Part shown: piece after piece, positions 1 to 48,209 of the stretch
Numbering within the stretch: the stretch's first letter is position 1
Layout: each line of letters begins with the position of its first letter
Source: a virus
Strand: one strand, 5' to 3'
Length of the DNA stretch: 48,209 nucleotides
Virus record (IMG/VR): IMGVR_UViG_3300041404_000129
Coordinates: 1 to 48,209 of that record
Made by a program: the position numbers and the translations under genes
The notes under the pieces: model-generated
The model's database searches: none
Seen by the model: the letters and a program-made list of their open reading frames with translations, nothing else
Told to the model about the DNA's origin: nothing

Positions 1-956
1 TCCTTCACGTTGGAAATCGCACCGTTCATGGTGGCGGCCTGCCGCTCCATGCCGCCTGCGAAGTTGGTCTCTCCAAGGTTCTTCAGGTAGCCGACGATGG
101 CGTCCGAATCTCGGGCCACCTCCGTGGCCACCTTCTTGTACAGGAACGTGACCTTGTCGCCTTCGACTTTGGCCACGATGCCGAACGCCTTCAACATCTC
201 CATCTCGCCAGTGGTGGCGCCGATCACCGCCTGCGCGTACTCGGTGATGTCCTTCCCCATGGCGGCCGCGGTGTCACCGAAAGAAGTCAGCACGCTTTCC
301 GTGGGCTCGATCCCCACTGCTTTGAGGCGGATGAACGCGGAGACGAGATTCTCCACCTCGAACGGCGTCCGGGCGGCAAACTGCGTCAGCCGGCCGAACA
401 CCTCGGTTGCGGCACCGGCCGACCCCACGACCGTTTCCAGCCGGGCGCGAAGTGTCTCGTATCGGCCAGCAATCTCAGCGATTCCGAACAGCGCCTCTTT
501 CAGCCCGAGCGCGGCGGCGAGAGCCAGCGCACCGGCCGCGAGACGACCGAGCGAGCCGGAGGCTTCGCCTGCCTCATCCCCTACGTTGTCCAGCCCTGCC
601 GCGGTCTCCCGCAGCTCCCTCTGGTATCGGTCCTGCTCCTCGATCAAACGGGCGAGCTGACGCCCTTCGGCGCTCATGACGTCCACGTGAAACCGGGCGG
701 CCTCCGCGGCCACCCGTTCGGCGCTGGCCAGGGATCGGACTGACATCTCCCCGCGCTTCACCTTGTCCAGGATCGTGGCCAGGCCGGCATTCTGCCGGCT
801 CATCTGCTCGGTGGTGCCCTTGAAGCTCTGGGCGAGTTTCTTCTCCTCCTCCGACAGGACCTTGACCTTGCCGCCAGCCTTCTCCACGGCGGCGCCAACG
901 GCCTTCGCGACCGCCTCGGCGTCCTTGCCGTCGATTTCGAGAATGAGCTTGGCCAT
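1..956 (-). CDS. tape measure protein, N-terminal part (cut by window edge)
   Basis: The first 318 residues are visible; the rest lies beyond the left edge. Tape measure proteins fill the tail tube during assembly and set tail length. Residues about 165-215 match the usual N-terminal tape-measure domain, with RYETLRARLETVVGS followed by TPFEVENLVSAFIRLKAVG. A charged coiled-coil-like stretch covers residues 35-125 and a short hydrophobic patch covers 140-152. The ATG at 956 gives a natural start, MAKLILEIDG, but its upstream DNA holds a plus-strand promoter and no clear ribosome site. It lies downstream of the tail tube and G/GT chaperone genes, the usual siphovirus order, with a plus-strand gene inserted between. 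Confidence 0.9.
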   Translation of the reverse strand, partial: MAKLILEIDGKDAEAVAKAVGAAVEKAGGKVKVLSEEEKKLAQSFKGTTEQMSRQNAGLATILDKVKRGEMSVRSLASAERVAAEAARFHVDVMSAEGRQLARLIEEQDRYQRELRETAAGLDNVGDEAGEASGSLGRLAAGALALAAALGLKEALFGIAEIAGRYETLRARLETVVGSAGAATEVFGRLTQFAARTPFEVENLVSAFIRLKAVGIEPTESVLTSFGDTAAAMGKDITEYAQAVIGATTGEMEMLKAFGIVAKVEGDKVTFLYKKVATEVARDSDAIVGYLKNLGETNFAGGMERQAATMNGAISNVK

Positions 957-962
957 GGGCTA

Positions 963-991
963 TTGACAACCGCAATGCGTTGATGTATAGT
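963..991 (+). promoter_or_regulatory. sigma-70-like promoter with CGCAATGCG operator
   Basis: TTGACA at 963-968 and TATAGT at 986-991 are 17 bp apart. The spacer holds the palindrome CGCAATGCG at 971-979, two bases after the -35 box. A ribosome site (AAAGGAG) follows at 1002-1008, ahead of the ATG at 1017. Four minus-strand promoters in the window have the same layout (near 32.7, 38.3, 40.8 and 43.0 kb). The operator role is inferred from position and repetition. Confidence 0.85.
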
Positions 992-1016
992 CAGGAGCAT
1001 CAAAGGAGATTGAACG

Positions 1017-1385
1017 ATGACCACAGCCAATACCACTGCCGTCGCCACGGGAACCCTCGTTGCCTATATCACCCTCGACTCCGCCCGCGAGATGCGCCGC
1101 CCGCAGGAGTCCGCCGCTGCATACGAGACGATCCTGGTGCCTGCTGGCACCTACCCGGTCGAGATCCGCCGCAGTGCCAGCGGATGGCCATACCTCGCGT
1201 CCTGCTTTCGAGGGACGATTACAGCGAGCGGATACGGTTCCAGGGTCTACACCGACCGGATCGGCCAGGAGGTCGGTCTCACGCTCCAGCCGTATCGGTA
1301 CCAGCTCCGGGCAGGCGCCTTCGCGGGAGGGTCGGTTGAGATCGTGAACGCTGAAGCGCTGGACGCCTACAGAGGCGGCGCCTGA
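1017..1385 (+). CDS. accessory protein of unknown function between tail genes
   Basis: A 122-residue protein that I do not recognise. It has no membrane segment. It contains alternating beta-like stretches (TLVAYITLD, TILVPAGTYPVEIRR, EVGLTLQPYRYQLR), suggesting a small beta-rich fold. It sits on the opposite strand between the tail chaperone and the tape measure, with its own promoter, operator and ribosome site (AAAGGAGAT) upstream and a strong hairpin just after the stop. That self-contained layout is typical of a moron, an independently expressed accessory gene. The promoter belongs to the phage-wide operator family, so it should be co-regulated with the operons at 32.7, 38.3, 40.8 and 43.0 kb. 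Confidence 0.75.
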   Translation: MTTANTTAVATGTLVAYITLDSAREMRRPQESAAAYETILVPAGTYPVEIRRSASGWPYLASCFRGTITASGYGSRVYTDRIGQEVGLTLQPYRYQLRAGAFAGGSVEIVNAEALDAYRGGA

Positions 1386-1397
1386 CCAGTCGAGACC

Positions 1398-1422
1398 GGC
1401 CTCGGTCGATGGGACCGGGGCC
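1398..1422. terminator. terminator-like hairpin between converging genes
   Basis: The arms GGCCTCGGTC (1398-1407) and GACCGGGGCC (1413-1422) pair over 10 bp with one G-T pair, around a 5-base loop. The hairpin starts 12 bases after the plus-strand stop and ends one base before the stop of the minus-strand chaperone extension. There is no clear T-run, so a two-way, GC-driven terminator is inferred. Confidence 0.6.
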
Positions 1423-2393
1423 TCATTCCGCGGCAGATCTCCGCCCGCGCCGAAGAATCCCGGCGACCTCATGCCAGAGCGCCCGGACCCACAGCATTTC
1501 CCCGTACTCGTCCACGCCATTGGCGCGGCAGATGTAGTCCATGGATTCCCGGTCAAGCTGGCCGGACATCCCCTCTCGGCGGATTTCGAAGTACTCGCGC
1601 CAGATCCACTCGGCGAGGATGGACAGCGGCTCAGGCTCGCGGCACAGGATGCAAGAAGCGATGGCCGAGGCATCTTCATGATCTCGGCCGCGACATACAG
1701 GGCACGGCTCAGCAGGCTCGCCGTGGCGTTCGTGTTGGCAGCCCTTGCATCGGAGAGCGGCAAGGCCATGCAGTGCTCGTTCTGAAGCAAATGCCGCCTC
1801 CCTTTGTTCGTCCGTTGCGGGCTTGCCGTCTACCTTCTCCGGCGCCAGGGACTCGAAGGACGCCTGCCATTCAGCCCTGGCGACTATTCCCCCCGGACGT
1901 CCTCCCGGGCTTTGCGAGCCGCTCCGGACAGGTGGCTCCACCGCGCGGTGATGAAGTCCCGGAACCTGCCGGAAAGTAGATAAAGTTCGATGAACTTCTC
2001 GCGGCTCCACGGCCATTCCGCTGCGTCTGGAACCCCCTCGGTGAACTGCCATCCCTTCACCCCGTGGCCATCGAAATATGCCTCGGCGGAGACGCGCATC
2101 TGGCCTCGAAGCGGGATGTCATCTTTCCCGCCGAGCCCGTGCGTTTTGCGGTAGCGCTTTTCGGCCACTCCGTACTGTGTGGACACGGCGAGGGACCCGG
2201 TCACATGGACCGACATCCCAGGCATATCCGGGAAGGGAAGGAAGTCGCCCTCCAAGTCCGTCGCCTCCTGCATCAGCAGGTCTTTCATGGAGGTGAACGT
2301 GCTGGCGGCCGGGGCCGGTCCGGCGTCGCTGTCCAGCGTCGCCCGCAGGCGAGTCAGCAGCTCTTCGCTGCCTTCAACTTCGATGATCGGCAT
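1423..2393 (-). CDS. tail assembly chaperone GT fusion made by -1 frameshift
   Basis: Predicted long product: 168 codons of the G frame, then a -1 shift on a run of six G (1889-1894) just before the TAG stop (1884-1886), then 155 residues in the -1 frame ending at 1423. The extension has no usable start codon near its beginning, runs open past the G stop, and encodes convincing protein with two CxxC-type pairs (CKGC and CPVC) and a later CILC, a possible zinc site. In lambda and many siphophages the same gene position makes G and GT by -1 slippage; GT bridges the tape measure and tail tube. The slip site here is G-rich rather than the lambda GGGAAAG, so the frameshift is inferred, not shown. 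Confidence 0.7.
1884..2393 (-). CDS. tail assembly chaperone, short form (gpG-like)
   Basis: A 169-residue protein starting with MPIIEVEGSEELLTRL, encoded between the tail tube gene and the tape measure, the conserved place of the tail assembly chaperone. The ATG at 2393 has CGGAGA about eight bases upstream. The family is poorly conserved in sequence, so the call rests mainly on position, length and the overlapping -1 frame that extends it. The short form should be the main product, with the frameshifted GT form a minority. Confidence 0.75.
   Translation of the reverse strand: MPIIEVEGSEELLTRLRATLDSDAGPAPAASTFTSMKDLLMQEATDLEGDFLPFPDMPGMSVHVTGSLAVSTQYGVAEKRYRKTHGLGGKDDIPLRGQMRVSAEAYFDGHGVKGWQFTEGVPDAAEWPWSREKFIELYLLSGRFRDFITARWSHLSGAARKAREDVRGE
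1887..1895 (-). promoter_or_regulatory. putative -1 slippery site CGGGGGGAA
   Basis: On the minus strand the zero frame reads CGG GGG GAA TAG. A P-site tRNA on GGG can slip back one base onto GGG, after which GGA ATA GTC is read in the extension frame. The stop codon immediately downstream would favour a pause. No heptamer of the X-XXY-YYZ type is present, so this is a candidate rather than a classic site. Confidence 0.55.
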
Positions 2394-2417
2394 ATGGTTC
2401 TATCTCCGTGCGAAAAG

Positions 2418-3653
2418 TTAGGCAGCCGGCACGCTGAATCGCGCGACCTGATATCCGAATCCAGACGACTTGTAAAACGAGGTATTGTCCTTCGCAGGGT
2501 CGTGAACCGAGAAGGTCACCGGCACGTTGCGGACGTCGTTCACCCCGCCGAAGTTTTCCTCACCCGTGTCCGGACGGCAGGCCGGGATGCTGTAAAGCTC
2601 CCGGTTCCCCTGCGCGTCAAAGACCTCCCAGGCGATGGACATGGTCTTGTGACTGTGGATCTGGCTGGACACAGCCGCCCGCGCCGCATCGTCGAAGCGC
2701 AGCGTTGCCTGGACCTGGGTCCCGGCGAAGTTGCCGAGGTCGATGGCGGCCGGCCCGGAGCTGCTGATTCCGTAGTAGGGGCCGAGGTTCCGCTGAACGG
2801 TCAGCGTCAACTCGCTGATCACGCAGGTGGTGACCGCGGTCAGCCCCGCCGAGGTGGTCTCCGCCAGCCAGATCTTGCCCACGCCGTTGGCCCCGCACTT
2901 CATCGCGTTGCTGGTGGGGGCCGCGGTATTGGAGCCGGTACCGATCGTGGCGGCGGCGGGCACCGGAGCCTTGCCCATGCCGGTCCATGTCTCGGTAGCG
3001 AACGAGCCTTGCGTCCACTTCACCGCGACGGTGCCCCACCGGATACCGGTGGCGGACTTGAACTTGTTCGTGGTGCTGCCTGCATCCGTGGCGGCCCACT
3101 CGCCGGAGTAGCTCTTTGCCGCGGTACCGTCGATCAGCCGGCGCGTCTTAATCGTGACGCTGGAGCCGGCGCTGAAGTTGGATAGCTGGCCAGCCGGAAA
3201 CGTGACCGAGCCGGCCCCCGCCGAGGTGATAGGGCCGTACCACCCGGCAACGTTCGGGGAGATGCCGGCGCCCGAGATGTACACGAAGTCGCCATTGTCC
3301 AGCGATCCGAGGCCAGAGGCAGCCTGCGAAAGCACGTTCGTTGCGACGCTGATGTCGGTGCCGGTGATCGACACGAGAGAGCCTTCATCGTTGCCGAGCA
3401 GCCCCTCCCACTGCGTGTCGGTATTCCCGAACTGGCGCAGAGTCTCGAACCCGATGCCGCCTCCTTCCTGGAGCACCTCGGAGGGATAGGTCCGGTTGTC
3501 CTGGGTGTAGAACCCCGGCACCTGTACCTGCCGGTCGCGGGAGAACGCCTGCGTGAGCCCGGTCACATTGACGAGCTGGAGCGCCGACGCCGGGGTAGTC
3601 CCGAACGCGACCTCCTCGACGAAACCCAGATACGTATTGGTCGCGAGAGACAT
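2418..3653 (-). CDS. major tail (tube) protein
   Basis: A 411-residue protein. It begins MSLATNTYLGFVEEVAFGTTP, the usual opening of phage tail-tube proteins that carry an N-terminal tube domain. The middle (about residues 80-260) is rich in Gly, Ser, Thr and Ala and may be an added surface domain. The C-terminal part returns to tube-like beta strands (TLTVQRNLGPYYGI, VQATLRFDDAAR, VPVTFSVHDPAKD). It polymerises into the tail tube around the tape measure. A strong ribosome site (GGAGGAGGT) precedes the ATG. Neighbours are head-tail joining genes upstream and the chaperone downstream. Confidence 0.85.
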   Translation of the reverse strand: MSLATNTYLGFVEEVAFGTTPASALQLVNVTGLTQAFSRDRQVQVPGFYTQDNRTYPSEVLQEGGGIGFETLRQFGNTDTQWEGLLGNDEGSLVSITGTDISVATNVLSQAASGLGSLDNGDFVYISGAGISPNVAGWYGPITSAGAGSVTFPAGQLSNFSAGSSVTIKTRRLIDGTAAKSYSGEWAATDAGSTTNKFKSATGIRWGTVAVKWTQGSFATETWTGMGKAPVPAAATIGTGSNTAAPTSNAMKCGANGVGKIWLAETTSAGLTAVTTCVISELTLTVQRNLGPYYGISSSGPAAIDLGNFAGTQVQATLRFDDAARAAVSSQIHSHKTMSIAWEVFDAQGNRELYSIPACRPDTGEENFGGVNDVRNVPVTFSVHDPAKDNTSFYKSSGFGYQVARFSVPAA

Positions 3654-3656
3654 GGA

Positions 3657-3824
3657 TTAGACCTCCTCCTTCTTCGGCGGCGTGGCTTTCTTCTTCGGAG
3701 CGAGATCAGCTGCGGCGGCGTCCTCGCGGGTCTTGAACTTCTTCTCGGCGACCTCGGTATCCCACCGCCGCAGATCGTTTATAGTGCATGTACGGGTCTC
3801 GCCGTTCACGGTAATCCGGCTCAT
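3657..3824 (-). CDS. small lysine-rich protein, unknown
   Basis: A 55-residue protein with an N-terminal strand pair (MSRITVNGETRTCTINDL) and a lysine- and alanine-rich tail. An in-frame GTG at 3842 would overlap the upstream gene, but the ATG at 3824 has GAGGAG seven bases ahead and is the better start. It lies just before the tail tube gene and is probably translated with it. The function is not recognised. Confidence 0.6.
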   Translation of the reverse strand: MSRITVNGETRTCTINDLRRWDTEVAEKKFKTREDAAAADLAPKKKATPPKKEEV

Positions 3825-3838
3825 TCTCTGGCTCCTCG

Positions 3839-4297
3839 TCACGCCGGGCGGCGGAGGTTGGTGGTGAATGACAGGTTCAAAACGATCATGTTCCAGTTGC
3901 TGTCCGGGTCGTTGACCTGGGTCTGCTCGCAGGTCTCAAACTCGATGCCGTCGATTGCTTCCCCGCGGAAGAGATCGGCAATGGTCGTTGCGGCGGCCGG
4001 CGTCACCTCATCTGGTCCGGTCGTCAGGCCGGGCGCGCCGAACACCTGTATGGCGAGCTGACCTCTCCCGATGCTGATGTGCCACCCGCCGCCGTACATC
4101 ACCGCCTGCTCGCGGTAGATGTGGCTCGGCCGAATCCAGAGAGACGCCTCCGGGTCTGCCGGGTCGAGTGCGGGCGGGGTGAACGTCGGACCGCCGTACC
4201 CGTCCCATGCGATGTTGGGCGTAGGGCTCCCGGTCGTCAGGTGATCGGCAATCGCCGTCTGCACTTCAAGGGCTCCCCACGTCAGCCCGATGCTCAC
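3839..4297 (-). CDS. tail terminator / tail completion protein (gpU-like)
   Basis: A 152-residue protein in the position of the tail terminator, between the gp10-like completion gene and the tail tube. It starts MSIGLTWGALEVQTAIADHL and ends in a beta-rich stretch (NMIVLNLSFTTNLRRPA), as in the phage proteins of about 130-150 residues that cap the tail tube. It overlaps the preceding gene by four bases (ATGA). The family assignment is by position, size and general shape. Confidence 0.6.
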   Translation of the reverse strand: MSIGLTWGALEVQTAIADHLTTGSPTPNIAWDGYGGPTFTPPALDPADPEASLWIRPSHIYREQAVMYGGGWHISIGRGQLAIQVFGAPGLTTGPDEVTPAAATTIADLFRGEAIDGIEFETCEQTQVNDPDSNWNMIVLNLSFTTNLRRPA

Positions 4298-4746
4298 CAG
4301 AGCACCACGCTTTCGGCGAATCGCGGGTCCGACTGCTTGAGTACCAGTTGATCCGCGGCTTCGAGGGCCGCCTGCCAGAACGGCTGAGCCGCCATCTTCG
4401 ACGTGCCGCGGTTCACGTAGTCCGAATACGGCGCGGCGGCGATGATTCCGCAGGGCGTTCCCTTTTCGCGCGCATTCAGCCGGGCAATCGACTGCATTAG
4501 CTGGGCGCCCGAGAGGTACGTGCCCTTCGCCTGATCGACGACGGAAGCATCGAACGATTCATCGGGGGTGCCGACCCACACCCGGATGTGAGCCTTCATG
4601 GCACCGGTGCGAACGGCGGCCAGCCGGCTCGCGGTCTGAAGCGCTTCAATCGCCACCTTCGTGCCGAATCGCTTGATGTCCTCGGCGATCTCCTTGTCCG
4701 CCCATGCCTTCAGGTCGGCAATGAATGCGGTGCTGCTGGCGCTCAC
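4294..4746 (-). CDS. HK97 gp10-like tail completion protein
   Basis: A 150-residue protein with a mainly helical N-terminal half (IADLKAWADKEIAEDIKRFGTKVAIEAL) and the family's typical end: APYSDYVNRGTSKMAAQPFW, with the Y-x-x-YVNRGTSKM-x-x-PF pattern. These proteins sit at the head-tail joint and are needed for tail attachment. The GTG start at 4746 overlaps the previous stop (GTGA) and has AGGGAG six bases ahead. A longer GTG start exists at 4797 but would overlap the upstream gene more deeply. Confidence 0.8.
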   Translation of the reverse strand: MSASSTAFIADLKAWADKEIAEDIKRFGTKVAIEALQTASRLAAVRTGAMKAHIRVWVGTPDESFDASVVDQAKGTYLSGAQLMQSIARLNAREKGTPCGIIAAAPYSDYVNRGTSKMAAQPFWQAALEAADQLVLKQSDPRFAESVVLW

Positions 4747-4970
4747 CGGCCACTCCCTTGCGCCATCTGGCGGGCTAAGGCGAGCGCTTCCTCGCACGTT
4801 GCTCCGTCGCTGACGATCCGGGCGAAATCGCCGCGGGCACGCAGCTCGTCCTCGAACGGCGCGAACGGATGCAAGACGTTGTGCGTCACCCGCTCCAACG
4901 CCCGCAGAACTTCCCTGGTGCGCCGGTCCTCGCCAGACGGTTCAATCCGTAGGTAGGTGAGGGTGGTCAC
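4743..4970 (-). CDS. small protein in the head-tail joining cluster
   Basis: A 75-residue, mainly helical, charged protein (MTTLTYLRIEPSGEDRRTRE...). It uses a GTG start that overlaps the previous stop (GTGA) and ends with the same overlap into the gp10-like gene. I do not recognise it. Its place suggests a minor connector or assembly role. Confidence 0.55.
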   Translation of the reverse strand: MTTLTYLRIEPSGEDRRTREVLRALERVTHNVLHPFAPFEDELRARGDFARIVSDGATCEEALALARQMAQGSGR

Positions 4971-5299
4971 GACGCCTTTGCCCTCATGACGTACGAGGTG
5001 ATCTGGTCGTTGGCGCGCCGCGGTCGAGTGCCAGGGATGAGCCTGTACTGCCGGTCCAGCGTCAGGATGTCGCCCGGCTTCGGCGCGGCTGACAGATTCG
5101 GATCATCCGCCGCGACTACGCACTCCAGCACGGTCTCGGTCACGCGGCTGTCGCCGACCGTGGCTTGCACTTCGCGCATGGGCGTGACTCGCACGCCAGT
5201 GTCCACGGTCGACCCCGGAAGGTGCGCCAACGTGGCATCCGATCCGAAGTGCTCTAGCCGGCGATCCACCGATGCCTTTGCGCGGGAGGCGAAGCTCAT
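4967..5299 (-). CDS. head-tail attachment protein (FII-like, by position)
   Basis: A 110-residue protein with a helical start followed by beta-rich sequence (VRVTPMREVQATVGDSRVTETVLECVVA, PGDILTLDRQYRLIPGTRP). Phages encode a head-tail attachment protein of about this size between the gp6-like connector and the gp10-like protein, as here. It overlaps both neighbours by four bases. The functional call is mostly positional. Confidence 0.55.
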   Translation of the reverse strand: MSFASRAKASVDRRLEHFGSDATLAHLPGSTVDTGVRVTPMREVQATVGDSRVTETVLECVVAADDPNLSAAPKPGDILTLDRQYRLIPGTRPRRANDQITSYVMRAKAS

Positions 5300-6120
5300 C
5301 TGTGCGCCTCCACGCCATACAGCGCCGGGAGCCGCTGGAGCGCCGCGGCATTGGTCACGTTGTAGGCGAGCGAGGTGCCGTCGCCGCTCTCGGCGGCGAG
5401 AGAAGACGACCGCTCGTTCTCGCCGTCATAGAAGAACTTGGTGAGGGTGAGCGCGTCCTGCTCAAGCAGGGACGGCAGCACCTCGCACGCGCGGGCGGTC
5501 CAGGTCACGGTCCCGTCCGTCACGGTCGAGCCCTCGGCCGGCAGAGCAGGAGCGGAGGCGCCGCTCGTCCCCGCCGTAGTGCATTCGAGGAACAGATCGC
5601 CGTGAACGTAGGCCGAGAGCGTGACCACCTTGCCCACCGTGTAGGCCGTAGCGGCGGCCCAGGTCGTCGCCTCGCCCGGCATCAGCCATCCGGTGTACAT
5701 GGTGACCACGTACCCGAGGCGCTTCTCCAGGGAGGGCTCGGCGACGATCGAGCCGTCAAGAACCCGGTCGCATTCGAACCCGTATTCGCGGTAGAGCTGG
5801 TCGCGGTGATCGCCGATGATCTCGACGTTGCCCACGTCGGAATCGTCCCGCGTGATGCTGACCAGCGTCTCGATGGGATGCCTGCTAGGACGCATGGTCA
5901 GCCGACCGTTGCCGGCCAGGGTTTCGCGAATCTTCTCCCGCCACGGGGCGTACCCGAGCAGAGCATCGGACGCGAGAAGATCCGACGCCGCCCGGATGTG
6001 CCGGGCGAGCGTGGCGTCCTCTGCGGACCCGCTGATACTCAGGTGCGTTTTCACCGTGGCAAGCTCCACCATGTTGCGGTTACGCGCCGCCTGAAGGACA
6101 ACGACCTTTCGGCGGCGCAT
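5296..6120 (-). CDS. head-tail connector (gp6-like) with inserted beta domain
   Basis: The helical connector core spans residues about 17-145 (MVELATVKTHLSISGSAEDA, then helices and LEKRLGYVVTMYTGW) and resumes after residue 215. Residues 152-209 are an insertion of the type W-x-x-x-x-AYTVGKVVTLSAYVHGDLFLECTTAGTSG...GTVTWTA, a beta module resembling carbohydrate-binding repeats found on phage structural proteins. The insertion would probably be displayed on the neck. The ATG at 6120 lacks a close ribosome site; an ATG at 6072 (MVELATV) fits the family start better but also lacks one, so the start is uncertain. Confidence 0.7.
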   Translation of the reverse strand: MRRRKVVVLQAARNRNMVELATVKTHLSISGSAEDATLARHIRAASDLLASDALLGYAPWREKIRETLAGNGRLTMRPSRHPIETLVSITRDDSDVGNVEIIGDHRDQLYREYGFECDRVLDGSIVAEPSLEKRLGYVVTMYTGWLMPGEATTWAAATAYTVGKVVTLSAYVHGDLFLECTTAGTSGASAPALPAEGSTVTDGTVTWTARACEVLPSLLEQDALTLTKFFYDGENERSSSLAAESGDGTSLAYNVTNAAALQRLPALYGVEAHR

Positions 6121-6128
6121 ACCGTTCT

Positions 6129-6617
6129 TCAGCCCCTCTTGTCGTGGCGGTTGTCACCGCGGACCATCCGGTCGACCCGCGGCGCAGGCTTCTCATCGAA
6201 TGCCGGCTCCAGGCTCAGTTCGGCTGCGGCCGGAGCGACAGGCGCGGCGACAGGGACGTATACCGCCACCGGACCGCGGCGCATCCCCTCCCACTGCCCC
6301 CCCTCGACCAGCACCTTGGCGACGTCGGCCGTGAAAGATGCGGTCTCTCCGGCCCCGTACCTTCCGCACCACTGTGTGAACTGCACCGACACGAGCGGCT
6401 TTGGCTGAGAGGGCGCAACAGGCTCCGCCGCCGCAGACATTGGGGTACCCGTGAAGACGCAGGCCACTGGCCTCCCCTCCTCCCCTTCCCTGCGAACGCG
6501 GCGCTTGCCGAGGATCTGCTTCGCGACCTGCGGCCCAAAAGACGCGGTCTCCCCGGCCTGATAGATGCCGTCGTTCTGGAGAAACTCCAGGATCACGAGG
6601 CCGGTCTCCTCAGGCAT
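6129..6617 (-). CDS. protein with two AGETASF repeats, head-associated
   Basis: The 162-residue protein holds two copies of a motif of about 33 residues: residues 8-40 (LEFLQNDGIYQAGETASFGPQ) and 76-109 (VQFTQWCGRYGAGETASF), joined by Ala/Pro-rich linkers. Short motifs of the type Y-x-AGE-x-A-x-F are common in small proteins encoded next to phage capsid genes. No enzyme motif is seen. It overlaps the upstream gene by one base. The role is unknown and probably structural or decorative. Confidence 0.55.
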   Translation of the reverse strand: MPEETGLVILEFLQNDGIYQAGETASFGPQVAKQILGKRRVRREGEEGRPVACVFTGTPMSAAAEPVAPSQPKPLVSVQFTQWCGRYGAGETASFTADVAKVLVEGGQWEGMRRGPVAVYVPVAAPVAPAAAELSLEPAFDEKPAPRVDRMVRGDNRHDKRG

Positions 6618-7063
6618 CAGACGGTCTCCTTAGGAAGAACGATCGTCGCGCCCCACGTGCAGACGTCGGTCGCACCGGCCGAGAGGTTGGGCGTGAGCTG
6701 CGCCTGGATGTACGCGCGGGCTCCGGCGAGGTCGGTCTCCAGGCACCGGTACACGCCGGTAACCGTGCTGCCTCCGGAGCCGCCGGTAGCCACGACGGTG
6801 GCAGAGAGCGCGGTCCCGAAGTCGGCCGCACCCGTCCCGCCACTGGACGTGGCATCCTGAAGGTTGCCGGAGAAGCTGAGCGTGGCACCCTCTGCCAGGG
6901 TGGCGGTGAAGGCGATGCTCACGTAGCAGCTCTGGCTCCCGGTCCGGTCGCCGAATCCGCCGCTGACCTCGGTCGCATCGCCAGCGCCGGCGGCAAGAGC
7001 GCGGCCGGCGCCCCCGTACAGCTCGGTGAGGAAGTTTCCAACGCTGTGCTCGAATGCAAACAT
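6617..7063 (-). CDS. capsid decoration/cement protein candidate
   Basis: A 148-residue protein encoded directly after the capsid gene. It is rich in Gly, Ala, Ser and Thr, with beta stretches (SCYVSIAFTATLAEGATLSFSG, TALSATVVATGGSGG) and a helical LAGARAYIQAQL near the end. This resembles Bbp16-like capsid cement proteins in size, place and pattern. AAGGAG precedes the ATG. The assignment is by context and gross similarity. Confidence 0.55.
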   Translation of the reverse strand: MFAFEHSVGNFLTELYGGAGRALAAGAGDATEVSGGFGDRTGSQSCYVSIAFTATLAEGATLSFSGNLQDATSSGGTGAADFGTALSATVVATGGSGGSTVTGVYRCLETDLAGARAYIQAQLTPNLSAGATDVCTWGATIVLPKETV

Positions 7064-7091
7064 GCTCGTCTCTCCTTGTGCGGGCCGCGGA

Positions 7092-8318
7092 TTAGGCGCC
7101 CCAGGTCAGGCCGGTGGTGATGTGGTGCGCGTTGGCGTACCGGACATTGATGTCCGTCTCGACCACCAGTCGGACGGCCTGCGTGTCACGCTGCATGAGC
7201 GAACGGGTCGATCCGCCGCTGACGAAGGAGCCTTCCTTGAAGTACTCGACCCGGATGCCACCGTCAGCGATGGTGCCGACCAGCAAATGCTCCATGTCGA
7301 GCATGTACAGCTCGCTCTCGGTGCCGCCGCCGAGGTTGGTGGGAACGTTGTTCGTGGACTTGAACGGCATCCCGAGCAGAGTCCCGCCCTTCATTTCCTC
7401 CATCCAGAAGGGACGGTTGAACCCGTCCAGCGCGCCGAGCTTGAGCCACAACTCAGTGCGGGGATTCCAGATGAGGGAGAGCCGCGACATCGGCGCATTG
7501 TTGGTCGAAAGCTTGGTCAGGGCGTTGCGGAAATCGGTGAAGCTGGTCGTCAGCGTCGGAGTCGCCGTCATGGCCGTGGTCAGGCCGGCCCACCAGCGGG
7601 CACCCTTCGGGGTGTGATCCGTGCCAGCTCCCCGCAGATACGCCGTGTCGAGACCGATTCCGACTTCGCGAGTAGCCTCCCCTTCCACGAACTTCGCGAT
7701 GGCCGGCCCGACCGTGGTGCCGAGCATGCTATTGGTGATTTCCACCAGGGCCATGCCCTTCTTGGCGTTCAGCTTGCGCATGCCGGTGGACGGCGTCGAG
7801 TCGATCTCGTCCGCGTTCACCTCGCCAACCCACGAGAAGGACGGGCGGCCCGTGAAGCCGGGAACCTCCATCGAGCGGTTCGGCATGGGGAGGTTGACCG
7901 GGTTGAGCGCCAGCACGGCGGTCGTAGGCTTAAGTGCCTCGAACCACTGAGACAGCGCGTCCCCGCGGACGAGCACGCCGCCCTCGGAAGCCTCGGACAG
8001 GTTGATCGTCTTGGAGACGTTCGGGCCGAGGATCTTGGTGGCGGTCTCGATGGCCGCGCTCCGGTTGTCCTTGTGGAGGGCGACAGCGGCGACAGCCACG
8101 CCGATGGGCGAGCGCTTCTCCGTGACTTCCTCCCAGGCGTTGACGGCGGTCTTCGCGCGGAGCATGCCGTCGAGCTTCGCCTCCAGGGCGGCCTCGCGGC
8201 CGGCGTAGCTCTTCTCGATGGCATGCTCGACGGCGTCCTCCAGGGAGCCGCCCATGGCCTCGCGAACGGCCTTGATGGCCTCGTCTTTGAACTTCTCGGT
8301 TTCGGTGGTCGTGGACAT
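7092..8318 (-). CDS. major capsid protein, HK97 fold
   Basis: A 408-residue protein of usual length for the family. Residues 1-110 are a charged helical region (KFKDEAIKAVREAMGG, EAALEAKLDGMLRAK) like the delta scaffold domain, which the prohead protease removes in HK97-type phages. The remainder has capsid-like features: SWVGEVNADEIDSTP (E-loop region), KKGMALVEITNSML (spine), and the A-domain stretch LIWNPRTELWLKLGALDGFNRP with LLGMPFKSTNNVP. It forms the icosahedral shell. It is followed by the cement candidate and preceded by the protease, as in HK97. Confidence 0.92.
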   Translation of the reverse strand: MSTTTETEKFKDEAIKAVREAMGGSLEDAVEHAIEKSYAGREAALEAKLDGMLRAKTAVNAWEEVTEKRSPIGVAVAAVALHKDNRSAAIETATKILGPNVSKTINLSEASEGGVLVRGDALSQWFEALKPTTAVLALNPVNLPMPNRSMEVPGFTGRPSFSWVGEVNADEIDSTPSTGMRKLNAKKGMALVEITNSMLGTTVGPAIAKFVEGEATREVGIGLDTAYLRGAGTDHTPKGARWWAGLTTAMTATPTLTTSFTDFRNALTKLSTNNAPMSRLSLIWNPRTELWLKLGALDGFNRPFWMEEMKGGTLLGMPFKSTNNVPTNLGGGTESELYMLDMEHLLVGTIADGGIRVEYFKEGSFVSGGSTRSLMQRDTQAVRLVVETDINVRYANAHHITTGLTWGA

Positions 8319-8331
8319 GGTCTCTGGCTCC

Positions 8332-9393
8332 TCAGCCGGGCAGCCGCCCGGTGTGGTGGTAGACGTACCGTTCGGCGGCCTTCTGAGCCTCCTCGGTCGC
8401 GATGGACTGGAAATCAGCAGCGGTCAGGAAGTCGAAGATAGACGGCGGCGCCGCCTTTTGTACGGGCACGGTTTCCGGCTCTGGGGCAGGAGCGGCGGTC
8501 GCCTTTTCCGCGGTCAGCTCCTCGCGGATGATCCGGCGAATGTCCTCGGTGGTCAGGCTGGCAGCGGGAGCCGGGGCCGTTTCCGGTTCGACCGACTTCT
8601 CCGCTCCCTGTTCGGGCGCCGGCTCCGCGGCCGCGGGCTCCGCCGCCTTGGTGGCCAGGGCGGACGAGAACTGCACCAGCTCCAGCCCACGGCCGTAACC
8701 GAGGTGCTTGGCCAACGCGTCGGCCTGATCCGGCATCAGGATCAGCGGCCGCGACTCGTCGAGCACGCCTGCCGTCTTCGCCTCTTCGATCAGGCGGAAG
8801 CCCCAATCCAGGAGCGGACCGAGATCGATCCCGGCGGAGGCGGCGTTCTTCGCGAGAGCGAGCGGCTGGTCAGGGACGCTGACTTTGGAGATCTCGTAGA
8901 GATCCAACTCTAGGATGTCGATCCCGCGGCGCTGCTCGTTCAGGTTGTACTTGAGCATCCGCCCGCCGAGGGAACAGGCGCGCATGAACTTCTCGGCGGT
9001 GAGCCGGAAGACAGTCTCGCAGAGCCGGCCGTGCTCGGTGTCGGAATCTCCGTAGAACTCGGCTACGGAGTACGCCTTTCCGCCCTTGACGCCATGTTCC
9101 ACTGAGCGGCCGATTGGCATGCCGTACGTGTTGTGCGCGAGCAGCCATACCGGATTGGTGTCGTAGTTGTCGAACTTGATCCCGGTCTGCTCGATGACGT
9201 CGCGGGACCGGTCGGGAGTCTTTGCGGAGAAGGTGTGATGGATACGCCGATTGGACCGGTCGACCTCGCCGACCTCGCCCAACTGTGGCGCGCAGACGAT
9301 CAACCCATCCGGCGAGACTCCCTTCGCCAGCTCGTCGCTGACTTGGCCCAACCACACCCGCTGCCCTTCCTGGCGAACGTGTAGATCTGTCAC
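8332..9393 (-). CDS. HK97-family prohead protease
   Basis: A 353-residue protein. The protease domain (residues about 45-180) shows the family signatures TFSAKTPDRSRDVIEQTGIK, PVWLLAHNTYGMPIG with likely catalytic His87, and EISKVSVP with likely Ser169. After residue 230 an Ala/Pro/Glu-rich tail follows, possibly a scaffold part. It cleaves capsid N-termini during head maturation. The GTG start at 9393 has no ribosome site. The frame stays open upstream to about 9467 with protein-like sequence but no ATG, GTG or TTG, so the true start is uncertain. Confidence 0.88.
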   Translation of the reverse strand: MTDLHVRQEGQRVWLGQVSDELAKGVSPDGLIVCAPQLGEVGEVDRSNRRIHHTFSAKTPDRSRDVIEQTGIKFDNYDTNPVWLLAHNTYGMPIGRSVEHGVKGGKAYSVAEFYGDSDTEHGRLCETVFRLTAEKFMRACSLGGRMLKYNLNEQRRGIDILELDLYEISKVSVPDQPLALAKNAASAGIDLGPLLDWGFRLIEEAKTAGVLDESRPLILMPDQADALAKHLGYGRGLELVQFSSALATKAAEPAAAEPAPEQGAEKSVEPETAPAPAASLTTEDIRRIIREELTAEKATAAPAPEPETVPVQKAAPPSIFDFLTAADFQSIATEEAQKAAERYVYHHTGRLPG

Positions 9394-9493
9394 GATGCCG
9401 AGAGCATGCGCGGCATCTTCCGTGGAACCTAGCGTTTTGATACACTGTTGCAGTAGCTCAAAAATTCAACCGGGTACCAGGAGGAACCGCGCC
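9394..9493. promoter_or_regulatory. gap between diverging protease and regulator genes
   Basis: The gap holds a possible extended -10 for the plus strand (TGATACACT, -10 hexamer 9441-9446) and the regulator's ribosome site CAGGAGGA near 9479. No good -35 is seen. On the minus strand the protease frame stays open through most of it. Confidence 0.35.
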
Positions 9494-9748
9494 ATGGTCG
9501 AGCCACTCAGGGCTCGGAATAGCAGGCTTGCAGACCGAGGGGCGTTTGCTGACTATCTCCGCGCGTTGCGCGGCGAGCAGTCACAGCGGGAGGTTGCGTT
9601 CCGGGCGGGGAAGGCGATGTCGTGGTACCGAATCATCGAGAACGGCGGCAGGACCTACCTGACCACGGCCGAGGTGAAGCTCCTGGCCCAGGCGCTGGGC
9701 GCTGACGTGCGGGAGGTCTTCTCCGAAGCTCAGAAGGCGGGGTACTGA
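9494..9748 (+). CDS. XRE-family helix-turn-helix regulator
   Basis: An 84-residue protein. Residues about 20-75 form a Cro/CI-type helix-turn-helix: FADYLRALRGEQSQREVAFRAG, then MSWYRIIENGGRTYLTTAEVKLLAQALGADVREVF. It probably binds DNA as a dimer and may control this plus-strand island or a wider set of phage promoters. An AGGAGGA site lies about eight bases before the ATG. It sits between head genes, an odd place for a regulator. It is the only XRE protein seen in the window and so one candidate for the CGCA-W-TGCG operator, but nothing in the sequence links them directly. Confidence 0.8.
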   Translation: MVEPLRARNSRLADRGAFADYLRALRGEQSQREVAFRAGKAMSWYRIIENGGRTYLTTAEVKLLAQALGADVREVFSEAQKAGY

Positions 9749-9900
9749 TGACGATGCGCGTGTGGCTGATCGCGTGCGGGATCTGCCTGCTGGCCTTGCG
9801 GGTATTGGGTATCACCGGTGATGATCAGGCCCTGTGGGCGATCGCCTGCGGCGTGCTGGCTCAGGCGTGCCCAGCGCAAAAGCGCCGAGACAATGTCTAG
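9748..9900 (+). CDS. small membrane protein
   Basis: A 50-residue protein starting one base inside the regulator stop (TGATG). It has two hydrophobic stretches, VWLIACGICLLALRVLG and ALWAIACGVLAQAC, and a basic end (KRRDNV). It is probably a small inner-membrane protein made together with the regulator. The function is unknown; holin-like size alone is not enough to call it one. Confidence 0.55.
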   Translation: MTMRVWLIACGICLLALRVLGITGDDQALWAIACGVLAQACPAQKRRDNV

Positions 9901-10128
9901 CCATCAGACTTTCGCGTGACCGAAAACGCCCGCCGCCAGGGTCCACTCCGATCCTGAGCAGGGCCGGGTCTCCCCGGAGGTGGACCGCTTCTTTTCTCCT
10001 GCCGGATTTGACAGGTGAGCGGTGCTCAGGATCGGACCTGACGACGGGGCGCGATATCAGGGTAGCATGGCTTCAACGGCGGGCGGCAAGGATCGTCGCA
10101 GCGCCGATACCGAGAAGGAGGTCCCAGA
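9901..10128 (+). promoter_or_regulatory. structured leader with two competing hairpins
   Basis: This 228-base gene-free stretch contains a perfect 14-bp inverted repeat (TCCGATCCTGAGCA at 9947-9960 and its complement at 10023-10036). An overlapping helix pairs 9940-9950 with 9975-9986 (GGTCCAC/GTGGACC core plus TCCG/CGGA, one bulge). They share 9947-9950, so they exclude each other. A strong ribosome site (AAGGAGGT) lies near its end. It looks like a regulated leader (attenuator or RNA switch); the type is unknown. Confidence 0.5.
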
Positions 10129-10350
10129 GTGGACGCAAAACTCGCCGGTGACGATCCTGTGAAGCTCCGGCTGTACCAGTTGCCGCAGGCTGTCGGCTGG
10201 CTCGGGTACTTGGAAGGCAAAGGAGGCGTCGAGGCATGGGTTACTCTCGACGGAATCTGCGTGCCTAACAAGCACGGCATCGAGACCCCGCTGGTAGGAG
10301 GCGTACGGTCTCCCTCGCGGCGGCGTGCCGCTCTCGGTGGACCTGGGTAA
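10129..10350 (+). CDS. unknown protein (possible first half of a broken gene)
   Basis: A 73-residue frame from a GTG start with an excellent AAGGAGGT ribosome site. The first 57 residues look protein-like (LRLYQLPQAVGWLGYLEGKGGVEAWVTLDG in outline), then the frame turns Arg/Ser-rich and stops. The next frame (+1) carries on with good protein sequence from about 10300. Either two overlapping genes or one gene with a frameshift is present. No known family is recognised. Confidence 0.5.
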   Translation: MDAKLAGDDPVKLRLYQLPQAVGWLGYLEGKGGVEAWVTLDGICVPNKHGIETPLVGGVRSPSRRRAALGGPG

Positions 10351-10606
10351 CGGAGACATCGCCGTTTGCACCGGGCGCGCGCTCGACGCAGAGGGGCCGG
10401 ACAACGAGCTGTTGCTGGTACGTGGCGAGCCGGGAGAGATCGGGCGCGACAGCGGTATGACCGGCATGCGGTCTGATCAGCTCCCGACGCTCGCGCGTCT
10501 GCGGTTCCACAACCCGGAATCACTCGGCGTGGTCATCGACAAACTGTGCCGGCTCCGCGATGGGATGGTATTCAACTCGATGCCGCAGCCGCTTCCGCCG
10601 GAGTAA
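10325..10606 (+). CDS. unknown protein (possible second half of a broken gene)
   Basis: A 93-residue frame from a GTG at 10325, overlapping the previous frame by 26 bases. It has no ribosome site of its own; the frame is open upstream to a TAG near 10293. The sequence is protein-like (PLSVDLGNGDIAVCTGRAL, ELLLVRGEPGEIGRD). It ends 35 bases inside the converging head morphogenesis gene. It may be the C-terminal part of the protein begun at 10129 if there is a frameshift near 10300. Confidence 0.5.
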   Translation: MPLSVDLGNGDIAVCTGRALDAEGPDNELLLVRGEPGEIGRDSGMTGMRSDQLPTLARLRFHNPESLGVVIDKLCRLRDGMVFNSMPQPLPPE

Positions 10607-11618
10607 TCGGCCGCAGAGACCCACCCCGGGCCGGCGCCACGAAGGCAGGAACCGATGGCGCCGGCTCATCCTTCCGCACCAACTTGCTCGCGCAACGGCA
10701 ACCGGTCGCGTGTCCTTCGGCCCGCGTCTTCCCGTTGGGGTAGGTGCCACCGATGGGCTTCCGGCTTCCGTGGGCGCCGTAGCAGATCTTGCAGACCTTC
10801 CCGTCGCCCACGATGGCCACCCATTCCTCCTCGTAGACCTCCGGGTCTATCAGTCCGTTCGCCACGGATTCCTCGATCATGCCGGATTCTGCCTCCCGCG
10901 CGGCACGGTGCATCTCCGTGCTGGCGATGTTCTGCGCTCGGCGAGTGCGCAGCCTCTCGGCGTATTCCTTCGCGTATCGGGCGGCGCTCTCGGGAGTGGC
11001 CCCGGCTTCCAGTAGCTCGGATTGATACCGTGCCACCGCCCGCGCCCATCCCTCGGTGAGGTCGATATTCTGCCGCAGGAGGTTTACCGTCCGGGCCGGC
11101 CCGATCGTCGCCGACTCTGCCAGGATGGCACGGATGGCTCCTTTTGCCTCCGCGGTGACGCCGCGCACGAACTCGGCTCCGTGCTGCTTCAGCCACTTCT
11201 CCCCGCGCTTCTGCATGAAGCTGGCTTCCACGGGGGCTTTGAGCTGCGCCTTCAGGCGGTCGGCCACCTGCTCGGCAGTGGAGAAGACAGCGCGGCGGGA
11301 CAGGTCGGCAAAGGCCATCGGCCGGCCGGCCGCCTTCGGATTGGTTAACACCTCGCCGAGCTGGCTCAGCTTGAAAAGCTTGTCCAGGGCTGCGGCATCC
11401 TCTGCCTCTACTGCAGCCAGTAGGGCGGATGCGGACGGGGCTCGGCGGAGCTTGTCGAATGCGGCCAGCCACGCGGACCGGGCGTCACCTTCGAGCCTAC
11501 GGAGTTGGGCGAGAAATCGGGACCTGTAGGCGGCCTCCGATGTCGTGGCGGCCCGCTTCTGGATGAGATCGGGAAGGATTCCAAGCAGGCCGGCTTTCCA
11601 CCGGCCGGGGCGGCTCAT
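10572..11618 (-). CDS. Mu F-like head morphogenesis protein
   Basis: A 348-residue minor head protein of the Mu F/SPP1 gp7 type, encoded after the portal as usual. It is mostly helical up to about residue 255, ending in NIASTEMHRAAREAESGM, a family hallmark. Its C-terminal Cys/His cluster follows: C276 and C279 (KVCKICYGAHG), H283, H303, C307 and C309 (HATGCRCAS), probably metal-binding. The ATG at 11618 has AGAGG upstream and gives MSRPGRWKAG; a longer ATG at 11696 lacks a ribosome site. It probably helps package or eject DNA at the portal. Confidence 0.85.
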   Translation of the reverse strand: MSRPGRWKAGLLGILPDLIQKRAATTSEAAYRSRFLAQLRRLEGDARSAWLAAFDKLRRAPSASALLAAVEAEDAAALDKLFKLSQLGEVLTNPKAAGRPMAFADLSRRAVFSTAEQVADRLKAQLKAPVEASFMQKRGEKWLKQHGAEFVRGVTAEAKGAIRAILAESATIGPARTVNLLRQNIDLTEGWARAVARYQSELLEAGATPESAARYAKEYAERLRTRRAQNIASTEMHRAAREAESGMIEESVANGLIDPEVYEEEWVAIVGDGKVCKICYGAHGSRKPIGGTYPNGKTRAEGHATGCRCASKLVRKDEPAPSVPAFVAPARGGSLRPITPAEAAAASS

Positions 11619-11741
11619 CGCCGCCTCTGCCCTGCTTCCTTGGTGCCGTTGCGGGCCGGACCAAGAGTCAGGGCCAGGGCCTTGCAAGGGCTCCATTTTA
11701 CCACGGTCGGGGCGATTTCCTGCCGGCGGACGATCATTGAT

Positions 11742-11927
11742 CTACGGGCAGTAGATGAGAGAGATGCGAGTGGCAGGCGTGCTCAAAAGCGCGGTGCCGA
11801 GACTCCACCCCTTACCCGGCTTGCGCTCCCAGACGATCCCGCCCGGCGAGATAAACCACCAGACCTTCCGGTACGAGTTCCAGTAGACGCGGCTGTCGCC
11901 GGGTAGTCGCCGCGGCCCAGCGCTCAT
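11742..11927 (-). CDS. small protein of unknown function
   Basis: A 61-residue protein with an aromatic-rich centre (VYWNSYRKVWWFISPGG). It overlaps the upstream gene by ATGA. No family is recognised. It lies between the portal and the Mu F-like gene. Confidence 0.5.
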   Translation of the reverse strand: MSAGPRRLPGDSRVYWNSYRKVWWFISPGGIVWERKPGKGWSLGTALLSTPATRISLIYCP

Positions 11928-12112
11928 TCGTCCTCCCCCTCGTCCACCGGGGGCGCCGGGATCGGGCGAGGCATCGGCGGGTACCCTTTCCCGTAGCCGA
12001 GCACGCGGCGGCAGTCACGGCAGACCTGAGCAGCGCGCGTCTTTGCATCGTCCAATCCGGACAGCGTCACCGGCACAGGCCGATGGTAGCCAATGAAGCA
12101 GCGCAAACTCAT
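11924..12112 (-). CDS. small zinc-binding-like protein
   Basis: A 62-residue protein with C5/H10 (SLRCFIGYH) and a CxxC pair (VCRDCRR), a minimal zinc-knuckle pattern seen in small phage proteins of the DUF1660 kind. The ATG overlaps the portal stop (ATGA) and has GGAGG five bases ahead. The role is unknown. Confidence 0.55.
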   Translation of the reverse strand: MSLRCFIGYHRPVPVTLSGLDDAKTRAAQVCRDCRRVLGYGKGYPPMPRPIPAPPVDEGEDE

Positions 12113-13494
12113 GCGTCCTCCGGTTCGTCTACCGGTAACGGCTCCGGCACCCCGGCCCGCAGATCGGTCAGCGTCACCCCCAGCGGCAACGCGTGGAGTC
12201 CTTCGAGGTGATCCATCGGCGCGTGCCCGGCCCGCTTCCGCAGCTCGTTTGCCTCGAAGGCCCACGGATTGTCCTTGATGACCGCGTCCTGCCGTTCCAC
12301 GTCCACGATCTCGGGCAGCTCGTAGGTCAGGATAAGCCGGTCCTCGCCGCCAAACTCGGCCGGCCGGCCGCGGTACGGCTCCAGGTATCGCGCCTGGATG
12401 TGCCGCTGACGCGCCTCGCAGCTTGGCACGGTCGAGTTGTCCCGGAGGAACTCGGCCGCCATTACAGAGGACGCTCGGTTCGAATTCTCCTGGATGCCGA
12501 CTGCGGACGGCGGGACGCGGCAGACAGTCAATATCACGTCCCTTTCCGCATGGGTGAGCTGGACAACCTGATTGTCCGTCGCTGACCGGCCAAGGTCGTG
12601 GATGGTGAGCTTCTGGTTGGGATCGGCCGGGATGTTCAGGAAATAGGCCAGCCCGGCGTTGTAGCTCCCCTGGAGCGTGTCCCGGAAATCGTCGCTGATC
12701 TCGCCCTTCTTCCGCTCGCCGAACGTGCCCGCGATGAACAGGTCGGGTCTCATCCGGTTGCGGAACGTGGCCAGCATGGTGGCCATGGCCTCCTCGTAGA
12801 CCGCCGCGTCATGATCGAGCGCGCCGATGACGCCAGCCCCGCGGCCGTACGGGTTCAGCGGGTCAGCGACCTTCCGGAAGTCGAGATCCTCCAGCGGCAC
12901 CGGCTCGGCGAGATTGGCAATCCGCCAGTGCCCACCCGCGAAGCTTGGCGGCGTGATCCAGTGCGCCGGGATCGGGAGCCGCAGGACCGGGATGCGTGTC
13001 ACGGGATCGCGGACGATGACGTGCACAGCCTCGCCGCTCAGGTCCAGGGACATCTGCTCCAGGCACGAGGCGCTCCACCCGTCAAACTGGCCGGGGACGC
13101 CCTGCCGCAGCATGGTGAGGAGCGGATGCGGTCCGTAGACCTCCTCCACGTTGATCAGCTCGCCCTGTTCCTGCATGGCCTTCATCAGCGGCAGGCGGCG
13201 CTCGGGTGCCGCGCACATGGCCTTGCTCTTGATCGCCAGCGCCTTGGACCTGCGGCGGGATGCTGGCGCCATGAGCGACCATGTCGCGCTCGCCTGCCGC
13301 GCGGCCCGCACGTCCAGCGCCAGCCTCACCCATGGCGACGTGGAGAAGAGCCGGAGGATATCTTCCCGGCTCGCGTTCGTCTGCCCCTGCCCGGAGCTGC
13401 CAAGGCGTACCAGCGACGGCCCGCGCCCGAAGCTCCCGAGGGTGTCGATGCGCGGCTCGGTGATGGAACGCGAGATGGCGGCGTGGATGCTCAT
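12109..13494 (-). CDS. portal protein
   Basis: A 461-residue HK97-type portal, the dodecameric ring at the head vertex through which DNA enters and leaves. Family features include the N-terminal helix region (DILRLFSTSPWVRLALDVRAA), LSGEAVHVIVRD, IPAHWITPPS, and the C-terminal stretch QLTHAERDVILTVCRVPPSAVG with NRASSVMAAEFLRD. It lies upstream of the Mu F-like protein. It overlaps both neighbours by four bases, indicating coupled translation. Confidence 0.92.
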   Translation of the reverse strand: MSIHAAISRSITEPRIDTLGSFGRGPSLVRLGSSGQGQTNASREDILRLFSTSPWVRLALDVRAARQASATWSLMAPASRRRSKALAIKSKAMCAAPERRLPLMKAMQEQGELINVEEVYGPHPLLTMLRQGVPGQFDGWSASCLEQMSLDLSGEAVHVIVRDPVTRIPVLRLPIPAHWITPPSFAGGHWRIANLAEPVPLEDLDFRKVADPLNPYGRGAGVIGALDHDAAVYEEAMATMLATFRNRMRPDLFIAGTFGERKKGEISDDFRDTLQGSYNAGLAYFLNIPADPNQKLTIHDLGRSATDNQVVQLTHAERDVILTVCRVPPSAVGIQENSNRASSVMAAEFLRDNSTVPSCEARQRHIQARYLEPYRGRPAEFGGEDRLILTYELPEIVDVERQDAVIKDNPWAFEANELRKRAGHAPMDHLEGLHALPLGVTLTDLRAGVPEPLPVDEPEDA

Positions 13495-13754
13495 GCGTCG
13501 CTCCTTGGTGCGCGCCGGCCGACGAAGTTCCGGCGCGATGCTATCCCTACCATCTCGGCATCCGGGAACAGCGTCAGCTCAGGGGTGCTGCGGGCCTCCG
13601 TCACTTCCACATCGCGGCCATCCGTTGTGCGGTACACCGCTACAGCCGGGTAAAACTCGAAGCCGATGAGAGGTGCACGCTCTCGTGCGCCATCGAACTG
13701 CCTCTCCTGCTCGCGCGAGTAGTACAGGAACCGTAGGTCGTCGTGGGTGCTCAT
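13491..13754 (-). CDS. small protein upstream of portal, unknown
   Basis: An 87-residue protein (MSTHDDLRFLYYSREQERQ...). It is a mix of helix and strand and ends in a basic tail. It is linked to the portal by ATGA overlap. No family is recognised. Confidence 0.55.
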   Translation of the reverse strand: MSTHDDLRFLYYSREQERQFDGARERAPLIGFEFYPAVAVYRTTDGRDVEVTEARSTPELTLFPDAEMVGIASRRNFVGRRAPRSDA

Positions 13755-13969
13755 ACGTCAACCCCGAGACCCGCAGCGTCAGCCTGCCATTGGAGGGATT
13801 CCCAGAACGAGAGCGTGGTAGTGCGCGCCTGTTTCGATGCCGCCTCTTCCAGCCGCGCCGGGTCCAGTCCGACTCTGCGGCATTCAGCGCGGAACACATC
13901 CAGCCGGTGCGCGGCAGCGATGGCCGCTCGTACCTGCGGGGCTTGGTAAGCGAATAGGTTCATGCTCAT
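13751..13969 (-). CDS. small helical protein, unknown
   Basis: A 72-residue, Ala/Arg-rich helical protein starting MSMNLFAYQAPQVRAAIAAA. The start at 13969 is set by ATGA overlap with the HAD-like gene. No family is recognised. Confidence 0.55.
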   Translation of the reverse strand: MSMNLFAYQAPQVRAAIAAAHRLDVFRAECRRVGLDPARLEEAASKQARTTTLSFWESLQWQADAAGLGVDV

Positions 13970-14307
13970 GCGCAGTCGTCCTCCTCTGCCGCACTCGCGG
14001 CGCACGTCTTTTCCACGTAGCTTTCCCACCGAGGCTGCGGCCCGACGTGCTCCGGGTCGTCATCCATCCATACATCAACGGTCCAACCCTCGGCCGCCGC
14101 GGCCATTCGCTTCCAGCGCTTGCCAGCGAACACGATCGGGCAACGGCCCCGGATCGCCGATCGCACTTCATCGCCTGCGGCCCCTTCGATCGATCGGCCC
14201 GTGACGATGATGCATTGATGCCCGGCGGCTTCGAGTAGTCCAATAATGCCAAGGAATGTCTGCGGATCTGCCGCAAAGGTCCCGTCGTAGTCGATGCCGA
14301 AGATCAT
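13966..14307 (-). CDS. HAD-like phosphatase
   Basis: A 113-residue compact HAD-fold protein. Motif I is DYDGT with D6 and D8, motif II is TGR at 36-38, a likely motif III lysine is K63 (FAGKRWKR), and motif IV is DDD at 82-84. Such small phage HAD proteins may remove phosphates from nucleotides or DNA ends; the substrate cannot be told. It sits in a run of small genes overlapping by ATGA. Confidence 0.75.
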   Translation of the reverse strand: MIFGIDYDGTFAADPQTFLGIIGLLEAAGHQCIIVTGRSIEGAAGDEVRSAIRGRCPIVFAGKRWKRMAAAAEGWTVDVWMDDDPEHVGPQPRWESYVEKTCAASAAEEDDCA

Positions 14308-14552
14308 CTCGCCTCCTGGGGTTTCGGTGGCTCCGGCCTACGCCCGCAGTCCGTGAACCATGTAGAGGTGCAGCGGATCGGGTAGGTGCACGAGGCGGAA
14401 GACAGGGCGAAGATGATCAGGAGGAGGCAGGACGTCTGCTTCACGGTCATACCGATGCGCCCGACCACAGGCGGTCCAGGAGGTCGCGGCGGCGCCGGCG
14501 GCCCGGGAGGGGACGGCCTGGACGGGCCCGTCTTCGGTCGGTTCAATGCCAT
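14304..14552 (-). CDS. proline-rich membrane or lipoprotein-like small protein
   Basis: An 82-residue protein. Residues 1-34 are proline-rich (PSRPSPPGPPAPPRPPGPP). A hydrophobic segment follows (TSCLLLIIFALSSASC) and then a Cys/Pro-containing tail. An internal ATG at 14450 would give a lipoprotein-like signal ending at SASC, but the ribosome site (GAGG) favours the long form. A short proline-rich lipoprotein could recall an Rz1-type spanin, but no Rz partner is seen, so that is only a possibility. Confidence 0.45.
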   Translation of the reverse strand: MALNRPKTGPSRPSPPGPPAPPRPPGPPVVGRIGMTVKQTSCLLLIIFALSSASCTYPIRCTSTWFTDCGRRPEPPKPQEAR

Positions 14553-14676
14553 GGCGCCTCGCTTTCGGTCTATTCGGTCCGCTGCTCGGCCAGCTTACAG
14601 GCCCCTGGGCGTCTGGAGCCATCGAGCCGACCTGATCGCCCGGGATTCTGCCGGGCCACGGAGCGCATGCGGATGC

Positions 14677-14693
14677 CCCGTGTCGCTCACGGG
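14677..14693. terminator. short hairpin in a 148-base gene gap
   Basis: CCCGTG (14677-14682) and CACGGG (14688-14693) pair around five bases, just after the stop of the membrane-protein gene on the minus strand. It has no T-run. The rest of the gap 14553-14700 shows no convincing gene. Confidence 0.3.
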
Positions 14694-14700
14694 CGGGTGC

Positions 14701-14967
14701 CTACGCCGCCCGTCCCTTGCCACTCTTCACGCGCTCCCCTGACTCGTATTGCTGCTGCTCGTGCTGCATCCAGTGTAGCAGACCGCGCCACAGGAGGGCG
14801 CCTGCCGGCACAATGCCGTAGATCGCGAGGGCGGCGCCGGTGCACAGAACCGCGCTGGAGATCCACCAGACCCGGGCATCGAGGTAGGCCGCAAGCCCCG
14901 CCGTAAGGAGCCCCCATGCCGTCAGCAATAGCGCCGCGACGGCGAGGTCCGGCAGGTAGGTCCTCAC
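14701..14967 (-). CDS. small membrane protein with two to three membrane segments
   Basis: An 88-residue protein with hydrophobic stretches at about residues 8-27 (VAALLLTAWGLLTAGLAAYL) and 33-60 (VWWISSAVLCTGAALAIYG and VPAGALLW), and a charged C-terminus. Size and topology are compatible with a holin, but no endolysin or spanin is nearby, so no lysis role is claimed. ATGA overlap with the upstream gene. Confidence 0.55.
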   Translation of the reverse strand: MRTYLPDLAVAALLLTAWGLLTAGLAAYLDARVWWISSAVLCTGAALAIYGIVPAGALLWRGLLHWMQHEQQQYESGERVKSGKGRAA

Positions 14968-15206
14968 CTCTTTCCCTTCGAGCGGGAGCGGAGATGCTTG
15001 GCGCGGGCATCTTGATCCAGCGCCCGGGAGATGTCGCTGATCAGCACCCGCGTCTGCTCGCGAGTCGGCGGCAGCGGGGATAGGCCATTGTCATCGCCTG
15101 CTGCTGCGCTCTCGTAGTCAGCAAGGATCATCCGGCTACCGGCCAGCAACCGCAGAAGGTAGTCCCGTGCCGGCCGCCGCGGCTTGATAGTGTGGTCAGG
15201 ATGCAT
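14964..15206 (-). CDS. small basic protein, unknown
   Basis: An 80-residue, helical, basic protein (MHPDHTIKPRRPARDYLLRLL...) ending in RSRSKGKR. It overlaps the previous gene by 11 bases. It is possibly nucleic-acid binding by charge only. Confidence 0.5.
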   Translation of the reverse strand: MHPDHTIKPRRPARDYLLRLLAGSRMILADYESAAAGDDNGLSPLPPTREQTRVLISDISRALDQDARAKHLRSRSKGKR

Positions 15207-15471
15207 GCCCGGCACCCTTCTCCGGGAACCGGAACCGCACCGGCCGCCCCTGCCGTCCACCGCCTTCAACTTCGAGGTGACCAGCTTCCGCCAAGCCGCG
15301 AAGGTGCTGGACGATGCCGGACAGCGTGCGGTCGTCGCCGTAGTGCATCCAGATGTGGTCGCAGAGCTGGCGCCCGTCGAACCACTTATCGCTCCCCTTT
15401 CGGCGGCGGCTGAGCATCTCGCGCGCCGATTGGAGCAGGTCAGCCCTGGTGACGGTGAGAGTGGCGGTCAT
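15196..15471 (-). CDS. winged-helix-like DNA-binding protein
   Basis: A 91-residue protein. Residues about 25-85 fit a winged helix: WFDGRQLCDHIWMHYGDD, the helix TLSGIVQHLRGLAEAGHL, then a wing VEGGGRQGRPVRFRF. Target unknown. It begins inside the end of the previous gene (32-base overlap). Confidence 0.55.
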   Translation of the reverse strand: MTATLTVTRADLLQSAREMLSRRRKGSDKWFDGRQLCDHIWMHYGDDRTLSGIVQHLRGLAEAGHLEVEGGGRQGRPVRFRFPEKGAGHAS

Positions 15472-15730
15472 GTGCCCTCCTCTGCATGATCGCCGATGTA
15501 ACCGCCACTGCCGCCCCGCGCTCCTTTTGCAGCACCTCGCACCCCTCGCTTTCGACCAGTTCTTGTTGGAGCGGTTTCCCGCAGTAGCAGCAGAAGCGGA
15601 GCCCCGACTCCTCCGGGTTGCCGCCCTCCAAGTTGAAATGGTCGCCGCATGACGTGGCGAAGGTCTCGGAGCCGTCGTCGTCCTGCACCCATGTACAGGT
15701 GGATGGCTCGGTCTGGGTCACGGTGCGCAT
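15440..15730 (-). CDS. zinc-ribbon protein, unknown role
   Basis: A 96-residue protein with Cys residues arranged as C..C..CCYCG (TCTWVQDDDGSETFATSCGD, then FCCYCGKPL). This pattern is common in small phage proteins of unknown role. The start at 15730 overlaps the previous stop (TGATG). The C-terminal tail is basic and His-rich and overlaps the next gene. Confidence 0.55.
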   Translation of the reverse strand: MRTVTQTEPSTCTWVQDDDGSETFATSCGDHFNLEGGNPEESGLRFCCYCGKPLQQELVESEGCEVLQKERGAAVAVTSAIMQRRAHDRHSHRHQG

Positions 15731-15918
15731 CACCCCACCTCCCCGAGTGCCCGCCGCGCAACATCCTCGGCGTTCGCAGCGGAGAGCCGTAACATTTCCC
15801 GCACGAGCATGCGCGGCAATTCCGCCACGACGCCGCCGTTGGCCCTTCGGAGATACCCGTCTGTCGCGACTACGAAGGTTCCCTCGTTCGCGTCGGTCCA
15901 TTGGTGCCTGTCGTTCAT
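15730..15918 (-). CDS. small protein, related to the one at 44387
   Basis: A 62-residue protein. Its start MNDRHQWTDANEGTFVVATD and following DG-x-L and L-x-x-E-x-LRL pattern resemble the plus-strand protein at 44387-44677 (MNRHEWTAGSRQFLLESDG). The two seem to be distant copies of one module. Function unknown. Confidence 0.55.
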   Translation of the reverse strand: MNDRHQWTDANEGTFVVATDGYLRRANGGVVAELPRMLVREMLRLSAANAEDVARRALGEVG

Positions 15919-16238
15919 ATGTCCGCCTTTCCGAGAGCGCGCCGCAGGATTGCCCTGGCGTCGGAAGCGCAGAACTTGCCGTCGCCGTCCAGGGCGTCCA
16001 GCGCCTCACGGATGGCGAATGCGAGCGCGGGCGCCTCGGACCCGTCAAGCTGTTGCACTACCTCGTCCATTGTCCCCGCAATGGAGAAAAGGTCGTCCCC
16101 GATCACCACCGCAGTCCTGCCAGTACCGGCCATGACGCCCGAGATGTCCTGCTGCCAGCACACGTACTGGACACGGTCCGGGTTGACGTAAATATCCGAA
16201 TCCGTCTTACCCGCTTGCCGAAGCCTGACTAAACGCAT
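15915..16238 (-). CDS. FlbD-like small protein, first gene after a promoter
   Basis: A 107-residue protein. Its N-terminal half follows a small conserved pattern, MRLVRLRQ...DIYVNPDRVQYV...TAVVIGDDLFSIAGTMDEVVQQL, like FlbD-family proteins that are short and of unclear biochemical role. The C-terminal half is helical (LAFAIREALDALDG, ARAILRRALG). A promoter lies 22 bases upstream and AGGGGG precedes the ATG. It may head the transcript running into the morphogenesis genes. Confidence 0.55.
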   Translation of the reverse strand: MRLVRLRQAGKTDSDIYVNPDRVQYVCWQQDISGVMAGTGRTAVVIGDDLFSIAGTMDEVVQQLDGSEAPALAFAIREALDALDGDGKFCASDARAILRRALGKADI

Positions 16239-16259
16239 CTCTTGATCCCCCTGTCTTGC

Positions 16260-16288
16260 AATCTACATCTACAAGCGGTAGAAGTCAA
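16260..16288 (-). promoter_or_regulatory. promoter ahead of the morphogenesis block
   Basis: Reading the minus strand: TTGACT at 16288-16283, 17 bases, TAGATT at 16265-16260. The spacer begins with TCTAC-CGCTT-GTAGA, a 5-bp inverted repeat that could be an operator. The -10 region GATGTAGATT is identical to that of the promoter at 23078. The upstream terminase stop codon lies only two bases before the -35 box. Confidence 0.7.
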
Positions 16289-16290
16289 GA

Positions 16291-17853
16291 TCAGACCGAT
16301 CCCCACTCGCCGCGAGACGGCACCCGGCGACCGATCCACGCCAGGATCTCGGCGACGAGCAGATCTTTGCCGTTCAGCGAGATCTTGCCGGTATCGTCCC
16401 GGTGGACCCGGAGCGCGTCGCGGATCATGTCCGCAGATGGAACGGAAGCTATCCCGTCCTTCACCGCCTGGAGCAGCTCCTCGCCGGCGTCCAGCATCAG
16501 CGGGATCACCGGCCCGGTGGTCTGCCAGCCGATCCGCTCCGTGCTCCCGTGGTGCGCCCGGTCCAAGGTCTCCCGGTGGTAGATGTGGTGCACCGGATAG
16601 CCCAACTCGTCGCGCAGCTCCCGGAGGACGGTTAAGCCGTGGTCGTTCTTCTCCACCACCAGGAGCGCCGGTTCGTCGGCACCGCGGGCGAACCGCCTGC
16701 CCATGTCCGCGAGGTGGCGCGCGAAGTCCTTGGCCGTCACCCGGGAGTCGGCATACTCGGCCAGGAGCTTCCATCCGCCCATCTGGCGAGCGATGGCCGT
16801 GGTTCGGTCCTGCGCGAGTCCCTGCGCCACGTCGGCGCCGATGATCACCCGCTGTGTCTTGTCGTGCTCGCCGAACAGCCGGAGGGTGCCGCCCAACTCC
16901 AACGCGGTAGGCTCCGCCGCAATCTCCATCAGCATCCGCAGGAGATCCGCGTTGTAGTACTTGGCGCCCGGGGCAAGCCAGCACCCCTCGTCGTCCTCCG
17001 GGTAGTGCTGGAGGAAGTCGGCGAGGCTCCCCTCGTAGTTGGCGATCATCTTTCGTCGCCACTTGATCTGCTCCAGGGATAGGCCCTGGCCGGCGATTAA
17101 AGCCTTCTCGGCGTCGGAGAGTGCCCCCAGCTCGTCGGGCTCCACCAGTGCGGCGCTGTATCTCGGGTCGCACTTCCACCATGGGAAGAACAGCGCCCGG
17201 AACTCGGATCGGCCATCCCGCGCCGACCTCCACAGCCGGTGTGCCGGCCCGTCGAAGTCGGAGGGCGTGGTCTCGATGAGGATGTGCGACCCGGGCACTT
17301 TCTCCATCGCCGGCAGGAACCCGCCGAGCACCTTCATCGGATCGGCGTAGAGGGCGAACTCGGAGAGGTGGAGCTGTGTCAGGGTGATGGACCGGCCGGC
17401 CACCTTCTGCCCTGCCGTCCCGGTCCAGAAGTGGGAATCTCGCGACGGGAACGAGATCTCCATGGTGTCTTTGGCGCCCATCTCGGGGAGGAGCGATTCT
17501 GGGAAGTTCTCGACGGCCCGGCGGGTGATCTCGAAGATTTTGCCGGTCGCCTCCTGGCTGTGGGCCAGCGTCATGCAGTCGCGGCCCCTACGCCCCCAGA
17601 TCACGTGAAGGTTGTCCGCCTGGGCGTATGTGGTGCCGCCCGGTTGCCGGGCCTTGAGCATGTACTGGCGCGACCGGCCGAGGCGCTGCTGCTGGTCGAC
17701 CTTGTCGGCGTATATCGCCCGCTGCGGCGTGTTGAGGTCGAACGGCACGATGCTGCCGTCCTCGATCCGGATGCGGTAGCACTTCCGCCCCCACCGCGGG
17801 AAGTCGGTCCGGAGGGCGCGTATCCGTGCGCGGGCTTCTTCGAGTTGGCTCAG
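16291..17853 (-). CDS. terminase large subunit (probable CTG start)
   Basis: The DNA-packaging motor: an ATPase plus nuclease that pumps DNA into the prohead. With the start at 17853 it is 520 residues. The Walker A-like KARQPGGTT is at 67-75, the Walker B region HLSEF has S-E at 164-165, and the coupling motif IETT follows. The RNase H-like nuclease acids are D340 (IIGADVAQG), E400 (LLVVEKND) and a late D-x-x-V-A-E. The first GTG (17748) would cut off IRIEDGSIVPF, which is conserved-looking. CTG at 17853 overlaps the previous stop (CTGA), matching the ATGA/GTGA pattern of neighbours and giving MSQLEEARARIRALR. Confidence 0.9.
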   Translation of the reverse strand: MSQLEEARARIRALRTDFPRWGRKCYRIRIEDGSIVPFDLNTPQRAIYADKVDQQQRLGRSRQYMLKARQPGGTTYAQADNLHVIWGRRGRDCMTLAHSQEATGKIFEITRRAVENFPESLLPEMGAKDTMEISFPSRDSHFWTGTAGQKVAGRSITLTQLHLSEFALYADPMKVLGGFLPAMEKVPGSHILIETTPSDFDGPAHRLWRSARDGRSEFRALFFPWWKCDPRYSAALVEPDELGALSDAEKALIAGQGLSLEQIKWRRKMIANYEGSLADFLQHYPEDDEGCWLAPGAKYYNADLLRMLMEIAAEPTALELGGTLRLFGEHDKTQRVIIGADVAQGLAQDRTTAIARQMGGWKLLAEYADSRVTAKDFARHLADMGRRFARGADEPALLVVEKNDHGLTVLRELRDELGYPVHHIYHRETLDRAHHGSTERIGWQTTGPVIPLMLDAGEELLQAVKDGIASVPSADMIRDALRVHRDDTGKISLNGKDLLVAEILAWIGRRVPSRGEWGSV

Positions 17854-18173
17854 AACGGTATCCAGTCGCGTTCACACGCCGGATCGGAGCAAAACTCGAT
17901 CAACAGGCGCCCGCGCCGCCATCGGCCGAACCTCTTCCCGCAGCCGGGGCACTTCGCTCGGCGGAAGGCTAACCGCGCCAGGAACCAGCGGACCTCATCA
18001 GTCCAGCCCCAGAACAGCCAGCCGTCATAGATGTGCTCGCCGCAGCGGACACACACCGGCTCGCCTTCGTCCGAGCATCGACAGCCAACGGCGCGACAGA
18101 CCGGACGGCGGACGTGGTCGGCCACGCGACGTGCCAGCGCACCGAGGGCGTATCGGATGCGGCGCAAGGTCAC
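17850..18173 (-). CDS. multi-cysteine zinc-finger protein
   Basis: A 107-residue protein with several Cys pairs: C..C in RPVCRAVGCRC, CVRCGE, CPGCGKRF and CSDPAC. The last two suggest a zinc ribbon. GTG start by overlap with the previous stop (GTGA). It is directly upstream of the large terminase and ends in WIPF, where the terminase CTG overlaps. It may assist packaging or be unrelated; no evidence decides. Confidence 0.6.
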   Translation of the reverse strand: MTLRRIRYALGALARRVADHVRRPVCRAVGCRCSDEGEPVCVRCGEHIYDGWLFWGWTDEVRWFLARLAFRRAKCPGCGKRFGRWRRGRLLIEFCSDPACERDWIPF

Positions 18174-18385
18174 GGCGAGATCCTCGGCCCGTCGGCGGCG
18201 TCGGATACCTGCCGCCTGATCATCTCGGCGCTGGCTTCGCTGGCCACCCATCCCGTAGCCACGGCTCCGAGCATCACCCAGAACAGCCCCGGGCCGGCAT
18301 CTGGCGCTTCCCACATGGCGCCAGCAACAAAGAAGAGCGCATAGCTCCCGGCCCTCATGAAAAACGCCAACGCTCTGAATCTCAC
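18170..18385 (-). CDS. small membrane protein
   Basis: A 71-residue protein with two hydrophobic segments (LAFFMRAGSYALFFVAGAMW and GLFWVMLGAVATGWVASEA). GTG start at 18385 with GGGAG six bases ahead. The gap upstream (18386-18468) shows no gene. Function unknown. Confidence 0.55.
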   Translation of the reverse strand: MRFRALAFFMRAGSYALFFVAGAMWEAPDAGPGLFWVMLGAVATGWVASEASAEMIRRQVSDAADGPRISP

Positions 18386-18468
18386 GCCACTCTCCCGCGG
18401 TCCCGCTGCGCCGGATGCACCGGATGTCGATGACTTCGGGTGCCCCTGACGGCATCCCGTCCCGCCGT

Positions 18469-19740
18469 TCACGCCACCACCACCAACCCGTTGCGCCCGT
18501 GCTTGACGTGGTAGACGATGGGCGAGTCCGGGAGGGGGTGGGATGCGATGGTGATCGCGCCGTCCTCGATCTGCTGGCGGTATACCAGCTCCCGCGGCCT
18601 TCCCGCTCCGGGCTCGCCCATTCGACTCCCGTTGACGTCTTCCGCCCAGCAGGTCTCGCTGACCGTCTTCTGCCGGATGCGCACGCCTCCGCCAGGAGGC
18701 AGAGACCACATGCGATCCGGCCAGTCCTGCCCCATCATGGCGTTGGCGCCTGTGTCGGGATTGAGCAGCCCCTCCCATCCCACAGCCCCGAGCCCCGCGG
18801 TATTTCCCCCTGGCACCGCGTCATTGTCGGTCCCGTCGCCGTTCCACACCACCAGGGACCCGTCCTGGTACCGGACGATGTGCTGCTCCGAGATCAGGGT
18901 GGGGTACTTCGGGCCGAAGCCGGGGAGACTTCGAAGCTCACCGGACAGCACATCCGCGGCCAGAGTGCGGCACGGGTAAGCGCTGGCCTCGATCTCCTCC
19001 CGGAGCGCATCCGCCGCCTGGATCTCCCAATCCTTCGCCCAGAACTTGTCCGTAAGCACGTCCTCGGCCGGCGCGCTACCTTTTGCGCGGCGCTGCGGCT
19101 TGGCCCTCCACAGCCACGGGAGGCCGAACGCGATCGAGGCGGCATAGTCATACTTCAACCTGTACAGGCCGGCCCCCTGCGACCGCGCCCCGCCCTCGAT
19201 GCACATGGGGCCATCCGGGGTCATGACCATGCATAGGGCATACTTCGCCCAGAAGAACGCGAGCCAGTCCACGATCTCGCCTGCCAGGGAATCGATGATC
19301 TCTGGCGCCAGAACCATGACCGATCCCGCCCTGTTCGCCTCGGCCATCGTGGTGCACCAGCGCCACGCCAGCGGGTGAGCGAGAAGCGTCCACGTCCGGT
19401 AATCCCGCACCCTCGCCCCCGGCTCCGACAGCTCGAAGCCCATCCGCCGGTTCGCATCGAACCACCAGAGCGCCTCTCTGATGGCCTGCTCTCGCGTCTG
19501 CGGATGCCACAGCCCCACGGCCCACAGCATGCACCCGATGTTGACGGAGCCGCCGCGGAATGGCGCGCCAACCTCCTGCGGGAAGTGGTGCGGCTGGCGG
19601 CGCCAGAAGTCGGCGAAGGACTCGCCTCTCTTCCGGCCGGTCATCGTGAGGTCCAACCGCGAGAGCGCCGACTCCCGGCCTGCGCCCTGATCGGCCAGCG
19701 CCAGCATGTACGCGCCGAGGTACTCTTCAGGTCCGGGCAT
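18469..19740 (-). CDS. large tryptophan-rich protein of unknown function
   Basis: A 423-residue protein I cannot assign. It is rich in Trp (ALWWFDANRR, LAWRWCTTMAE, LAFFWAKYALC, LPWLWRAK), mostly helical in the first 230 residues, then more beta-like with LVVWNGDGTDNDA and IVYHVKHGRNG. There is no Walker, nuclease or signal motif. The ATG at 19740 has GGAGG seven bases ahead. Its size and place next to the terminase make it one of the largest unexplained genes here. The density of aromatic residues could suit a helical-barrel enzyme or a structural protein; both are guesses. Confidence 0.6.
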   Translation of the reverse strand: MPGPEEYLGAYMLALADQGAGRESALSRLDLTMTGRKRGESFADFWRRQPHHFPQEVGAPFRGGSVNIGCMLWAVGLWHPQTREQAIREALWWFDANRRMGFELSEPGARVRDYRTWTLLAHPLAWRWCTTMAEANRAGSVMVLAPEIIDSLAGEIVDWLAFFWAKYALCMVMTPDGPMCIEGGARSQGAGLYRLKYDYAASIAFGLPWLWRAKPQRRAKGSAPAEDVLTDKFWAKDWEIQAADALREEIEASAYPCRTLAADVLSGELRSLPGFGPKYPTLISEQHIVRYQDGSLVVWNGDGTDNDAVPGGNTAGLGAVGWEGLLNPDTGANAMMGQDWPDRMWSLPPGGGVRIRQKTVSETCWAEDVNGSRMGEPGAGRPRELVYRQQIEDGAITIASHPLPDSPIVYHVKHGRNGLVVVA

Positions 19741-19912
19741 CGTGCGCCTCCCGCCATATCTGGCGCAGCTCGTCTTCGTTCGCCACTTCGGAGGCCGCGC
19801 TGCCATCGCCCTTCTCGTGCGGCCAGGGGTTCATGATGCCCCGGCTGCATCCGCGCTCGTCGCCATCCCCCGGATCGAGCCCGCTGCCTCCGTCCGCATT
19901 CGTCGCGTTCAT
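19727..19912 (-). CDS. small acidic protein, unknown
   Basis: A 61-residue protein, hydrophilic, Gly/Asp-rich at the start and helical at the end (NEDELRQIWREAHDART). Start by TGATG overlap; its end overlaps the next start by 14 bases. Confidence 0.5.
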   Translation of the reverse strand: MNATNADGGSGLDPGDGDERGCSRGIMNPWPHEKGDGSAASEVANEDELRQIWREAHDART

Positions 19913-20781
19913 CACAGGTCCCCCATGGTGATCGGTTGGTGAGTGGCGTGCCAGCTTGCCGCCGAGATCAGGTGATGGCCACACTCGGAGCATCGGATCT
20001 GCCCGCCGCTTTGAGAGTAGGAGGGGGAGTGATCCCTTCCCGATCCGCACGTTGCCCCACCGGTGATGGCCGATACCCACTGGAGCAATGCGGGTAGCTC
20101 GGTGGACAGCTCCCGGCGCAACTCCGCCGCGTCCCGGTCGATGGCGTCAGCGAGGGCGAGAAGCTCTGTGGCTGCAATGCCGCCTACTTCGGGGCCGAGC
20201 CACGCCCGCAGCCGCTCCCCGAATCGGGGAAAGCCCGGGGATGGGACGTACATTCCAAACTCTCGTCTGTACGTGGCGTCGTTCCAGTAGCAGACCGAGC
20301 AATTCGTCCTGCCGTGGGCTTGGCACGGTGGCTGCTCCTGTCCCCACCGGCTGCCCTCCAGCGGGTCGCGATGATCCCCGGGCGGCGGCGGGTCGGTGGG
20401 CTTCTTGGCGCATTCGTCCGCTTTCTGCCGCAGCAATCCGGCAAGCTGTCGAGCCTGATCGGGGGAAAAGACAACGTGGCCGGTCATGTCTCGACCGAGG
20501 TCGATCACCACCATGGTTTCCGCTTCGTTCATGCCGACGAGCAGATGGCCGGCGTCTACCACCTCCGGGATAACTGGCCCCGGCCCGATCCCCACCTCCT
20601 CGGCCACGTTGAGGGCGTGCTCCAGGCTGTCGGCGCCGCTCCGAGACGCACCGAACAACTTGGCCAGTCCTTCCTTCAGCGGCTCGTATTCAAGCGCCTT
20701 CTGGTGCCACTCGTCCCATCCGTATTCCGCCTGGAGTCTGTCCACCAGCGCGTTGATTTCGCGCTCCAGGTCGACGCTCAT
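19912..20781 (-). CDS. unknown protein with FGERLR module and zinc ribbon
   Basis: A 289-residue protein. It contains FSPDQARQLAGLLRQKADE (a helix common in small phage proteins), a CQAHGRTNCSVC cluster, the module RFGERLRAWL...LLALADAIDRD shared with the protein at 23914, and a C-terminal CSECGHH. It looks like a chain of small modules. ATGA overlap with the upstream gene. Function unknown. Confidence 0.55.
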   Translation of the reverse strand: MSVDLEREINALVDRLQAEYGWDEWHQKALEYEPLKEGLAKLFGASRSGADSLEHALNVAEEVGIGPGPVIPEVVDAGHLLVGMNEAETMVVIDLGRDMTGHVVFSPDQARQLAGLLRQKADECAKKPTDPPPPGDHRDPLEGSRWGQEQPPCQAHGRTNCSVCYWNDATYRREFGMYVPSPGFPRFGERLRAWLGPEVGGIAATELLALADAIDRDAAELRRELSTELPALLQWVSAITGGATCGSGRDHSPSYSQSGGQIRCSECGHHLISAASWHATHQPITMGDL

Positions 20782-21899
20782 GGCCTGTCCTCCGGCGGTA
20801 TCGGGCGGGTGTCCACTCCGAGACTACGGCGCCATGCCCGGTAAGTGCGAAGTGCCTCGACGGCAAACGGTTTGAATAGATCCCATGTCCATGCATCAAT
20901 AAGCGGCGTATACAACTTGAGGGACCCTTCCGGGAGTTTCATCCACAGCGCCGTTGCCATCTGGCGCAACTCCTCCACCCTCACCGCCGCCGGACTCAGC
21001 GGCCGGAGCCCCACCGGTGGAGAGGGCGGGACGACTGGTGGCACCACCGGCCCGGGCTTCGGGTCTGGTACCGGATTGGTGCCCGGCGGCGAGGACAGTT
21101 CCATCCAGGCCCTCTGGATAGCTCGCTTGTGCGGGTGGGTGTCCGCGAGGGCGTAGAGGTCGTTGACCTCTTCCGCGGTGGGAACACCGACGTACCGGTC
21201 ATGATCCGCTGGGGACAGGCCGGGGATGCGCCGCGCGCGCCACAGGGTGACCAGCACCTCCGTCTGGTGTGCTGGCGGGTGCTCCCCTTCATACCCGCGG
21301 TCCCACTCTGGCCACCGTTCTTTCATACCGCGCGGCGGGTACAGGATCGGATTGGCCGCCTCGGCGTAGCTGGCTCGGCCGAGTGGGTGCGCGTCCACAT
21401 TGATCGTGCCGTTCCGCGACGTCTTGGCGCCGCGGGGAAGCACCCACCCCACGCCCGGGATCTTGCCGGGCGGAACCGCCTCCATGGCGCCGTGCATGAG
21501 CGGCTGGAGCGTGCCGGTAGTTGCGGGTTGATCCGCGGGGAGACCGAGTGCCGCCATCTGGCGCTCCAGGTCCCTGAGCCGCTCGTCGAGCCCGCGGAGA
21601 TCTCGGTTCCATTCCAGCGTGCCGGGCGGCAAGGTCCACACCTCGCCGGAGGGGGACTGCTGGAGCGTGCCGGGTGCAGGTTGCCCCGCCAGCAGTTCGG
21701 ACACCGCTCGAATCAGAACCTTGACCTGCATGCCAATCAACTCGCCATTGAGTGCCAGCAGTTCCCGGACACGATCCGTCAGCTGATCCTCTATGCGCAT
21801 CGCGGCTCCCTCGCGCGACTCCGCGCGATTAACGCTGGAGTGAACGCGCGGCTGCCGCGTTTCCCGGTCGTCGCTCGGCCGGTGCCAGTCGTCGCTCAT
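20778..21899 (-). CDS. unknown protein with helical module and proline linker
   Basis: A 373-residue protein. The module QLTDRVRELLALNGELIG with VKVLIRAVSELLAG repeats in the adjacent small protein at 21896. A coiled coil (NRDLRGLDERLRDLERQMAAL) and a proline-rich linker (PVPDPKPGPVVPPVVPPSPP) precede a helical end. The start at 21899 overlaps the previous stop (ATGA); an ATG at 21800 has a better ribosome site (GAGGGAG). The same frame stays open upstream to 22469, which is discussed at that entry. Confidence 0.55.
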   Translation of the reverse strand: MSDDWHRPSDDRETRQPRVHSSVNRAESREGAAMRIEDQLTDRVRELLALNGELIGMQVKVLIRAVSELLAGQPAPGTLQQSPSGEVWTLPPGTLEWNRDLRGLDERLRDLERQMAALGLPADQPATTGTLQPLMHGAMEAVPPGKIPGVGWVLPRGAKTSRNGTINVDAHPLGRASYAEAANPILYPPRGMKERWPEWDRGYEGEHPPAHQTEVLVTLWRARRIPGLSPADHDRYVGVPTAEEVNDLYALADTHPHKRAIQRAWMELSSPPGTNPVPDPKPGPVVPPVVPPSPPVGLRPLSPAAVRVEELRQMATALWMKLPEGSLKLYTPLIDAWTWDLFKPFAVEALRTYRAWRRSLGVDTRPIPPEDRP

Positions 21900-22093
21900 G
21901 ATTGCCTCCCTTCCGCAAAGAGTTCCGCCACGGCCCGGATCAGCGCCTTGATCTGCCCGCTGTGCAGCGAGGAACCATCCAGCGCCAGCAGATCCATGAC
22001 GCGTTCTGTCAGCCGTGCCTCGATTCTGGCCACGTGGAGCAGGTGCAGATCCCACGTCTTCGCCGTCCGACCATTTCGAGGCCGGCTCACCAC
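21896..22093 (-). CDS. small helical protein, copy of a module next door
   Basis: A 65-residue protein with RLTERVMDLLALDGSSLHSG and IKALIRAVAELFAEG, a clear relative of the module in the next gene. It lies in a different frame from the long open frame that covers it, and its stop overlaps the next ATG (ATGA). This supports it as the real gene here. GTG start (two tandem GTG). Confidence 0.6.
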   Translation of the reverse strand: MVSRPRNGRTAKTWDLHLLHVARIEARLTERVMDLLALDGSSLHSGQIKALIRAVAELFAEGRQS

Positions 22094-22469
22094 CGGGCGT
22101 GATGGCGGCCGGCCCCGGCGACGTTGGCGGCTCCTCCTCGTCTCCCCACGTGGCCGTGCGGTCCTTGTAGTAGCTGCACCGCCGCGAGTGGCCGAGTACT
22201 GAAAGGATGACCGCCGGTTGCGGGTCGCAGGTGCAACGCTGGTGTGCTTCCATCTGCGCGTCGGCGATCATGCCGGCACAGCTCGGCACCTGATCCGGGG
22301 TCAGTTCCACCGCCGCCCTGCCGAGCGCCTCCATGGTCTCCCGGGGCTGCGGCGCGCGTTGTGGCAGCTCAATCCCGTACTTGTCCGCTCGCTCCCGCGG
22401 CTCCAGCTTGTTGACGTAGTAAAGATCTGTCCGGTCAGCGTCCAGCCCTTTCTCTCCATGGCGGCACAT
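22094..22469 (-). CDS. unknown protein whose frame lacks its own stop
   Basis: Protein-like sequence runs from the ATG at 22469 (TGATG overlap) to about 22100: MCRHGEKGLDADRTDLYY..., ELTPDQVPSCAGMIADAQ, CTCDPQPAV and a Pro/Glu-rich end. Its frame does not stop but runs through the small gene at 21896 and into the gene at 20778, giving a 563-residue reading. A TGA in the -1 frame sits exactly at the GTGA junction (22087-22089). Either an indel hides the stop or the genes have fused. The end coordinate is therefore nominal. Confidence 0.45.
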
Positions 22470-22705
22470 CAGGCCACCCCGCTCGCGGCAATGGCCGCCT
22501 GGATCTCATCTCGGGAGGCGCGGAGACGCTCAATCGTCCCCTCGTTCGCGGCGACCCGCATGAGGAGCTGCTCGCGGGAGTTCCGCGGCACCTCGACCTC
22601 GGCCACCATCATTTCGAGGTCGGCCAGCGCCGCCCCGATGACGCCGTCCGGCCTCACCATGTCCTTGGCCGCCTGCAACCGATTCCGCACTTCATCAAGT
22701 TCCAT
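22469..22705 (-). CDS. small coiled-coil-like protein
   Basis: A 78-residue helical protein (MELDEVRNRLQAAKDMV..., ANEGTIERLRASRDEIQAAI). The ATG at 22705 is preceded by GGAGGATTGACG, a leader also found before 44923. It is the first gene after the tRNA on this transcript. Function unknown. Confidence 0.55.
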   Translation of the reverse strand: MELDEVRNRLQAAKDMVRPDGVIGAALADLEMMVAEVEVPRNSREQLLMRVAANEGTIERLRASRDEIQAAIAASGVA

Positions 22706-22747
22706 CGTCAATCCTCCCATGGTAGACGAGCCCGTGATGGAGGGCTC

Positions 22748-22829
22748 CACCCTGCCGCTCTCGCTTCCCAGGAATCGAACCCGTTACCGATGCAGCCAGC
22801 ACCGGAGGAGCAGGGAGAGAAGCAGGGTG
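22748..22829 (-). other. tRNA-like element (T-arm present, cloverleaf incomplete)
   Basis: On the minus strand GGGTTCGATTCC (22782-22771) is a perfect T-arm signature. A 7-base loop CTGGCTG with stem CGGTG/CATCG could be an anticodon arm (GGC). An 8-bp helix (22748-22755 with 22822-22829) encloses the whole, but the acceptor does not join the T-arm correctly and no CCA follows. It is best read as a decayed or unusual tRNA. Confidence 0.35.
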
Positions 22830-22844
22830 CAACCTTCGGGCACG

Positions 22845-22921
22845 TGGCGGGGCCGGTAGGAATCGAACCTACCTCACCGGGTTTTGGAGACCCTGTCGCC
22901 GGCCTTGGATCATGCGACCCC
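22845..22921 (-). tRNA. tRNA-Trp (CCA)
   Basis: The 77-base gene runs from 22921 to 22845 on the minus strand. The acceptor GGGGTCG pairs with CGGCCCC (one G-T pair), followed by discriminator G and an encoded CCA. The T-arm is GTAGG-TTCGATT-CCTAC. The anticodon loop CTCCAAA (anticodon CCA, 22885-22887) equals that of bacterial tRNA-Trp. The anticodon stem has one A-G mismatch and the D-stem pairs poorly (T-A and T-G only), so folding may be unusual. Tryptophan is frequent in several phage proteins here. Confidence 0.8.
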
Positions 22922-22944
22922 GTTTGATCTCAAGGAACGAGAGC

Positions 22945-22967
22945 GCCCCGGCCGTACGTTCCGGGGC
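22945..22967. terminator. GC hairpin upstream of the tRNA
   Basis: GCCCCGG (22945-22951) and CCGGGGC (22961-22967) form a perfect 7-bp stem around nine bases. It lies between the promoter at 23078 and the tRNA. It may be an attenuator or a processing structure; there is no T-run. Confidence 0.35.
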
Positions 22968-23282
22968 TGCCGGACCCTTCGTGAATGGGCGACAGATCAT
23001 CCTCGATCCAGCATTCCTGTAACCGAGTGCCCAGCCAGTCTGTCAGGGCATCCACTAGAACCCGTCTCTCGCCACTTAATCTACATCAGCCGGAGCCGGA
23101 TGTCCAGCCCGCTTTGTTACACTTCATCAATTCGCTCGGCGGACCGAATTCCCCGTGCTACCCTCACGCGGAGCTTGAGAGGGAGGGAGGGGGAGTAGTT
23201 ACCCGCTAGACTCCGCCGACAGCGCTACGCTTCGCCTTCCCAGAGCGCGCCTCAACAGCGCTCTTAAAGATCCCCTCCTCGA
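22968..23282. other. gene-free stretch holding a promoter
   Basis: Apart from the promoter at 23078-23106 no gene is supported on either strand. With the tRNA region it makes the longest gap in the window (22706-23282). The plus strand has a purine-rich run (GAGGGAGGGAGGGGGAG, about 23180-23196) of unknown meaning. Confidence 0.5.
23078..23106 (-). promoter_or_regulatory. promoter for tRNA and following operon
   Basis: Reading the minus strand: TGGACA at 23106-23101, 17 bases, TAGATT at 23083-23078. The 10-mer GATGTAGATT at the -10 region is the same as at 16260. It would transcribe the hairpin, the tRNA-Trp and the genes from 22705 downward. Confidence 0.6.
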
Positions 23283-23711
23283 TCATTCGTCCGTGTCCGC
23301 AAGCAACTGGTCAATCGTGATCCCGACGTTGCCGGAATGCTCCACCCTCTGCTTGTACGCCGGAAGCAGGTGCGAGCCGCCCCACTTGATCGTGTCAACC
23401 ACCAACCGGTCGCGCTGCCACTCCCCCGTGGACCGCGGCCCGCGCCCCTCCGCCGTCTCCACCGCCTCATCCACGTACCCCTCGAATCGGACGATGCGCG
23501 CGCGGGCGTACCGGTCGGCTAGACCAGGAGGGGTATCATCTACCACCCATGCCAGGAAAGCGCCCTTGCTGGGCATGGGGTTGCCGTGCTGGTCGGGCTC
23601 TGAGCAGATCTTGCGTAGGCTCTCCCCTTCGGCGAGATGGTGCAGGATCTCGGTTACCTGCTCCTCGTCGTAGACGGTGGGGCGTCCTCGCTTCTTCGGC
23701 TGGTCGGTCAT
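23283..23711 (-). CDS. terminase small subunit
   Basis: A 142-residue protein of the Sf6-type small-terminase family. It has GRPTVYDEEQVTEILHHLAEGESLRKIC at residues about 9-36 (helix-turn-helix), PSKGAFLAWV, then LADRYARARIVRFEGYVDEA, and WQRDRLVVDTIKW near the C-terminal oligomer region. It recognises the packaging site and works with the large subunit. Unusually it lies 5.4 kb from that gene, at the end of the replication operon. ATGA overlap with the gene before it. Confidence 0.82.
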   Translation of the reverse strand: MTDQPKKRGRPTVYDEEQVTEILHHLAEGESLRKICSEPDQHGNPMPSKGAFLAWVVDDTPPGLADRYARARIVRFEGYVDEAVETAEGRGPRSTGEWQRDRLVVDTIKWGGSHLLPAYKQRVEHSGNVGITIDQLLADTDE

Positions 23712-23917
23712 CGGTCCTCCGGGATGCGGAGCCGCCCGCGGTCACCGATACAGAACTCGGCAGCCTTTGGACGGCGGCACAGGATGCCGCTCTCGCCGAT
23801 GGCGGTTACGCGCACCTCGACCCATGCTCCCGCCATGTGGCACTCGATGCAGTGCCCCGGCTCGATGCCGTTCTCCTCGCACCAGCGGGCGGCGCCTCGC
23901 TTTGGTCTCTTGCTCAT
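23708..23917 (-). CDS. small Cys-containing protein, unknown
   Basis: A 69-residue basic protein (MSKRPKRGAARWCEENGI...) with C..H.C..CH (PGHCIECHMAG) and a beta-rich end (VEVRVTAIGESGILCRR). Overlaps both neighbours by ATGA. It may bind a metal. Role unknown. Confidence 0.5.
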   Translation of the reverse strand: MSKRPKRGAARWCEENGIEPGHCIECHMAGAWVEVRVTAIGESGILCRRPKAAEFCIGDRGRLRIPEDR

Positions 23918-24768
23918 GCTGTCACCTCTCCGTCGTTGCCGTCGTCTCCGGCCAGGACGCGCCGCATCCATGCCCGCAAGGCTGCACGTTGCCCTCGCGA
24001 GGCACGGCGATACCCATGCTTGATCAGCGCGACCAGCGAAGGCGTCTGCCTCCAAGAATCGCCACTGCTGACCGGTTCCTCCGGGACTTCTGGCGTTGAT
24101 TCTACGCCAGCCAGCATGCGCTCTGCCTGCTCCAGCCGTTCCCGTCCTTGCGCCTGGACGCGGAGGATCGTCTCGACGGACACCCCGAGGGCGAGGGCTG
24201 CCTCTTCCGGGCTCCAGCATTCATCGAGCATGGCCAGCGCTGTCCGGCGTCGGCTGCTCGCCCTGGCTGCTTCCCATCCCGGCGGTTCCGCCTCCTTCAT
24301 GGTCACGATGCGCTTCTCCGACCGATCCCCGAAGATCCGGTCGAGCTCGGTCTGGAAGGGCTCGACGTCCACGACGTCCTTCACCGGCCATGGTTCATCG
24401 TCCGCCGTGTCGCGCAGCAGGGGCTGGTCAGCCGCGTACTTTAGCCGCTCCACCGCCTCCTCGACCTGCCGGCGGAGGTCTGCCTGCTCGCGGACGCGCC
24501 GCTGTACCAATCGGGCGCACTGCTGCTCTTGGTCTTGGTCGATGGCGTCGGCGATGGCGAGGAGGCCATCGCGCTCTTCGAGGCGAACCGCCGCTACCCC
24601 GGCGAGCTGCTCGATGTACTCCTCGATGCCGGCTACCCACTCCCGCAGTCGCTCCCCGAACCGGTGCGGCGGGGGCGGGTCGGTTGGTCTGTCGGCTTTC
24701 AAGTGCCGATCGGCCAGCTCCTCGGCGAATGGCCTCACTGCCCGGTAAAGCTTCTCGCGTCCGTTCAT
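23914..24768 (-). CDS. unknown protein with FGERLR module and HTH-like region
   Basis: A 284-residue, mostly helical protein. Residues about 35-100 contain RFGERLREWV...LLAIADAIDQD, the module shared with the protein at 19912. A later stretch, CWSPEEAALALGVSVETILRVQ, looks like a helix-turn-helix. Between them lie charged helices (LVQRRVREQADLRRQVEE). The start at 24768 has the leader AGGAGGATTGCG. It may be a DNA-binding accessory protein near the small terminase. Confidence 0.55.
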   Translation of the reverse strand: MNGREKLYRAVRPFAEELADRHLKADRPTDPPPPHRFGERLREWVAGIEEYIEQLAGVAAVRLEERDGLLAIADAIDQDQEQQCARLVQRRVREQADLRRQVEEAVERLKYAADQPLLRDTADDEPWPVKDVVDVEPFQTELDRIFGDRSEKRIVTMKEAEPPGWEAARASSRRRTALAMLDECWSPEEAALALGVSVETILRVQAQGRERLEQAERMLAGVESTPEVPEEPVSSGDSWRQTPSLVALIKHGYRRASRGQRAALRAWMRRVLAGDDGNDGEVTA

Positions 24769-24778
24769 CGCAATCCTC

Positions 24779-25465
24779 CTATCGATCGGCAAGCCCGATC
24801 AGCTTCGCCGCGGCAAGCTCCGGCGGAATGCCGTCTGCCACGCTCTCCTCGTACGTGTCCCACCAGTCCCATGAACGGGACATGGACAGGTCAATCAGGG
24901 CGCCCTCCAGGCTGGAAAGCAGGGCGTAGTCCGTGTCGTCCTCGTCGAAGATCTCGGCCCCGTGGCGCAGCTCGTGAGCTTCCCTGGCCACCGGGTCGGC
25001 GAGGTGCTCGGAGGCGATCTCGTTCCGCGCCTTGATCTCGTTCCACGGCCATCCGTGCTCGGCGAGATACCCCTCCGCCCTATCCAGCCATTCGTCGACC
25101 AGTCCCCACTCGGTCATGGTCTGCGCGATCGGTAGTCGGTAGCGGGTCCGGTAGACGAAGTCGAATTCGTCCTCCGTCTCGCCCTTCTCGCGGTTCCACC
25201 AGCCGACAAGATCGGCACCCGGCTCGACCGGTAGCGATTCCGCCTTCGCCCGCGCCACCGCGGGAATCTCCCGCCCGGCCTGATACTCGCGAGCATGCTC
25301 CACCGCCCGGCCACTCCGCGCCAGCACCTCGACTTCCCGCCGGAGGGAATCCGCAGGCGTCCGCGTCCGGCCGGCCAGATCGGCGAGATACGGTTCCCGC
25401 CTCAGCCAGTCCGGCATGCACGCCAGGAGGGCGCAGATGTAGCGGGCGGCGCCAGAGCGGCTCAT
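24779..25465 (-). CDS. unknown protein with winged-helix-like start
   Basis: A 228-residue protein. Residues 5-60 (YICALLACMPDWLRREPYLA, TPADSLRREVEVLARSG) resemble a small winged helix. The rest is acidic and Trp-containing (DLVGWWNREKGETEDEFDFV, EWLDRAEGYLAEHGWPW). ATGA overlap with the Lar-like gene. Not recognised further. Confidence 0.5.
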   Translation of the reverse strand: MSRSGAARYICALLACMPDWLRREPYLADLAGRTRTPADSLRREVEVLARSGRAVEHAREYQAGREIPAVARAKAESLPVEPGADLVGWWNREKGETEDEFDFVYRTRYRLPIAQTMTEWGLVDEWLDRAEGYLAEHGWPWNEIKARNEIASEHLADPVAREAHELRHGAEIFDEDDTDYALLSSLEGALIDLSMSRSWDWWDTYEESVADGIPPELAAAKLIGLADR

Positions 25466-25677
25466 GGCCGCCGATTCCACTTCTCGGTGAGCACATGTAT
25501 GGCGCCTTGCCGCATATCGATGTACCCCATCCCGGATACCCACCGACTCCCACGCTCTTCGAACCACACCGCGCATGCCGGGCACCCAACCTTCCAATCC
25601 GGAGGCGTCATCGACTCTCGATGGAAGGGAACGAGCGTTGCCACCCCTCCGCAGAATGGGCACGGTTTCAGGCTCAT
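25462..25677 (-). CDS. Lar-like restriction alleviation protein
   Basis: A 71-residue protein with CPFCGG at residues 5-10, a second CxxC (GCPAC), and the ending W-x-x-R (LTEKWNRR), the usual order of Lar-type phage zinc ribbons. The named founder (Rac prophage Lar) reduces type I restriction; most relatives are untested. TGATG overlap with the helicase stop. Confidence 0.6.
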   Translation of the reverse strand: MSLKPCPFCGGVATLVPFHRESMTPPDWKVGCPACAVWFEERGSRWVSGMGYIDMRQGAIHVLTEKWNRRP

Positions 25678-26951
25678 CAGCATTCCTCCGCATAGCTCTG
25701 CGTCTCCGGGTGATACCGGAGCGCGATCTTTTCGCCGACTGCCGTGCCGTTCATGCGGCACTTGAGCACCTTCAGCCACGTTCCCATGGGGTTCCGCCAT
25801 ACCGCGAAGAGGTTGCCGACGTCGTTCGCCAGCTTGATCCCGCCGGCGATGCACCCGAGGTCGGGCTCCCATGCGCTGTCCGTCTGCGCGCCCGCGTTCG
25901 TGGTCATGTGGGCAAGCAACAGCGTCGGGACCCGGAGTGACTTCACCAGCATGGCGACGTCGGTGCTCGCCTGATGAATCACCTCCCAATCCTTCGCGCC
26001 GGAGTAGGCTTGCCGGCGGACCCGGGCGATGTGGTCGATCGCGATGAGCCCGAGAGACCCGAGCCGCGCTCGCATCGTCTCCACCATGAGCCAGAGCTTT
26101 TCCGGTACCAAGATTCCGTCCTCGTACACGTGCATCCGGCCGGCCGTGGGGCTCCCCGCGATCCGGCGCGACGCCTCCAGGATGTCCTCGATCTGGAGCC
26201 GGTAGGCCATGGGCGCCCGGCACTCGGCGTGGACGAACCGCTCCCCGAGAAGCTGGCTCGGCATCTCGCCGGAGAACAACAATGAGTGGTGCCCTTGTTC
26301 CGCAATCAAGCGCCGAAAGTGCTCACATAGGGTACTTTTCCCGGTACCGGGGCCGGCAAGAATGCATGTCGTTTCCGGGTGCCATCCGCCGCGCATGATC
26401 CTGGTCAGGGCTGGAAAATCGTTGTAGGGGCTCAGCGGGATTGCCATGGCCCCTCCGGCTTGCGCGATCGCCACCTGATCCGCGATGAACGCCTGGGCAA
26501 TCTCGGCCATGCTGGTGACGCTGGCCGTGCCCTGCCCTTGTTGGCGTTGCTGGTGCCCCCTGACGATCCCGGACAGCGCGTCGCCGAGGTCACCCGGAGC
26601 GCAGGACCGGAACGCCCCCTCCACCTGCTCACGAAGGATGCGCGCTTCTTCGATGTCCGCCAGCTCGCCCAACCATGCCCGGCCCTGCGCCGGATCTCGC
26701 AACGTGGCGGTGAACCGCTCGCGCACCCATTCCAGGGGCACGCCTGCCGCGGCGGCCGTGTTCGTCAGCGGGAGCGAGCCGTCCGCCCGCGGGAAGACGA
26801 CATCCAGCCCAGCACCGGCCAGTCGCCTCCCCGCCTCCGTCGTCCGCCAGTGCTCCGCCGTGATCCCGATCTCCCGCGCCAGTCCCGGCCAGCGAAACAA
26901 GCTCTGGAGCGCCATCTGCTCGACCAATTCTCTTCTGTCATCCTGTTGCAT
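25677..26951 (-). CDS. DnaB-like replicative helicase
   Basis: A 424-residue protein with a helical N-terminal domain (about 1-130) and a RecA-type motor. Walker A is GPGTGKST at 200-207; Walker B is LIAIDHI at 302-308. SGEMP (about 227-231) and LLLAHM are further DnaB-type motifs, and the C-terminal region MNGTAVGEKIALRYHPETQSY fits the family's end. It unwinds DNA at the phage fork. The leader AGGAGGTATTTTGCG precedes the ATG. It is encoded with the exonuclease and initiator genes. Confidence 0.9.
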   Translation of the reverse strand: MQQDDRRELVEQMALQSLFRWPGLAREIGITAEHWRTTEAGRRLAGAGLDVVFPRADGSLPLTNTAAAAGVPLEWVRERFTATLRDPAQGRAWLGELADIEEARILREQVEGAFRSCAPGDLGDALSGIVRGHQQRQQGQGTASVTSMAEIAQAFIADQVAIAQAGGAMAIPLSPYNDFPALTRIMRGGWHPETTCILAGPGTGKSTLCEHFRRLIAEQGHHSLLFSGEMPSQLLGERFVHAECRAPMAYRLQIEDILEASRRIAGSPTAGRMHVYEDGILVPEKLWLMVETMRARLGSLGLIAIDHIARVRRQAYSGAKDWEVIHQASTDVAMLVKSLRVPTLLLAHMTTNAGAQTDSAWEPDLGCIAGGIKLANDVGNLFAVWRNPMGTWLKVLKCRMNGTAVGEKIALRYHPETQSYAEEC

Positions 26952-26974
26952 CGCAAAATACCTCCTTTTTCATG

Positions 26975-27256
26975 TCATTTATCCCTGCGCGAGCCGGTTG
27001 CCAGAATCTCGCGCAGAACCGTAAGCCAGAAAACTTTCAAAGCGCGTCGGAGGCGCCGAAATTCACCGGCAGTGGTGCTCCGTCCATGGGGTGCTCGATC
27101 CGCCATCAGCTCGACAATTCCCGGGCGGTCGTCGGTCATAACGATGATGGGGTCTCCCGCGTTGACGCCTCTGCTTTCGCCGTCCAGTCCTCTCGCGGAA
27201 TTTCCGGCCACCCCATGAAACCGCGCCAGCTCTACGCACATCTCGAAATCGGTCAT
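26975..27256 (-). CDS. small protein between exonuclease and helicase
   Basis: A 93-residue protein with a beta-like centre (DPIIVMTDDRPGIVELM) and a basic helical end (RRLRRALKVFWLTVLREIL). It begins right after the exonuclease stop (TGAATG). Unrecognised; the basic end could contact DNA. Confidence 0.5.
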   Translation of the reverse strand: MTDFEMCVELARFHGVAGNSARGLDGESRGVNAGDPIIVMTDDRPGIVELMADRAPHGRSTTAGEFRRLRRALKVFWLTVLREILATGSRRDK

Positions 27257-28015
27257 TCAATCCTCCGGAATACGGCAGGCGGGAAGGTCAAGCCCCGGCA
27301 ACGGGACATCCGCGCGGAGCGTGGTCAGGGTCAGCATGAGATCGAATGTCTTCCGGTCTACGGCTCCGCTTTCGAGGATCGCGCCCGTGGTCAGGTGCTC
27401 CGCCATGATCTTCTGCGCCTTCACCGGCCCGACGCCCTGGCACCCGGGGATGTTGTCCCCTGGCTCGCCTACCAGGGCTTTCCATGTGGCGACCCGCGCG
27501 GGAGTGCACCCGGGGAACTTGGTCGCGATCCACTCAGCATCCCGCCGGATGAAGCGCGGGCAGTCCTTCGCGCCCGGCTGGTAGATCGCGGCGCGGTCGG
27601 CGAGCGCCAGCAAGTCGGAATCGCTGGACAGGACGGACACCGGCAGGCCGGCCGCGTGCGCCATCGCCGTGCACGTCGCGACGACATCGTCCGCCTCGTG
27701 TCCGGCAGCGTCCACGCATCGCCACCCACCCGAAGCCATCCAGTCACAGAACAGCGCGCCCCACCGGGAGGACGTGTCGCTCCCGCCTCGGTGTGCCTTG
27801 TAGGCCGGGAAGATCTCCCTCCGCCACGTGTTCGGCCGGTCGAAGCAGATCACCGCCAGAGAGGCGCCTGCCATCGTCGCGACCTCGCGCACGGCCTTCT
27901 CGGCCGCCTTCAGGACCCCGAGCATTGCCGCCTCCGATGCGTACTGGCTCTCCTTGCCGAGTATCCCGAACACGTACCGGGTGATCACGTTCGTGCCGTC
28001 TACCAGCAGAATCAT
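27257..28015 (-). CDS. 5'-3' exonuclease / flap endonuclease
   Basis: A 252-residue PIN-like nuclease of the T5 D15 and RNase H type. Metal-binding acids: D6 (LLVDGTN), D59 (VICFDRP), E107/D109/D110 (HEADD), D132/D134 (SSDSD). The helical arch signature REIFPAYKAHR lies at 66-76 and the DNA-binding helix-hairpin-helix at 184-200 (GEPGDNIPGCQGVGPVKA). It removes RNA primers or 5' flaps during replication. ATGA overlap with the initiator. Confidence 0.9.
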   Translation of the reverse strand: MILLVDGTNVITRYVFGILGKESQYASEAAMLGVLKAAEKAVREVATMAGASLAVICFDRPNTWRREIFPAYKAHRGGSDTSSRWGALFCDWMASGGWRCVDAAGHEADDVVATCTAMAHAAGLPVSVLSSDSDLLALADRAAIYQPGAKDCPRFIRRDAEWIATKFPGCTPARVATWKALVGEPGDNIPGCQGVGPVKAQKIMAEHLTTGAILESGAVDRKTFDLMLTLTTLRADVPLPGLDLPACRIPED

Positions 28016-29055
28016 GACGCGGGCGCCTCCAAGTCGAACAGCGTTGAGGGGATCGGCGGCCGGACCGCGGGCGGAGCCGCGTCCTGCGGCGGCTCGTCGC
28101 CCGGGTACGGCCCCCACTCCGCCGGCCAGTTCTCCGCGCACATCGGCCACGGTCCCCACCGAGGAATCCAGCCGGCCTGCGAGACGACCGTCCCGTCCGG
28201 CGCTCGGCAGGTCCAGACGCGCTTCCCGTTCGGCAGGTCCAGGATCTCGGGGCGCATGCGGAGGGCAGGAGATGGTGGCGCCGGTTGCGGCGATGAGGCC
28301 GGAGCCGACGCGGGTTCATCGTGCCAGCCATCCGCATTGATCCACGTGGCGGGGTGCGGAATGAATGCGCCGCCGTCCTTCTGCCACTCGCGGGAGGACT
28401 TCAGTCTCTCCAGACGTGCCAGAAGTTCCGGTAAGACAGGGAGCCTGTTCTCCTTCTTCGCCTTGTCCCAGGCTGCACGTGCTGCCCGTTTCGCTTTTTT
28501 GTTCGGATATGCAGGCCAGAAGGCTTTCTCGAAGTCCTCATCCTCTGCATGTGCCGTCTCTCGCGTGCGTACGCGCGCGGTGGGTGGGTGGGAGGGGGTA
28601 TTAATGGGTGTAGGGTGTAGGGTGTAGGGTGTGGCGGACAATGACCGGTCACTGTCCATCCGCTGACTAGTCACTGACTGGTCAGCGGATGGAGTGTGGA
28701 CGGTCATTGCCTTGCCGCTGGCGTTCCGCTGGTCCTCTCGTGTTCGCCGTTTCCTGACGTATGCGGGAGCGTGCACCCAGAAATCATGTATCGCCAGAAG
28801 CCCACCGTCTGTGTACTCGATAAACCCGGGACGGCCCGGTCCTCCCGCTTCCAGGAGGGCCTTGCAGAGATCGCCGGATGGGCCTCTCCAGCGAGCGGCT
28901 GCCTCCACGTCGATGGCATCCCCTATCACCGGTTCTCCGCTCTTGTAAGCGGACTGCCAGAGAAGCTCTAGATGACCGAGTGCAAGGGCGTCGCTCCCGA
29001 GCATCGCGGCCAGCCGCAGAAACTTCCGATGGTCAAGCAGTGTCTCACGCGCCAC
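28012..29055 (-). CDS. replication initiator-like protein, origin in gene
   Basis: A 347-residue protein. The N-terminal domain (about 1-95: LLDHRKFLRLAAMLGSDALA, then LCKALLEAG) looks like the winged helix found in phage initiators. Residues about 115-165 are a low-complexity linker. A second domain follows with FWPAYPNKKAKRAARAAW and GAFIPHPATWINADGWHDE, a pattern frequent in phage replication proteins. Its gene carries tandem repeats and a large dyad in the linker region, recalling lambda O, whose gene contains the origin. GTG start; overlaps the previous gene by 11 bases. Confidence 0.75.
   Translation of the reverse strand: MARETLLDHRKFLRLAAMLGSDALALGHLELLWQSAYKSGEPVIGDAIDVEAAARWRGPSGDLCKALLEAGGPGRPGFIEYTDGGLLAIHDFWVHAPAYVRKRRTREDQRNASGKAMTVHTPSADQSVTSQRMDSDRSLSATPYTLHPTPINTPSHPPTARVRTRETAHAEDEDFEKAFWPAYPNKKAKRAARAAWDKAKKENRLPVLPELLARLERLKSSREWQKDGGAFIPHPATWINADGWHDEPASAPASSPQPAPPSPALRMRPEILDLPNGKRVWTCRAPDGTVVSQAGWIPRWGPWPMCAENWPAEWGPYPGDEPPQDAAPPAVRPPIPSTLFDLEAPAS
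28582..28709. other. putative replication origin: G-tracts, 7-bp repeats, large dyad
   Basis: Three elements lie side by side in the initiator gene. (1) A G-quadruplex motif GGGTGGGTGGGAGGGGG at 28582-28598 on the plus strand. (2) A 7-bp repeat GGGTGTA, three full copies plus six bases, at 28606-28632. (3) A 71-bp dyad with three nested arm pairs around one centre (28674): CAATGACCG/CGGTCATTG, TCCATCCGCTGAC/GTCAGCGGATGGA and AGTCA/TGACT. Function as an origin is inferred from structure and place. Confidence 0.6.
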
Positions 29056-29305
29056 TCGGACGCCCCCCGAGTAGGAGGTTCCACCCGAGCCCCGAGCGGG
29101 CCTCGATGTGCTCTTCTTCGATCAGTTCTGAGAGAGCAGCATCGGTCTGCTTGTAGCTGAGCTTTACCCGGCGAGCGAGAGCCTCCGTCGTCATGAACAC
29201 TTGGCCATCCTCGGAAAGAGCTATCAAGCAGAACCAGAGATACTTGGCGTTGGTACTGCATTCCATGATCGGGTAGTCGAAGATACACGGTCCGGGCTCA
29301 AACAC
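29045..29305 (-). CDS. small DNA-binding-like protein upstream of initiator
   Basis: An 86-residue protein with a helix-turn-helix look: AKYLWFCLIALSEDGQVFMT, TEALARRVKLSYKQTDAAL, ELIEEEHIEARSG. GTG start at 29305 just after the RHH gene stop, with GAGGG upstream. It may bind DNA near the origin or act as a helicase loader; neither is shown. Confidence 0.5.
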   Translation of the reverse strand: MFEPGPCIFDYPIMECSTNAKYLWFCLIALSEDGQVFMTTEALARRVKLSYKQTDAALSELIEEEHIEARSGLGWNLLLGGRPSGA

Positions 29306-29309
29306 GGCG

Positions 29310-29516
29310 TCAGCCCTCGACTCGGTTTTCGACAACCCCAGGAAGCAGGCCGAGCACGACCGCAAGCTGCCGGCGAGCATAGGCCCCGAGAGGCTCGTTA
29401 CGTTCGCCCGCGCGCTTCCGGAGGGCATCATGAAGCTCATCCGAGACCGTCAGTGAGATGAAACGCCGGCCGTACGTGGGGTCATCAAAGCGAGGCGGTG
29501 CCACGGCATCCTTCAT
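29310..29516 (-). CDS. ribbon-helix-helix (CopG-like) protein
   Basis: A 68-residue protein. The strand RRFISLTVSDELHDALRKRAGE (residues about 17-38) plus the helix GAYARRQLAVVLGLL fit an RHH fold. Such dimers bind short repeats and often repress their own promoter. It is the first gene after the promoter at 29555, so it probably controls the replication operon. GGAGGG is eight bases before the ATG. Confidence 0.7.
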   Translation of the reverse strand: MKDAVAPPRFDDPTYGRRFISLTVSDELHDALRKRAGERNEPLGAYARRQLAVVLGLLPGVVENRVEG

Positions 29517-29554
29517 CAGGAGTCCCTCCGGGAGTTACTGCTGTTTGTGACCTA

Positions 29555-29583
29555 ATTATGACAGGTATCGAGCCGGCGGTCAA
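29555..29583 (-). promoter_or_regulatory. promoter of the replication operon
   Basis: Reading the minus strand: TTGACC (29583-29578), 17 bases, CATAAT (29560-29555) with an extended TGT just before it. GCCGGC, a 6-bp palindrome, abuts the -35 box (29577-29572) and may be an operator. The stop codon of the HNH gene (29582-29580) is the TGA within the -35 box. Confidence 0.7.
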
Positions 29584-30017
29584 GCCCGCGCCGATGGCCC
29601 GAGCACAGCGCCGAACCGCGGCCACGGGCGGGTTGATCCGGGCAGAAACCGCCCGCGCTCGTCACGCAGGCGATACAGGACCGTGGCCCACGCATGCAGC
29701 CGGCCGTGAAACTCCGCGAGCAGCACGGCGAGATTCTCCGGTGCGTCGTTCCCTCGGTCGCCGTCCTCATGGTGCACGTGTTCGTCCGTCCGCAGCGGCT
29801 CCCCTGTGGTCACCATGACCGTGTACCGGCTGAGCCACTGCCAGCCGCCGCTGTTCGCCAGGGGAGGCACCCAGAAGGTGCGCGCCACGCCCTTGCGAAC
29901 ACGGACGCGCACCTCCCGCCACCCGTCCACCGGCACCGCGGACCGCCCGAGCCAGATCCGCGCACGGCCTCGGGAATCCCGCCGCACGGAGCCGACTCGG
30001 TCAGCCGCCCGCGGCAT
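29580..30017 (-). CDS. HNH endonuclease
   Basis: A 145-residue protein with an HNH core: TDEHVHHEDGDRGNDAPENL at residues 78-96 (H82/H83, N90, N95) and a final EFHGRLH (H104, H108). A beta-rich N-terminal part precedes it. It could be a homing-type or accessory nuclease. It follows the PAPS-reductase gene with a 17-base overlap and has GGAG seven bases upstream, so it may belong to the IbrA/B-like cassette. Confidence 0.75.
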   Translation of the reverse strand: MPRAADRVGSVRRDSRGRARIWLGRSAVPVDGWREVRVRVRKGVARTFWVPPLANSGGWQWLSRYTVMVTTGEPLRTDEHVHHEDGDRGNDAPENLAVLLAEFHGRLHAWATVLYRLRDERGRFLPGSTRPWPRFGAVLGPSARA

Positions 30018-31242
30018 CTGCCATCTCCGGCTGCCGGCTCTTCCTCTCCGCCCGCTTCAACTCAACATACTTCTGATAGGCGGCGCTCTTTGGCTGCGTG
30101 AGCCCGAGCCCCTTGCACCACCAGTCATTCCGCAGAAGGACCTTGCAGAGCCTCCGCCAGGACGGTGCCCAATGAGCATTTTCGAGGACCCGCGGAGCTT
30201 CTTGCGGAATGCCGTCCGTGTAGCCGCGCCCCTTCCATCCACGGATGAAAACACCGAACTTCGCTTTATAGTGCTCGCGCGTGGCTGGTGGCAGCGACCC
30301 GAGAAGGAGAGTGCAGAAGGATTCCCACGTATGGCCCTCAGGGCAAGCAACTCGGTTGTAGCCGTTGATGTTTCCGGATTCGTTGATATACAAGGCGCCC
30401 GAGTTGGCGCCGTTGACACGCGCCACCACTCGAAACCAGCTCTCCGGCTCGATCAGGTGGTACAACCATAACCCCCGGCGCTGGTCGTCGCCGTACGGCT
30501 GGCAGATGCGCATCTGGTGGATGCTCAAACCTGCAAGGTGCATCATGTCGTAGAGACGGTTGTAAGGTAGCTTCGTTTTGCCGTGATAGGTCCAGACGTC
30601 GGCCGTCTTCCAGTCGTAAATCGGGTAGACGTTGAAGAGTCCAGCCTCAACCAGGGTGGTGAACCGCCGGCCGGCGTAGCACGCCTTGTCGTTGCTGGCG
30701 ATCGATCGGAACCGGTTCAGGCTTTCGTCGCACCGAATGCCAACGAAGGCGCCAGCGTCGACCCCGTTCCCGTACCAGAGACCGAACAGCACCATGAACT
30801 CCTCGAACTCCATCCGCGACTGAAAAAACGGAAAGTGCTCCGGGTCAGAGATGCACGCCGGGTGATTAGGCAGGGACCGCACCCACGCTTCCCGGGCTTC
30901 CGGCTCCCAGCAACACCACCGGGGTTGGTACTGACTCACCGCGTTACGGAGGAGCATGGGGAGGCACACCCAGAACTGATCCGAGTGCTCGCGGTACATG
31001 TCGAGCATCTCCCTGACATGCTCCATGGTGGCGGCGTACTGCGCCTCCAGGTCGATCACGAGGATGCCGACACGGCGCCCCCTGGTAATGGCTTCCTCCA
31101 TGACTAGATGCAGCATCACGGTGGAATCCTTGCCGCCAGAAAAGCTCACGTACAATCGCTCGAACGAATCGAACGCGAACCGAATTCGATCCCGCGCCGC
31201 GTCGAGTACATTGGTGGTGGAGTAGAGCTTAGAGTTGCTCAT
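30001..31242 (-). CDS. PAPS reductase-family protein (IbrA-like, DUF3440)
   Basis: A 413-residue PP-loop protein. SGGKDS at 35-40 is the ATP-binding loop; FAFDSFERLYVSFSGGKDST is the classic start. Later family features are GIRCDESLNRF, PIYDWKTADVWTY, LPYNRLYDMMHLAGLS and IRICQPYGDDQRRGLW. IbrA, from E. coli, is the named relative and works with a ParB-like partner, IbrB; the reaction of these proteins is not established. Here the ParB-like gene lies just upstream with one small gene between, and translation is coupled (TGATG). Confidence 0.85.
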   Translation of the reverse strand: MSNSKLYSTTNVLDAARDRIRFAFDSFERLYVSFSGGKDSTVMLHLVMEEAITRGRRVGILVIDLEAQYAATMEHVREMLDMYREHSDQFWVCLPMLLRNAVSQYQPRWCCWEPEAREAWVRSLPNHPACISDPEHFPFFQSRMEFEEFMVLFGLWYGNGVDAGAFVGIRCDESLNRFRSIASNDKACYAGRRFTTLVEAGLFNVYPIYDWKTADVWTYHGKTKLPYNRLYDMMHLAGLSIHQMRICQPYGDDQRRGLWLYHLIEPESWFRVVARVNGANSGALYINESGNINGYNRVACPEGHTWESFCTLLLGSLPPATREHYKAKFGVFIRGWKGRGYTDGIPQEAPRVLENAHWAPSWRRLCKVLLRNDWWCKGLGLTQPKSAAYQKYVELKRAERKSRQPEMADAAGG

Positions 31243-31664
31243 CAGTAGAGGTTCACTTTCGCGGCAACGCCGGCCGCCTCAAGGTCCACCCGTTCCTCGC
31301 CGCGGGCTTCAAGCCACACATTAAGCGCACGCAACGCTTCCCGGTTGGCGGCGTCCCGCTCAGGCTCGCTCAGCAGAGAGAACCCGCTGCGGAAGACAGC
31401 GGGGACGCGAGTTGCATAGCACATAGCGGCTTGACCGAGCCAGGCGATACGGTTCATGTTCTCGTTGGTGAGGTAGTGCTCGCATGAGTGCGGCCAATCG
31501 CGAAGAAGGCCATCAAGCGCGGCCCCGAATCGCGGCAGGTCGCGGAGGAACTCGGCATACGCTCGGCGCGCCTGATCCGTGCTCATGCCCTCCGGGGGAA
31601 GGGTTTCGTAGAGCCCCGCCGGGTAGCACTCCCATTTATCCCAGGTGTGATAGATGCGCTTCAC
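31242..31664 (-). CDS. small protein between the IbrB-like and IbrA-like genes
   Basis: A 140-residue helical protein beginning MKRIYHTWDKWECYPAGLY, with LPRFGAALDGLLRDWPHSCEHYL and MNRIAWLGQAAMCYATRVP. I know no function. It is locked between ParB-like and PAPS-reductase genes by GTGA and TGATG overlaps, suggesting it is a third part of the same system. Confidence 0.65.
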   Translation of the reverse strand: MKRIYHTWDKWECYPAGLYETLPPEGMSTDQARRAYAEFLRDLPRFGAALDGLLRDWPHSCEHYLTNENMNRIAWLGQAAMCYATRVPAVFRSGFSLLSEPERDAANREALRALNVWLEARGEERVDLEAAGVAAKVNLY

Positions 31665-32365
31665 TCTGCCACCTCTTCCAGCTCCGCATCTTTTTCATCT
31701 GCCGGGACGCCGTCAGCGATGTCCCATGCCATGGAGAAATCTGCGTCAGCAAACATTTCGGCGAGACCAGTGATTTGTGTCAGGCGGAGCACCTCGTCCG
31801 GGTCCATGCCTAACTCTCGCCCGATCTTTTCGTCTGTCCAGTTTCGGCGCTTCAGCTCAAGCACGATATCCGACATCGCGGACACCTTGTGCTTGCCGCG
31901 GGCGCGGTTGTGGCGAATCGTGGAAGCGATGCGGTCACCACGGTCCAGCCGGTCGCCATTGATGACCGTCACAGGGAGGAAGCCGAGGACGCGGGCGGAG
32001 ACAGTCTCCGATTCCTTGCCAACGCGATGCCGGTGAAACCCGTCCACGACCTCGAAAGCCCGGTCATCCCGCCGCCATGCCACGATCGGCTGCGTGTAGC
32101 CATCCTCTCCGATGGAGTGCTCCAATAGCTTCATCTCGGGCGGCGCGACGGAGTTGGGGTTGTAGTCGTTCGCTCCTACCTCGTCGGCCGGCACCCACAG
32201 GACGAGATCCACGGGCTCCGCCTTGAACGGGCTCGCCTCGTGAAGCCGCTCCCGGATCAAGTTGATCGCGTGCACCCGGTCGTCCAGGGGGAGCCCGTCG
32301 AGAGCAGTGAGGCCCGCACAGATACGCCCGGCCAACTCGTTTGCCTGCTCGCGAAAAAGACCCAT
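31661..32365 (-). CDS. ParB-like nuclease-domain protein (IbrB-like)
   Basis: A 234-residue protein with a ParB/Srx-type domain: VPADEVGANDYNPNSVAP (residues 58-75), LLEHSIGEDGYTQPIVAW and VVDGFHRHRVG (107-116). A helix-turn-helix follows (WTDEKIGRELGMDPDEVLRL). IbrB-like proteins accompany IbrA-like PAPS reductases. It is probably DNA-binding. The acidic tail ends in the GTGA overlap to the next gene. GGAGG lies upstream of the ATG. Confidence 0.8.
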   Translation of the reverse strand: MGLFREQANELAGRICAGLTALDGLPLDDRVHAINLIRERLHEASPFKAEPVDLVLWVPADEVGANDYNPNSVAPPEMKLLEHSIGEDGYTQPIVAWRRDDRAFEVVDGFHRHRVGKESETVSARVLGFLPVTVINGDRLDRGDRIASTIRHNRARGKHKVSAMSDIVLELKRRNWTDEKIGRELGMDPDEVLRLTQITGLAEMFADADFSMAWDIADGVPADEKDAELEEVAE

Positions 32366-32680
32366 CTACGCCTCCGTCTCGCGGCAGAACCACGCGTCCG
32401 GGTCATTGTTGATCATCGCTTCGGCAATACCCATGGCGTTCTGTTCGTTGAGGACGAATCCGGTAGCATCGAATTCCATGCTGATGGAGCCCTCGCCGGA
32501 GAACGCTCCGAGCGTAACCCATCCGAGGAACGGGTCTTCGGTGTCCAGTCTCACCTCGGCGATGCCATCGTCTCCGCGGCCGTCGTCAAACCGCAGCAGG
32601 ATGTTGCCTTCGTTGTCCATCTCGGGATAGAGGTTAACCGCTTGCTGGATCTCGTTTGTGGTTGCCAGTCGAATGTTCAT
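32366..32680 (-). CDS. acidic small protein heading the IbrA/B operon
   Basis: A 104-residue acidic protein (MNIRLATTNEIQQAVNLYPEM..., NILLRFDDGRGDDGIAEVR) that I do not recognise. It starts at 32680 after GAGGGGGATGCG and directly precedes the ParB-like ATG. It is the first gene from the operator-bearing promoter at 32714. Its charge could suit a DNA mimic or inhibitor, but that is only a guess. Confidence 0.6.
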   Translation of the reverse strand: MNIRLATTNEIQQAVNLYPEMDNEGNILLRFDDGRGDDGIAEVRLDTEDPFLGWVTLGAFSGEGSISMEFDATGFVLNEQNAMGIAEAMINNDPDAWFCRETEA

Positions 32681-32713
32681 CGCATCCCCCTCGGTCTCGG
32701 TCATCATGTAGCG

Positions 32714-32742
32714 ACTATACAACGCCGCATTGCGGTTGTCAA
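32714..32742 (-). promoter_or_regulatory. promoter with CGCAATGCG operator (IbrA/B operon)
   Basis: Reading the minus strand: TTGACA (32742-32737), 17 bases, TATAGT (32719-32714). The operator palindrome sits at 32734-32726, two bases after the -35, and extends to 11 bp (CCGCA-A-TGCGG). Same design as at 963, 38328, 40783 and 42965. Confidence 0.85.
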
Positions 32743-32751
32743 TGGTCAATG

Positions 32752-33747
32752 TCAGCCGGGCGCCCCTGCCAATTTCTCGCGGAGAGTCGCGAGGCCCTTC
32801 TCCAGTTCCGGCCGCGGGATCTTCTTCAGGTCGGCAGGAGTGGAGGCGCCGAAGATGCTTTGCGCCATCGGTCCGGCATCCTCTTTGCTCAGGCGGCGCA
32901 ACTCCTTGACGATGTCGGCAACGAGGTCCGGTTCGGCTATTACATTCCTGGTCTGATGCCATTCAACCATGGCGCGCCCATGCCTGCGCGTGATGCGCTC
33001 TCCCGGCTTGAAGAGCCCCTTGAACTGCTCAGGGATGCGACTAAACACCTTCTCTCCGGGCTCCTGCGGACTGAGATCCGGGACGCCATGGGCCATCGGC
33101 GGAAGCACCAATCCAACCGTCACGTCGTACAGAAAAAGCTTTCCTCCCACAGGCATCCAGCCGAGATAAACAGGGCCTTTCTTGGGCGGGTCGGTATAGC
33201 CTGCACGCTCGGCCTCGGAGCGCTTCTGACCTCCGAGGTTCCACAGGTTGGCCTCTTCGCTGCGGAAGGTAAGGACGAGCCGAGCGCCGCAGTGCATCAT
33301 GTAGTCACGGAGGTGACGGCGGGCAACCTTCGGAGCAATCCATGCGGACGGGGACACCTTGTCCCTCTTGGATTCGTCGCCGCGGCTGAGCCGCTGCACC
33401 TCAGCTTCGTGGTAGTCGAGGTACCCCCCTTCTCCGCTGTGCTCCAGGGACATGCCGTCGACACCGATCAACCGGAACCCCTGCTTGATCGCGAACTCAA
33501 TAGCCTCGCGGTACCGCTCGGAACTGAAAGGGGCGTTTAGGCGAATGATCTTGAACTTGAAGTATTTCTCATAATTGGCAGACCGTCCCCCTTCAGTGTC
33601 TATGACGGCAATCTCTCCTCCTTCAACCTCTCGCATGCCTTCGAGAAGCTCAAACATGCTCCAGGTCTTGCCTGAGTGGCCTGCCCCGGCAAGAGACAGG
33701 ATTAATGGAACGCGAATCGACGCGGGCTCTTCTACGGTGAAGCTCAT
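32752..33747 (-). CDS. RecA-family ATPase (Sak4-like)
   Basis: A 331-residue P-loop ATPase. Walker A is GAGHSGKTWS at 21-30 and Walker B is RLIGVDGMS at 92-100; VLTFRSEE follows later. Phage proteins of this type next to a RecE-like exonuclease act in single-strand annealing and recombination (Sak4 group). Leader AGGAGGATTTGCG before the ATG at 33747. The pair with the exonuclease upstream supports a recombination role. Confidence 0.7.
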   Translation of the reverse strand: MSFTVEEPASIRVPLILSLAGAGHSGKTWSMFELLEGMREVEGGEIAVIDTEGGRSANYEKYFKFKIIRLNAPFSSERYREAIEFAIKQGFRLIGVDGMSLEHSGEGGYLDYHEAEVQRLSRGDESKRDKVSPSAWIAPKVARRHLRDYMMHCGARLVLTFRSEEANLWNLGGQKRSEAERAGYTDPPKKGPVYLGWMPVGGKLFLYDVTVGLVLPPMAHGVPDLSPQEPGEKVFSRIPEQFKGLFKPGERITRRHGRAMVEWHQTRNVIAEPDLVADIVKELRRLSKEDAGPMAQSIFGASTPADLKKIPRPELEKGLATLREKLAGAPG

Positions 33748-33758
33748 CGCAAATCCTC

Positions 33759-34724
33759 CTAAAACCATGACGGATCGGGCCGAGTCGGCGGCGCCTCTCC
33801 GAACAGGTTAACTGTAAGGTACATCTCGCGTTCCAGGTCGCGGTCCCATGCTTCCGCGGCCTGAGCGTGGTACATGGGCCACTTGCCGGAATCGAGACAT
33901 CTTTTCCACGTGCGGCACGAGCGTGTCCACCGCTGGCGTCCGAGGGTTGCCATACTCCCGGCGACTTGCTGAACATGCCAGCAATAGGGCGGGACGGGCT
34001 CGATTGCCAGGAAGCGAAGCGGTACCCGGCCGGCAAGGCGCGGAAAGCAGTGCTCGACAGCCGAGACGTAGGCAGCGTGCTGGATGTCATACCCGCACGG
34101 CACCATGCTGCGGGCGAAGCCTCCTGGCTCGGCGGAGTACGTGAACTTAAAGTCCAGAATCTCCTGCGCGTCGCGACGGATCGCATCCAGGCGCGCGCGG
34201 CACGGCACCTGCCCCTCTGGCACCTCCTCGAACCACAGCGCCGTCACCTCGGTGTCGTATTGCGAAAGGTCGATCGGTTCCACCCCGTTTTCCGGATCTC
34301 CGAGCGCCAGAGACGCGCGGACACCTTCACACGTTGCCGCCAGCTCGTCGCGCTTTTTCTCCAGGAGCGGAATCAGCCCGGCGTCTCTCGCTTCGTCGCG
34401 TTCCGCCTTGGCTTTCTTGGTCTTGAAGTCGTCTGCCACGATCACGGCGACGGACTTGTCCCCGCCGAGAAAATACTGGTGGAGCAGGGTGCCACGCTCC
34501 TTGTTCGCCGACTTGCTTTCCGACTCCTCCGGCCTGTCCTGCCCTCCAAGAAGCGGATGGAACGCCCACGCCTTCCGGGGGCAGGTGATCAGCTCCGCGG
34601 CGATGGACCTGGACAGGGTCGGCATGCCGTTGATCCGGCCCCAGGCGTCGCGGTGGTACTCGGACGCCGGGACCTGATGGAGCAGGGCATGGGGGCGGAC
34701 GTCGGCCCACGTCTCGCCGCTCAC
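33759..34724 (-). CDS. PD-(D/E)XK exonuclease (RecE/RecB-like)
   Basis: A 321-residue nuclease. Motifs: CPRKAW (48-53), GTLLHQYFLGG with H82, the catalytic D180 (ARLDAI), EILDFKF with D191 and K193, and QHAAY (215-219). It probably makes 3' overhangs from DNA ends for the recombinase encoded next. GTG start by overlap with the previous stop (GTGA). Confidence 0.82.
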   Translation of the reverse strand: MSGETWADVRPHALLHQVPASEYHRDAWGRINGMPTLSRSIAAELITCPRKAWAFHPLLGGQDRPEESESKSANKERGTLLHQYFLGGDKSVAVIVADDFKTKKAKAERDEARDAGLIPLLEKKRDELAATCEGVRASLALGDPENGVEPIDLSQYDTEVTALWFEEVPEGQVPCRARLDAIRRDAQEILDFKFTYSAEPGGFARSMVPCGYDIQHAAYVSAVEHCFPRLAGRVPLRFLAIEPVPPYCWHVQQVAGSMATLGRQRWTRSCRTWKRCLDSGKWPMYHAQAAEAWDRDLEREMYLTVNLFGEAPPTRPDPSWF

Positions 34725-34906
34725 CTCGGAACCTCACCTTTCCATCCGGCGGCCCGCTTAGCGATCCGGTACGCATCGGCCAATGGGTAGCCGGCCGGAT
34801 TCCCTTCGGGCACAGCGACGACCACCGGCTGCATTCTGGTCTCGCCAGATTCGCTGTCCCAGAACGGTAGCTTTCGCATGGTGTACCGCTGATTGGTGGC
34901 GCTCAT
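34721..34906 (-). CDS. small basic protein, unknown
   Basis: A 61-residue protein (MSATNQRYTMRKLPFWDSES...). ATGA and GTGA overlaps at its two ends. GGGAGG precedes the ATG. No family recognised. Confidence 0.5.
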   Translation of the reverse strand: MSATNQRYTMRKLPFWDSESGETRMQPVVVAVPEGNPAGYPLADAYRIAKRAAGWKGEVPR

Positions 34907-35625
34907 GCACGCCTCCCGGTTGCCGGTGGCGTCCACGTATCGGGCCGGCCGTCACGGTGCTCCTCGGCATAGGCCAATGCCCACGCGCGGACCCGGTCAT
35001 ACCACTGCCAATCCGTCAGTGCCAACGAGGCGTCCTGATTCCAACCCTTCGAAGTCTCCGGCCGAGTCTCGCGGGAGCGATACTCCCGGATCTCCCCGGA
35101 GAGCCGGGCCATGGGGACGTAAAGCCATGTCGGCGTTACGCCGATGGCAGCCTTGTCCGCGTGGCAGAACAGCGACGGGTCACGCCGTTCCTGTCGCGCC
35201 ATGAATCGCGAGTGGAGGAGGACGAAATCGTGCCAGCACCACGAAACGCCCGAGCGGGTCCGCGCGATGATTCGCTTCATTCGCCGAGCGGCCCATATCG
35301 GATGACGCTCTCCGTCCTCTCCGTCCATGGTGCGGCATCCGATGTATCCGAGGTCGTGAATGATGAAGCAGATCCACAGACGCCAGTCTCGTAGCGAGGT
35401 GGTGACGCCGGTAGATGAGCAGGTGACGAGCCGCCATCCGTAGAGACGACGCCACGCCAGCGCCACCATGAATGGATGAAGGATGAACTGGTGCGCGCCG
35501 ACGAGAACCGACTTCGTCCCGACCGGGAGACCTCGCCACCAGCGGCGAATGTCCCCCGCGAACACGTACAACGCGAAGGCGTTGGCCGCGACCAGCCATC
35601 CAAGCAGGATACCGACCCTGCTCAT
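34903..35625 (-). CDS. HD-like phosphohydrolase with N-terminal membrane segment
   Basis: A 240-residue protein. Residues 4-22 are hydrophobic (VGILLGWLVAANAFALYVF). The catalytic-looking part has H90-D91 (IIHDLGYIG), H108 (GERHP), H132-D133 (WHDF), H138 (LHSR) and H155/D157 (CHADK), like an HD-domain metal hydrolase acting on nucleotides. The substrate is unknown. ATGA overlap with the RHH gene upstream. Confidence 0.65.
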   Translation of the reverse strand: MSRVGILLGWLVAANAFALYVFAGDIRRWWRGLPVGTKSVLVGAHQFILHPFMVALAWRRLYGWRLVTCSSTGVTTSLRDWRLWICFIIHDLGYIGCRTMDGEDGERHPIWAARRMKRIIARTRSGVSWCWHDFVLLHSRFMARQERRDPSLFCHADKAAIGVTPTWLYVPMARLSGEIREYRSRETRPETSKGWNQDASLALTDWQWYDRVRAWALAYAEEHRDGRPDTWTPPATGRRA

Positions 35626-35801
35626 GTCGCCTCCGGGAAGCAGGCCCGGCGAACGCCTTCCCGGGCGAGGTCGTTGACCGTCAGGCCGGTACGTTTCTCC
35701 GCGTCGCGTACGGGCCACTCAGATGGAATCTTGATCGTTACCCTCCGTGACTTTGACGGCGGCGGCTGAGCTTCAGTTTCATCGCTGCGCTTCTGTGGCA
35801 T
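35622..35801 (-). CDS. Arc/CopG-like RHH repressor
   Basis: A 59-residue protein. After a flexible start, SRRVTIKIPSEWPVRDAEKR forms the DNA-contacting strand and the first helix, and LTVNDLAREGVRRAC the second. It is divergent from the metallopeptidase operon and heads the recombination operon. Its promoter has two CCGCGG sites around the -10 box, so self-repression is likely. Confidence 0.7.
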   Translation of the reverse strand: MPQKRSDETEAQPPPSKSRRVTIKIPSEWPVRDAEKRTGLTVNDLAREGVRRACFPEAT

Positions 35802-35826
35802 GGATTCCTCCAGTTCCGAGTTGCTA

Positions 35827-35862
35827 CCGCGGAGTGTACCGCGGAGCGCAACGGGAACACAA
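35827..35862 (-). promoter_or_regulatory. RHH promoter with twin CCGCGG operator
   Basis: Reading the minus strand: TTGTGT (35862-35857), 18 bases, TACACT (35838-35833). The -10 box is flanked exactly by two CCGCGG palindromes (35827-35832 and 35839-35844), 12 bp apart, within a 10-bp direct repeat CTCCGCGGTA. This is a natural binding site for two RHH dimers. Confidence 0.6.
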
Positions 35863-35937
35863 GAGGGTAGACGAACGGCGTTCTATCTGATACCCTCGCA
35901 TCAACACTCGGAACCGGCCGCAGGCCCGGAGATGACC

Positions 35938-36612
35938 ATGGCGAAAAAGGCGAAGAAGAGCACCTATGAGATCGTCCGCGATGACGAACGACCCGACCTC
36001 TACGACCTCATGCGGGAACTGGTGGACGATCACCACGACGAGCTGCGGGACGCGCGGATCGCGATTGCATGGCGCCATGGGTGGAAGCCGGACGCGGACG
36101 GGCGCATGCACCTCGGCCAGCTCAAGAAGGCATCTGACCTGGACCGCCAGCTCCACAGCTACGACCTGATCGTCCTCCTGAACTATGAGGTGTGGACGTC
36201 GGTCAACTTCACCCCGGCGCAGCAGCGAGCGCTGTTTGACCATGAGCTGTGCCATGGCGCGCTGTCGCTGGACCCGGAGACCGGCGAGCCGCGGTACACC
36301 CCGGACGGCAGGTTGATCTACAGGACCCGCAAGCACGACATGGAGGAGTTCCGCCAGATCGTCGACCGCCACGGGATGTGGAAGGGCGACATCGCTGCAT
36401 TCGTGGAGGCGGCCATGGCGTCGAAGGCTCCATCACAGATGACACTGGAGCCGCCTGCCGAAAGCGTGGCGCAACGAGTGATCGACGCGATGGTCAGCGA
36501 TGATCCAGAGATGGCCAACATCCGAGAGGCACTACGCCCAAAGAGGGGCTCCAGTATCGAGAAGGTCACGATCTCGACCGGCGACAAGTCCGTGACGCTG
36601 GAGGCGCGCTGA
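35938..36612 (+). CDS. putative phage metallopeptidase (HELCH)
   Basis: A 224-residue protein. LNYEVWTSVNFTPAQQRALF precedes DHELCHGAL with H102, E103 and H106, a zinc HExxH site of the phage metallopeptidase family. The N-terminus is basic (MAKKAKKSTYEIVRDD). The C-terminal part is helical with an acidic stretch. The ATG at 35938 has GGAG six bases upstream; an ATG at 35932 sits too close to it. It heads a plus-strand operon with RusA. The natural target is unknown. Confidence 0.75.
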   Translation: MAKKAKKSTYEIVRDDERPDLYDLMRELVDDHHDELRDARIAIAWRHGWKPDADGRMHLGQLKKASDLDRQLHSYDLIVLLNYEVWTSVNFTPAQQRALFDHELCHGALSLDPETGEPRYTPDGRLIYRTRKHDMEEFRQIVDRHGMWKGDIAAFVEAAMASKAPSQMTLEPPAESVAQRVIDAMVSDDPEMANIREALRPKRGSSIEKVTISTGDKSVTLEAR

Positions 36613-37007
36613 TGGCACGACCTATACCCGGAGCCCAAACCGTGAGCGCGCCATGGCAGGCCCCGGACCTGACGGCAGAGGAGCGCGGCAGGCTGCTGAA
36701 ATGGTTGCCGGCAGAGGCGGAGCCCCATCCGCTGGCGGTAGCAGGCTATCTACGTAACGTCAAACGCCACGCCGAGCAGTGGGGTCCGGTGCTCATAGCG
36801 GCGCTGATCGAGCGCGGGGTACTGGAGTCGGAAGGAAACCCGCTCGATGCGTTGGACGAGTTGCTGGCGCCCGAAGGCAAGGGATGGGTGGACATGCCGC
36901 CTGATGCCCCGTTCCGATGCGGTGACTGTGAGTGGCACGGGAAGTGTGGGCGCCTCGACGCCGCGGGGAATTGCCCGGCATGCGGCGGGCAGGTGGAGCC
37001 GCTATGA
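36612..37007 (+). CDS. zinc-ribbon protein between peptidase and RusA
   Basis: A 131-residue protein: helical first half (LTAEERGRLLKWLPAEAE, VLIAALIERGVLE) and a C-terminal zinc ribbon (RCGDCEWHGKC, NCPACGG). TGATG overlap with the peptidase and ATGA with RusA. Role unknown. Confidence 0.6.
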   Translation: MARPIPGAQTVSAPWQAPDLTAEERGRLLKWLPAEAEPHPLAVAGYLRNVKRHAEQWGPVLIAALIERGVLESEGNPLDALDELLAPEGKGWVDMPPDAPFRCGDCEWHGKCGRLDAAGNCPACGGQVEPL

Positions 37008-37528
37008 GCGTGCCGCGGAGCGTTGCGTTCTTCGTGCCCGGAGTCCCTCAGCCGGGCGGATCAAAGAAGGGTTTCGCCATCCAGAACAAGGCAACCGGGA
37101 AGTGGCGGGCTATCGTGGTGGAGGACGCGAAGCACAACGCCTCATGGCGGGCCGTGGTATCCCTTGCCGCACAAGAGGCCGGGTTTGATCCGTTCCTTGG
37201 CCCGGTTGTCCTGACGCTGGAATTCAGGATGCCGCGCCCGAAGGGGCACTACGGGACCGGCAGGCGCGCGCACGTATTGAAGGAGTCGGCGCCACTCGCG
37301 CACACATCGAAGCCGGATCGCACGAAACTCATGAGATCCACCGAGGACGCGCTCACCGGCATCGCCTGGAAGGACGATACACAGGTAGTAGACGGTCGAA
37401 CAACGAAGCTCTACACCAACGATGGCCGGCCCGGGTGCATGATCACCATCACCGAGTTCCTGGGCGATCGCGTTGCCAGAGCGGTGGTAGTCTCTGTGCC
37501 CGTCGAACAGGTCGGGCTGCCTCTGTAG
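37004..37528 (+). CDS. RusA-like Holliday junction resolvase
   Basis: A 174-residue protein. Family motifs are HTSKPDRTKLMRSTEDALTG (residues 100-119) and WKDDTQVV (122-129), with conserved acids D105, D115, D124 and D125. RusA cuts Holliday junctions and branched DNA before packaging. It is the last gene of its operon and is followed by a hairpin. Confidence 0.88.
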   Translation: MSVPRSVAFFVPGVPQPGGSKKGFAIQNKATGKWRAIVVEDAKHNASWRAVVSLAAQEAGFDPFLGPVVLTLEFRMPRPKGHYGTGRRAHVLKESAPLAHTSKPDRTKLMRSTEDALTGIAWKDDTQVVDGRTTKLYTNDGRPGCMITITEFLGDRVARAVVVSVPVEQVGLPL

Positions 37529-37536
37529 GGGGAGGG

Positions 37537-37561
37537 GCGGGGCCTGACCTACCGGCCCCGC
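37537..37561. terminator. terminator-like hairpin between converging operons
   Basis: GCGGGGCC (37537-37544) and GGCCCCGC (37554-37561) form a perfect 8-bp stem with a 9-base loop, nine bases after the RusA stop and seven before the end of the converging minus gene. No T-run. Confidence 0.6.
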
Positions 37562-37567
37562 AGGTGG

Positions 37568-37978
37568 TCACGTCGCGGCGGCTGCCGCCTGATGCGCGGC
37601 CAGGATCTTGGCCAGAAGCTTGGCCCTCTCCGCGTAGTGCAGCTCGTAGCCGTCCGTGTTGCAGATCCGCTCGGCGCATGCGTCGCACCGATAGCTAAAC
37701 CTCGGGTCAACTGATGGGTGGGGCTTCCTGCATGTCACGCACGTGATCCACTCATCTATGGCCGTCGCGTATGTGTCCGCGGCCGCTCGAGGTAGCTTGC
37801 ACTCCGGGCACTCGGCCTCGTCGGGATACCGCGGTTCGTCGCAGTGCGGGCACTCCCAACCGCCGTTCTTCGTGCACCACTCCTCGTGCCGTCCGCTGAA
37901 GATCTCTTTGACGGTGCGGTCATCGCGGATCGCTACCGCCGGTTTCGCCGCGTAACAGTTGCATGCCTGGGCGGTCAT
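37568..37978 (-). CDS. protein with several zinc-ribbon CxxC pairs
   Basis: A 136-residue protein. CxxC pairs: CPHC, CPEC, CVTC and CDAC, plus CNC near the start and a late C, enough for two or more zinc sites. The C-terminal helix is alanine-rich (LLAKILAAHQAAAAAT). Third gene from the 38.3 kb promoter. ATGA overlap. Role unknown. Confidence 0.6.
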   Translation of the reverse strand: MTAQACNCYAAKPAVAIRDDRTVKEIFSGRHEEWCTKNGGWECPHCDEPRYPDEAECPECKLPRAAADTYATAIDEWITCVTCRKPHPSVDPRFSYRCDACAERICNTDGYELHYAERAKLLAKILAAHQAAAAAT

Positions 37979-38160
37979 CTCGGCACCTCCGGCCGCCGGA
38001 GCCGGTCAACATTCGTCGCGTGGCAGAACACCTGGACCGACCCGGAGATGAACGGCGCGTGCACCAGGAGCTTGCCGCCGTGCAGCGGGTGGCACCGATC
38101 CGAGCTGAGGAAGCCCTGGAGCCGCGCGGCGGAGAGGGGGAGGCCGCGGAAGACGGTCAC
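37975..38160 (-). CDS. small protein, unknown
   Basis: A 61-residue, slightly basic protein with a beta-like centre (KLLVHAPFISGSVQVFCHA). GTG start by GTGA overlap with the gene at 38157. Not recognised. Confidence 0.5.
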   Translation of the reverse strand: MTVFRGLPLSAARLQGFLSSDRCHPLHGGKLLVHAPFISGSVQVFCHATNVDRLRRPEVPR

Positions 38161-38291
38161 GCGAGCGACTTCCTAAGCGCAGAGATTTCCGCAAGGAGTG
38201 ACTCGACTTCTTCTGGCTCCAGGCTGTCGGCGTTACCTTCCAGAAACTCCTCCAGATCCTCAATCGTTGGCTGCATGCTCTCAACGTTCAT
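38157..38291 (-). CDS. 44-residue acidic helical protein
   Basis: A very small, strongly acidic protein with a single helical pattern (PTIEDLEEFLEGNADSLEP, VESLLAEISALRKSL). It is well supported: it follows an operator-type promoter, has the leader AGGAGGATTTGCG, and ends in GTGA overlap. Its charge suggests a protein-protein or DNA-mimic role, not proven. Confidence 0.65.
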   Translation of the reverse strand: MNVESMQPTIEDLEEFLEGNADSLEPEEVESLLAEISALRKSLA

Positions 38292-38327
38292 CGCAAATCC
38301 TCCTGGGCTCTCGCCCTGACAAGAAGA

Positions 38328-38356
38328 ACTATACGTTAACGCAATGCCGTTGTCAA
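38328..38356 (-). promoter_or_regulatory. promoter with GGCATTGCG operator
   Basis: Reading the minus strand: TTGACA (38356-38351), 17 bases, TATAGT (38333-38328). The operator (38348-38340) differs from the palindrome by one base. The stop codon of the upstream gene (38355-38353) lies inside the -35 box. Confidence 0.82.
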
Positions 38357-38661
38357 GTGGTGGCGGCAGGTCTCCCGGTCTCCGTCTCCGCTGCCTTCGA
38401 CAGGCGAGTCCGGACCCACTCCGAGACGTCCAGCCCTGCCACCCGCGATGCGTGGCGAAACCGGATCTTCTCCGTATTCGTGACGCGCACCACGAGTTGT
38501 GCCTCCTTGTCTCCCTTGCGGGCAGGTGCGGCCTTGATTCCGTGCTTGCGCAGAACCATGCTGACCCATTGCCGCTTCACCCTTGCAAGCTGGCACAGAT
38601 CGTCCACCGTGAGCGACGGGTCCCGGCGGATGGCTTCGAGGATGACGTCCGCGGCGGTCAT
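38353..38661 (-). CDS. HTH protein with RHH-like C-terminal part
   Basis: A 102-residue protein. Residues about 12-42 form a helix-turn-helix (LTVDDLCQLARVKRQWVSMV); residues about 58-95 have a strand-helix-helix pattern (AQLVVRVTNTEKIRFRHA, LDVSEWVRTRLSKAAE) like an RHH domain. Two DNA-binding modules in one short protein would be unusual. Last gene of its operon. Confidence 0.6.
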   Translation of the reverse strand: MTAADVILEAIRRDPSLTVDDLCQLARVKRQWVSMVLRKHGIKAAPARKGDKEAQLVVRVTNTEKIRFRHASRVAGLDVSEWVRTRLSKAAETETGRPAATT

Positions 38662-39053
38662 TCGGCCAGCTCCTGGCATGCGCGGTCGATCCTCTCGCGG
38701 AAGTCGTCGAAAGGGAACCCGTGCTCGCCGTCCAACTTAGCCAGTAGCTCCCGCCGGATGCGGGCGCGCTCCTCGGTGGCGCCGGCCTTCAGGAGGTCGG
38801 CGGCGACCGACGCCTCGATAGCCACCTCCGAGAATCCATGAGCGTGCCCCTTCTCCCATGCGTACTGGAGCAGGGCATCGGACGCCGGTCCGGCGCTCAG
38901 CCCCAGGTGGGCAAGCAAGTCATCCACGAAGAGCCTGTACAGTCGCGTGGTCTCCTGCTGGTACGCCTCCCATGCCGCCAGGTCGTCACTCTTTCGCGCA
39001 TACGGGAGCGCGTTGCTGTACTTCCCCTCGTTGATCTCGTCGAAGATGTTCAT
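38658..39053 (-). CDS. helical protein of unknown function
   Basis: A 131-residue, acidic, helical protein (LAAWEAYQQETTRLYRLF, ERARIRRELLAKLDGEHG, FPFDDFRERIDRAC). Similar small helical proteins are common in phages but none is identified. ATGA overlaps at both ends. Confidence 0.55.
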   Translation of the reverse strand: MNIFDEINEGKYSNALPYARKSDDLAAWEAYQQETTRLYRLFVDDLLAHLGLSAGPASDALLQYAWEKGHAHGFSEVAIEASVAADLLKAGATEERARIRRELLAKLDGEHGFPFDDFRERIDRACQELAE

Positions 39054-39241
39054 CGCGACACCCCGAGCGCCTTGCGCACGTCGTCACAGAGGGCCTGGAC
39101 TTGCTCCCCTGCGCCGACGTCCATCTCAGGGGCGGCTCTTTCCCACTGCTTCAAAATCTTGATAACTGTGCCCCGCGTGGAGGCGACGCCCTCTTCCTTG
39201 CCGTCGAGATAGGCGCTGTTGATATCGTCCAGTGTGCTCAC
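39050..39241 (-). CDS. small helical protein, unknown
   Basis: A 63-residue protein (MSTLDDINSAYLDGKEEG..., VIKILKQWERAAPEM). GTG start by overlap with the gene before it (GTGA). Confidence 0.5.
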   Translation of the reverse strand: MSTLDDINSAYLDGKEEGVASTRGTVIKILKQWERAAPEMDVGAGEQVQALCDDVRKALGVSR

Positions 39242-39525
39242 GGTGCCACCTCCCCGGCCGGTCGTCCGACCCCGCGCAGGCGGTCTAGCCGCTTCTGTAC
39301 CTGCTGCTCACCAAGCGCCACCACCTCCTCGGTGGTCAGGCGGGCGAACACGAGAGCGGCAACGAGCTTCTCCATCTCGGCGATGGTCACCCCTGCCGCC
39401 GCGGCCGTCGCCTTGATCGTCGATGCGATCTCGGGCGGGACGGCAAGCAGCATGCCGCGGGGCGTGCGCGGCTTGTTCTCTATCAGCGGAACGGACTCCA
39501 CTACGGTCAATCTCTTGTCGGTCAT
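39238..39525 (-). CDS. small protein, unknown
   Basis: A 95-residue protein: a flexible Pro/Arg-rich start, then helices (PPEIASTIKATAAAAGVTIAE, LVAALVFARLTTEEVV). GAGGAG lies eight bases before the ATG. The pattern of the first helix could be RHH- or HTH-like but is not clear. Confidence 0.5.
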   Translation of the reverse strand: MTDKRLTVVESVPLIENKPRTPRGMLLAVPPEIASTIKATAAAAGVTIAEMEKLVAALVFARLTTEEVVALGEQQVQKRLDRLRGVGRPAGEVAP

Positions 39526-39749
39526 TTTGTCTCCTCGGTAGATGCTGACGGGAACTGAATGCCATGCCGCTTGCAGAAGCGGCGAGCGCCTTTCTCGTCG
39601 GTGTCTCGCTTTGCGACGCGAGGCCAACGCCCGCGCACGCCTTCGTAATACCTGTCATAGGTCCATGAGATCCGGTAGAATGTCTCGCCCATCCACGAAA
39701 TGCGCTGGCAGTGATGCCCGTAACTGACGGACGGCCTGTACCGACTCAC
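39522..39749 (-). CDS. small aromatic and basic protein, unknown
   Basis: A 75-residue protein rich in Tyr, Arg and Trp (RISWMGETFYRISWTYDRYY), ending in a short helix (GARRFCKRHGIQF). GTG start (GTGA). Possibly nucleic-acid binding by composition only. Confidence 0.5.
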   Translation of the reverse strand: MSRYRPSVSYGHHCQRISWMGETFYRISWTYDRYYEGVRGRWPRVAKRDTDEKGARRFCKRHGIQFPSASTEETK

Positions 39750-40000
39750 GGCTTCCCCTTCGCGCGATACCGGATGCGCATCGTGCCCCCGAGCGGAGTG
39801 CGCTCCACGTCCGCCTTGCCGCGCCCTACCAGGACGCGGAGGTCAGTGCGGAGCGTGGCTATCCGTAGCCGCAAAGTGCGGACCGGGTCCGTGTCGCCAG
39901 GCGGCGCCTGCCAGTCCATCAGCTCGGCCACTACCCGCCACCCGCCCAACTCGGCCAGCGTGCGGAGCAGGTCCAGCCGGCGCTTGGTTGCCGCGCTCAC
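39746..40000 (-). CDS. winged-helix-like small protein
   Basis: An 84-residue protein: helices KRRLDLLRTLAELGGWRV and TLRLRIATLRTDLRVLVGRG, then a hairpin VERTPLGGTMRIRY, a layout like a winged helix. GTG start by GTGA overlap. Target unknown. Confidence 0.5.
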   Translation of the reverse strand: MSAATKRRLDLLRTLAELGGWRVVAELMDWQAPPGDTDPVRTLRLRIATLRTDLRVLVGRGKADVERTPLGGTMRIRYRAKGKP

Positions 40001-40455
40001 TGGTACGCCTCGTCCATCTCTTGACCGTGGCACTGTTCGGCGATCCGCTCGCTTTCGCGTTCGACGTTGTCCAGCCATGCCGAGACCTGATCATCTGCCA
40101 TCTCGAAAACTACCAACCGGTCATGGTTCATCTCGACGCGGACCGCAAATCCAGCCGCCCGCAGGTGGAGTGCCATGGCGGACAGCGTGCCGCACCCGAA
40201 CGGATTGCACGCCGCCGTTGCGGAGTCCAACGAAGCGCCGCAGGAGATGCACTGGTCCTCGGTGTCACCCTGCGGACGCGGGGCCGACACGATGGAGACA
40301 GAGACTTCATCGTGTCGATCCGCTGGGTACCTGACCGCGACGCCCGGCCTCAGGAGTTGAGGCGGCACACCGACAGGCATCTCGCGAAACTTCGCCGTGG
40401 AGAACCCATGTCGGCGGAGCACGGCGACGACGCGGCCACGGAGGTCGCGGCTCAC
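39997..40455 (-). CDS. unknown protein with Cys cluster
   Basis: A 152-residue protein. A basic helical start (RVVAVLRRHGF) and beta stretches (EVSVSIVSAP) lead to CISCGASLDSATAACNPFGCG, a likely metal site, then FAVRVEMNHDRLVVFEM. GTG start at 40455 by GTGA overlap. Confidence 0.5.
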   Translation of the reverse strand: MSRDLRGRVVAVLRRHGFSTAKFREMPVGVPPQLLRPGVAVRYPADRHDEVSVSIVSAPRPQGDTEDQCISCGASLDSATAACNPFGCGTLSAMALHLRAAGFAVRVEMNHDRLVVFEMADDQVSAWLDNVERESERIAEQCHGQEMDEAYQ

Positions 40456-40760
40456 GACTCCACCCCGCCTTCGATCGGTTGCCACGTCAGGCGCTTGTAG
40501 CTGTCGCCAGCCTTGAGGACGTCGGTGCCCTTCTGTGCCGCACGGCGGAGCAGGATGAACCGGGCGAACTCTTCGGGCTCGAAAGCCAGGTCAACGGGAA
40601 CGCCTGCTCGAAGCTTCCGCCCGACGTGCTCGTCCCAGATATCCAGGGGAGCCCCATCGAAGCCTGCCGCTGTCCGCACGATCCCCTCCAGGGCGGCGAT
40701 GACGGCCGCCGAGTCGGGCGACTTCGGCGGGGTGATCTTGATCCGTGCGTTAATCTTCAT
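40452..40760 (-). CDS. unknown protein heading the 40.8 kb operon
   Basis: A 102-residue protein (MKINARIKITPPKSPDSAAV..., IWDEHVGRKLRAGVPVDLAF, RFILLRRAAQKGTDVL). AGGAGGAAATGCG before the ATG. First of eight coupled small genes ending at 38353. Confidence 0.55.
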   Translation of the reverse strand: MKINARIKITPPKSPDSAAVIAALEGIVRTAAGFDGAPLDIWDEHVGRKLRAGVPVDLAFEPEEFARFILLRRAAQKGTDVLKAGDSYKRLTWQPIEGGVES

Positions 40761-40782
40761 CGCATTTCCTCCTGATGCGCTG

Positions 40783-40812
40783 ACCATATCAAAGACGCAA
40801 TGCGTTTGTCAA
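40783..40812 (-). promoter_or_regulatory. promoter with CGCATTGCG operator
   Basis: Reading the minus strand: TTGACA (40812-40807), 18 bases, TATGGT (40788-40783). The operator (40804-40796) extends to an 11-bp palindrome ACGCA-T-TGCGT, two bases after the -35. The stop codon of the gene at 40809 lies within the -35 box. Confidence 0.8.
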
Positions 40813-41198
40813 GCATCGAGACGGAGAAGGGCAGCGCGGATCTTCGCATCGACGTCGCCGAACCGATCGCGGACCGCCTGCTCGTGTCGCTCACGGTCGG
40901 CACGCCAGCTTACGGGCTCTCGATCGCGGGTGAACACTCTCAGGTCCGGAGGAGCATCGTCGACCGGTCGGCCCATCCCGGCCGCCCTCCAGCACTCCGC
41001 CCGCATCTCCATGGATTGGACGTCAGAGATCTCGCCCAGCTTCGCTGACATCACCACGATGCGCCCGCCGAGGTCCGCCTCCTGGATCAACTTCATCCGC
41101 CGGGCGACGGTCGGGAGATGGCGCAGAGCCTCCGGTGGATCGGTCCACATCCAGAGCAGCCGCGCCTTGGCCTTCTTGTTGTCGAGATCGGCGGCCAT
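40809..41198 (-). CDS. unknown protein
   Basis: A 129-residue protein, helical and basic, with RLLWMWTDPPEALRHLPTV, LGGRIVVMSAKLGEI and RERHEQAVRDRFGDV. TGATG overlap with the gene before. Not recognised. Confidence 0.5.
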   Translation of the reverse strand: MAADLDNKKAKARLLWMWTDPPEALRHLPTVARRMKLIQEADLGGRIVVMSAKLGEISDVQSMEMRAECWRAAGMGRPVDDAPPDLRVFTRDREPVSWRADRERHEQAVRDRFGDVDAKIRAALLRLDA

Positions 41199-41602
41199 CA
41201 CGTCTTCCGGGCTGACTGCCGCACCTTGAACGCCGCCGCCCGCTTCTCCGCGAGCGCACAGGCGGCGCGCCGAAGCTTCCGCGCGGCCCACTGATCGCGT
41301 TCCGTGGTTGAGACGAGATCTCCCGTCTTCGGCTTCCCCTTCCTCTTGACCGGAGTCTCTACCTCCCTCCAGGTGAGGTAGTAGCCGGCCACGTTGCGCA
41401 CCGTGGCGTAGCAGAATCGCACCGTCCGCCCACGTCCGTCCTTACCGGCCGGCCAGTACCGGTAGCGCTCCGGTCCATCGAGAAGCTTCGACAGCTTGTG
41501 CGCGACGGGGTCCAGCCGCGCAGCTTTGGCTTCCCGGTCGTTGCGTGCACGCTCCAGGTCCCGAAGCATGGGGGCAAGAGCCGCTTGAAGCCGCGCATTC
41601 AC
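41198..41602 (-). CDS. basic protein of unknown function
   Basis: A 134-residue, Arg/Lys-rich protein: helical start (LAPMLRDLERARNDREAKAA), a beta centre (RFCYATVRNVAGYYLTWREV) and a basic end (LRRAACALAEKRAAAFKVR). GTG start by GTGA overlap with the HNH gene. Possibly nucleic-acid binding. Confidence 0.5.
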   Translation of the reverse strand: MNARLQAALAPMLRDLERARNDREAKAARLDPVAHKLSKLLDGPERYRYWPAGKDGRGRTVRFCYATVRNVAGYYLTWREVETPVKRKGKPKTGDLVSTTERDQWAARKLRRAACALAEKRAAAFKVRQSARKT

Positions 41603-42462
41603 CGCCCACCTCCGAGCACCGCCGCACGAGGAGCGCACCCACCGGCCGCCCATGCGCGGAGGCCGATCTCGTCCCGACCGGTCAGGGGCAGCCTGTACCG
41701 TTCGGCCACGGCGCGCAGCCGCTTCGCCGCGAGGATGCGGGCGCCTCGGGTGGCCGGGCACCACTCCGCCGGCATCCGGTCGGACTTCTGGCCGTTCGTG
41801 CGGGAGCGGGTGGCGAGGAGGTTCAAGGGGTCGTTGAAGAAGGTGGAGTAGGACGGGCAGCGATCCGCCTCCGTGCACCGCGAGCCGTTCGACAGGCGCC
41901 ACGTGCCGCGGGTCCAGGCGACGGAGGCCGGGTAGATGTGATCAACCTGGATGGATTGCGAGGCGGTATCGGTCGCGATCTCCGCGCCGCTGTACACGTC
42001 CAGGCAGACGGCCTGTCGGACGCGGCACCCGCGGTCGTCCCACGTCACGCTCGCGCACTGCGACTCCAGCACCTCCGCCCGCGTGTCCTTGCAGTCGCGG
42101 TCAGCGTCCGCCCACCGGGGCCGGTCGTAGGCGGCAGCAGGGAGGGCGAGGCAGAGGAGGAGCAGCAGGAGCGCGCTGAACACCTGGAGCGGCCGCCACG
42201 CCGTAGCGGTTCTGAGCCAGTAGGTTGTACAGATTTGCCCTGAAGGGGTCACCGAAGCAGAGCATGAAGTGACCTCCGGCAGCTCCGGGCTCCAGAACCG
42301 GGGCTTGCCGGTGTCGACCTCCTGCCAGATGCCAGCGTGCTTGATTTTGGGCTGCTCCATGGTCAGCCACCGCCGCAGGGCAACGTAGCCAGCGGGCGGA
42401 GCGGCGTCGATCATCGCGGCAGTCAGTCGGTCCAGCTTGGCGGAAAGAGACTCGTCGTTCAT
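41599..42462 (-). CDS. membrane-anchored or secreted HNH nuclease (DUF1524-like)
   Basis: A 287-residue protein in three parts: residues 1-90 hydrophilic and unknown; 94-111 a hydrophobic segment (VFSALLLLLLCLALPAAA); 112-287 a Cys-rich nuclease with VDHIYPASVAW (H175), NDPLNLLATRSRTNGQKS (N210, N214, N223, K226) and P-x-x-WCP. Six or more Cys suggest disulphides, so it acts outside the cytoplasm. An in-frame GTG at 42183 would give a clean signal peptide and a 194-residue secreted enzyme, but has no ribosome site; the ATG at 42462 has AAGGAGGATGCG. It may attack incoming or released DNA. Confidence 0.72.
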   Translation of the reverse strand: MNDESLSAKLDRLTAAMIDAAPPAGYVALRRWLTMEQPKIKHAGIWQEVDTGKPRFWSPELPEVTSCSASVTPSGQICTTYWLRTATAWRPLQVFSALLLLLLCLALPAAAYDRPRWADADRDCKDTRAEVLESQCASVTWDDRGCRVRQAVCLDVYSGAEIATDTASQSIQVDHIYPASVAWTRGTWRLSNGSRCTEADRCPSYSTFFNDPLNLLATRSRTNGQKSDRMPAEWCPATRGARILAAKRLRAVAERYRLPLTGRDEIGLRAWAAGGCAPRAAVLGGGR

Positions 42463-42484
42463 CGCATCCTCCTTAAAGAAACGC

Positions 42485-42531
42485 TCCCGGGCTTTGGACC
42501 GGGACTGCGGTTTAACGGGGCTGGAGCCCCG
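42485..42531 (-). terminator. two tandem hairpins before the HNH gene
   Basis: On the minus strand the first stem is 42531-42516 (CGGGGC/GCCCCG, 4-base loop) followed by TTAAA. The second is 42504-42485 (TCCCGG/CCGGGA, 8-base loop) followed by a T-rich GCGTTTCTTT. They would limit reading from the 42.9 kb promoter into the HNH gene. Confidence 0.6.
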
Positions 42532-42544
42532 CCCATCACCGGTG

Positions 42545-42916
42545 CTAGAAGCTGTAGTCGTGATACTGGCGCCGATCGCCGATCCGCAGGCGCCCGCTGT
42601 TACCGACGAAAGCGCCCGCCTTGTTCCTCTTGAAGCGCATCGTTGCCCCAGCGAGGTTGCGCGTGTATTCGTACGTCTGCATCTCGCTCATGCCGTTGTC
42701 ATCGGTCCGCGTGGCCGTGTCTTCCTGCACCGTCACCTCGGAAACCTGACCGGCCCGCGTACCGGACTTGAAGCGAGAAACGGCGATGATCGTAGCGGCC
42801 CGCCTGTCGGTCCACATGAGGATAGTGGCGCCCATCCCGACTTCCGGCTTCGGCTGCCCGTTCGTACCCGACATCAGGTAGTTGCTGACACTGCCGGTCT
42901 CTTTTCCAAGTCTCAT
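42545..42916 (-). CDS. unknown protein under operator control
   Basis: A 123-residue protein with beta-rich sequence (GATILMWTDRRAATIIAVSRF, VSEVTVQEDTATRTD) and a motif GMSEMQTYEYTRN seen in small phage proteins of unknown role. AGGAGGA precedes the ATG. It stands alone between an operator-type promoter and tandem terminators. Confidence 0.6.
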   Translation of the reverse strand: MRLGKETGSVSNYLMSGTNGQPKPEVGMGATILMWTDRRAATIIAVSRFKSGTRAGQVSEVTVQEDTATRTDDNGMSEMQTYEYTRNLAGATMRFKRNKAGAFVGNSGRLRIGDRRQYHDYSF

Positions 42917-42964
42917 GAGCGTTCCTCCTGTCGGTCAGCCGGTCAATCCCGACTGACAAGAGAG

Positions 42965-42993
42965 ACTATACGGCTTTGCAATGCGCTTGTCAA
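42965..42993 (-). promoter_or_regulatory. promoter with CGCATTGCA operator
   Basis: Reading the minus strand: TTGACA (42993-42988), 17 bases, TATAGT (42970-42965). The operator (42985-42977) has one mismatch to the palindrome. A strong terminator for upstream transcription ends just before it. Confidence 0.82.
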
Positions 42994-43010
42994 TAGCCTG
43001 GACAAAAAAG

Positions 43011-43038
43011 ATGCCGGGCGGATGAAGACGCCCGGCAT
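43011..43038 (-). terminator. strong rho-independent terminator
   Basis: A perfect 10-bp stem (ATGCCGGGCG, 43011-43020, with 43029-43038) around an 8-base loop. On the minus strand it is followed by CTTTTTTG. It ends transcription of the gene at 43133. It is the clearest terminator in the window. Confidence 0.85.
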
Positions 43039-43053
43039 GGAGGATTTGCGATG
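43039..43053 (+). other. orphan translation leader on the plus strand
   Basis: GGAGGATTTGCGATG matches, base for base, the leaders of minus-strand genes at 33747 and 38291, but here it points rightwards into the antisense of the gene at 43133. The reading frame from the ATG (43051) gives an Arg-rich, unlikely protein. It may be a relic of a moved gene or encode a very short peptide. Confidence 0.4.
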
Positions 43054-43132
43054 AAGCGGGCGCGCACCAGTCACAGCCGCGCCACTCCAACGAACACGGA
43101 GAGGATAGCGCCGATCCGGTCCGCTGTCTACT

Positions 43133-43591
43133 TCATCTCGCGCGCGCGAGGGCGGCACGGACAGCGGCGCGGGGCTCGGCGTGCCCCTCGGTCCAGGTGC
43201 CGTCCCCGCGGCGAGCCGCCCATCGGTCCTCTTCCGCGCCTTCCTCGTTGCGGAACTTGCGCATCTGGAGGTGGCCCCGCTGGAGATGGGCTACGACCTC
43301 GGCGTCCACTGCGGACTCCCGGCCGACCAGCCACTCGGTGATGGCCGTGTCGATCGCACGGAGAGCATCCTCCGGCGAGGTGTGGCCCGGCGGGCTCCCG
43401 GTGTCCAGCGTCGTCCACTCCCCAGCGGCGAGGTCCTCGCGCACGCGACACAGGTATCCGCCCGCAACCGGCTCCAGGCGGATGAACACGCCCTCGGCGC
43501 GACGACGGGTGATGACTTCGAGCGGCGAGGGCTCCGGCGGGGCGGTCTCTGGCGGAGCAGACACGACCACGGATGAAGAAGTTCCCGGCAT
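43133..43591 (-). CDS. unknown protein, divergent from RHH repressor
   Basis: A 152-residue protein: flexible start rich in Pro, Glu and Ser, then GYLCRVREDLAAGEWTTLDT, EDALRAIDTAITEWLVGRES and a DGTWTEGHAEPRAAVRAALA end that resembles a short repeat in phage proteins. The ATG at 43591 has GGGGGAA upstream. Its promoter must overlap the RHH operator, so it is probably controlled by that repressor. Confidence 0.55.
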   Translation of the reverse strand: MPGTSSSVVVSAPPETAPPEPSPLEVITRRRAEGVFIRLEPVAGGYLCRVREDLAAGEWTTLDTGSPPGHTSPEDALRAIDTAITEWLVGRESAVDAEVVAHLQRGHLQMRKFRNEEGAEEDRWAARRGDGTWTEGHAEPRAAVRAALARAR

Positions 43592-43605
43592 TTTCAGATT
43601 CCCCC

Positions 43606-43638
43606 TTGACACACCGTAGCGGTGTCTCGTATGGTGTC
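43606..43638 (+). promoter_or_regulatory. RHH promoter with GTGTC half-sites
   Basis: TTGACA (43606-43611), 18 bases, TATGGT (43630-43635). The half-site GACAC (43608-43612) is inverted relative to GTGTC at 43622-43626 and 43634-43638; the last two are 12 bp apart inside a repeat GGTGTCTC. ACACCG/CGGTGT arms flank TAG in the spacer. The start of transcription should fall at or next to the ATG at 43643. Confidence 0.72.
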
Positions 43639-43642
43639 TCAC

Positions 43643-43867
43643 ATGAGATCACTTGATGGACGGGATGACGCTCCCCCAAGGATAGCCGAACGTCGCGACC
43701 GGCGCTACAACGTCAGGTTGACGGCGGAGGCCGGCAACGCCCTGGAGGAGATGGCCGCTGAGCTTGAAGCGCCGCCTACCACGGTAGCTGCGCGCATCAT
43801 CGAGGAAAAGGTGCTGCCCGGACGGGCACCTATCGCGCGTCGACGTCCGGCGCCCAACAAAAAGTAA
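43643..43867 (+). CDS. RHH repressor, possibly leaderless transcript
   Basis: A 74-residue protein. RRYNVRLTAEAGNALEEMAA is the contact strand and first helix, APPTTVAARIIEEKVL the second helix; the ends are basic. GTG at 43622 lies upstream of the -10 box, so the ATG at 43643 is chosen. It is only seven bases after the -10 box, which would leave no leader, as with lambda cI from PRM. Such mRNAs are typical of repressors made at low level. It probably represses itself and the divergent gene at 43133. Confidence 0.7.
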   Translation: MRSLDGRDDAPPRIAERRDRRYNVRLTAEAGNALEEMAAELEAPPTTVAARIIEEKVLPGRAPIARRRPAPNKK

Positions 43868-43895
43868 TGGTCTCGTGTCTGTAGGGAGAGACAGC

Positions 43896-44390
43896 ATGCA
43901 GTCCACCACCGAAACCCCTGCCGCAGTCGACGCGGTCCGCTGGATTGAGATGGAAGGCGAGCGGTCCATCACAACGTTCGGCTCCATCACGCTGGCGGTT
44001 CATCGCATCCCCGGGTTGGAGGGCTGGTACACCAGCGCCGATCCGGACATCTTCCGCTCGCAGAAGATCGGCCCGATGCCGATCGAGGAGGCGAGGCTCC
44101 AGGCCGTCGAGATGCTCCGGACCGCCCTCGAAGCGACCCTCGCGAAGGTGCCCGGTGGACACGCACCGGCCGACCTGTGGGCGCTGGCGAAATCGGCCGA
44201 GCGGCGGAGGATTCGGCAAGAGCTGACATCATGGCTTGTAGGTGACGGCGACCCGCGAGACGCTGGCCTTGTTGGCGGCCGTCGCATCGTGGACGAGATC
44301 GACCGCATCTGCCCCGCGAGCACGCCCCACCCGCATGCGTACAGCGACGCGATCCGGATGAAGTCCATTCGAGAGAGGAGGGATGAATGA
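43896..44390 (+). CDS. unknown protein in the plus-strand accessory operon
   Basis: A 164-residue protein: beta start (SITTFGSITLAVHRIPGLEGWYTS), then helices (EEARLQAVEMLRTALEATLA, LWALAKSAERRRIRQEL) and an acidic end. GGGAGAG lies seven bases before the ATG at 43896. Not recognised. Confidence 0.55.
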   Translation: MQSTTETPAAVDAVRWIEMEGERSITTFGSITLAVHRIPGLEGWYTSADPDIFRSQKIGPMPIEEARLQAVEMLRTALEATLAKVPGGHAPADLWALAKSAERRRIRQELTSWLVGDGDPRDAGLVGGRRIVDEIDRICPASTPHPHAYSDAIRMKSIRERRDE

Positions 44391-44677
44391 ACAGGCACGA
44401 GTGGACGGCTGGTAGTCGCCAGTTCCTCCTGGAATCGGACGGATCTCTGTATGAGGTTCCGGATGTAGGCGAGGCTCCGCAGGTAGGCGATATACCTGCG
44501 TTCGTCGCTGCCGAGACTCTGCGCCTCGCTACCGAGCGCGCCCGCCTGCGCCTGCTGCTGAATCGGTGCATGCATCTAGCAGAGGGTTTTTCATTCAACC
44601 ATCCAGACGAGTACGCACGGCACTTTGCCGCGGACCCGATCCTCGACGACCTCCGCCGCGAGCTAGGGGAGGAGTAA
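44387..44677 (+). CDS. small protein related to the one at 15730
   Basis: A 96-residue protein starting MNRHEWTAGSRQFLLESDGS. It shares its opening and the E-x-LRL helix with the 62-residue protein at 15730. The rest is helical (ERARLRLLLNRCMHLAEG, ILDDLRRELGEE). ATGA overlap upstream and TAATG downstream. Confidence 0.55.
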   Translation: MNRHEWTAGSRQFLLESDGSLYEVPDVGEAPQVGDIPAFVAAETLRLATERARLRLLLNRCMHLAEGFSFNHPDEYARHFAADPILDDLRRELGEE

Positions 44678-44874
44678 TGCGCTCGATCCCGTGGCCGAAG
44701 AGGCATCCGAGCACTGGCGACGCGGAAGCGATGCGGCGGAAGCTGGCCCGAGAGTTGGGGGAGCGGCGGGAGAGGGCGCGGGTGGTGCGGTTCCTCCGCG
44801 GGTACACTTCGGCGGAGGGTCCCTGTCCGCCGGCCCTGGTGGCGGCAATCGAGGCAGACCAGCACCCGCGGTGA
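44677..44874 (+). CDS. small basic helical protein
   Basis: A 65-residue protein (MRSIPWPKRHPSTGDAEAM..., RRKLARELGERRERARVV). GGGGAGGAG precedes the overlapping start (TAATG). Unknown role. Confidence 0.5.
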   Translation: MRSIPWPKRHPSTGDAEAMRRKLARELGERRERARVVRFLRGYTSAEGPCPPALVAAIEADQHPR

Positions 44875-44922
44875 ATTTTCGTGTCCCGCTTTTCGATTGA
44901 CGAAGCACTTGGAGGATTGACG

Positions 44923-45558
44923 ATGAAGCTATCAGAGTATCGACAGAAGCGCAGAAAGCACTGGCGGGAGCAGGGGGTCGTCTCGACCGTTGATCAGCGC
45001 ATCGATGGCGACATCCATGCCGCCGAGGCTGCGGGCAAGAAATGGGACCCGGAGGACGTGGCGGTGCTATGGCAGGGCCCGGACGCTGAAGATTGCTATC
45101 CGACTCGGGTGCTCCCGAGTGGCGCGTGCCAGATTGAATGGCCGGATCAGGGATGGCAGGCCGCCGACATCCCGGCACTGACCGAACTGTCCCGCCGTCT
45201 CCTCCTGGACCGCGACCTTGGCGGCGACGTCGCCTACTGGCACGACGAGGCGGTGAAGGCGCGGGAGGATGCCGCACGGCTGACCGCCGCGCTGGCCGCT
45301 CTGATCCACGAGACATCCGATCTCGTCCGGGAAGTGCCAGGGCGCATCCATACCGCATCGGTCCAGGCATCGCGCATCGTCGACCTGGAGCAGGAGCTTG
45401 CCTTGCTCCGCCACCATCACGACCGCACCTTGCGCCGGTTGGCTGAGCTGAGCGGGATCGCTAAGGCGCTGGTGCAGTACGACCCGCCTGATCCGCGGTG
45501 GGCAAACGCTGCCACCGCCTACCGCCGGTGGATCAACGACCCGGAGTCCGGCCGGTGA
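44923..45558 (+). CDS. unknown protein with coiled coil
   Basis: A 211-residue protein. A charged start (KLSEYRQKRRKHWREQG), a middle with a small beta domain (YPTRVLPSGACQIEWPDQGW), then long helices (VKAREDAARLTAALAALIHE, IVDLEQELALLRHHHDRTL). The leader GGAGGATTGACG equals that of 22705. Unknown role. Confidence 0.55.
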   Translation: MKLSEYRQKRRKHWREQGVVSTVDQRIDGDIHAAEAAGKKWDPEDVAVLWQGPDAEDCYPTRVLPSGACQIEWPDQGWQAADIPALTELSRRLLLDRDLGGDVAYWHDEAVKAREDAARLTAALAALIHETSDLVREVPGRIHTASVQASRIVDLEQELALLRHHHDRTLRRLAELSGIAKALVQYDPPDPRWANAATAYRRWINDPESGR

Positions 45559-45890
45559 ACGGTCAGCGCAATGAATGGTGGCGCGTTGGCATCCCGCGTC
45601 AGCCGGAACGATTCGCCGAGCGCACACGGCGTCTTCACCGCCTGCTTGAACTGGACGCTCCGGCCATCGTAATCCATGATGAGAGCGTTCTCGTCGCGCA
45701 GGCGTTTCGCGGCGGTCGATGGCACCTTCTGCGATACCTGTTCGCTGAGGCAGTGCGGGAGGCGTCCTACTGGCGGCTGTACGCGCCGGCCAGGGAGTTC
45801 CTGTGCCGCCGGATGGGCATCCACTACCGCGACGAGGACGGCATGTGTCTCGTCTGCTGCGACGGCGAGACGTTCGACGACGGCGAGTAA
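45555..45890 (+). CDS. unknown protein with late Cys pair
   Basis: A 111-residue protein: basic helical start (RFAERTRRLHRLLELD), an aromatic middle (LRYLFAEAVREASYWRLYAP) and CLVCCDGETFDD near the end. GTG start by GTGA overlap. Confidence 0.5.
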   Translation: MNGQRNEWWRVGIPRQPERFAERTRRLHRLLELDAPAIVIHDESVLVAQAFRGGRWHLLRYLFAEAVREASYWRLYAPAREFLCRRMGIHYRDEDGMCLVCCDGETFDDGE

Positions 45891-45945
45891 ACAAAACCTG
45901 AGAGAACGTGTCCACCTGTTCATGGTCCATTAAGGAGGATATCTG

Positions 45946-46404
45946 ATGAAAAGAGCGATTGCGTTGGTTGCCCTAGTCCTGACCGCTTCCGTCGCCCTTG
46001 GCGTCACGGTCTCAGCCCCGCATGACTGCTGGAATTATTGGGGGTACGGGTTCATCCACGAGAATGAGGGTGACTCCAGGTGCCTGAAGACGCACGTTAT
46101 GTCTTCACTCGCGTACGGGACCGAGACGAGGCTGTGCCACCAGTACACGGGGCCGCAGACGGAGCTGGAGATGAGCTGCATCGCCATGGGGTACGGCGGA
46201 GGGGAGGCGTGCGCGGTGACAGGGACAATTCGTTGCGGGTCGGGTACCGGATCGTACACGAAGGCCGTGAACATGCAGGACTGTCACAACAACGTTCAGG
46301 CGGACCGGACGGGCGCCTACTGCTTCATCAACAAGAACGCTGAGGGCTCGACGGGAGGCTACGACCCGGGCATCGACGACCTGCTTTTCAGCGTGACGTG
46401 TTAA
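45946..46404 (+). CDS. secreted cysteine-rich protein
   Basis: A 152-residue protein. Residues 1-19 are a signal peptide (MKRAIALVALVLTASVALG). The mature part has about nine Cys, many Gly and aromatic residues (HDCWNYWGYGFIHEN, EMSCIAMGYGGGEACAVTG, IRCGSGTGSYTKAVNM) and no helix-rich part, like a disulphide-bonded beta protein. AAGGAGGA precedes the ATG. First of three secreted proteins in a row. No family recognised; it may be surface- or periplasm-acting. Confidence 0.65.
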   Translation: MKRAIALVALVLTASVALGVTVSAPHDCWNYWGYGFIHENEGDSRCLKTHVMSSLAYGTETRLCHQYTGPQTELEMSCIAMGYGGGEACAVTGTIRCGSGTGSYTKAVNMQDCHNNVQADRTGAYCFINKNAEGSTGGYDPGIDDLLFSVTC

Positions 46405-46441
46405 GGGCGCCATGATACTCCGGCTAGAAAGGCACAAGCAA

Positions 46442-46705
46442 ATGAAAAGGATTGCGCTGTTTCTTGCACTCGCGGTGGCGTTCGCGTCGGCAGCGGCGGC
46501 CTGCGACGACTGGCAGAGTTACGACATCTGTTACTCGCAGTCAGAGGGCCTATGGTCGTCCTGTATTGATGCTTGCGCGGCCAACCACTCGCATAACTAC
46601 GATGCCTACAGGTTCTGTGCTGACGGATGTTCCGAACGGCACCAGCGGCGCGTCTGTGCCTGCTACGTCTATTGTGATCCATGGGCGTACACTCAGTACT
46701 GCTAA
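46442..46705 (+). CDS. secreted small protein with twelve cysteines
   Basis: An 87-residue protein. The signal peptide is MKRIALFLALAVAFASAAAA, then a Cys at position 21. The mature part has a dense Cys pattern (CDDWQSYDICYSQ, SSCIDACAANH, FCADGCSERH, CACYVYCDPW). The Cys right after AAA could also be lipidated, though the lipobox is imperfect. An ATG at 46412 adds ten residues before the signal and is less likely despite AAGGG. It resembles toxin- or inhibitor-like miniproteins in style only. Confidence 0.62.
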   Translation: MKRIALFLALAVAFASAAAACDDWQSYDICYSQSEGLWSSCIDACAANHSHNYDAYRFCADGCSERHQRRVCACYVYCDPWAYTQYC

Positions 46706-46729
46706 ATAAGTCACAAGATCAACCCGTGT

Positions 46730-46743
46730 CGGCCTTCGGGCCG
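46730..46743 (+). other. UUCG tetraloop hairpin
   Basis: CGGCC-TTCG-GGCCG forms a very stable 5-bp tetraloop hairpin in the 84-base gap between two secreted-protein genes. It may reduce reading through or protect the upstream mRNA end. Confidence 0.5.
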
Positions 46744-46789
46744 GCCATTCAATCGCGTCGGTGACCCCGGCGCATGGGAGAGGTGTGTC

Positions 46790-47116
46790 ATGAGAGCAAG
46801 TGCGATTCTTTTGGTGCTGTTGATGTTGGGAGGCGTGTCGAATGTTTACGGTATGTCCCACGGACTGCTTGAGGGTGTGGTCGTGGCCAAGTTCACCACC
46901 CTCGGGCAAACAGGGCTTCCGAACTCGATCCAGGTGGTGATTGATACCGGGGAAGGGCTCTACTGGACCGTGTACTGCCAGCGCTCACGCTCGAATCTCG
47001 GGTTCTGCGACAGCATGAGCACAGGAGATTACTACTCAGTCGCCGGAACCTTCGAGTGCAGCACCACGGCATCGTCATCTACGGTACTGGTTCCTGCCGA
47101 GGTGTCAGAGATCTGA
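46790..47116 (+). CDS. secreted protein of unknown function
   Basis: A 108-residue protein. The signal peptide MRASAILLVLLMLGGVSNVYG is followed by a beta-rich mature part (LEGVVVAKFTTLG, NSIQVVIDTGEGLYWTVYCQ, YYSVAGTFECSTT) with three Cys. AGGTGTGT before the ATG is a weak ribosome site. It ends in an 85-base overlap with the converging gene. Confidence 0.6.
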   Translation: MRASAILLVLLMLGGVSNVYGMSHGLLEGVVVAKFTTLGQTGLPNSIQVVIDTGEGLYWTVYCQRSRSNLGFCDSMSTGDYYSVAGTFECSTTASSSTVLVPAEVSEI

Positions 47117-47508
47117 TCTGTCCTGCGCGCGCTATCGCTCCCAGCGTTGATAGCGCGCGCAACTCCAACCGCATGAGCGATAGAAGACAGGCCCGCCGAG
47201 ACTGCGTCTCGCACCGATGATGCCGTCTGCATGGCCTCAACTATCCTGCCGCCGAGGTCGGTCAAGAAGGCCGGAAGAGCCTCTTCGACTCCGCACTGTT
47301 CCCTTACCCGCGTTGTTCCGTTGCTGGAGTTCTGCTCGGTTATAGCCCACCACGCCGGGCACCCTTCCATGTCCATTTCTCTCGCGCGGTCATCCATCTC
47401 GCTAGCTGATGTATCATCTCCCAGCGCACGAAAGAGCCTAGCCATGTCGCGCTTTGCGCTGGAAGCATCGCGGCGCGGGCATCGGTCACACATCGTTTTG
47501 CGTGCCAT
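47032..47508 (-). CDS. unknown protein encoded after the tail fibre
   Basis: A 158-residue protein. C-x-x-C near the start (MCDRCPRR), GCPAWWAITEQNSSNG and REQCGVEEALPAFLTDLGG, a pattern seen in small proteins encoded beside phage tail-fibre genes. The C-terminal part is Ser/Thr/Asp-rich. GGAGGG lies eight bases before the ATG. It is 13 bases from the tail-fibre stop and probably co-transcribed. Confidence 0.55.
   Translation of the reverse strand: MARKTMCDRCPRRDASSAKRDMARLFRALGDDTSASEMDDRAREMDMEGCPAWWAITEQNSSNGTTRVREQCGVEEALPAFLTDLGGRIVEAMQTASSVRDAVSAGLSSIAHAVGVARAINAGSDSARRTDQISDTSAGTSTVDDDAVVLHSKVPATE
47124..47161 (+). terminator. long hairpin after the secreted-protein genes
   Basis: TGCGCGCGCTATC (47124-47136) pairs perfectly over 13 bp with 47149-47161, around a 12-base loop, eight bases after the plus-strand stop. 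No T-run. It lies inside the converging gene at 47032, so it also encodes protein on the other strand. Confidence 0.6.
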
Positions 47509-47521
47509 TGAAGGTACCCTC

Positions 47522-48209
47522 CTAATTCTTCGTTGCCGCAACCCATATCTCGTATCGAGGGCGCCACGTCCCCCCAGACGAGACAGCCACAGCCGACAGG
47601 TTGTGACTATGCGACGTGCCAGAGGCGCCCCCTGTGCTGTTAACCAGCTTCACGTTTGGGGATACCAGGGAAGGCGCCTCCGCGTCGATTGTGGGTATGT
47701 GCGCAGCAGTAAGATTGAACCCGTCCGTTGATCCCGAAACGGTGAGGGCGCTGATTGTCCACGTGCCGCCTGCCGTGCCTGCCGACTCCGCCGCAGTGGC
47801 CAGCTTGATCATCCTGTCTTCTGATGCATCAGCCCGCGTCCAGCCGGCAGGCGGGGCCGTGCCGAACATGAGCTTAGTGCCGGACGGAAACGCATCGTAT
47901 GGCACATTGGCCGCCGTCTGGAGCACGCCGGTCTCCCGGATCTTCGGGCCGGAAGTCGGCGAGGCGGAGTCACCTACCAGGAACTGGATGAACGTCTCCC
48001 CGGAGGCCGTGCCCGTGCTGGAGAACAGAGCTTGCAGGTACAGCGGGAGCTTGTTCGTCTTCAGCGAATCGGCTCCGAGGGCGCCGCCGATGCTCTGAGA
48101 GTGCATGATCATCGACCGGCCGCTGTCGTACCGGGACCGGAACTGAACACCGCCAGACCACGACACCTCCACCGCCCCCTGAGTGAACGTCGTCCCGCCA
48201 ATCAGCTTC
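47522..48209 (-). CDS. tail fibre or tail collar protein, C-terminal part (cut)
   Basis: The last 228 residues or so are visible; the 5' side lies beyond the right edge. GTKLMFGTAPPAGWTRAD followed by MIKLAT is the phage tail-collar signature, and the Gly/Ser/Thr-rich beta sequence with SHSHNLSAVAVSSGG near the end is common in fibre tips. It should recognise the host surface. Starting at an internal GTG (48172) is not needed because the frame stays open to the edge. Confidence 0.78.
   Translation of the reverse strand, partial: KLIGGTTFTQGAVEVSWSGGVQFRSRYDSGRSMIMHSQSIGGALGADSLKTNKLPLYLQALFSSTGTASGETFIQFLVGDSASPTSGPKIRETGVLQTAANVPYDAFPSGTKLMFGTAPPAGWTRADASEDRMIKLATAAESAGTAGGTWTISALTVSGSTDGFNLTAAHIPTIDAEAPSLVSPNVKLVNSTGGASGTSHSHNLSAVAVSSGGTWRPRYEIWVAATKN

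Follow-up and report, generated by a model that had tools for sequence, protein, structure and literature searches.

Five scattered promoters of an environmental phage share a short palindrome in their spacers, the probable operator of one repressor

Six strong promoters in an uncultivated phage genome

The window analysed here is an entire IMG/VR record of 48,209 bases, for which no kin are listed. Its genes encode a portal, a head morphogenesis protein, an HK97-type capsid, and a terminase, as well as a DnaB-like helicase, a replication initiator, exonucleases, and RusA. No tRNA was found in the window, and no integrase was seen among the window proteins scanned.

A search on the hexamers alone (TTGACA-N17/18-TATRGT) retrieved six promoters in the window. 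Five of them, P1 to P5, have the coordinates and strands given by the original prediction, and all five match TTGACA-N2-SGCAWTGCR-N6/7-TATRGT exactly. P1 (963-991, plus strand; TTGACA-AC-CGCAATGCG-TTGATG-TATAGT), whose putative operator dyad was placed at 971-979 by sequence match, drives an open reading frame at 1017-1385 (plus strand) that sits between the probable start of the tape-measure gene and a tail gene. The four others are on the minus strand. P3 (38328-38356; TTGACA-AC-GGCATTGCG-TTAACG-TATAGT) drives 38157-38291, 37975-38160, and 37568-37978, and P4 (40783-40812; TTGACA-AA-CGCATTGCG-TCTTTGA-TATGGT) drives a run of genes from 40452-40760 down to 38353-38661. P5 (42965-42993; TTGACA-AG-CGCATTGCA-AAGCCG-TATAGT) drives 42545-42916, which encodes a small widespread phage protein, the HNH-like 41599-42462, and two more genes.

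P2 (32714-32742; TTGACA-AC-CGCAATGCG-GCGTTG-TATAGT) leads into a ParB/IbrB-like gene and a PAPS-reductase/DUF3440 (IbrA-like) gene; IbrA/IbrB pairs were reported earlier in environmental phage genomes (PMC4490671). On the minus strand it is also the sole sigma-70 promoter of consensus type that precedes the replication and head genes. Since no other consensus promoter was found on that strand from P2 leftwards to the end of the window, P2 may serve these genes in addition to the cassette. The description of the targets as scattered accessory genes is thus only part of the picture.

The palindrome is a promoter element

The core GCAWTGC occupies spacer bases 4-10 in all five promoters. The full palindrome CGCAWTGCG is perfect at three sites and has one mismatch each at 38328 and 42965, the same division that had been described; P5 retains just 7 bp of the dyad. 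The excess over chance asked of the motif is clear in the window, with five matches against a mean of 0 in 100 dinucleotide shuffles. The palindrome on its own is not enriched: CGCAWTGCG with at most one mismatch occurs 16 times in the whole window (22.5 expected), and the core eight times (7.6 expected), five of the eight being at the identical place in P1-P5. Because the core is at chance level overall and mostly in these promoters, we regard the site as a promoter element and not as a dispersed repeat. We considered stoperators or other extra sites and rejected them, given the chance-level number of core copies outside promoters and the symmetry of the site. For six such promoters, base composition gives a probability of about 1e-15 that four of the remaining five share GCAWTGC at spacer bases 4-10, a figure that assumes independent promoters and cannot, alone, separate function from common descent.

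Common descent deserves attention, as the five promoters might be copies of one recombined cassette whose palindrome was kept without any regulator. Some resemblances fit this: P3 and P5 both have TCTTGTCAG after the -10 box, P1 and P4 both have GCATCA near the probable start, and the five leaders are alike downstream, mostly in a ribosome-site block. However, the dyad is kept while the upstream flanks are dissimilar (all pairs p>0.07) and the rest of the spacer shows no relation. Constraint in P1-P5 is limited to the -35 box, the spacer dyad, the -10 box, and the ribosome site. The unrelated flanks led us to reject recent duplication or copying of whole cassettes. Descent also fails to explain why a different dyad occupies the same place in the sixth promoter of the window and in another group of phages (both described below), and we hold it to be very unlikely.

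The sixth promoter, P6 (43606-43635, plus strand; TTGACA-CACCGTAGCGGTGTCTCG-TATGGT), had been overlooked in the five-promoter reading. It has a palindrome of its own, ACACCG-TAG-CGGTGT, for which we found no copies elsewhere. Read from the sequences, the dyad centre is base 7 of the spacer in all six promoters. Directly 3' of P6 lies a gene for a 74-aa protein (43643-43867, plus strand) in which a ribbon-helix-helix (RHH)-like pattern can be seen by eye; it has no Pfam match, and its structure model is of low confidence, has no strand, and is too weak to use. This protein is a possible, if weak, candidate for an autoregulator of P6.

A second group of phages has the same layout with another palindrome

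Homologs of the P5 gene led us to phage contigs with promoters of the form TTGACA-TGCCC-N3-GGGCA. A scan for this pattern gave 26 stretches, and at least nine contigs have two or three exact copies. When one-base variants of the -35 hexamer were included in the search, there were 39 distinct sites, 33 of which have a -10-like hexamer at a spacing of 16-18, against 3% at random places. The dyad centre is at spacer base 7, as in the window, and in most cases a small open frame follows the site after a short leader. Allowing one mismatch, we counted as many as six sites on fragments of 14-18 kb. Two of the sites, L111 and L120, look like chance occurrences.

Beyond two marginal short matches, the P5 gene alone is common to the window and these phages. 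Its homolog follows a TGCCC-type promoter in four contigs (L077, L095, L114, and L116). A general rule by which palindromes precede homologs of this gene was rejected, the association being significant in some cases only. The TGCCC phages are an independent group with the same layout and a different palindrome.

Distribution of the motif in other genomes

None of the other viral contigs or bacterial genomes scanned has two copies of the motif. In viral contigs, the strict motif was found in two alone (L006 and L007), which we rejected as support: they are a homologous pair, with an HNH gene within a methyltransferase reading frame, and matches in this number are about the chance level. The relaxed motif gave 34 single matches in the viral scan, mostly chance or AT-rich promoters. 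The site on contig L030 resembles P3 and P5, with no second copy on that contig. In bacterial and archaeal genomes (84,980 species, searched with the exact pattern in representative genomes, contigs under 3 kb being absent), each of the 18 matches was the only one in its genome, and the genes at these sites were unrelated.

These counts bear on the possibility that a host-encoded regulator binds the palindrome and ties the five phage promoters to a host signal. The promoters are of the ordinary sigma-70 type, and the host may fall outside the genome set, both of which would suit such a regulator. Yet a host regulon should give several matches per genome, and single matches were all that the scan returned. 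The lack of a second copy in any other virus or bacterial genome scanned favours a phage-borne regulator, and we judge a host-encoded one to be unlikely.

DNA searches of phages gave no close relatives of the window phage. Searches with TerL and the capsid gave one true relative, G003 (96,984 bases), and otherwise remote matches. G003 shares the whole head and tail block, with 61% identity in TerL, 60% in the capsid, and 50% in the portal. The expectation that the motif would recur in related phages failed here, the CGCAWTGCG promoter being absent from G003, the sole relative found. This genome does have other spacer palindromes. CCCAWTGGG occurs in both promoters of a divergent pair, at 84,310 (minus strand) and 84,335 (plus strand), of which the second drives the gene of an RHH-like protein. 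A promoter at 95,827 (plus strand), divergent from an RHH gene, contains GGACAATGTCC. Two RHH genes of G003 thus adjoin promoters whose spacer palindromes have CAWTG at the centre. The layout differs in geometry, as the dyad centres of G003 fall on spacer base 11 or 12, against 7 in the window. Such palindromes are as expected if operators diverge fast; with a single relative that lacks the motif, the operator cannot be traced through evolution.

Candidate regulators

The last gene of the P4 run (38353-38661, minus strand), whose 3' end overlaps the -35 box of P3, encodes a 102-aa protein with a predicted N-terminal helix-turn-helix (HTH) and a C-terminal, NikA-like RHH. The Pfam scores of both halves are under the curated cut-offs (22.6 bits against 27 for the RHH half). 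In its AlphaFold2 model, a three-helix HTH is followed by an extended stretch and then by two helices (residues 62-75 and 79-95). Foldseek found no significant whole-chain match to this model, and the likeness of the HTH half to known DNA-binding HTH domains is just local. The RHH protein of G003 encoded beside GGACAATGTCC, which exceeds the Pfam cut-off for TacA1 (an antitoxin family), aligns with the C-terminal (RHH) half of the 102-aa protein, with 40% identity over 45 aa. We rank the 102-aa protein first among the candidates because it is a probable DNA-binding protein by sequence and model, would be made from P4, ends on P3, and has a relative in G003 beside a dyad promoter. Its identification as the regulator is tentative. 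Searches of phages gave no homologs of this protein, of the XRE-family protein discussed next, or of the RHH proteins of G003. There is no NikA-type RHH gene in the TGCCC phage fragments, so the link with RHH proteins does not generalise.

The same operator could instead be bound by the XRE-family protein encoded at 9494-9748 (plus strand), the candidate named in the original prediction. Its HTH is genuine (HTH_31, 32.9 bits against a cut-off of 27), XRE proteins commonly bind short odd-centred palindromes, and G003 has a syntenic homolog, 56% identical. On the other hand, G003 keeps this homolog without the CGCAWTGCG motif, the gene stands alone among head genes, and no motif copy lies near it, its sole promoter-like site being a weak TTGATA/AAAAAT. 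The recognition helices of the two homologs differ (AMSWYRIIENG against NQDWYRHIEDG), so that specificity could have changed and the protein stays a candidate. We place it second to the 102-aa protein and consider it an unlikely repressor of the five promoters.

A regulon under one phage repressor

On balance, we favour a model in which one repressor, encoded by the phage, uses the palindrome as its operator and switches the five promoters together. The hexamers of P1-P5 match the consensus at 10-11 of 12 positions, the spacing of 17-18 is normal, and the dyad lies between the boxes, a combination that points to repression by steric block. A repressor dimer on the palindrome would lie within the spacer, covering about -29 to -17, and would keep the sigma-70 polymerase off five otherwise near-consensus promoters. 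Five transcription units would then be switched jointly, namely the small-gene operons and the P2 unit with its IbrAB-like, replication, and head genes. If the 102-aa protein is the repressor, it would limit its own synthesis, being made from the P4 operon, in the way that Arc of phage P22 acts on Pant. Protein binding, repression, and the phage encoding of the regulator are all things that we infer. The earlier claim of shared control by a protein in the spacer that would block RNA polymerase remains the best reading, in view of the constraint pattern and of the parallel phage group, and a near-identical site does recur at several separate promoters of this one phage. Against this reading, a dyad of 9 bp is a short one to serve as an operator by itself.

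The dyad might also be the site of an activator or of DNA modification, and the sequence does not speak directly against either. With near-consensus hexamers at normal spacing, these promoters should need no activator. MerR-type sites need spacers of 19-20 bp, and the hexamers and spacing seen here suit a repressor better than an activator of this type. As for modification, the window proteins scanned gave no methyltransferase match. We regard these functions as very improbable.

If the repressor reading is true, the operator marks which small uncharacterised phage genes form one regulated set. It would also help in tracking down the switch protein, and would supply repressible promoters that are compact and tightly placed. 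We further speculate that a short dyad at spacer base 7 in scattered promoters of small genes defines a general class of phage promoters, although we are doubtful of this extension. In such a class, different lineages, represented by the CGCAWTGCG and ACACCG-TAG-CGGTGT sites of the window and by the TGCCC-N3-GGGCA group, would run separate regulons by swapping the operator and its cognate small repressor while keeping the geometry. Takeover genes would then be controlled, or made immune, as whole sets. The two groups would also give a testable rule, a dyad centred seven bases after TTGACA, by which phage regulons could be found from sequence alone. What is novel here is this possible rule of spacer base 7, in which the dyad sequence changes from one lineage to the next.

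Comparison with known phage regulons

The Arc protein of phage P22 is an RHH repressor acting on Pant, where its operator lies between the -35 and -10 boxes. The window phage resembles this system if its candidate RHH-type repressor binds the spacer dyad. The two differ in scale, Arc having one promoter and a 21-bp operator, against five promoters and a 9-bp dyad.

Regulons with dispersed sites have been described in other phages. In the Bacillus phage SPbeta, one protein, MrpR, acts on about ten scattered prophage promoters through the SPBRE motif, and the promoters it binds mostly serve small genes of unknown function (PMC10516654). The window phage likewise has one repeated motif at scattered promoters, its binding protein being a candidate only. 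SPBRE differs in its length of 15 bp, in the tyrosine-recombinase-like fold of the protein that binds it, and in the type of host (PMC10516654). The repressor of the cluster A mycobacteriophage L5 acts at operators and stoperators, and its specificities diverge between relatives (PMC6550527). Many genome-wide sites for one phage repressor are a common trait, if the window phage has the repressor that we propose. But L5 has 20-30 asymmetric 13-bp sites, most of them outside promoters and blocking elongation, whereas the window has five symmetric ones, all in promoters; asymmetric extra-promoter sites in one orientation, the mark of stoperators, were not found in it. Lastly, the ESAS of cluster K mycobacteriophages are inverted repeats that precede small genes at dispersed places in the phage genome, with a binding factor that is unknown (PMC3203893). 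They come as pairs of imperfect 17-bp repeats next to a start-codon motif, in contrast with a dyad within a sigma-70 spacer (PMC3203893). Dispersed-operator regulons are already known, and it is the operator and the proposed regulator of the window phage that are new.

Other promoters and their surroundings

P6, the sixth consensus sigma-70 promoter of the window, carries the dyad ACACCG-TAG-CGGTGT and is followed by a gene for a 74-aa protein (43606-43867, plus strand, promoter included). This product has a ribbon-helix-helix-like sequence pattern, and the gene is a possible candidate, judged from sequence, for an autoregulated repressor. The product of the P5 gene (42545-42916, minus strand) belongs to a small unknown family; Synechococcus, Streptomyces, Variovorax, and Burkholderia phages have members of it at 34-43% identity.

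3' of the -10 box, both P3 and P5 have TCTTGTCAG (38316-38334 and 42953-42971, both minus strand). An unrelated phage promoter, a match from the relaxed scan (L030, near 10890, minus strand), has TTCTTGTCAG 3' of its -10; this element is an inverse of TGACAAG at the -35.

Multiple TTGACA-TGCCC-N3-GGGCA promoters lie upstream of small genes on each contig of one phage group (L101, L103, L104, L107, L112, L114-L118, L077, L078, L095). Many of these, as well as P1 and P4, have CATCA about 6-9 bases past the -10 (in the window at 992-1002, plus; 40775-40782, minus; and 35900-35910, plus), which is perhaps a preferred start site.

In G003, the one true relative found for the window phage, two divergent promoters overlap (L089, 16495-16549) and form a single large imperfect dyad, TTGACAACTGCGCC...GGCGGTGTCAAG. 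In a homologous viral contig pair from the strict motif scan, a DNA methyltransferase reading frame encloses an HNH endonuclease gene (L006, 6889-8019; L007, 553-1713); the enclosed gene has its own promoter, and the methyltransferase frame stays open across it in another frame.
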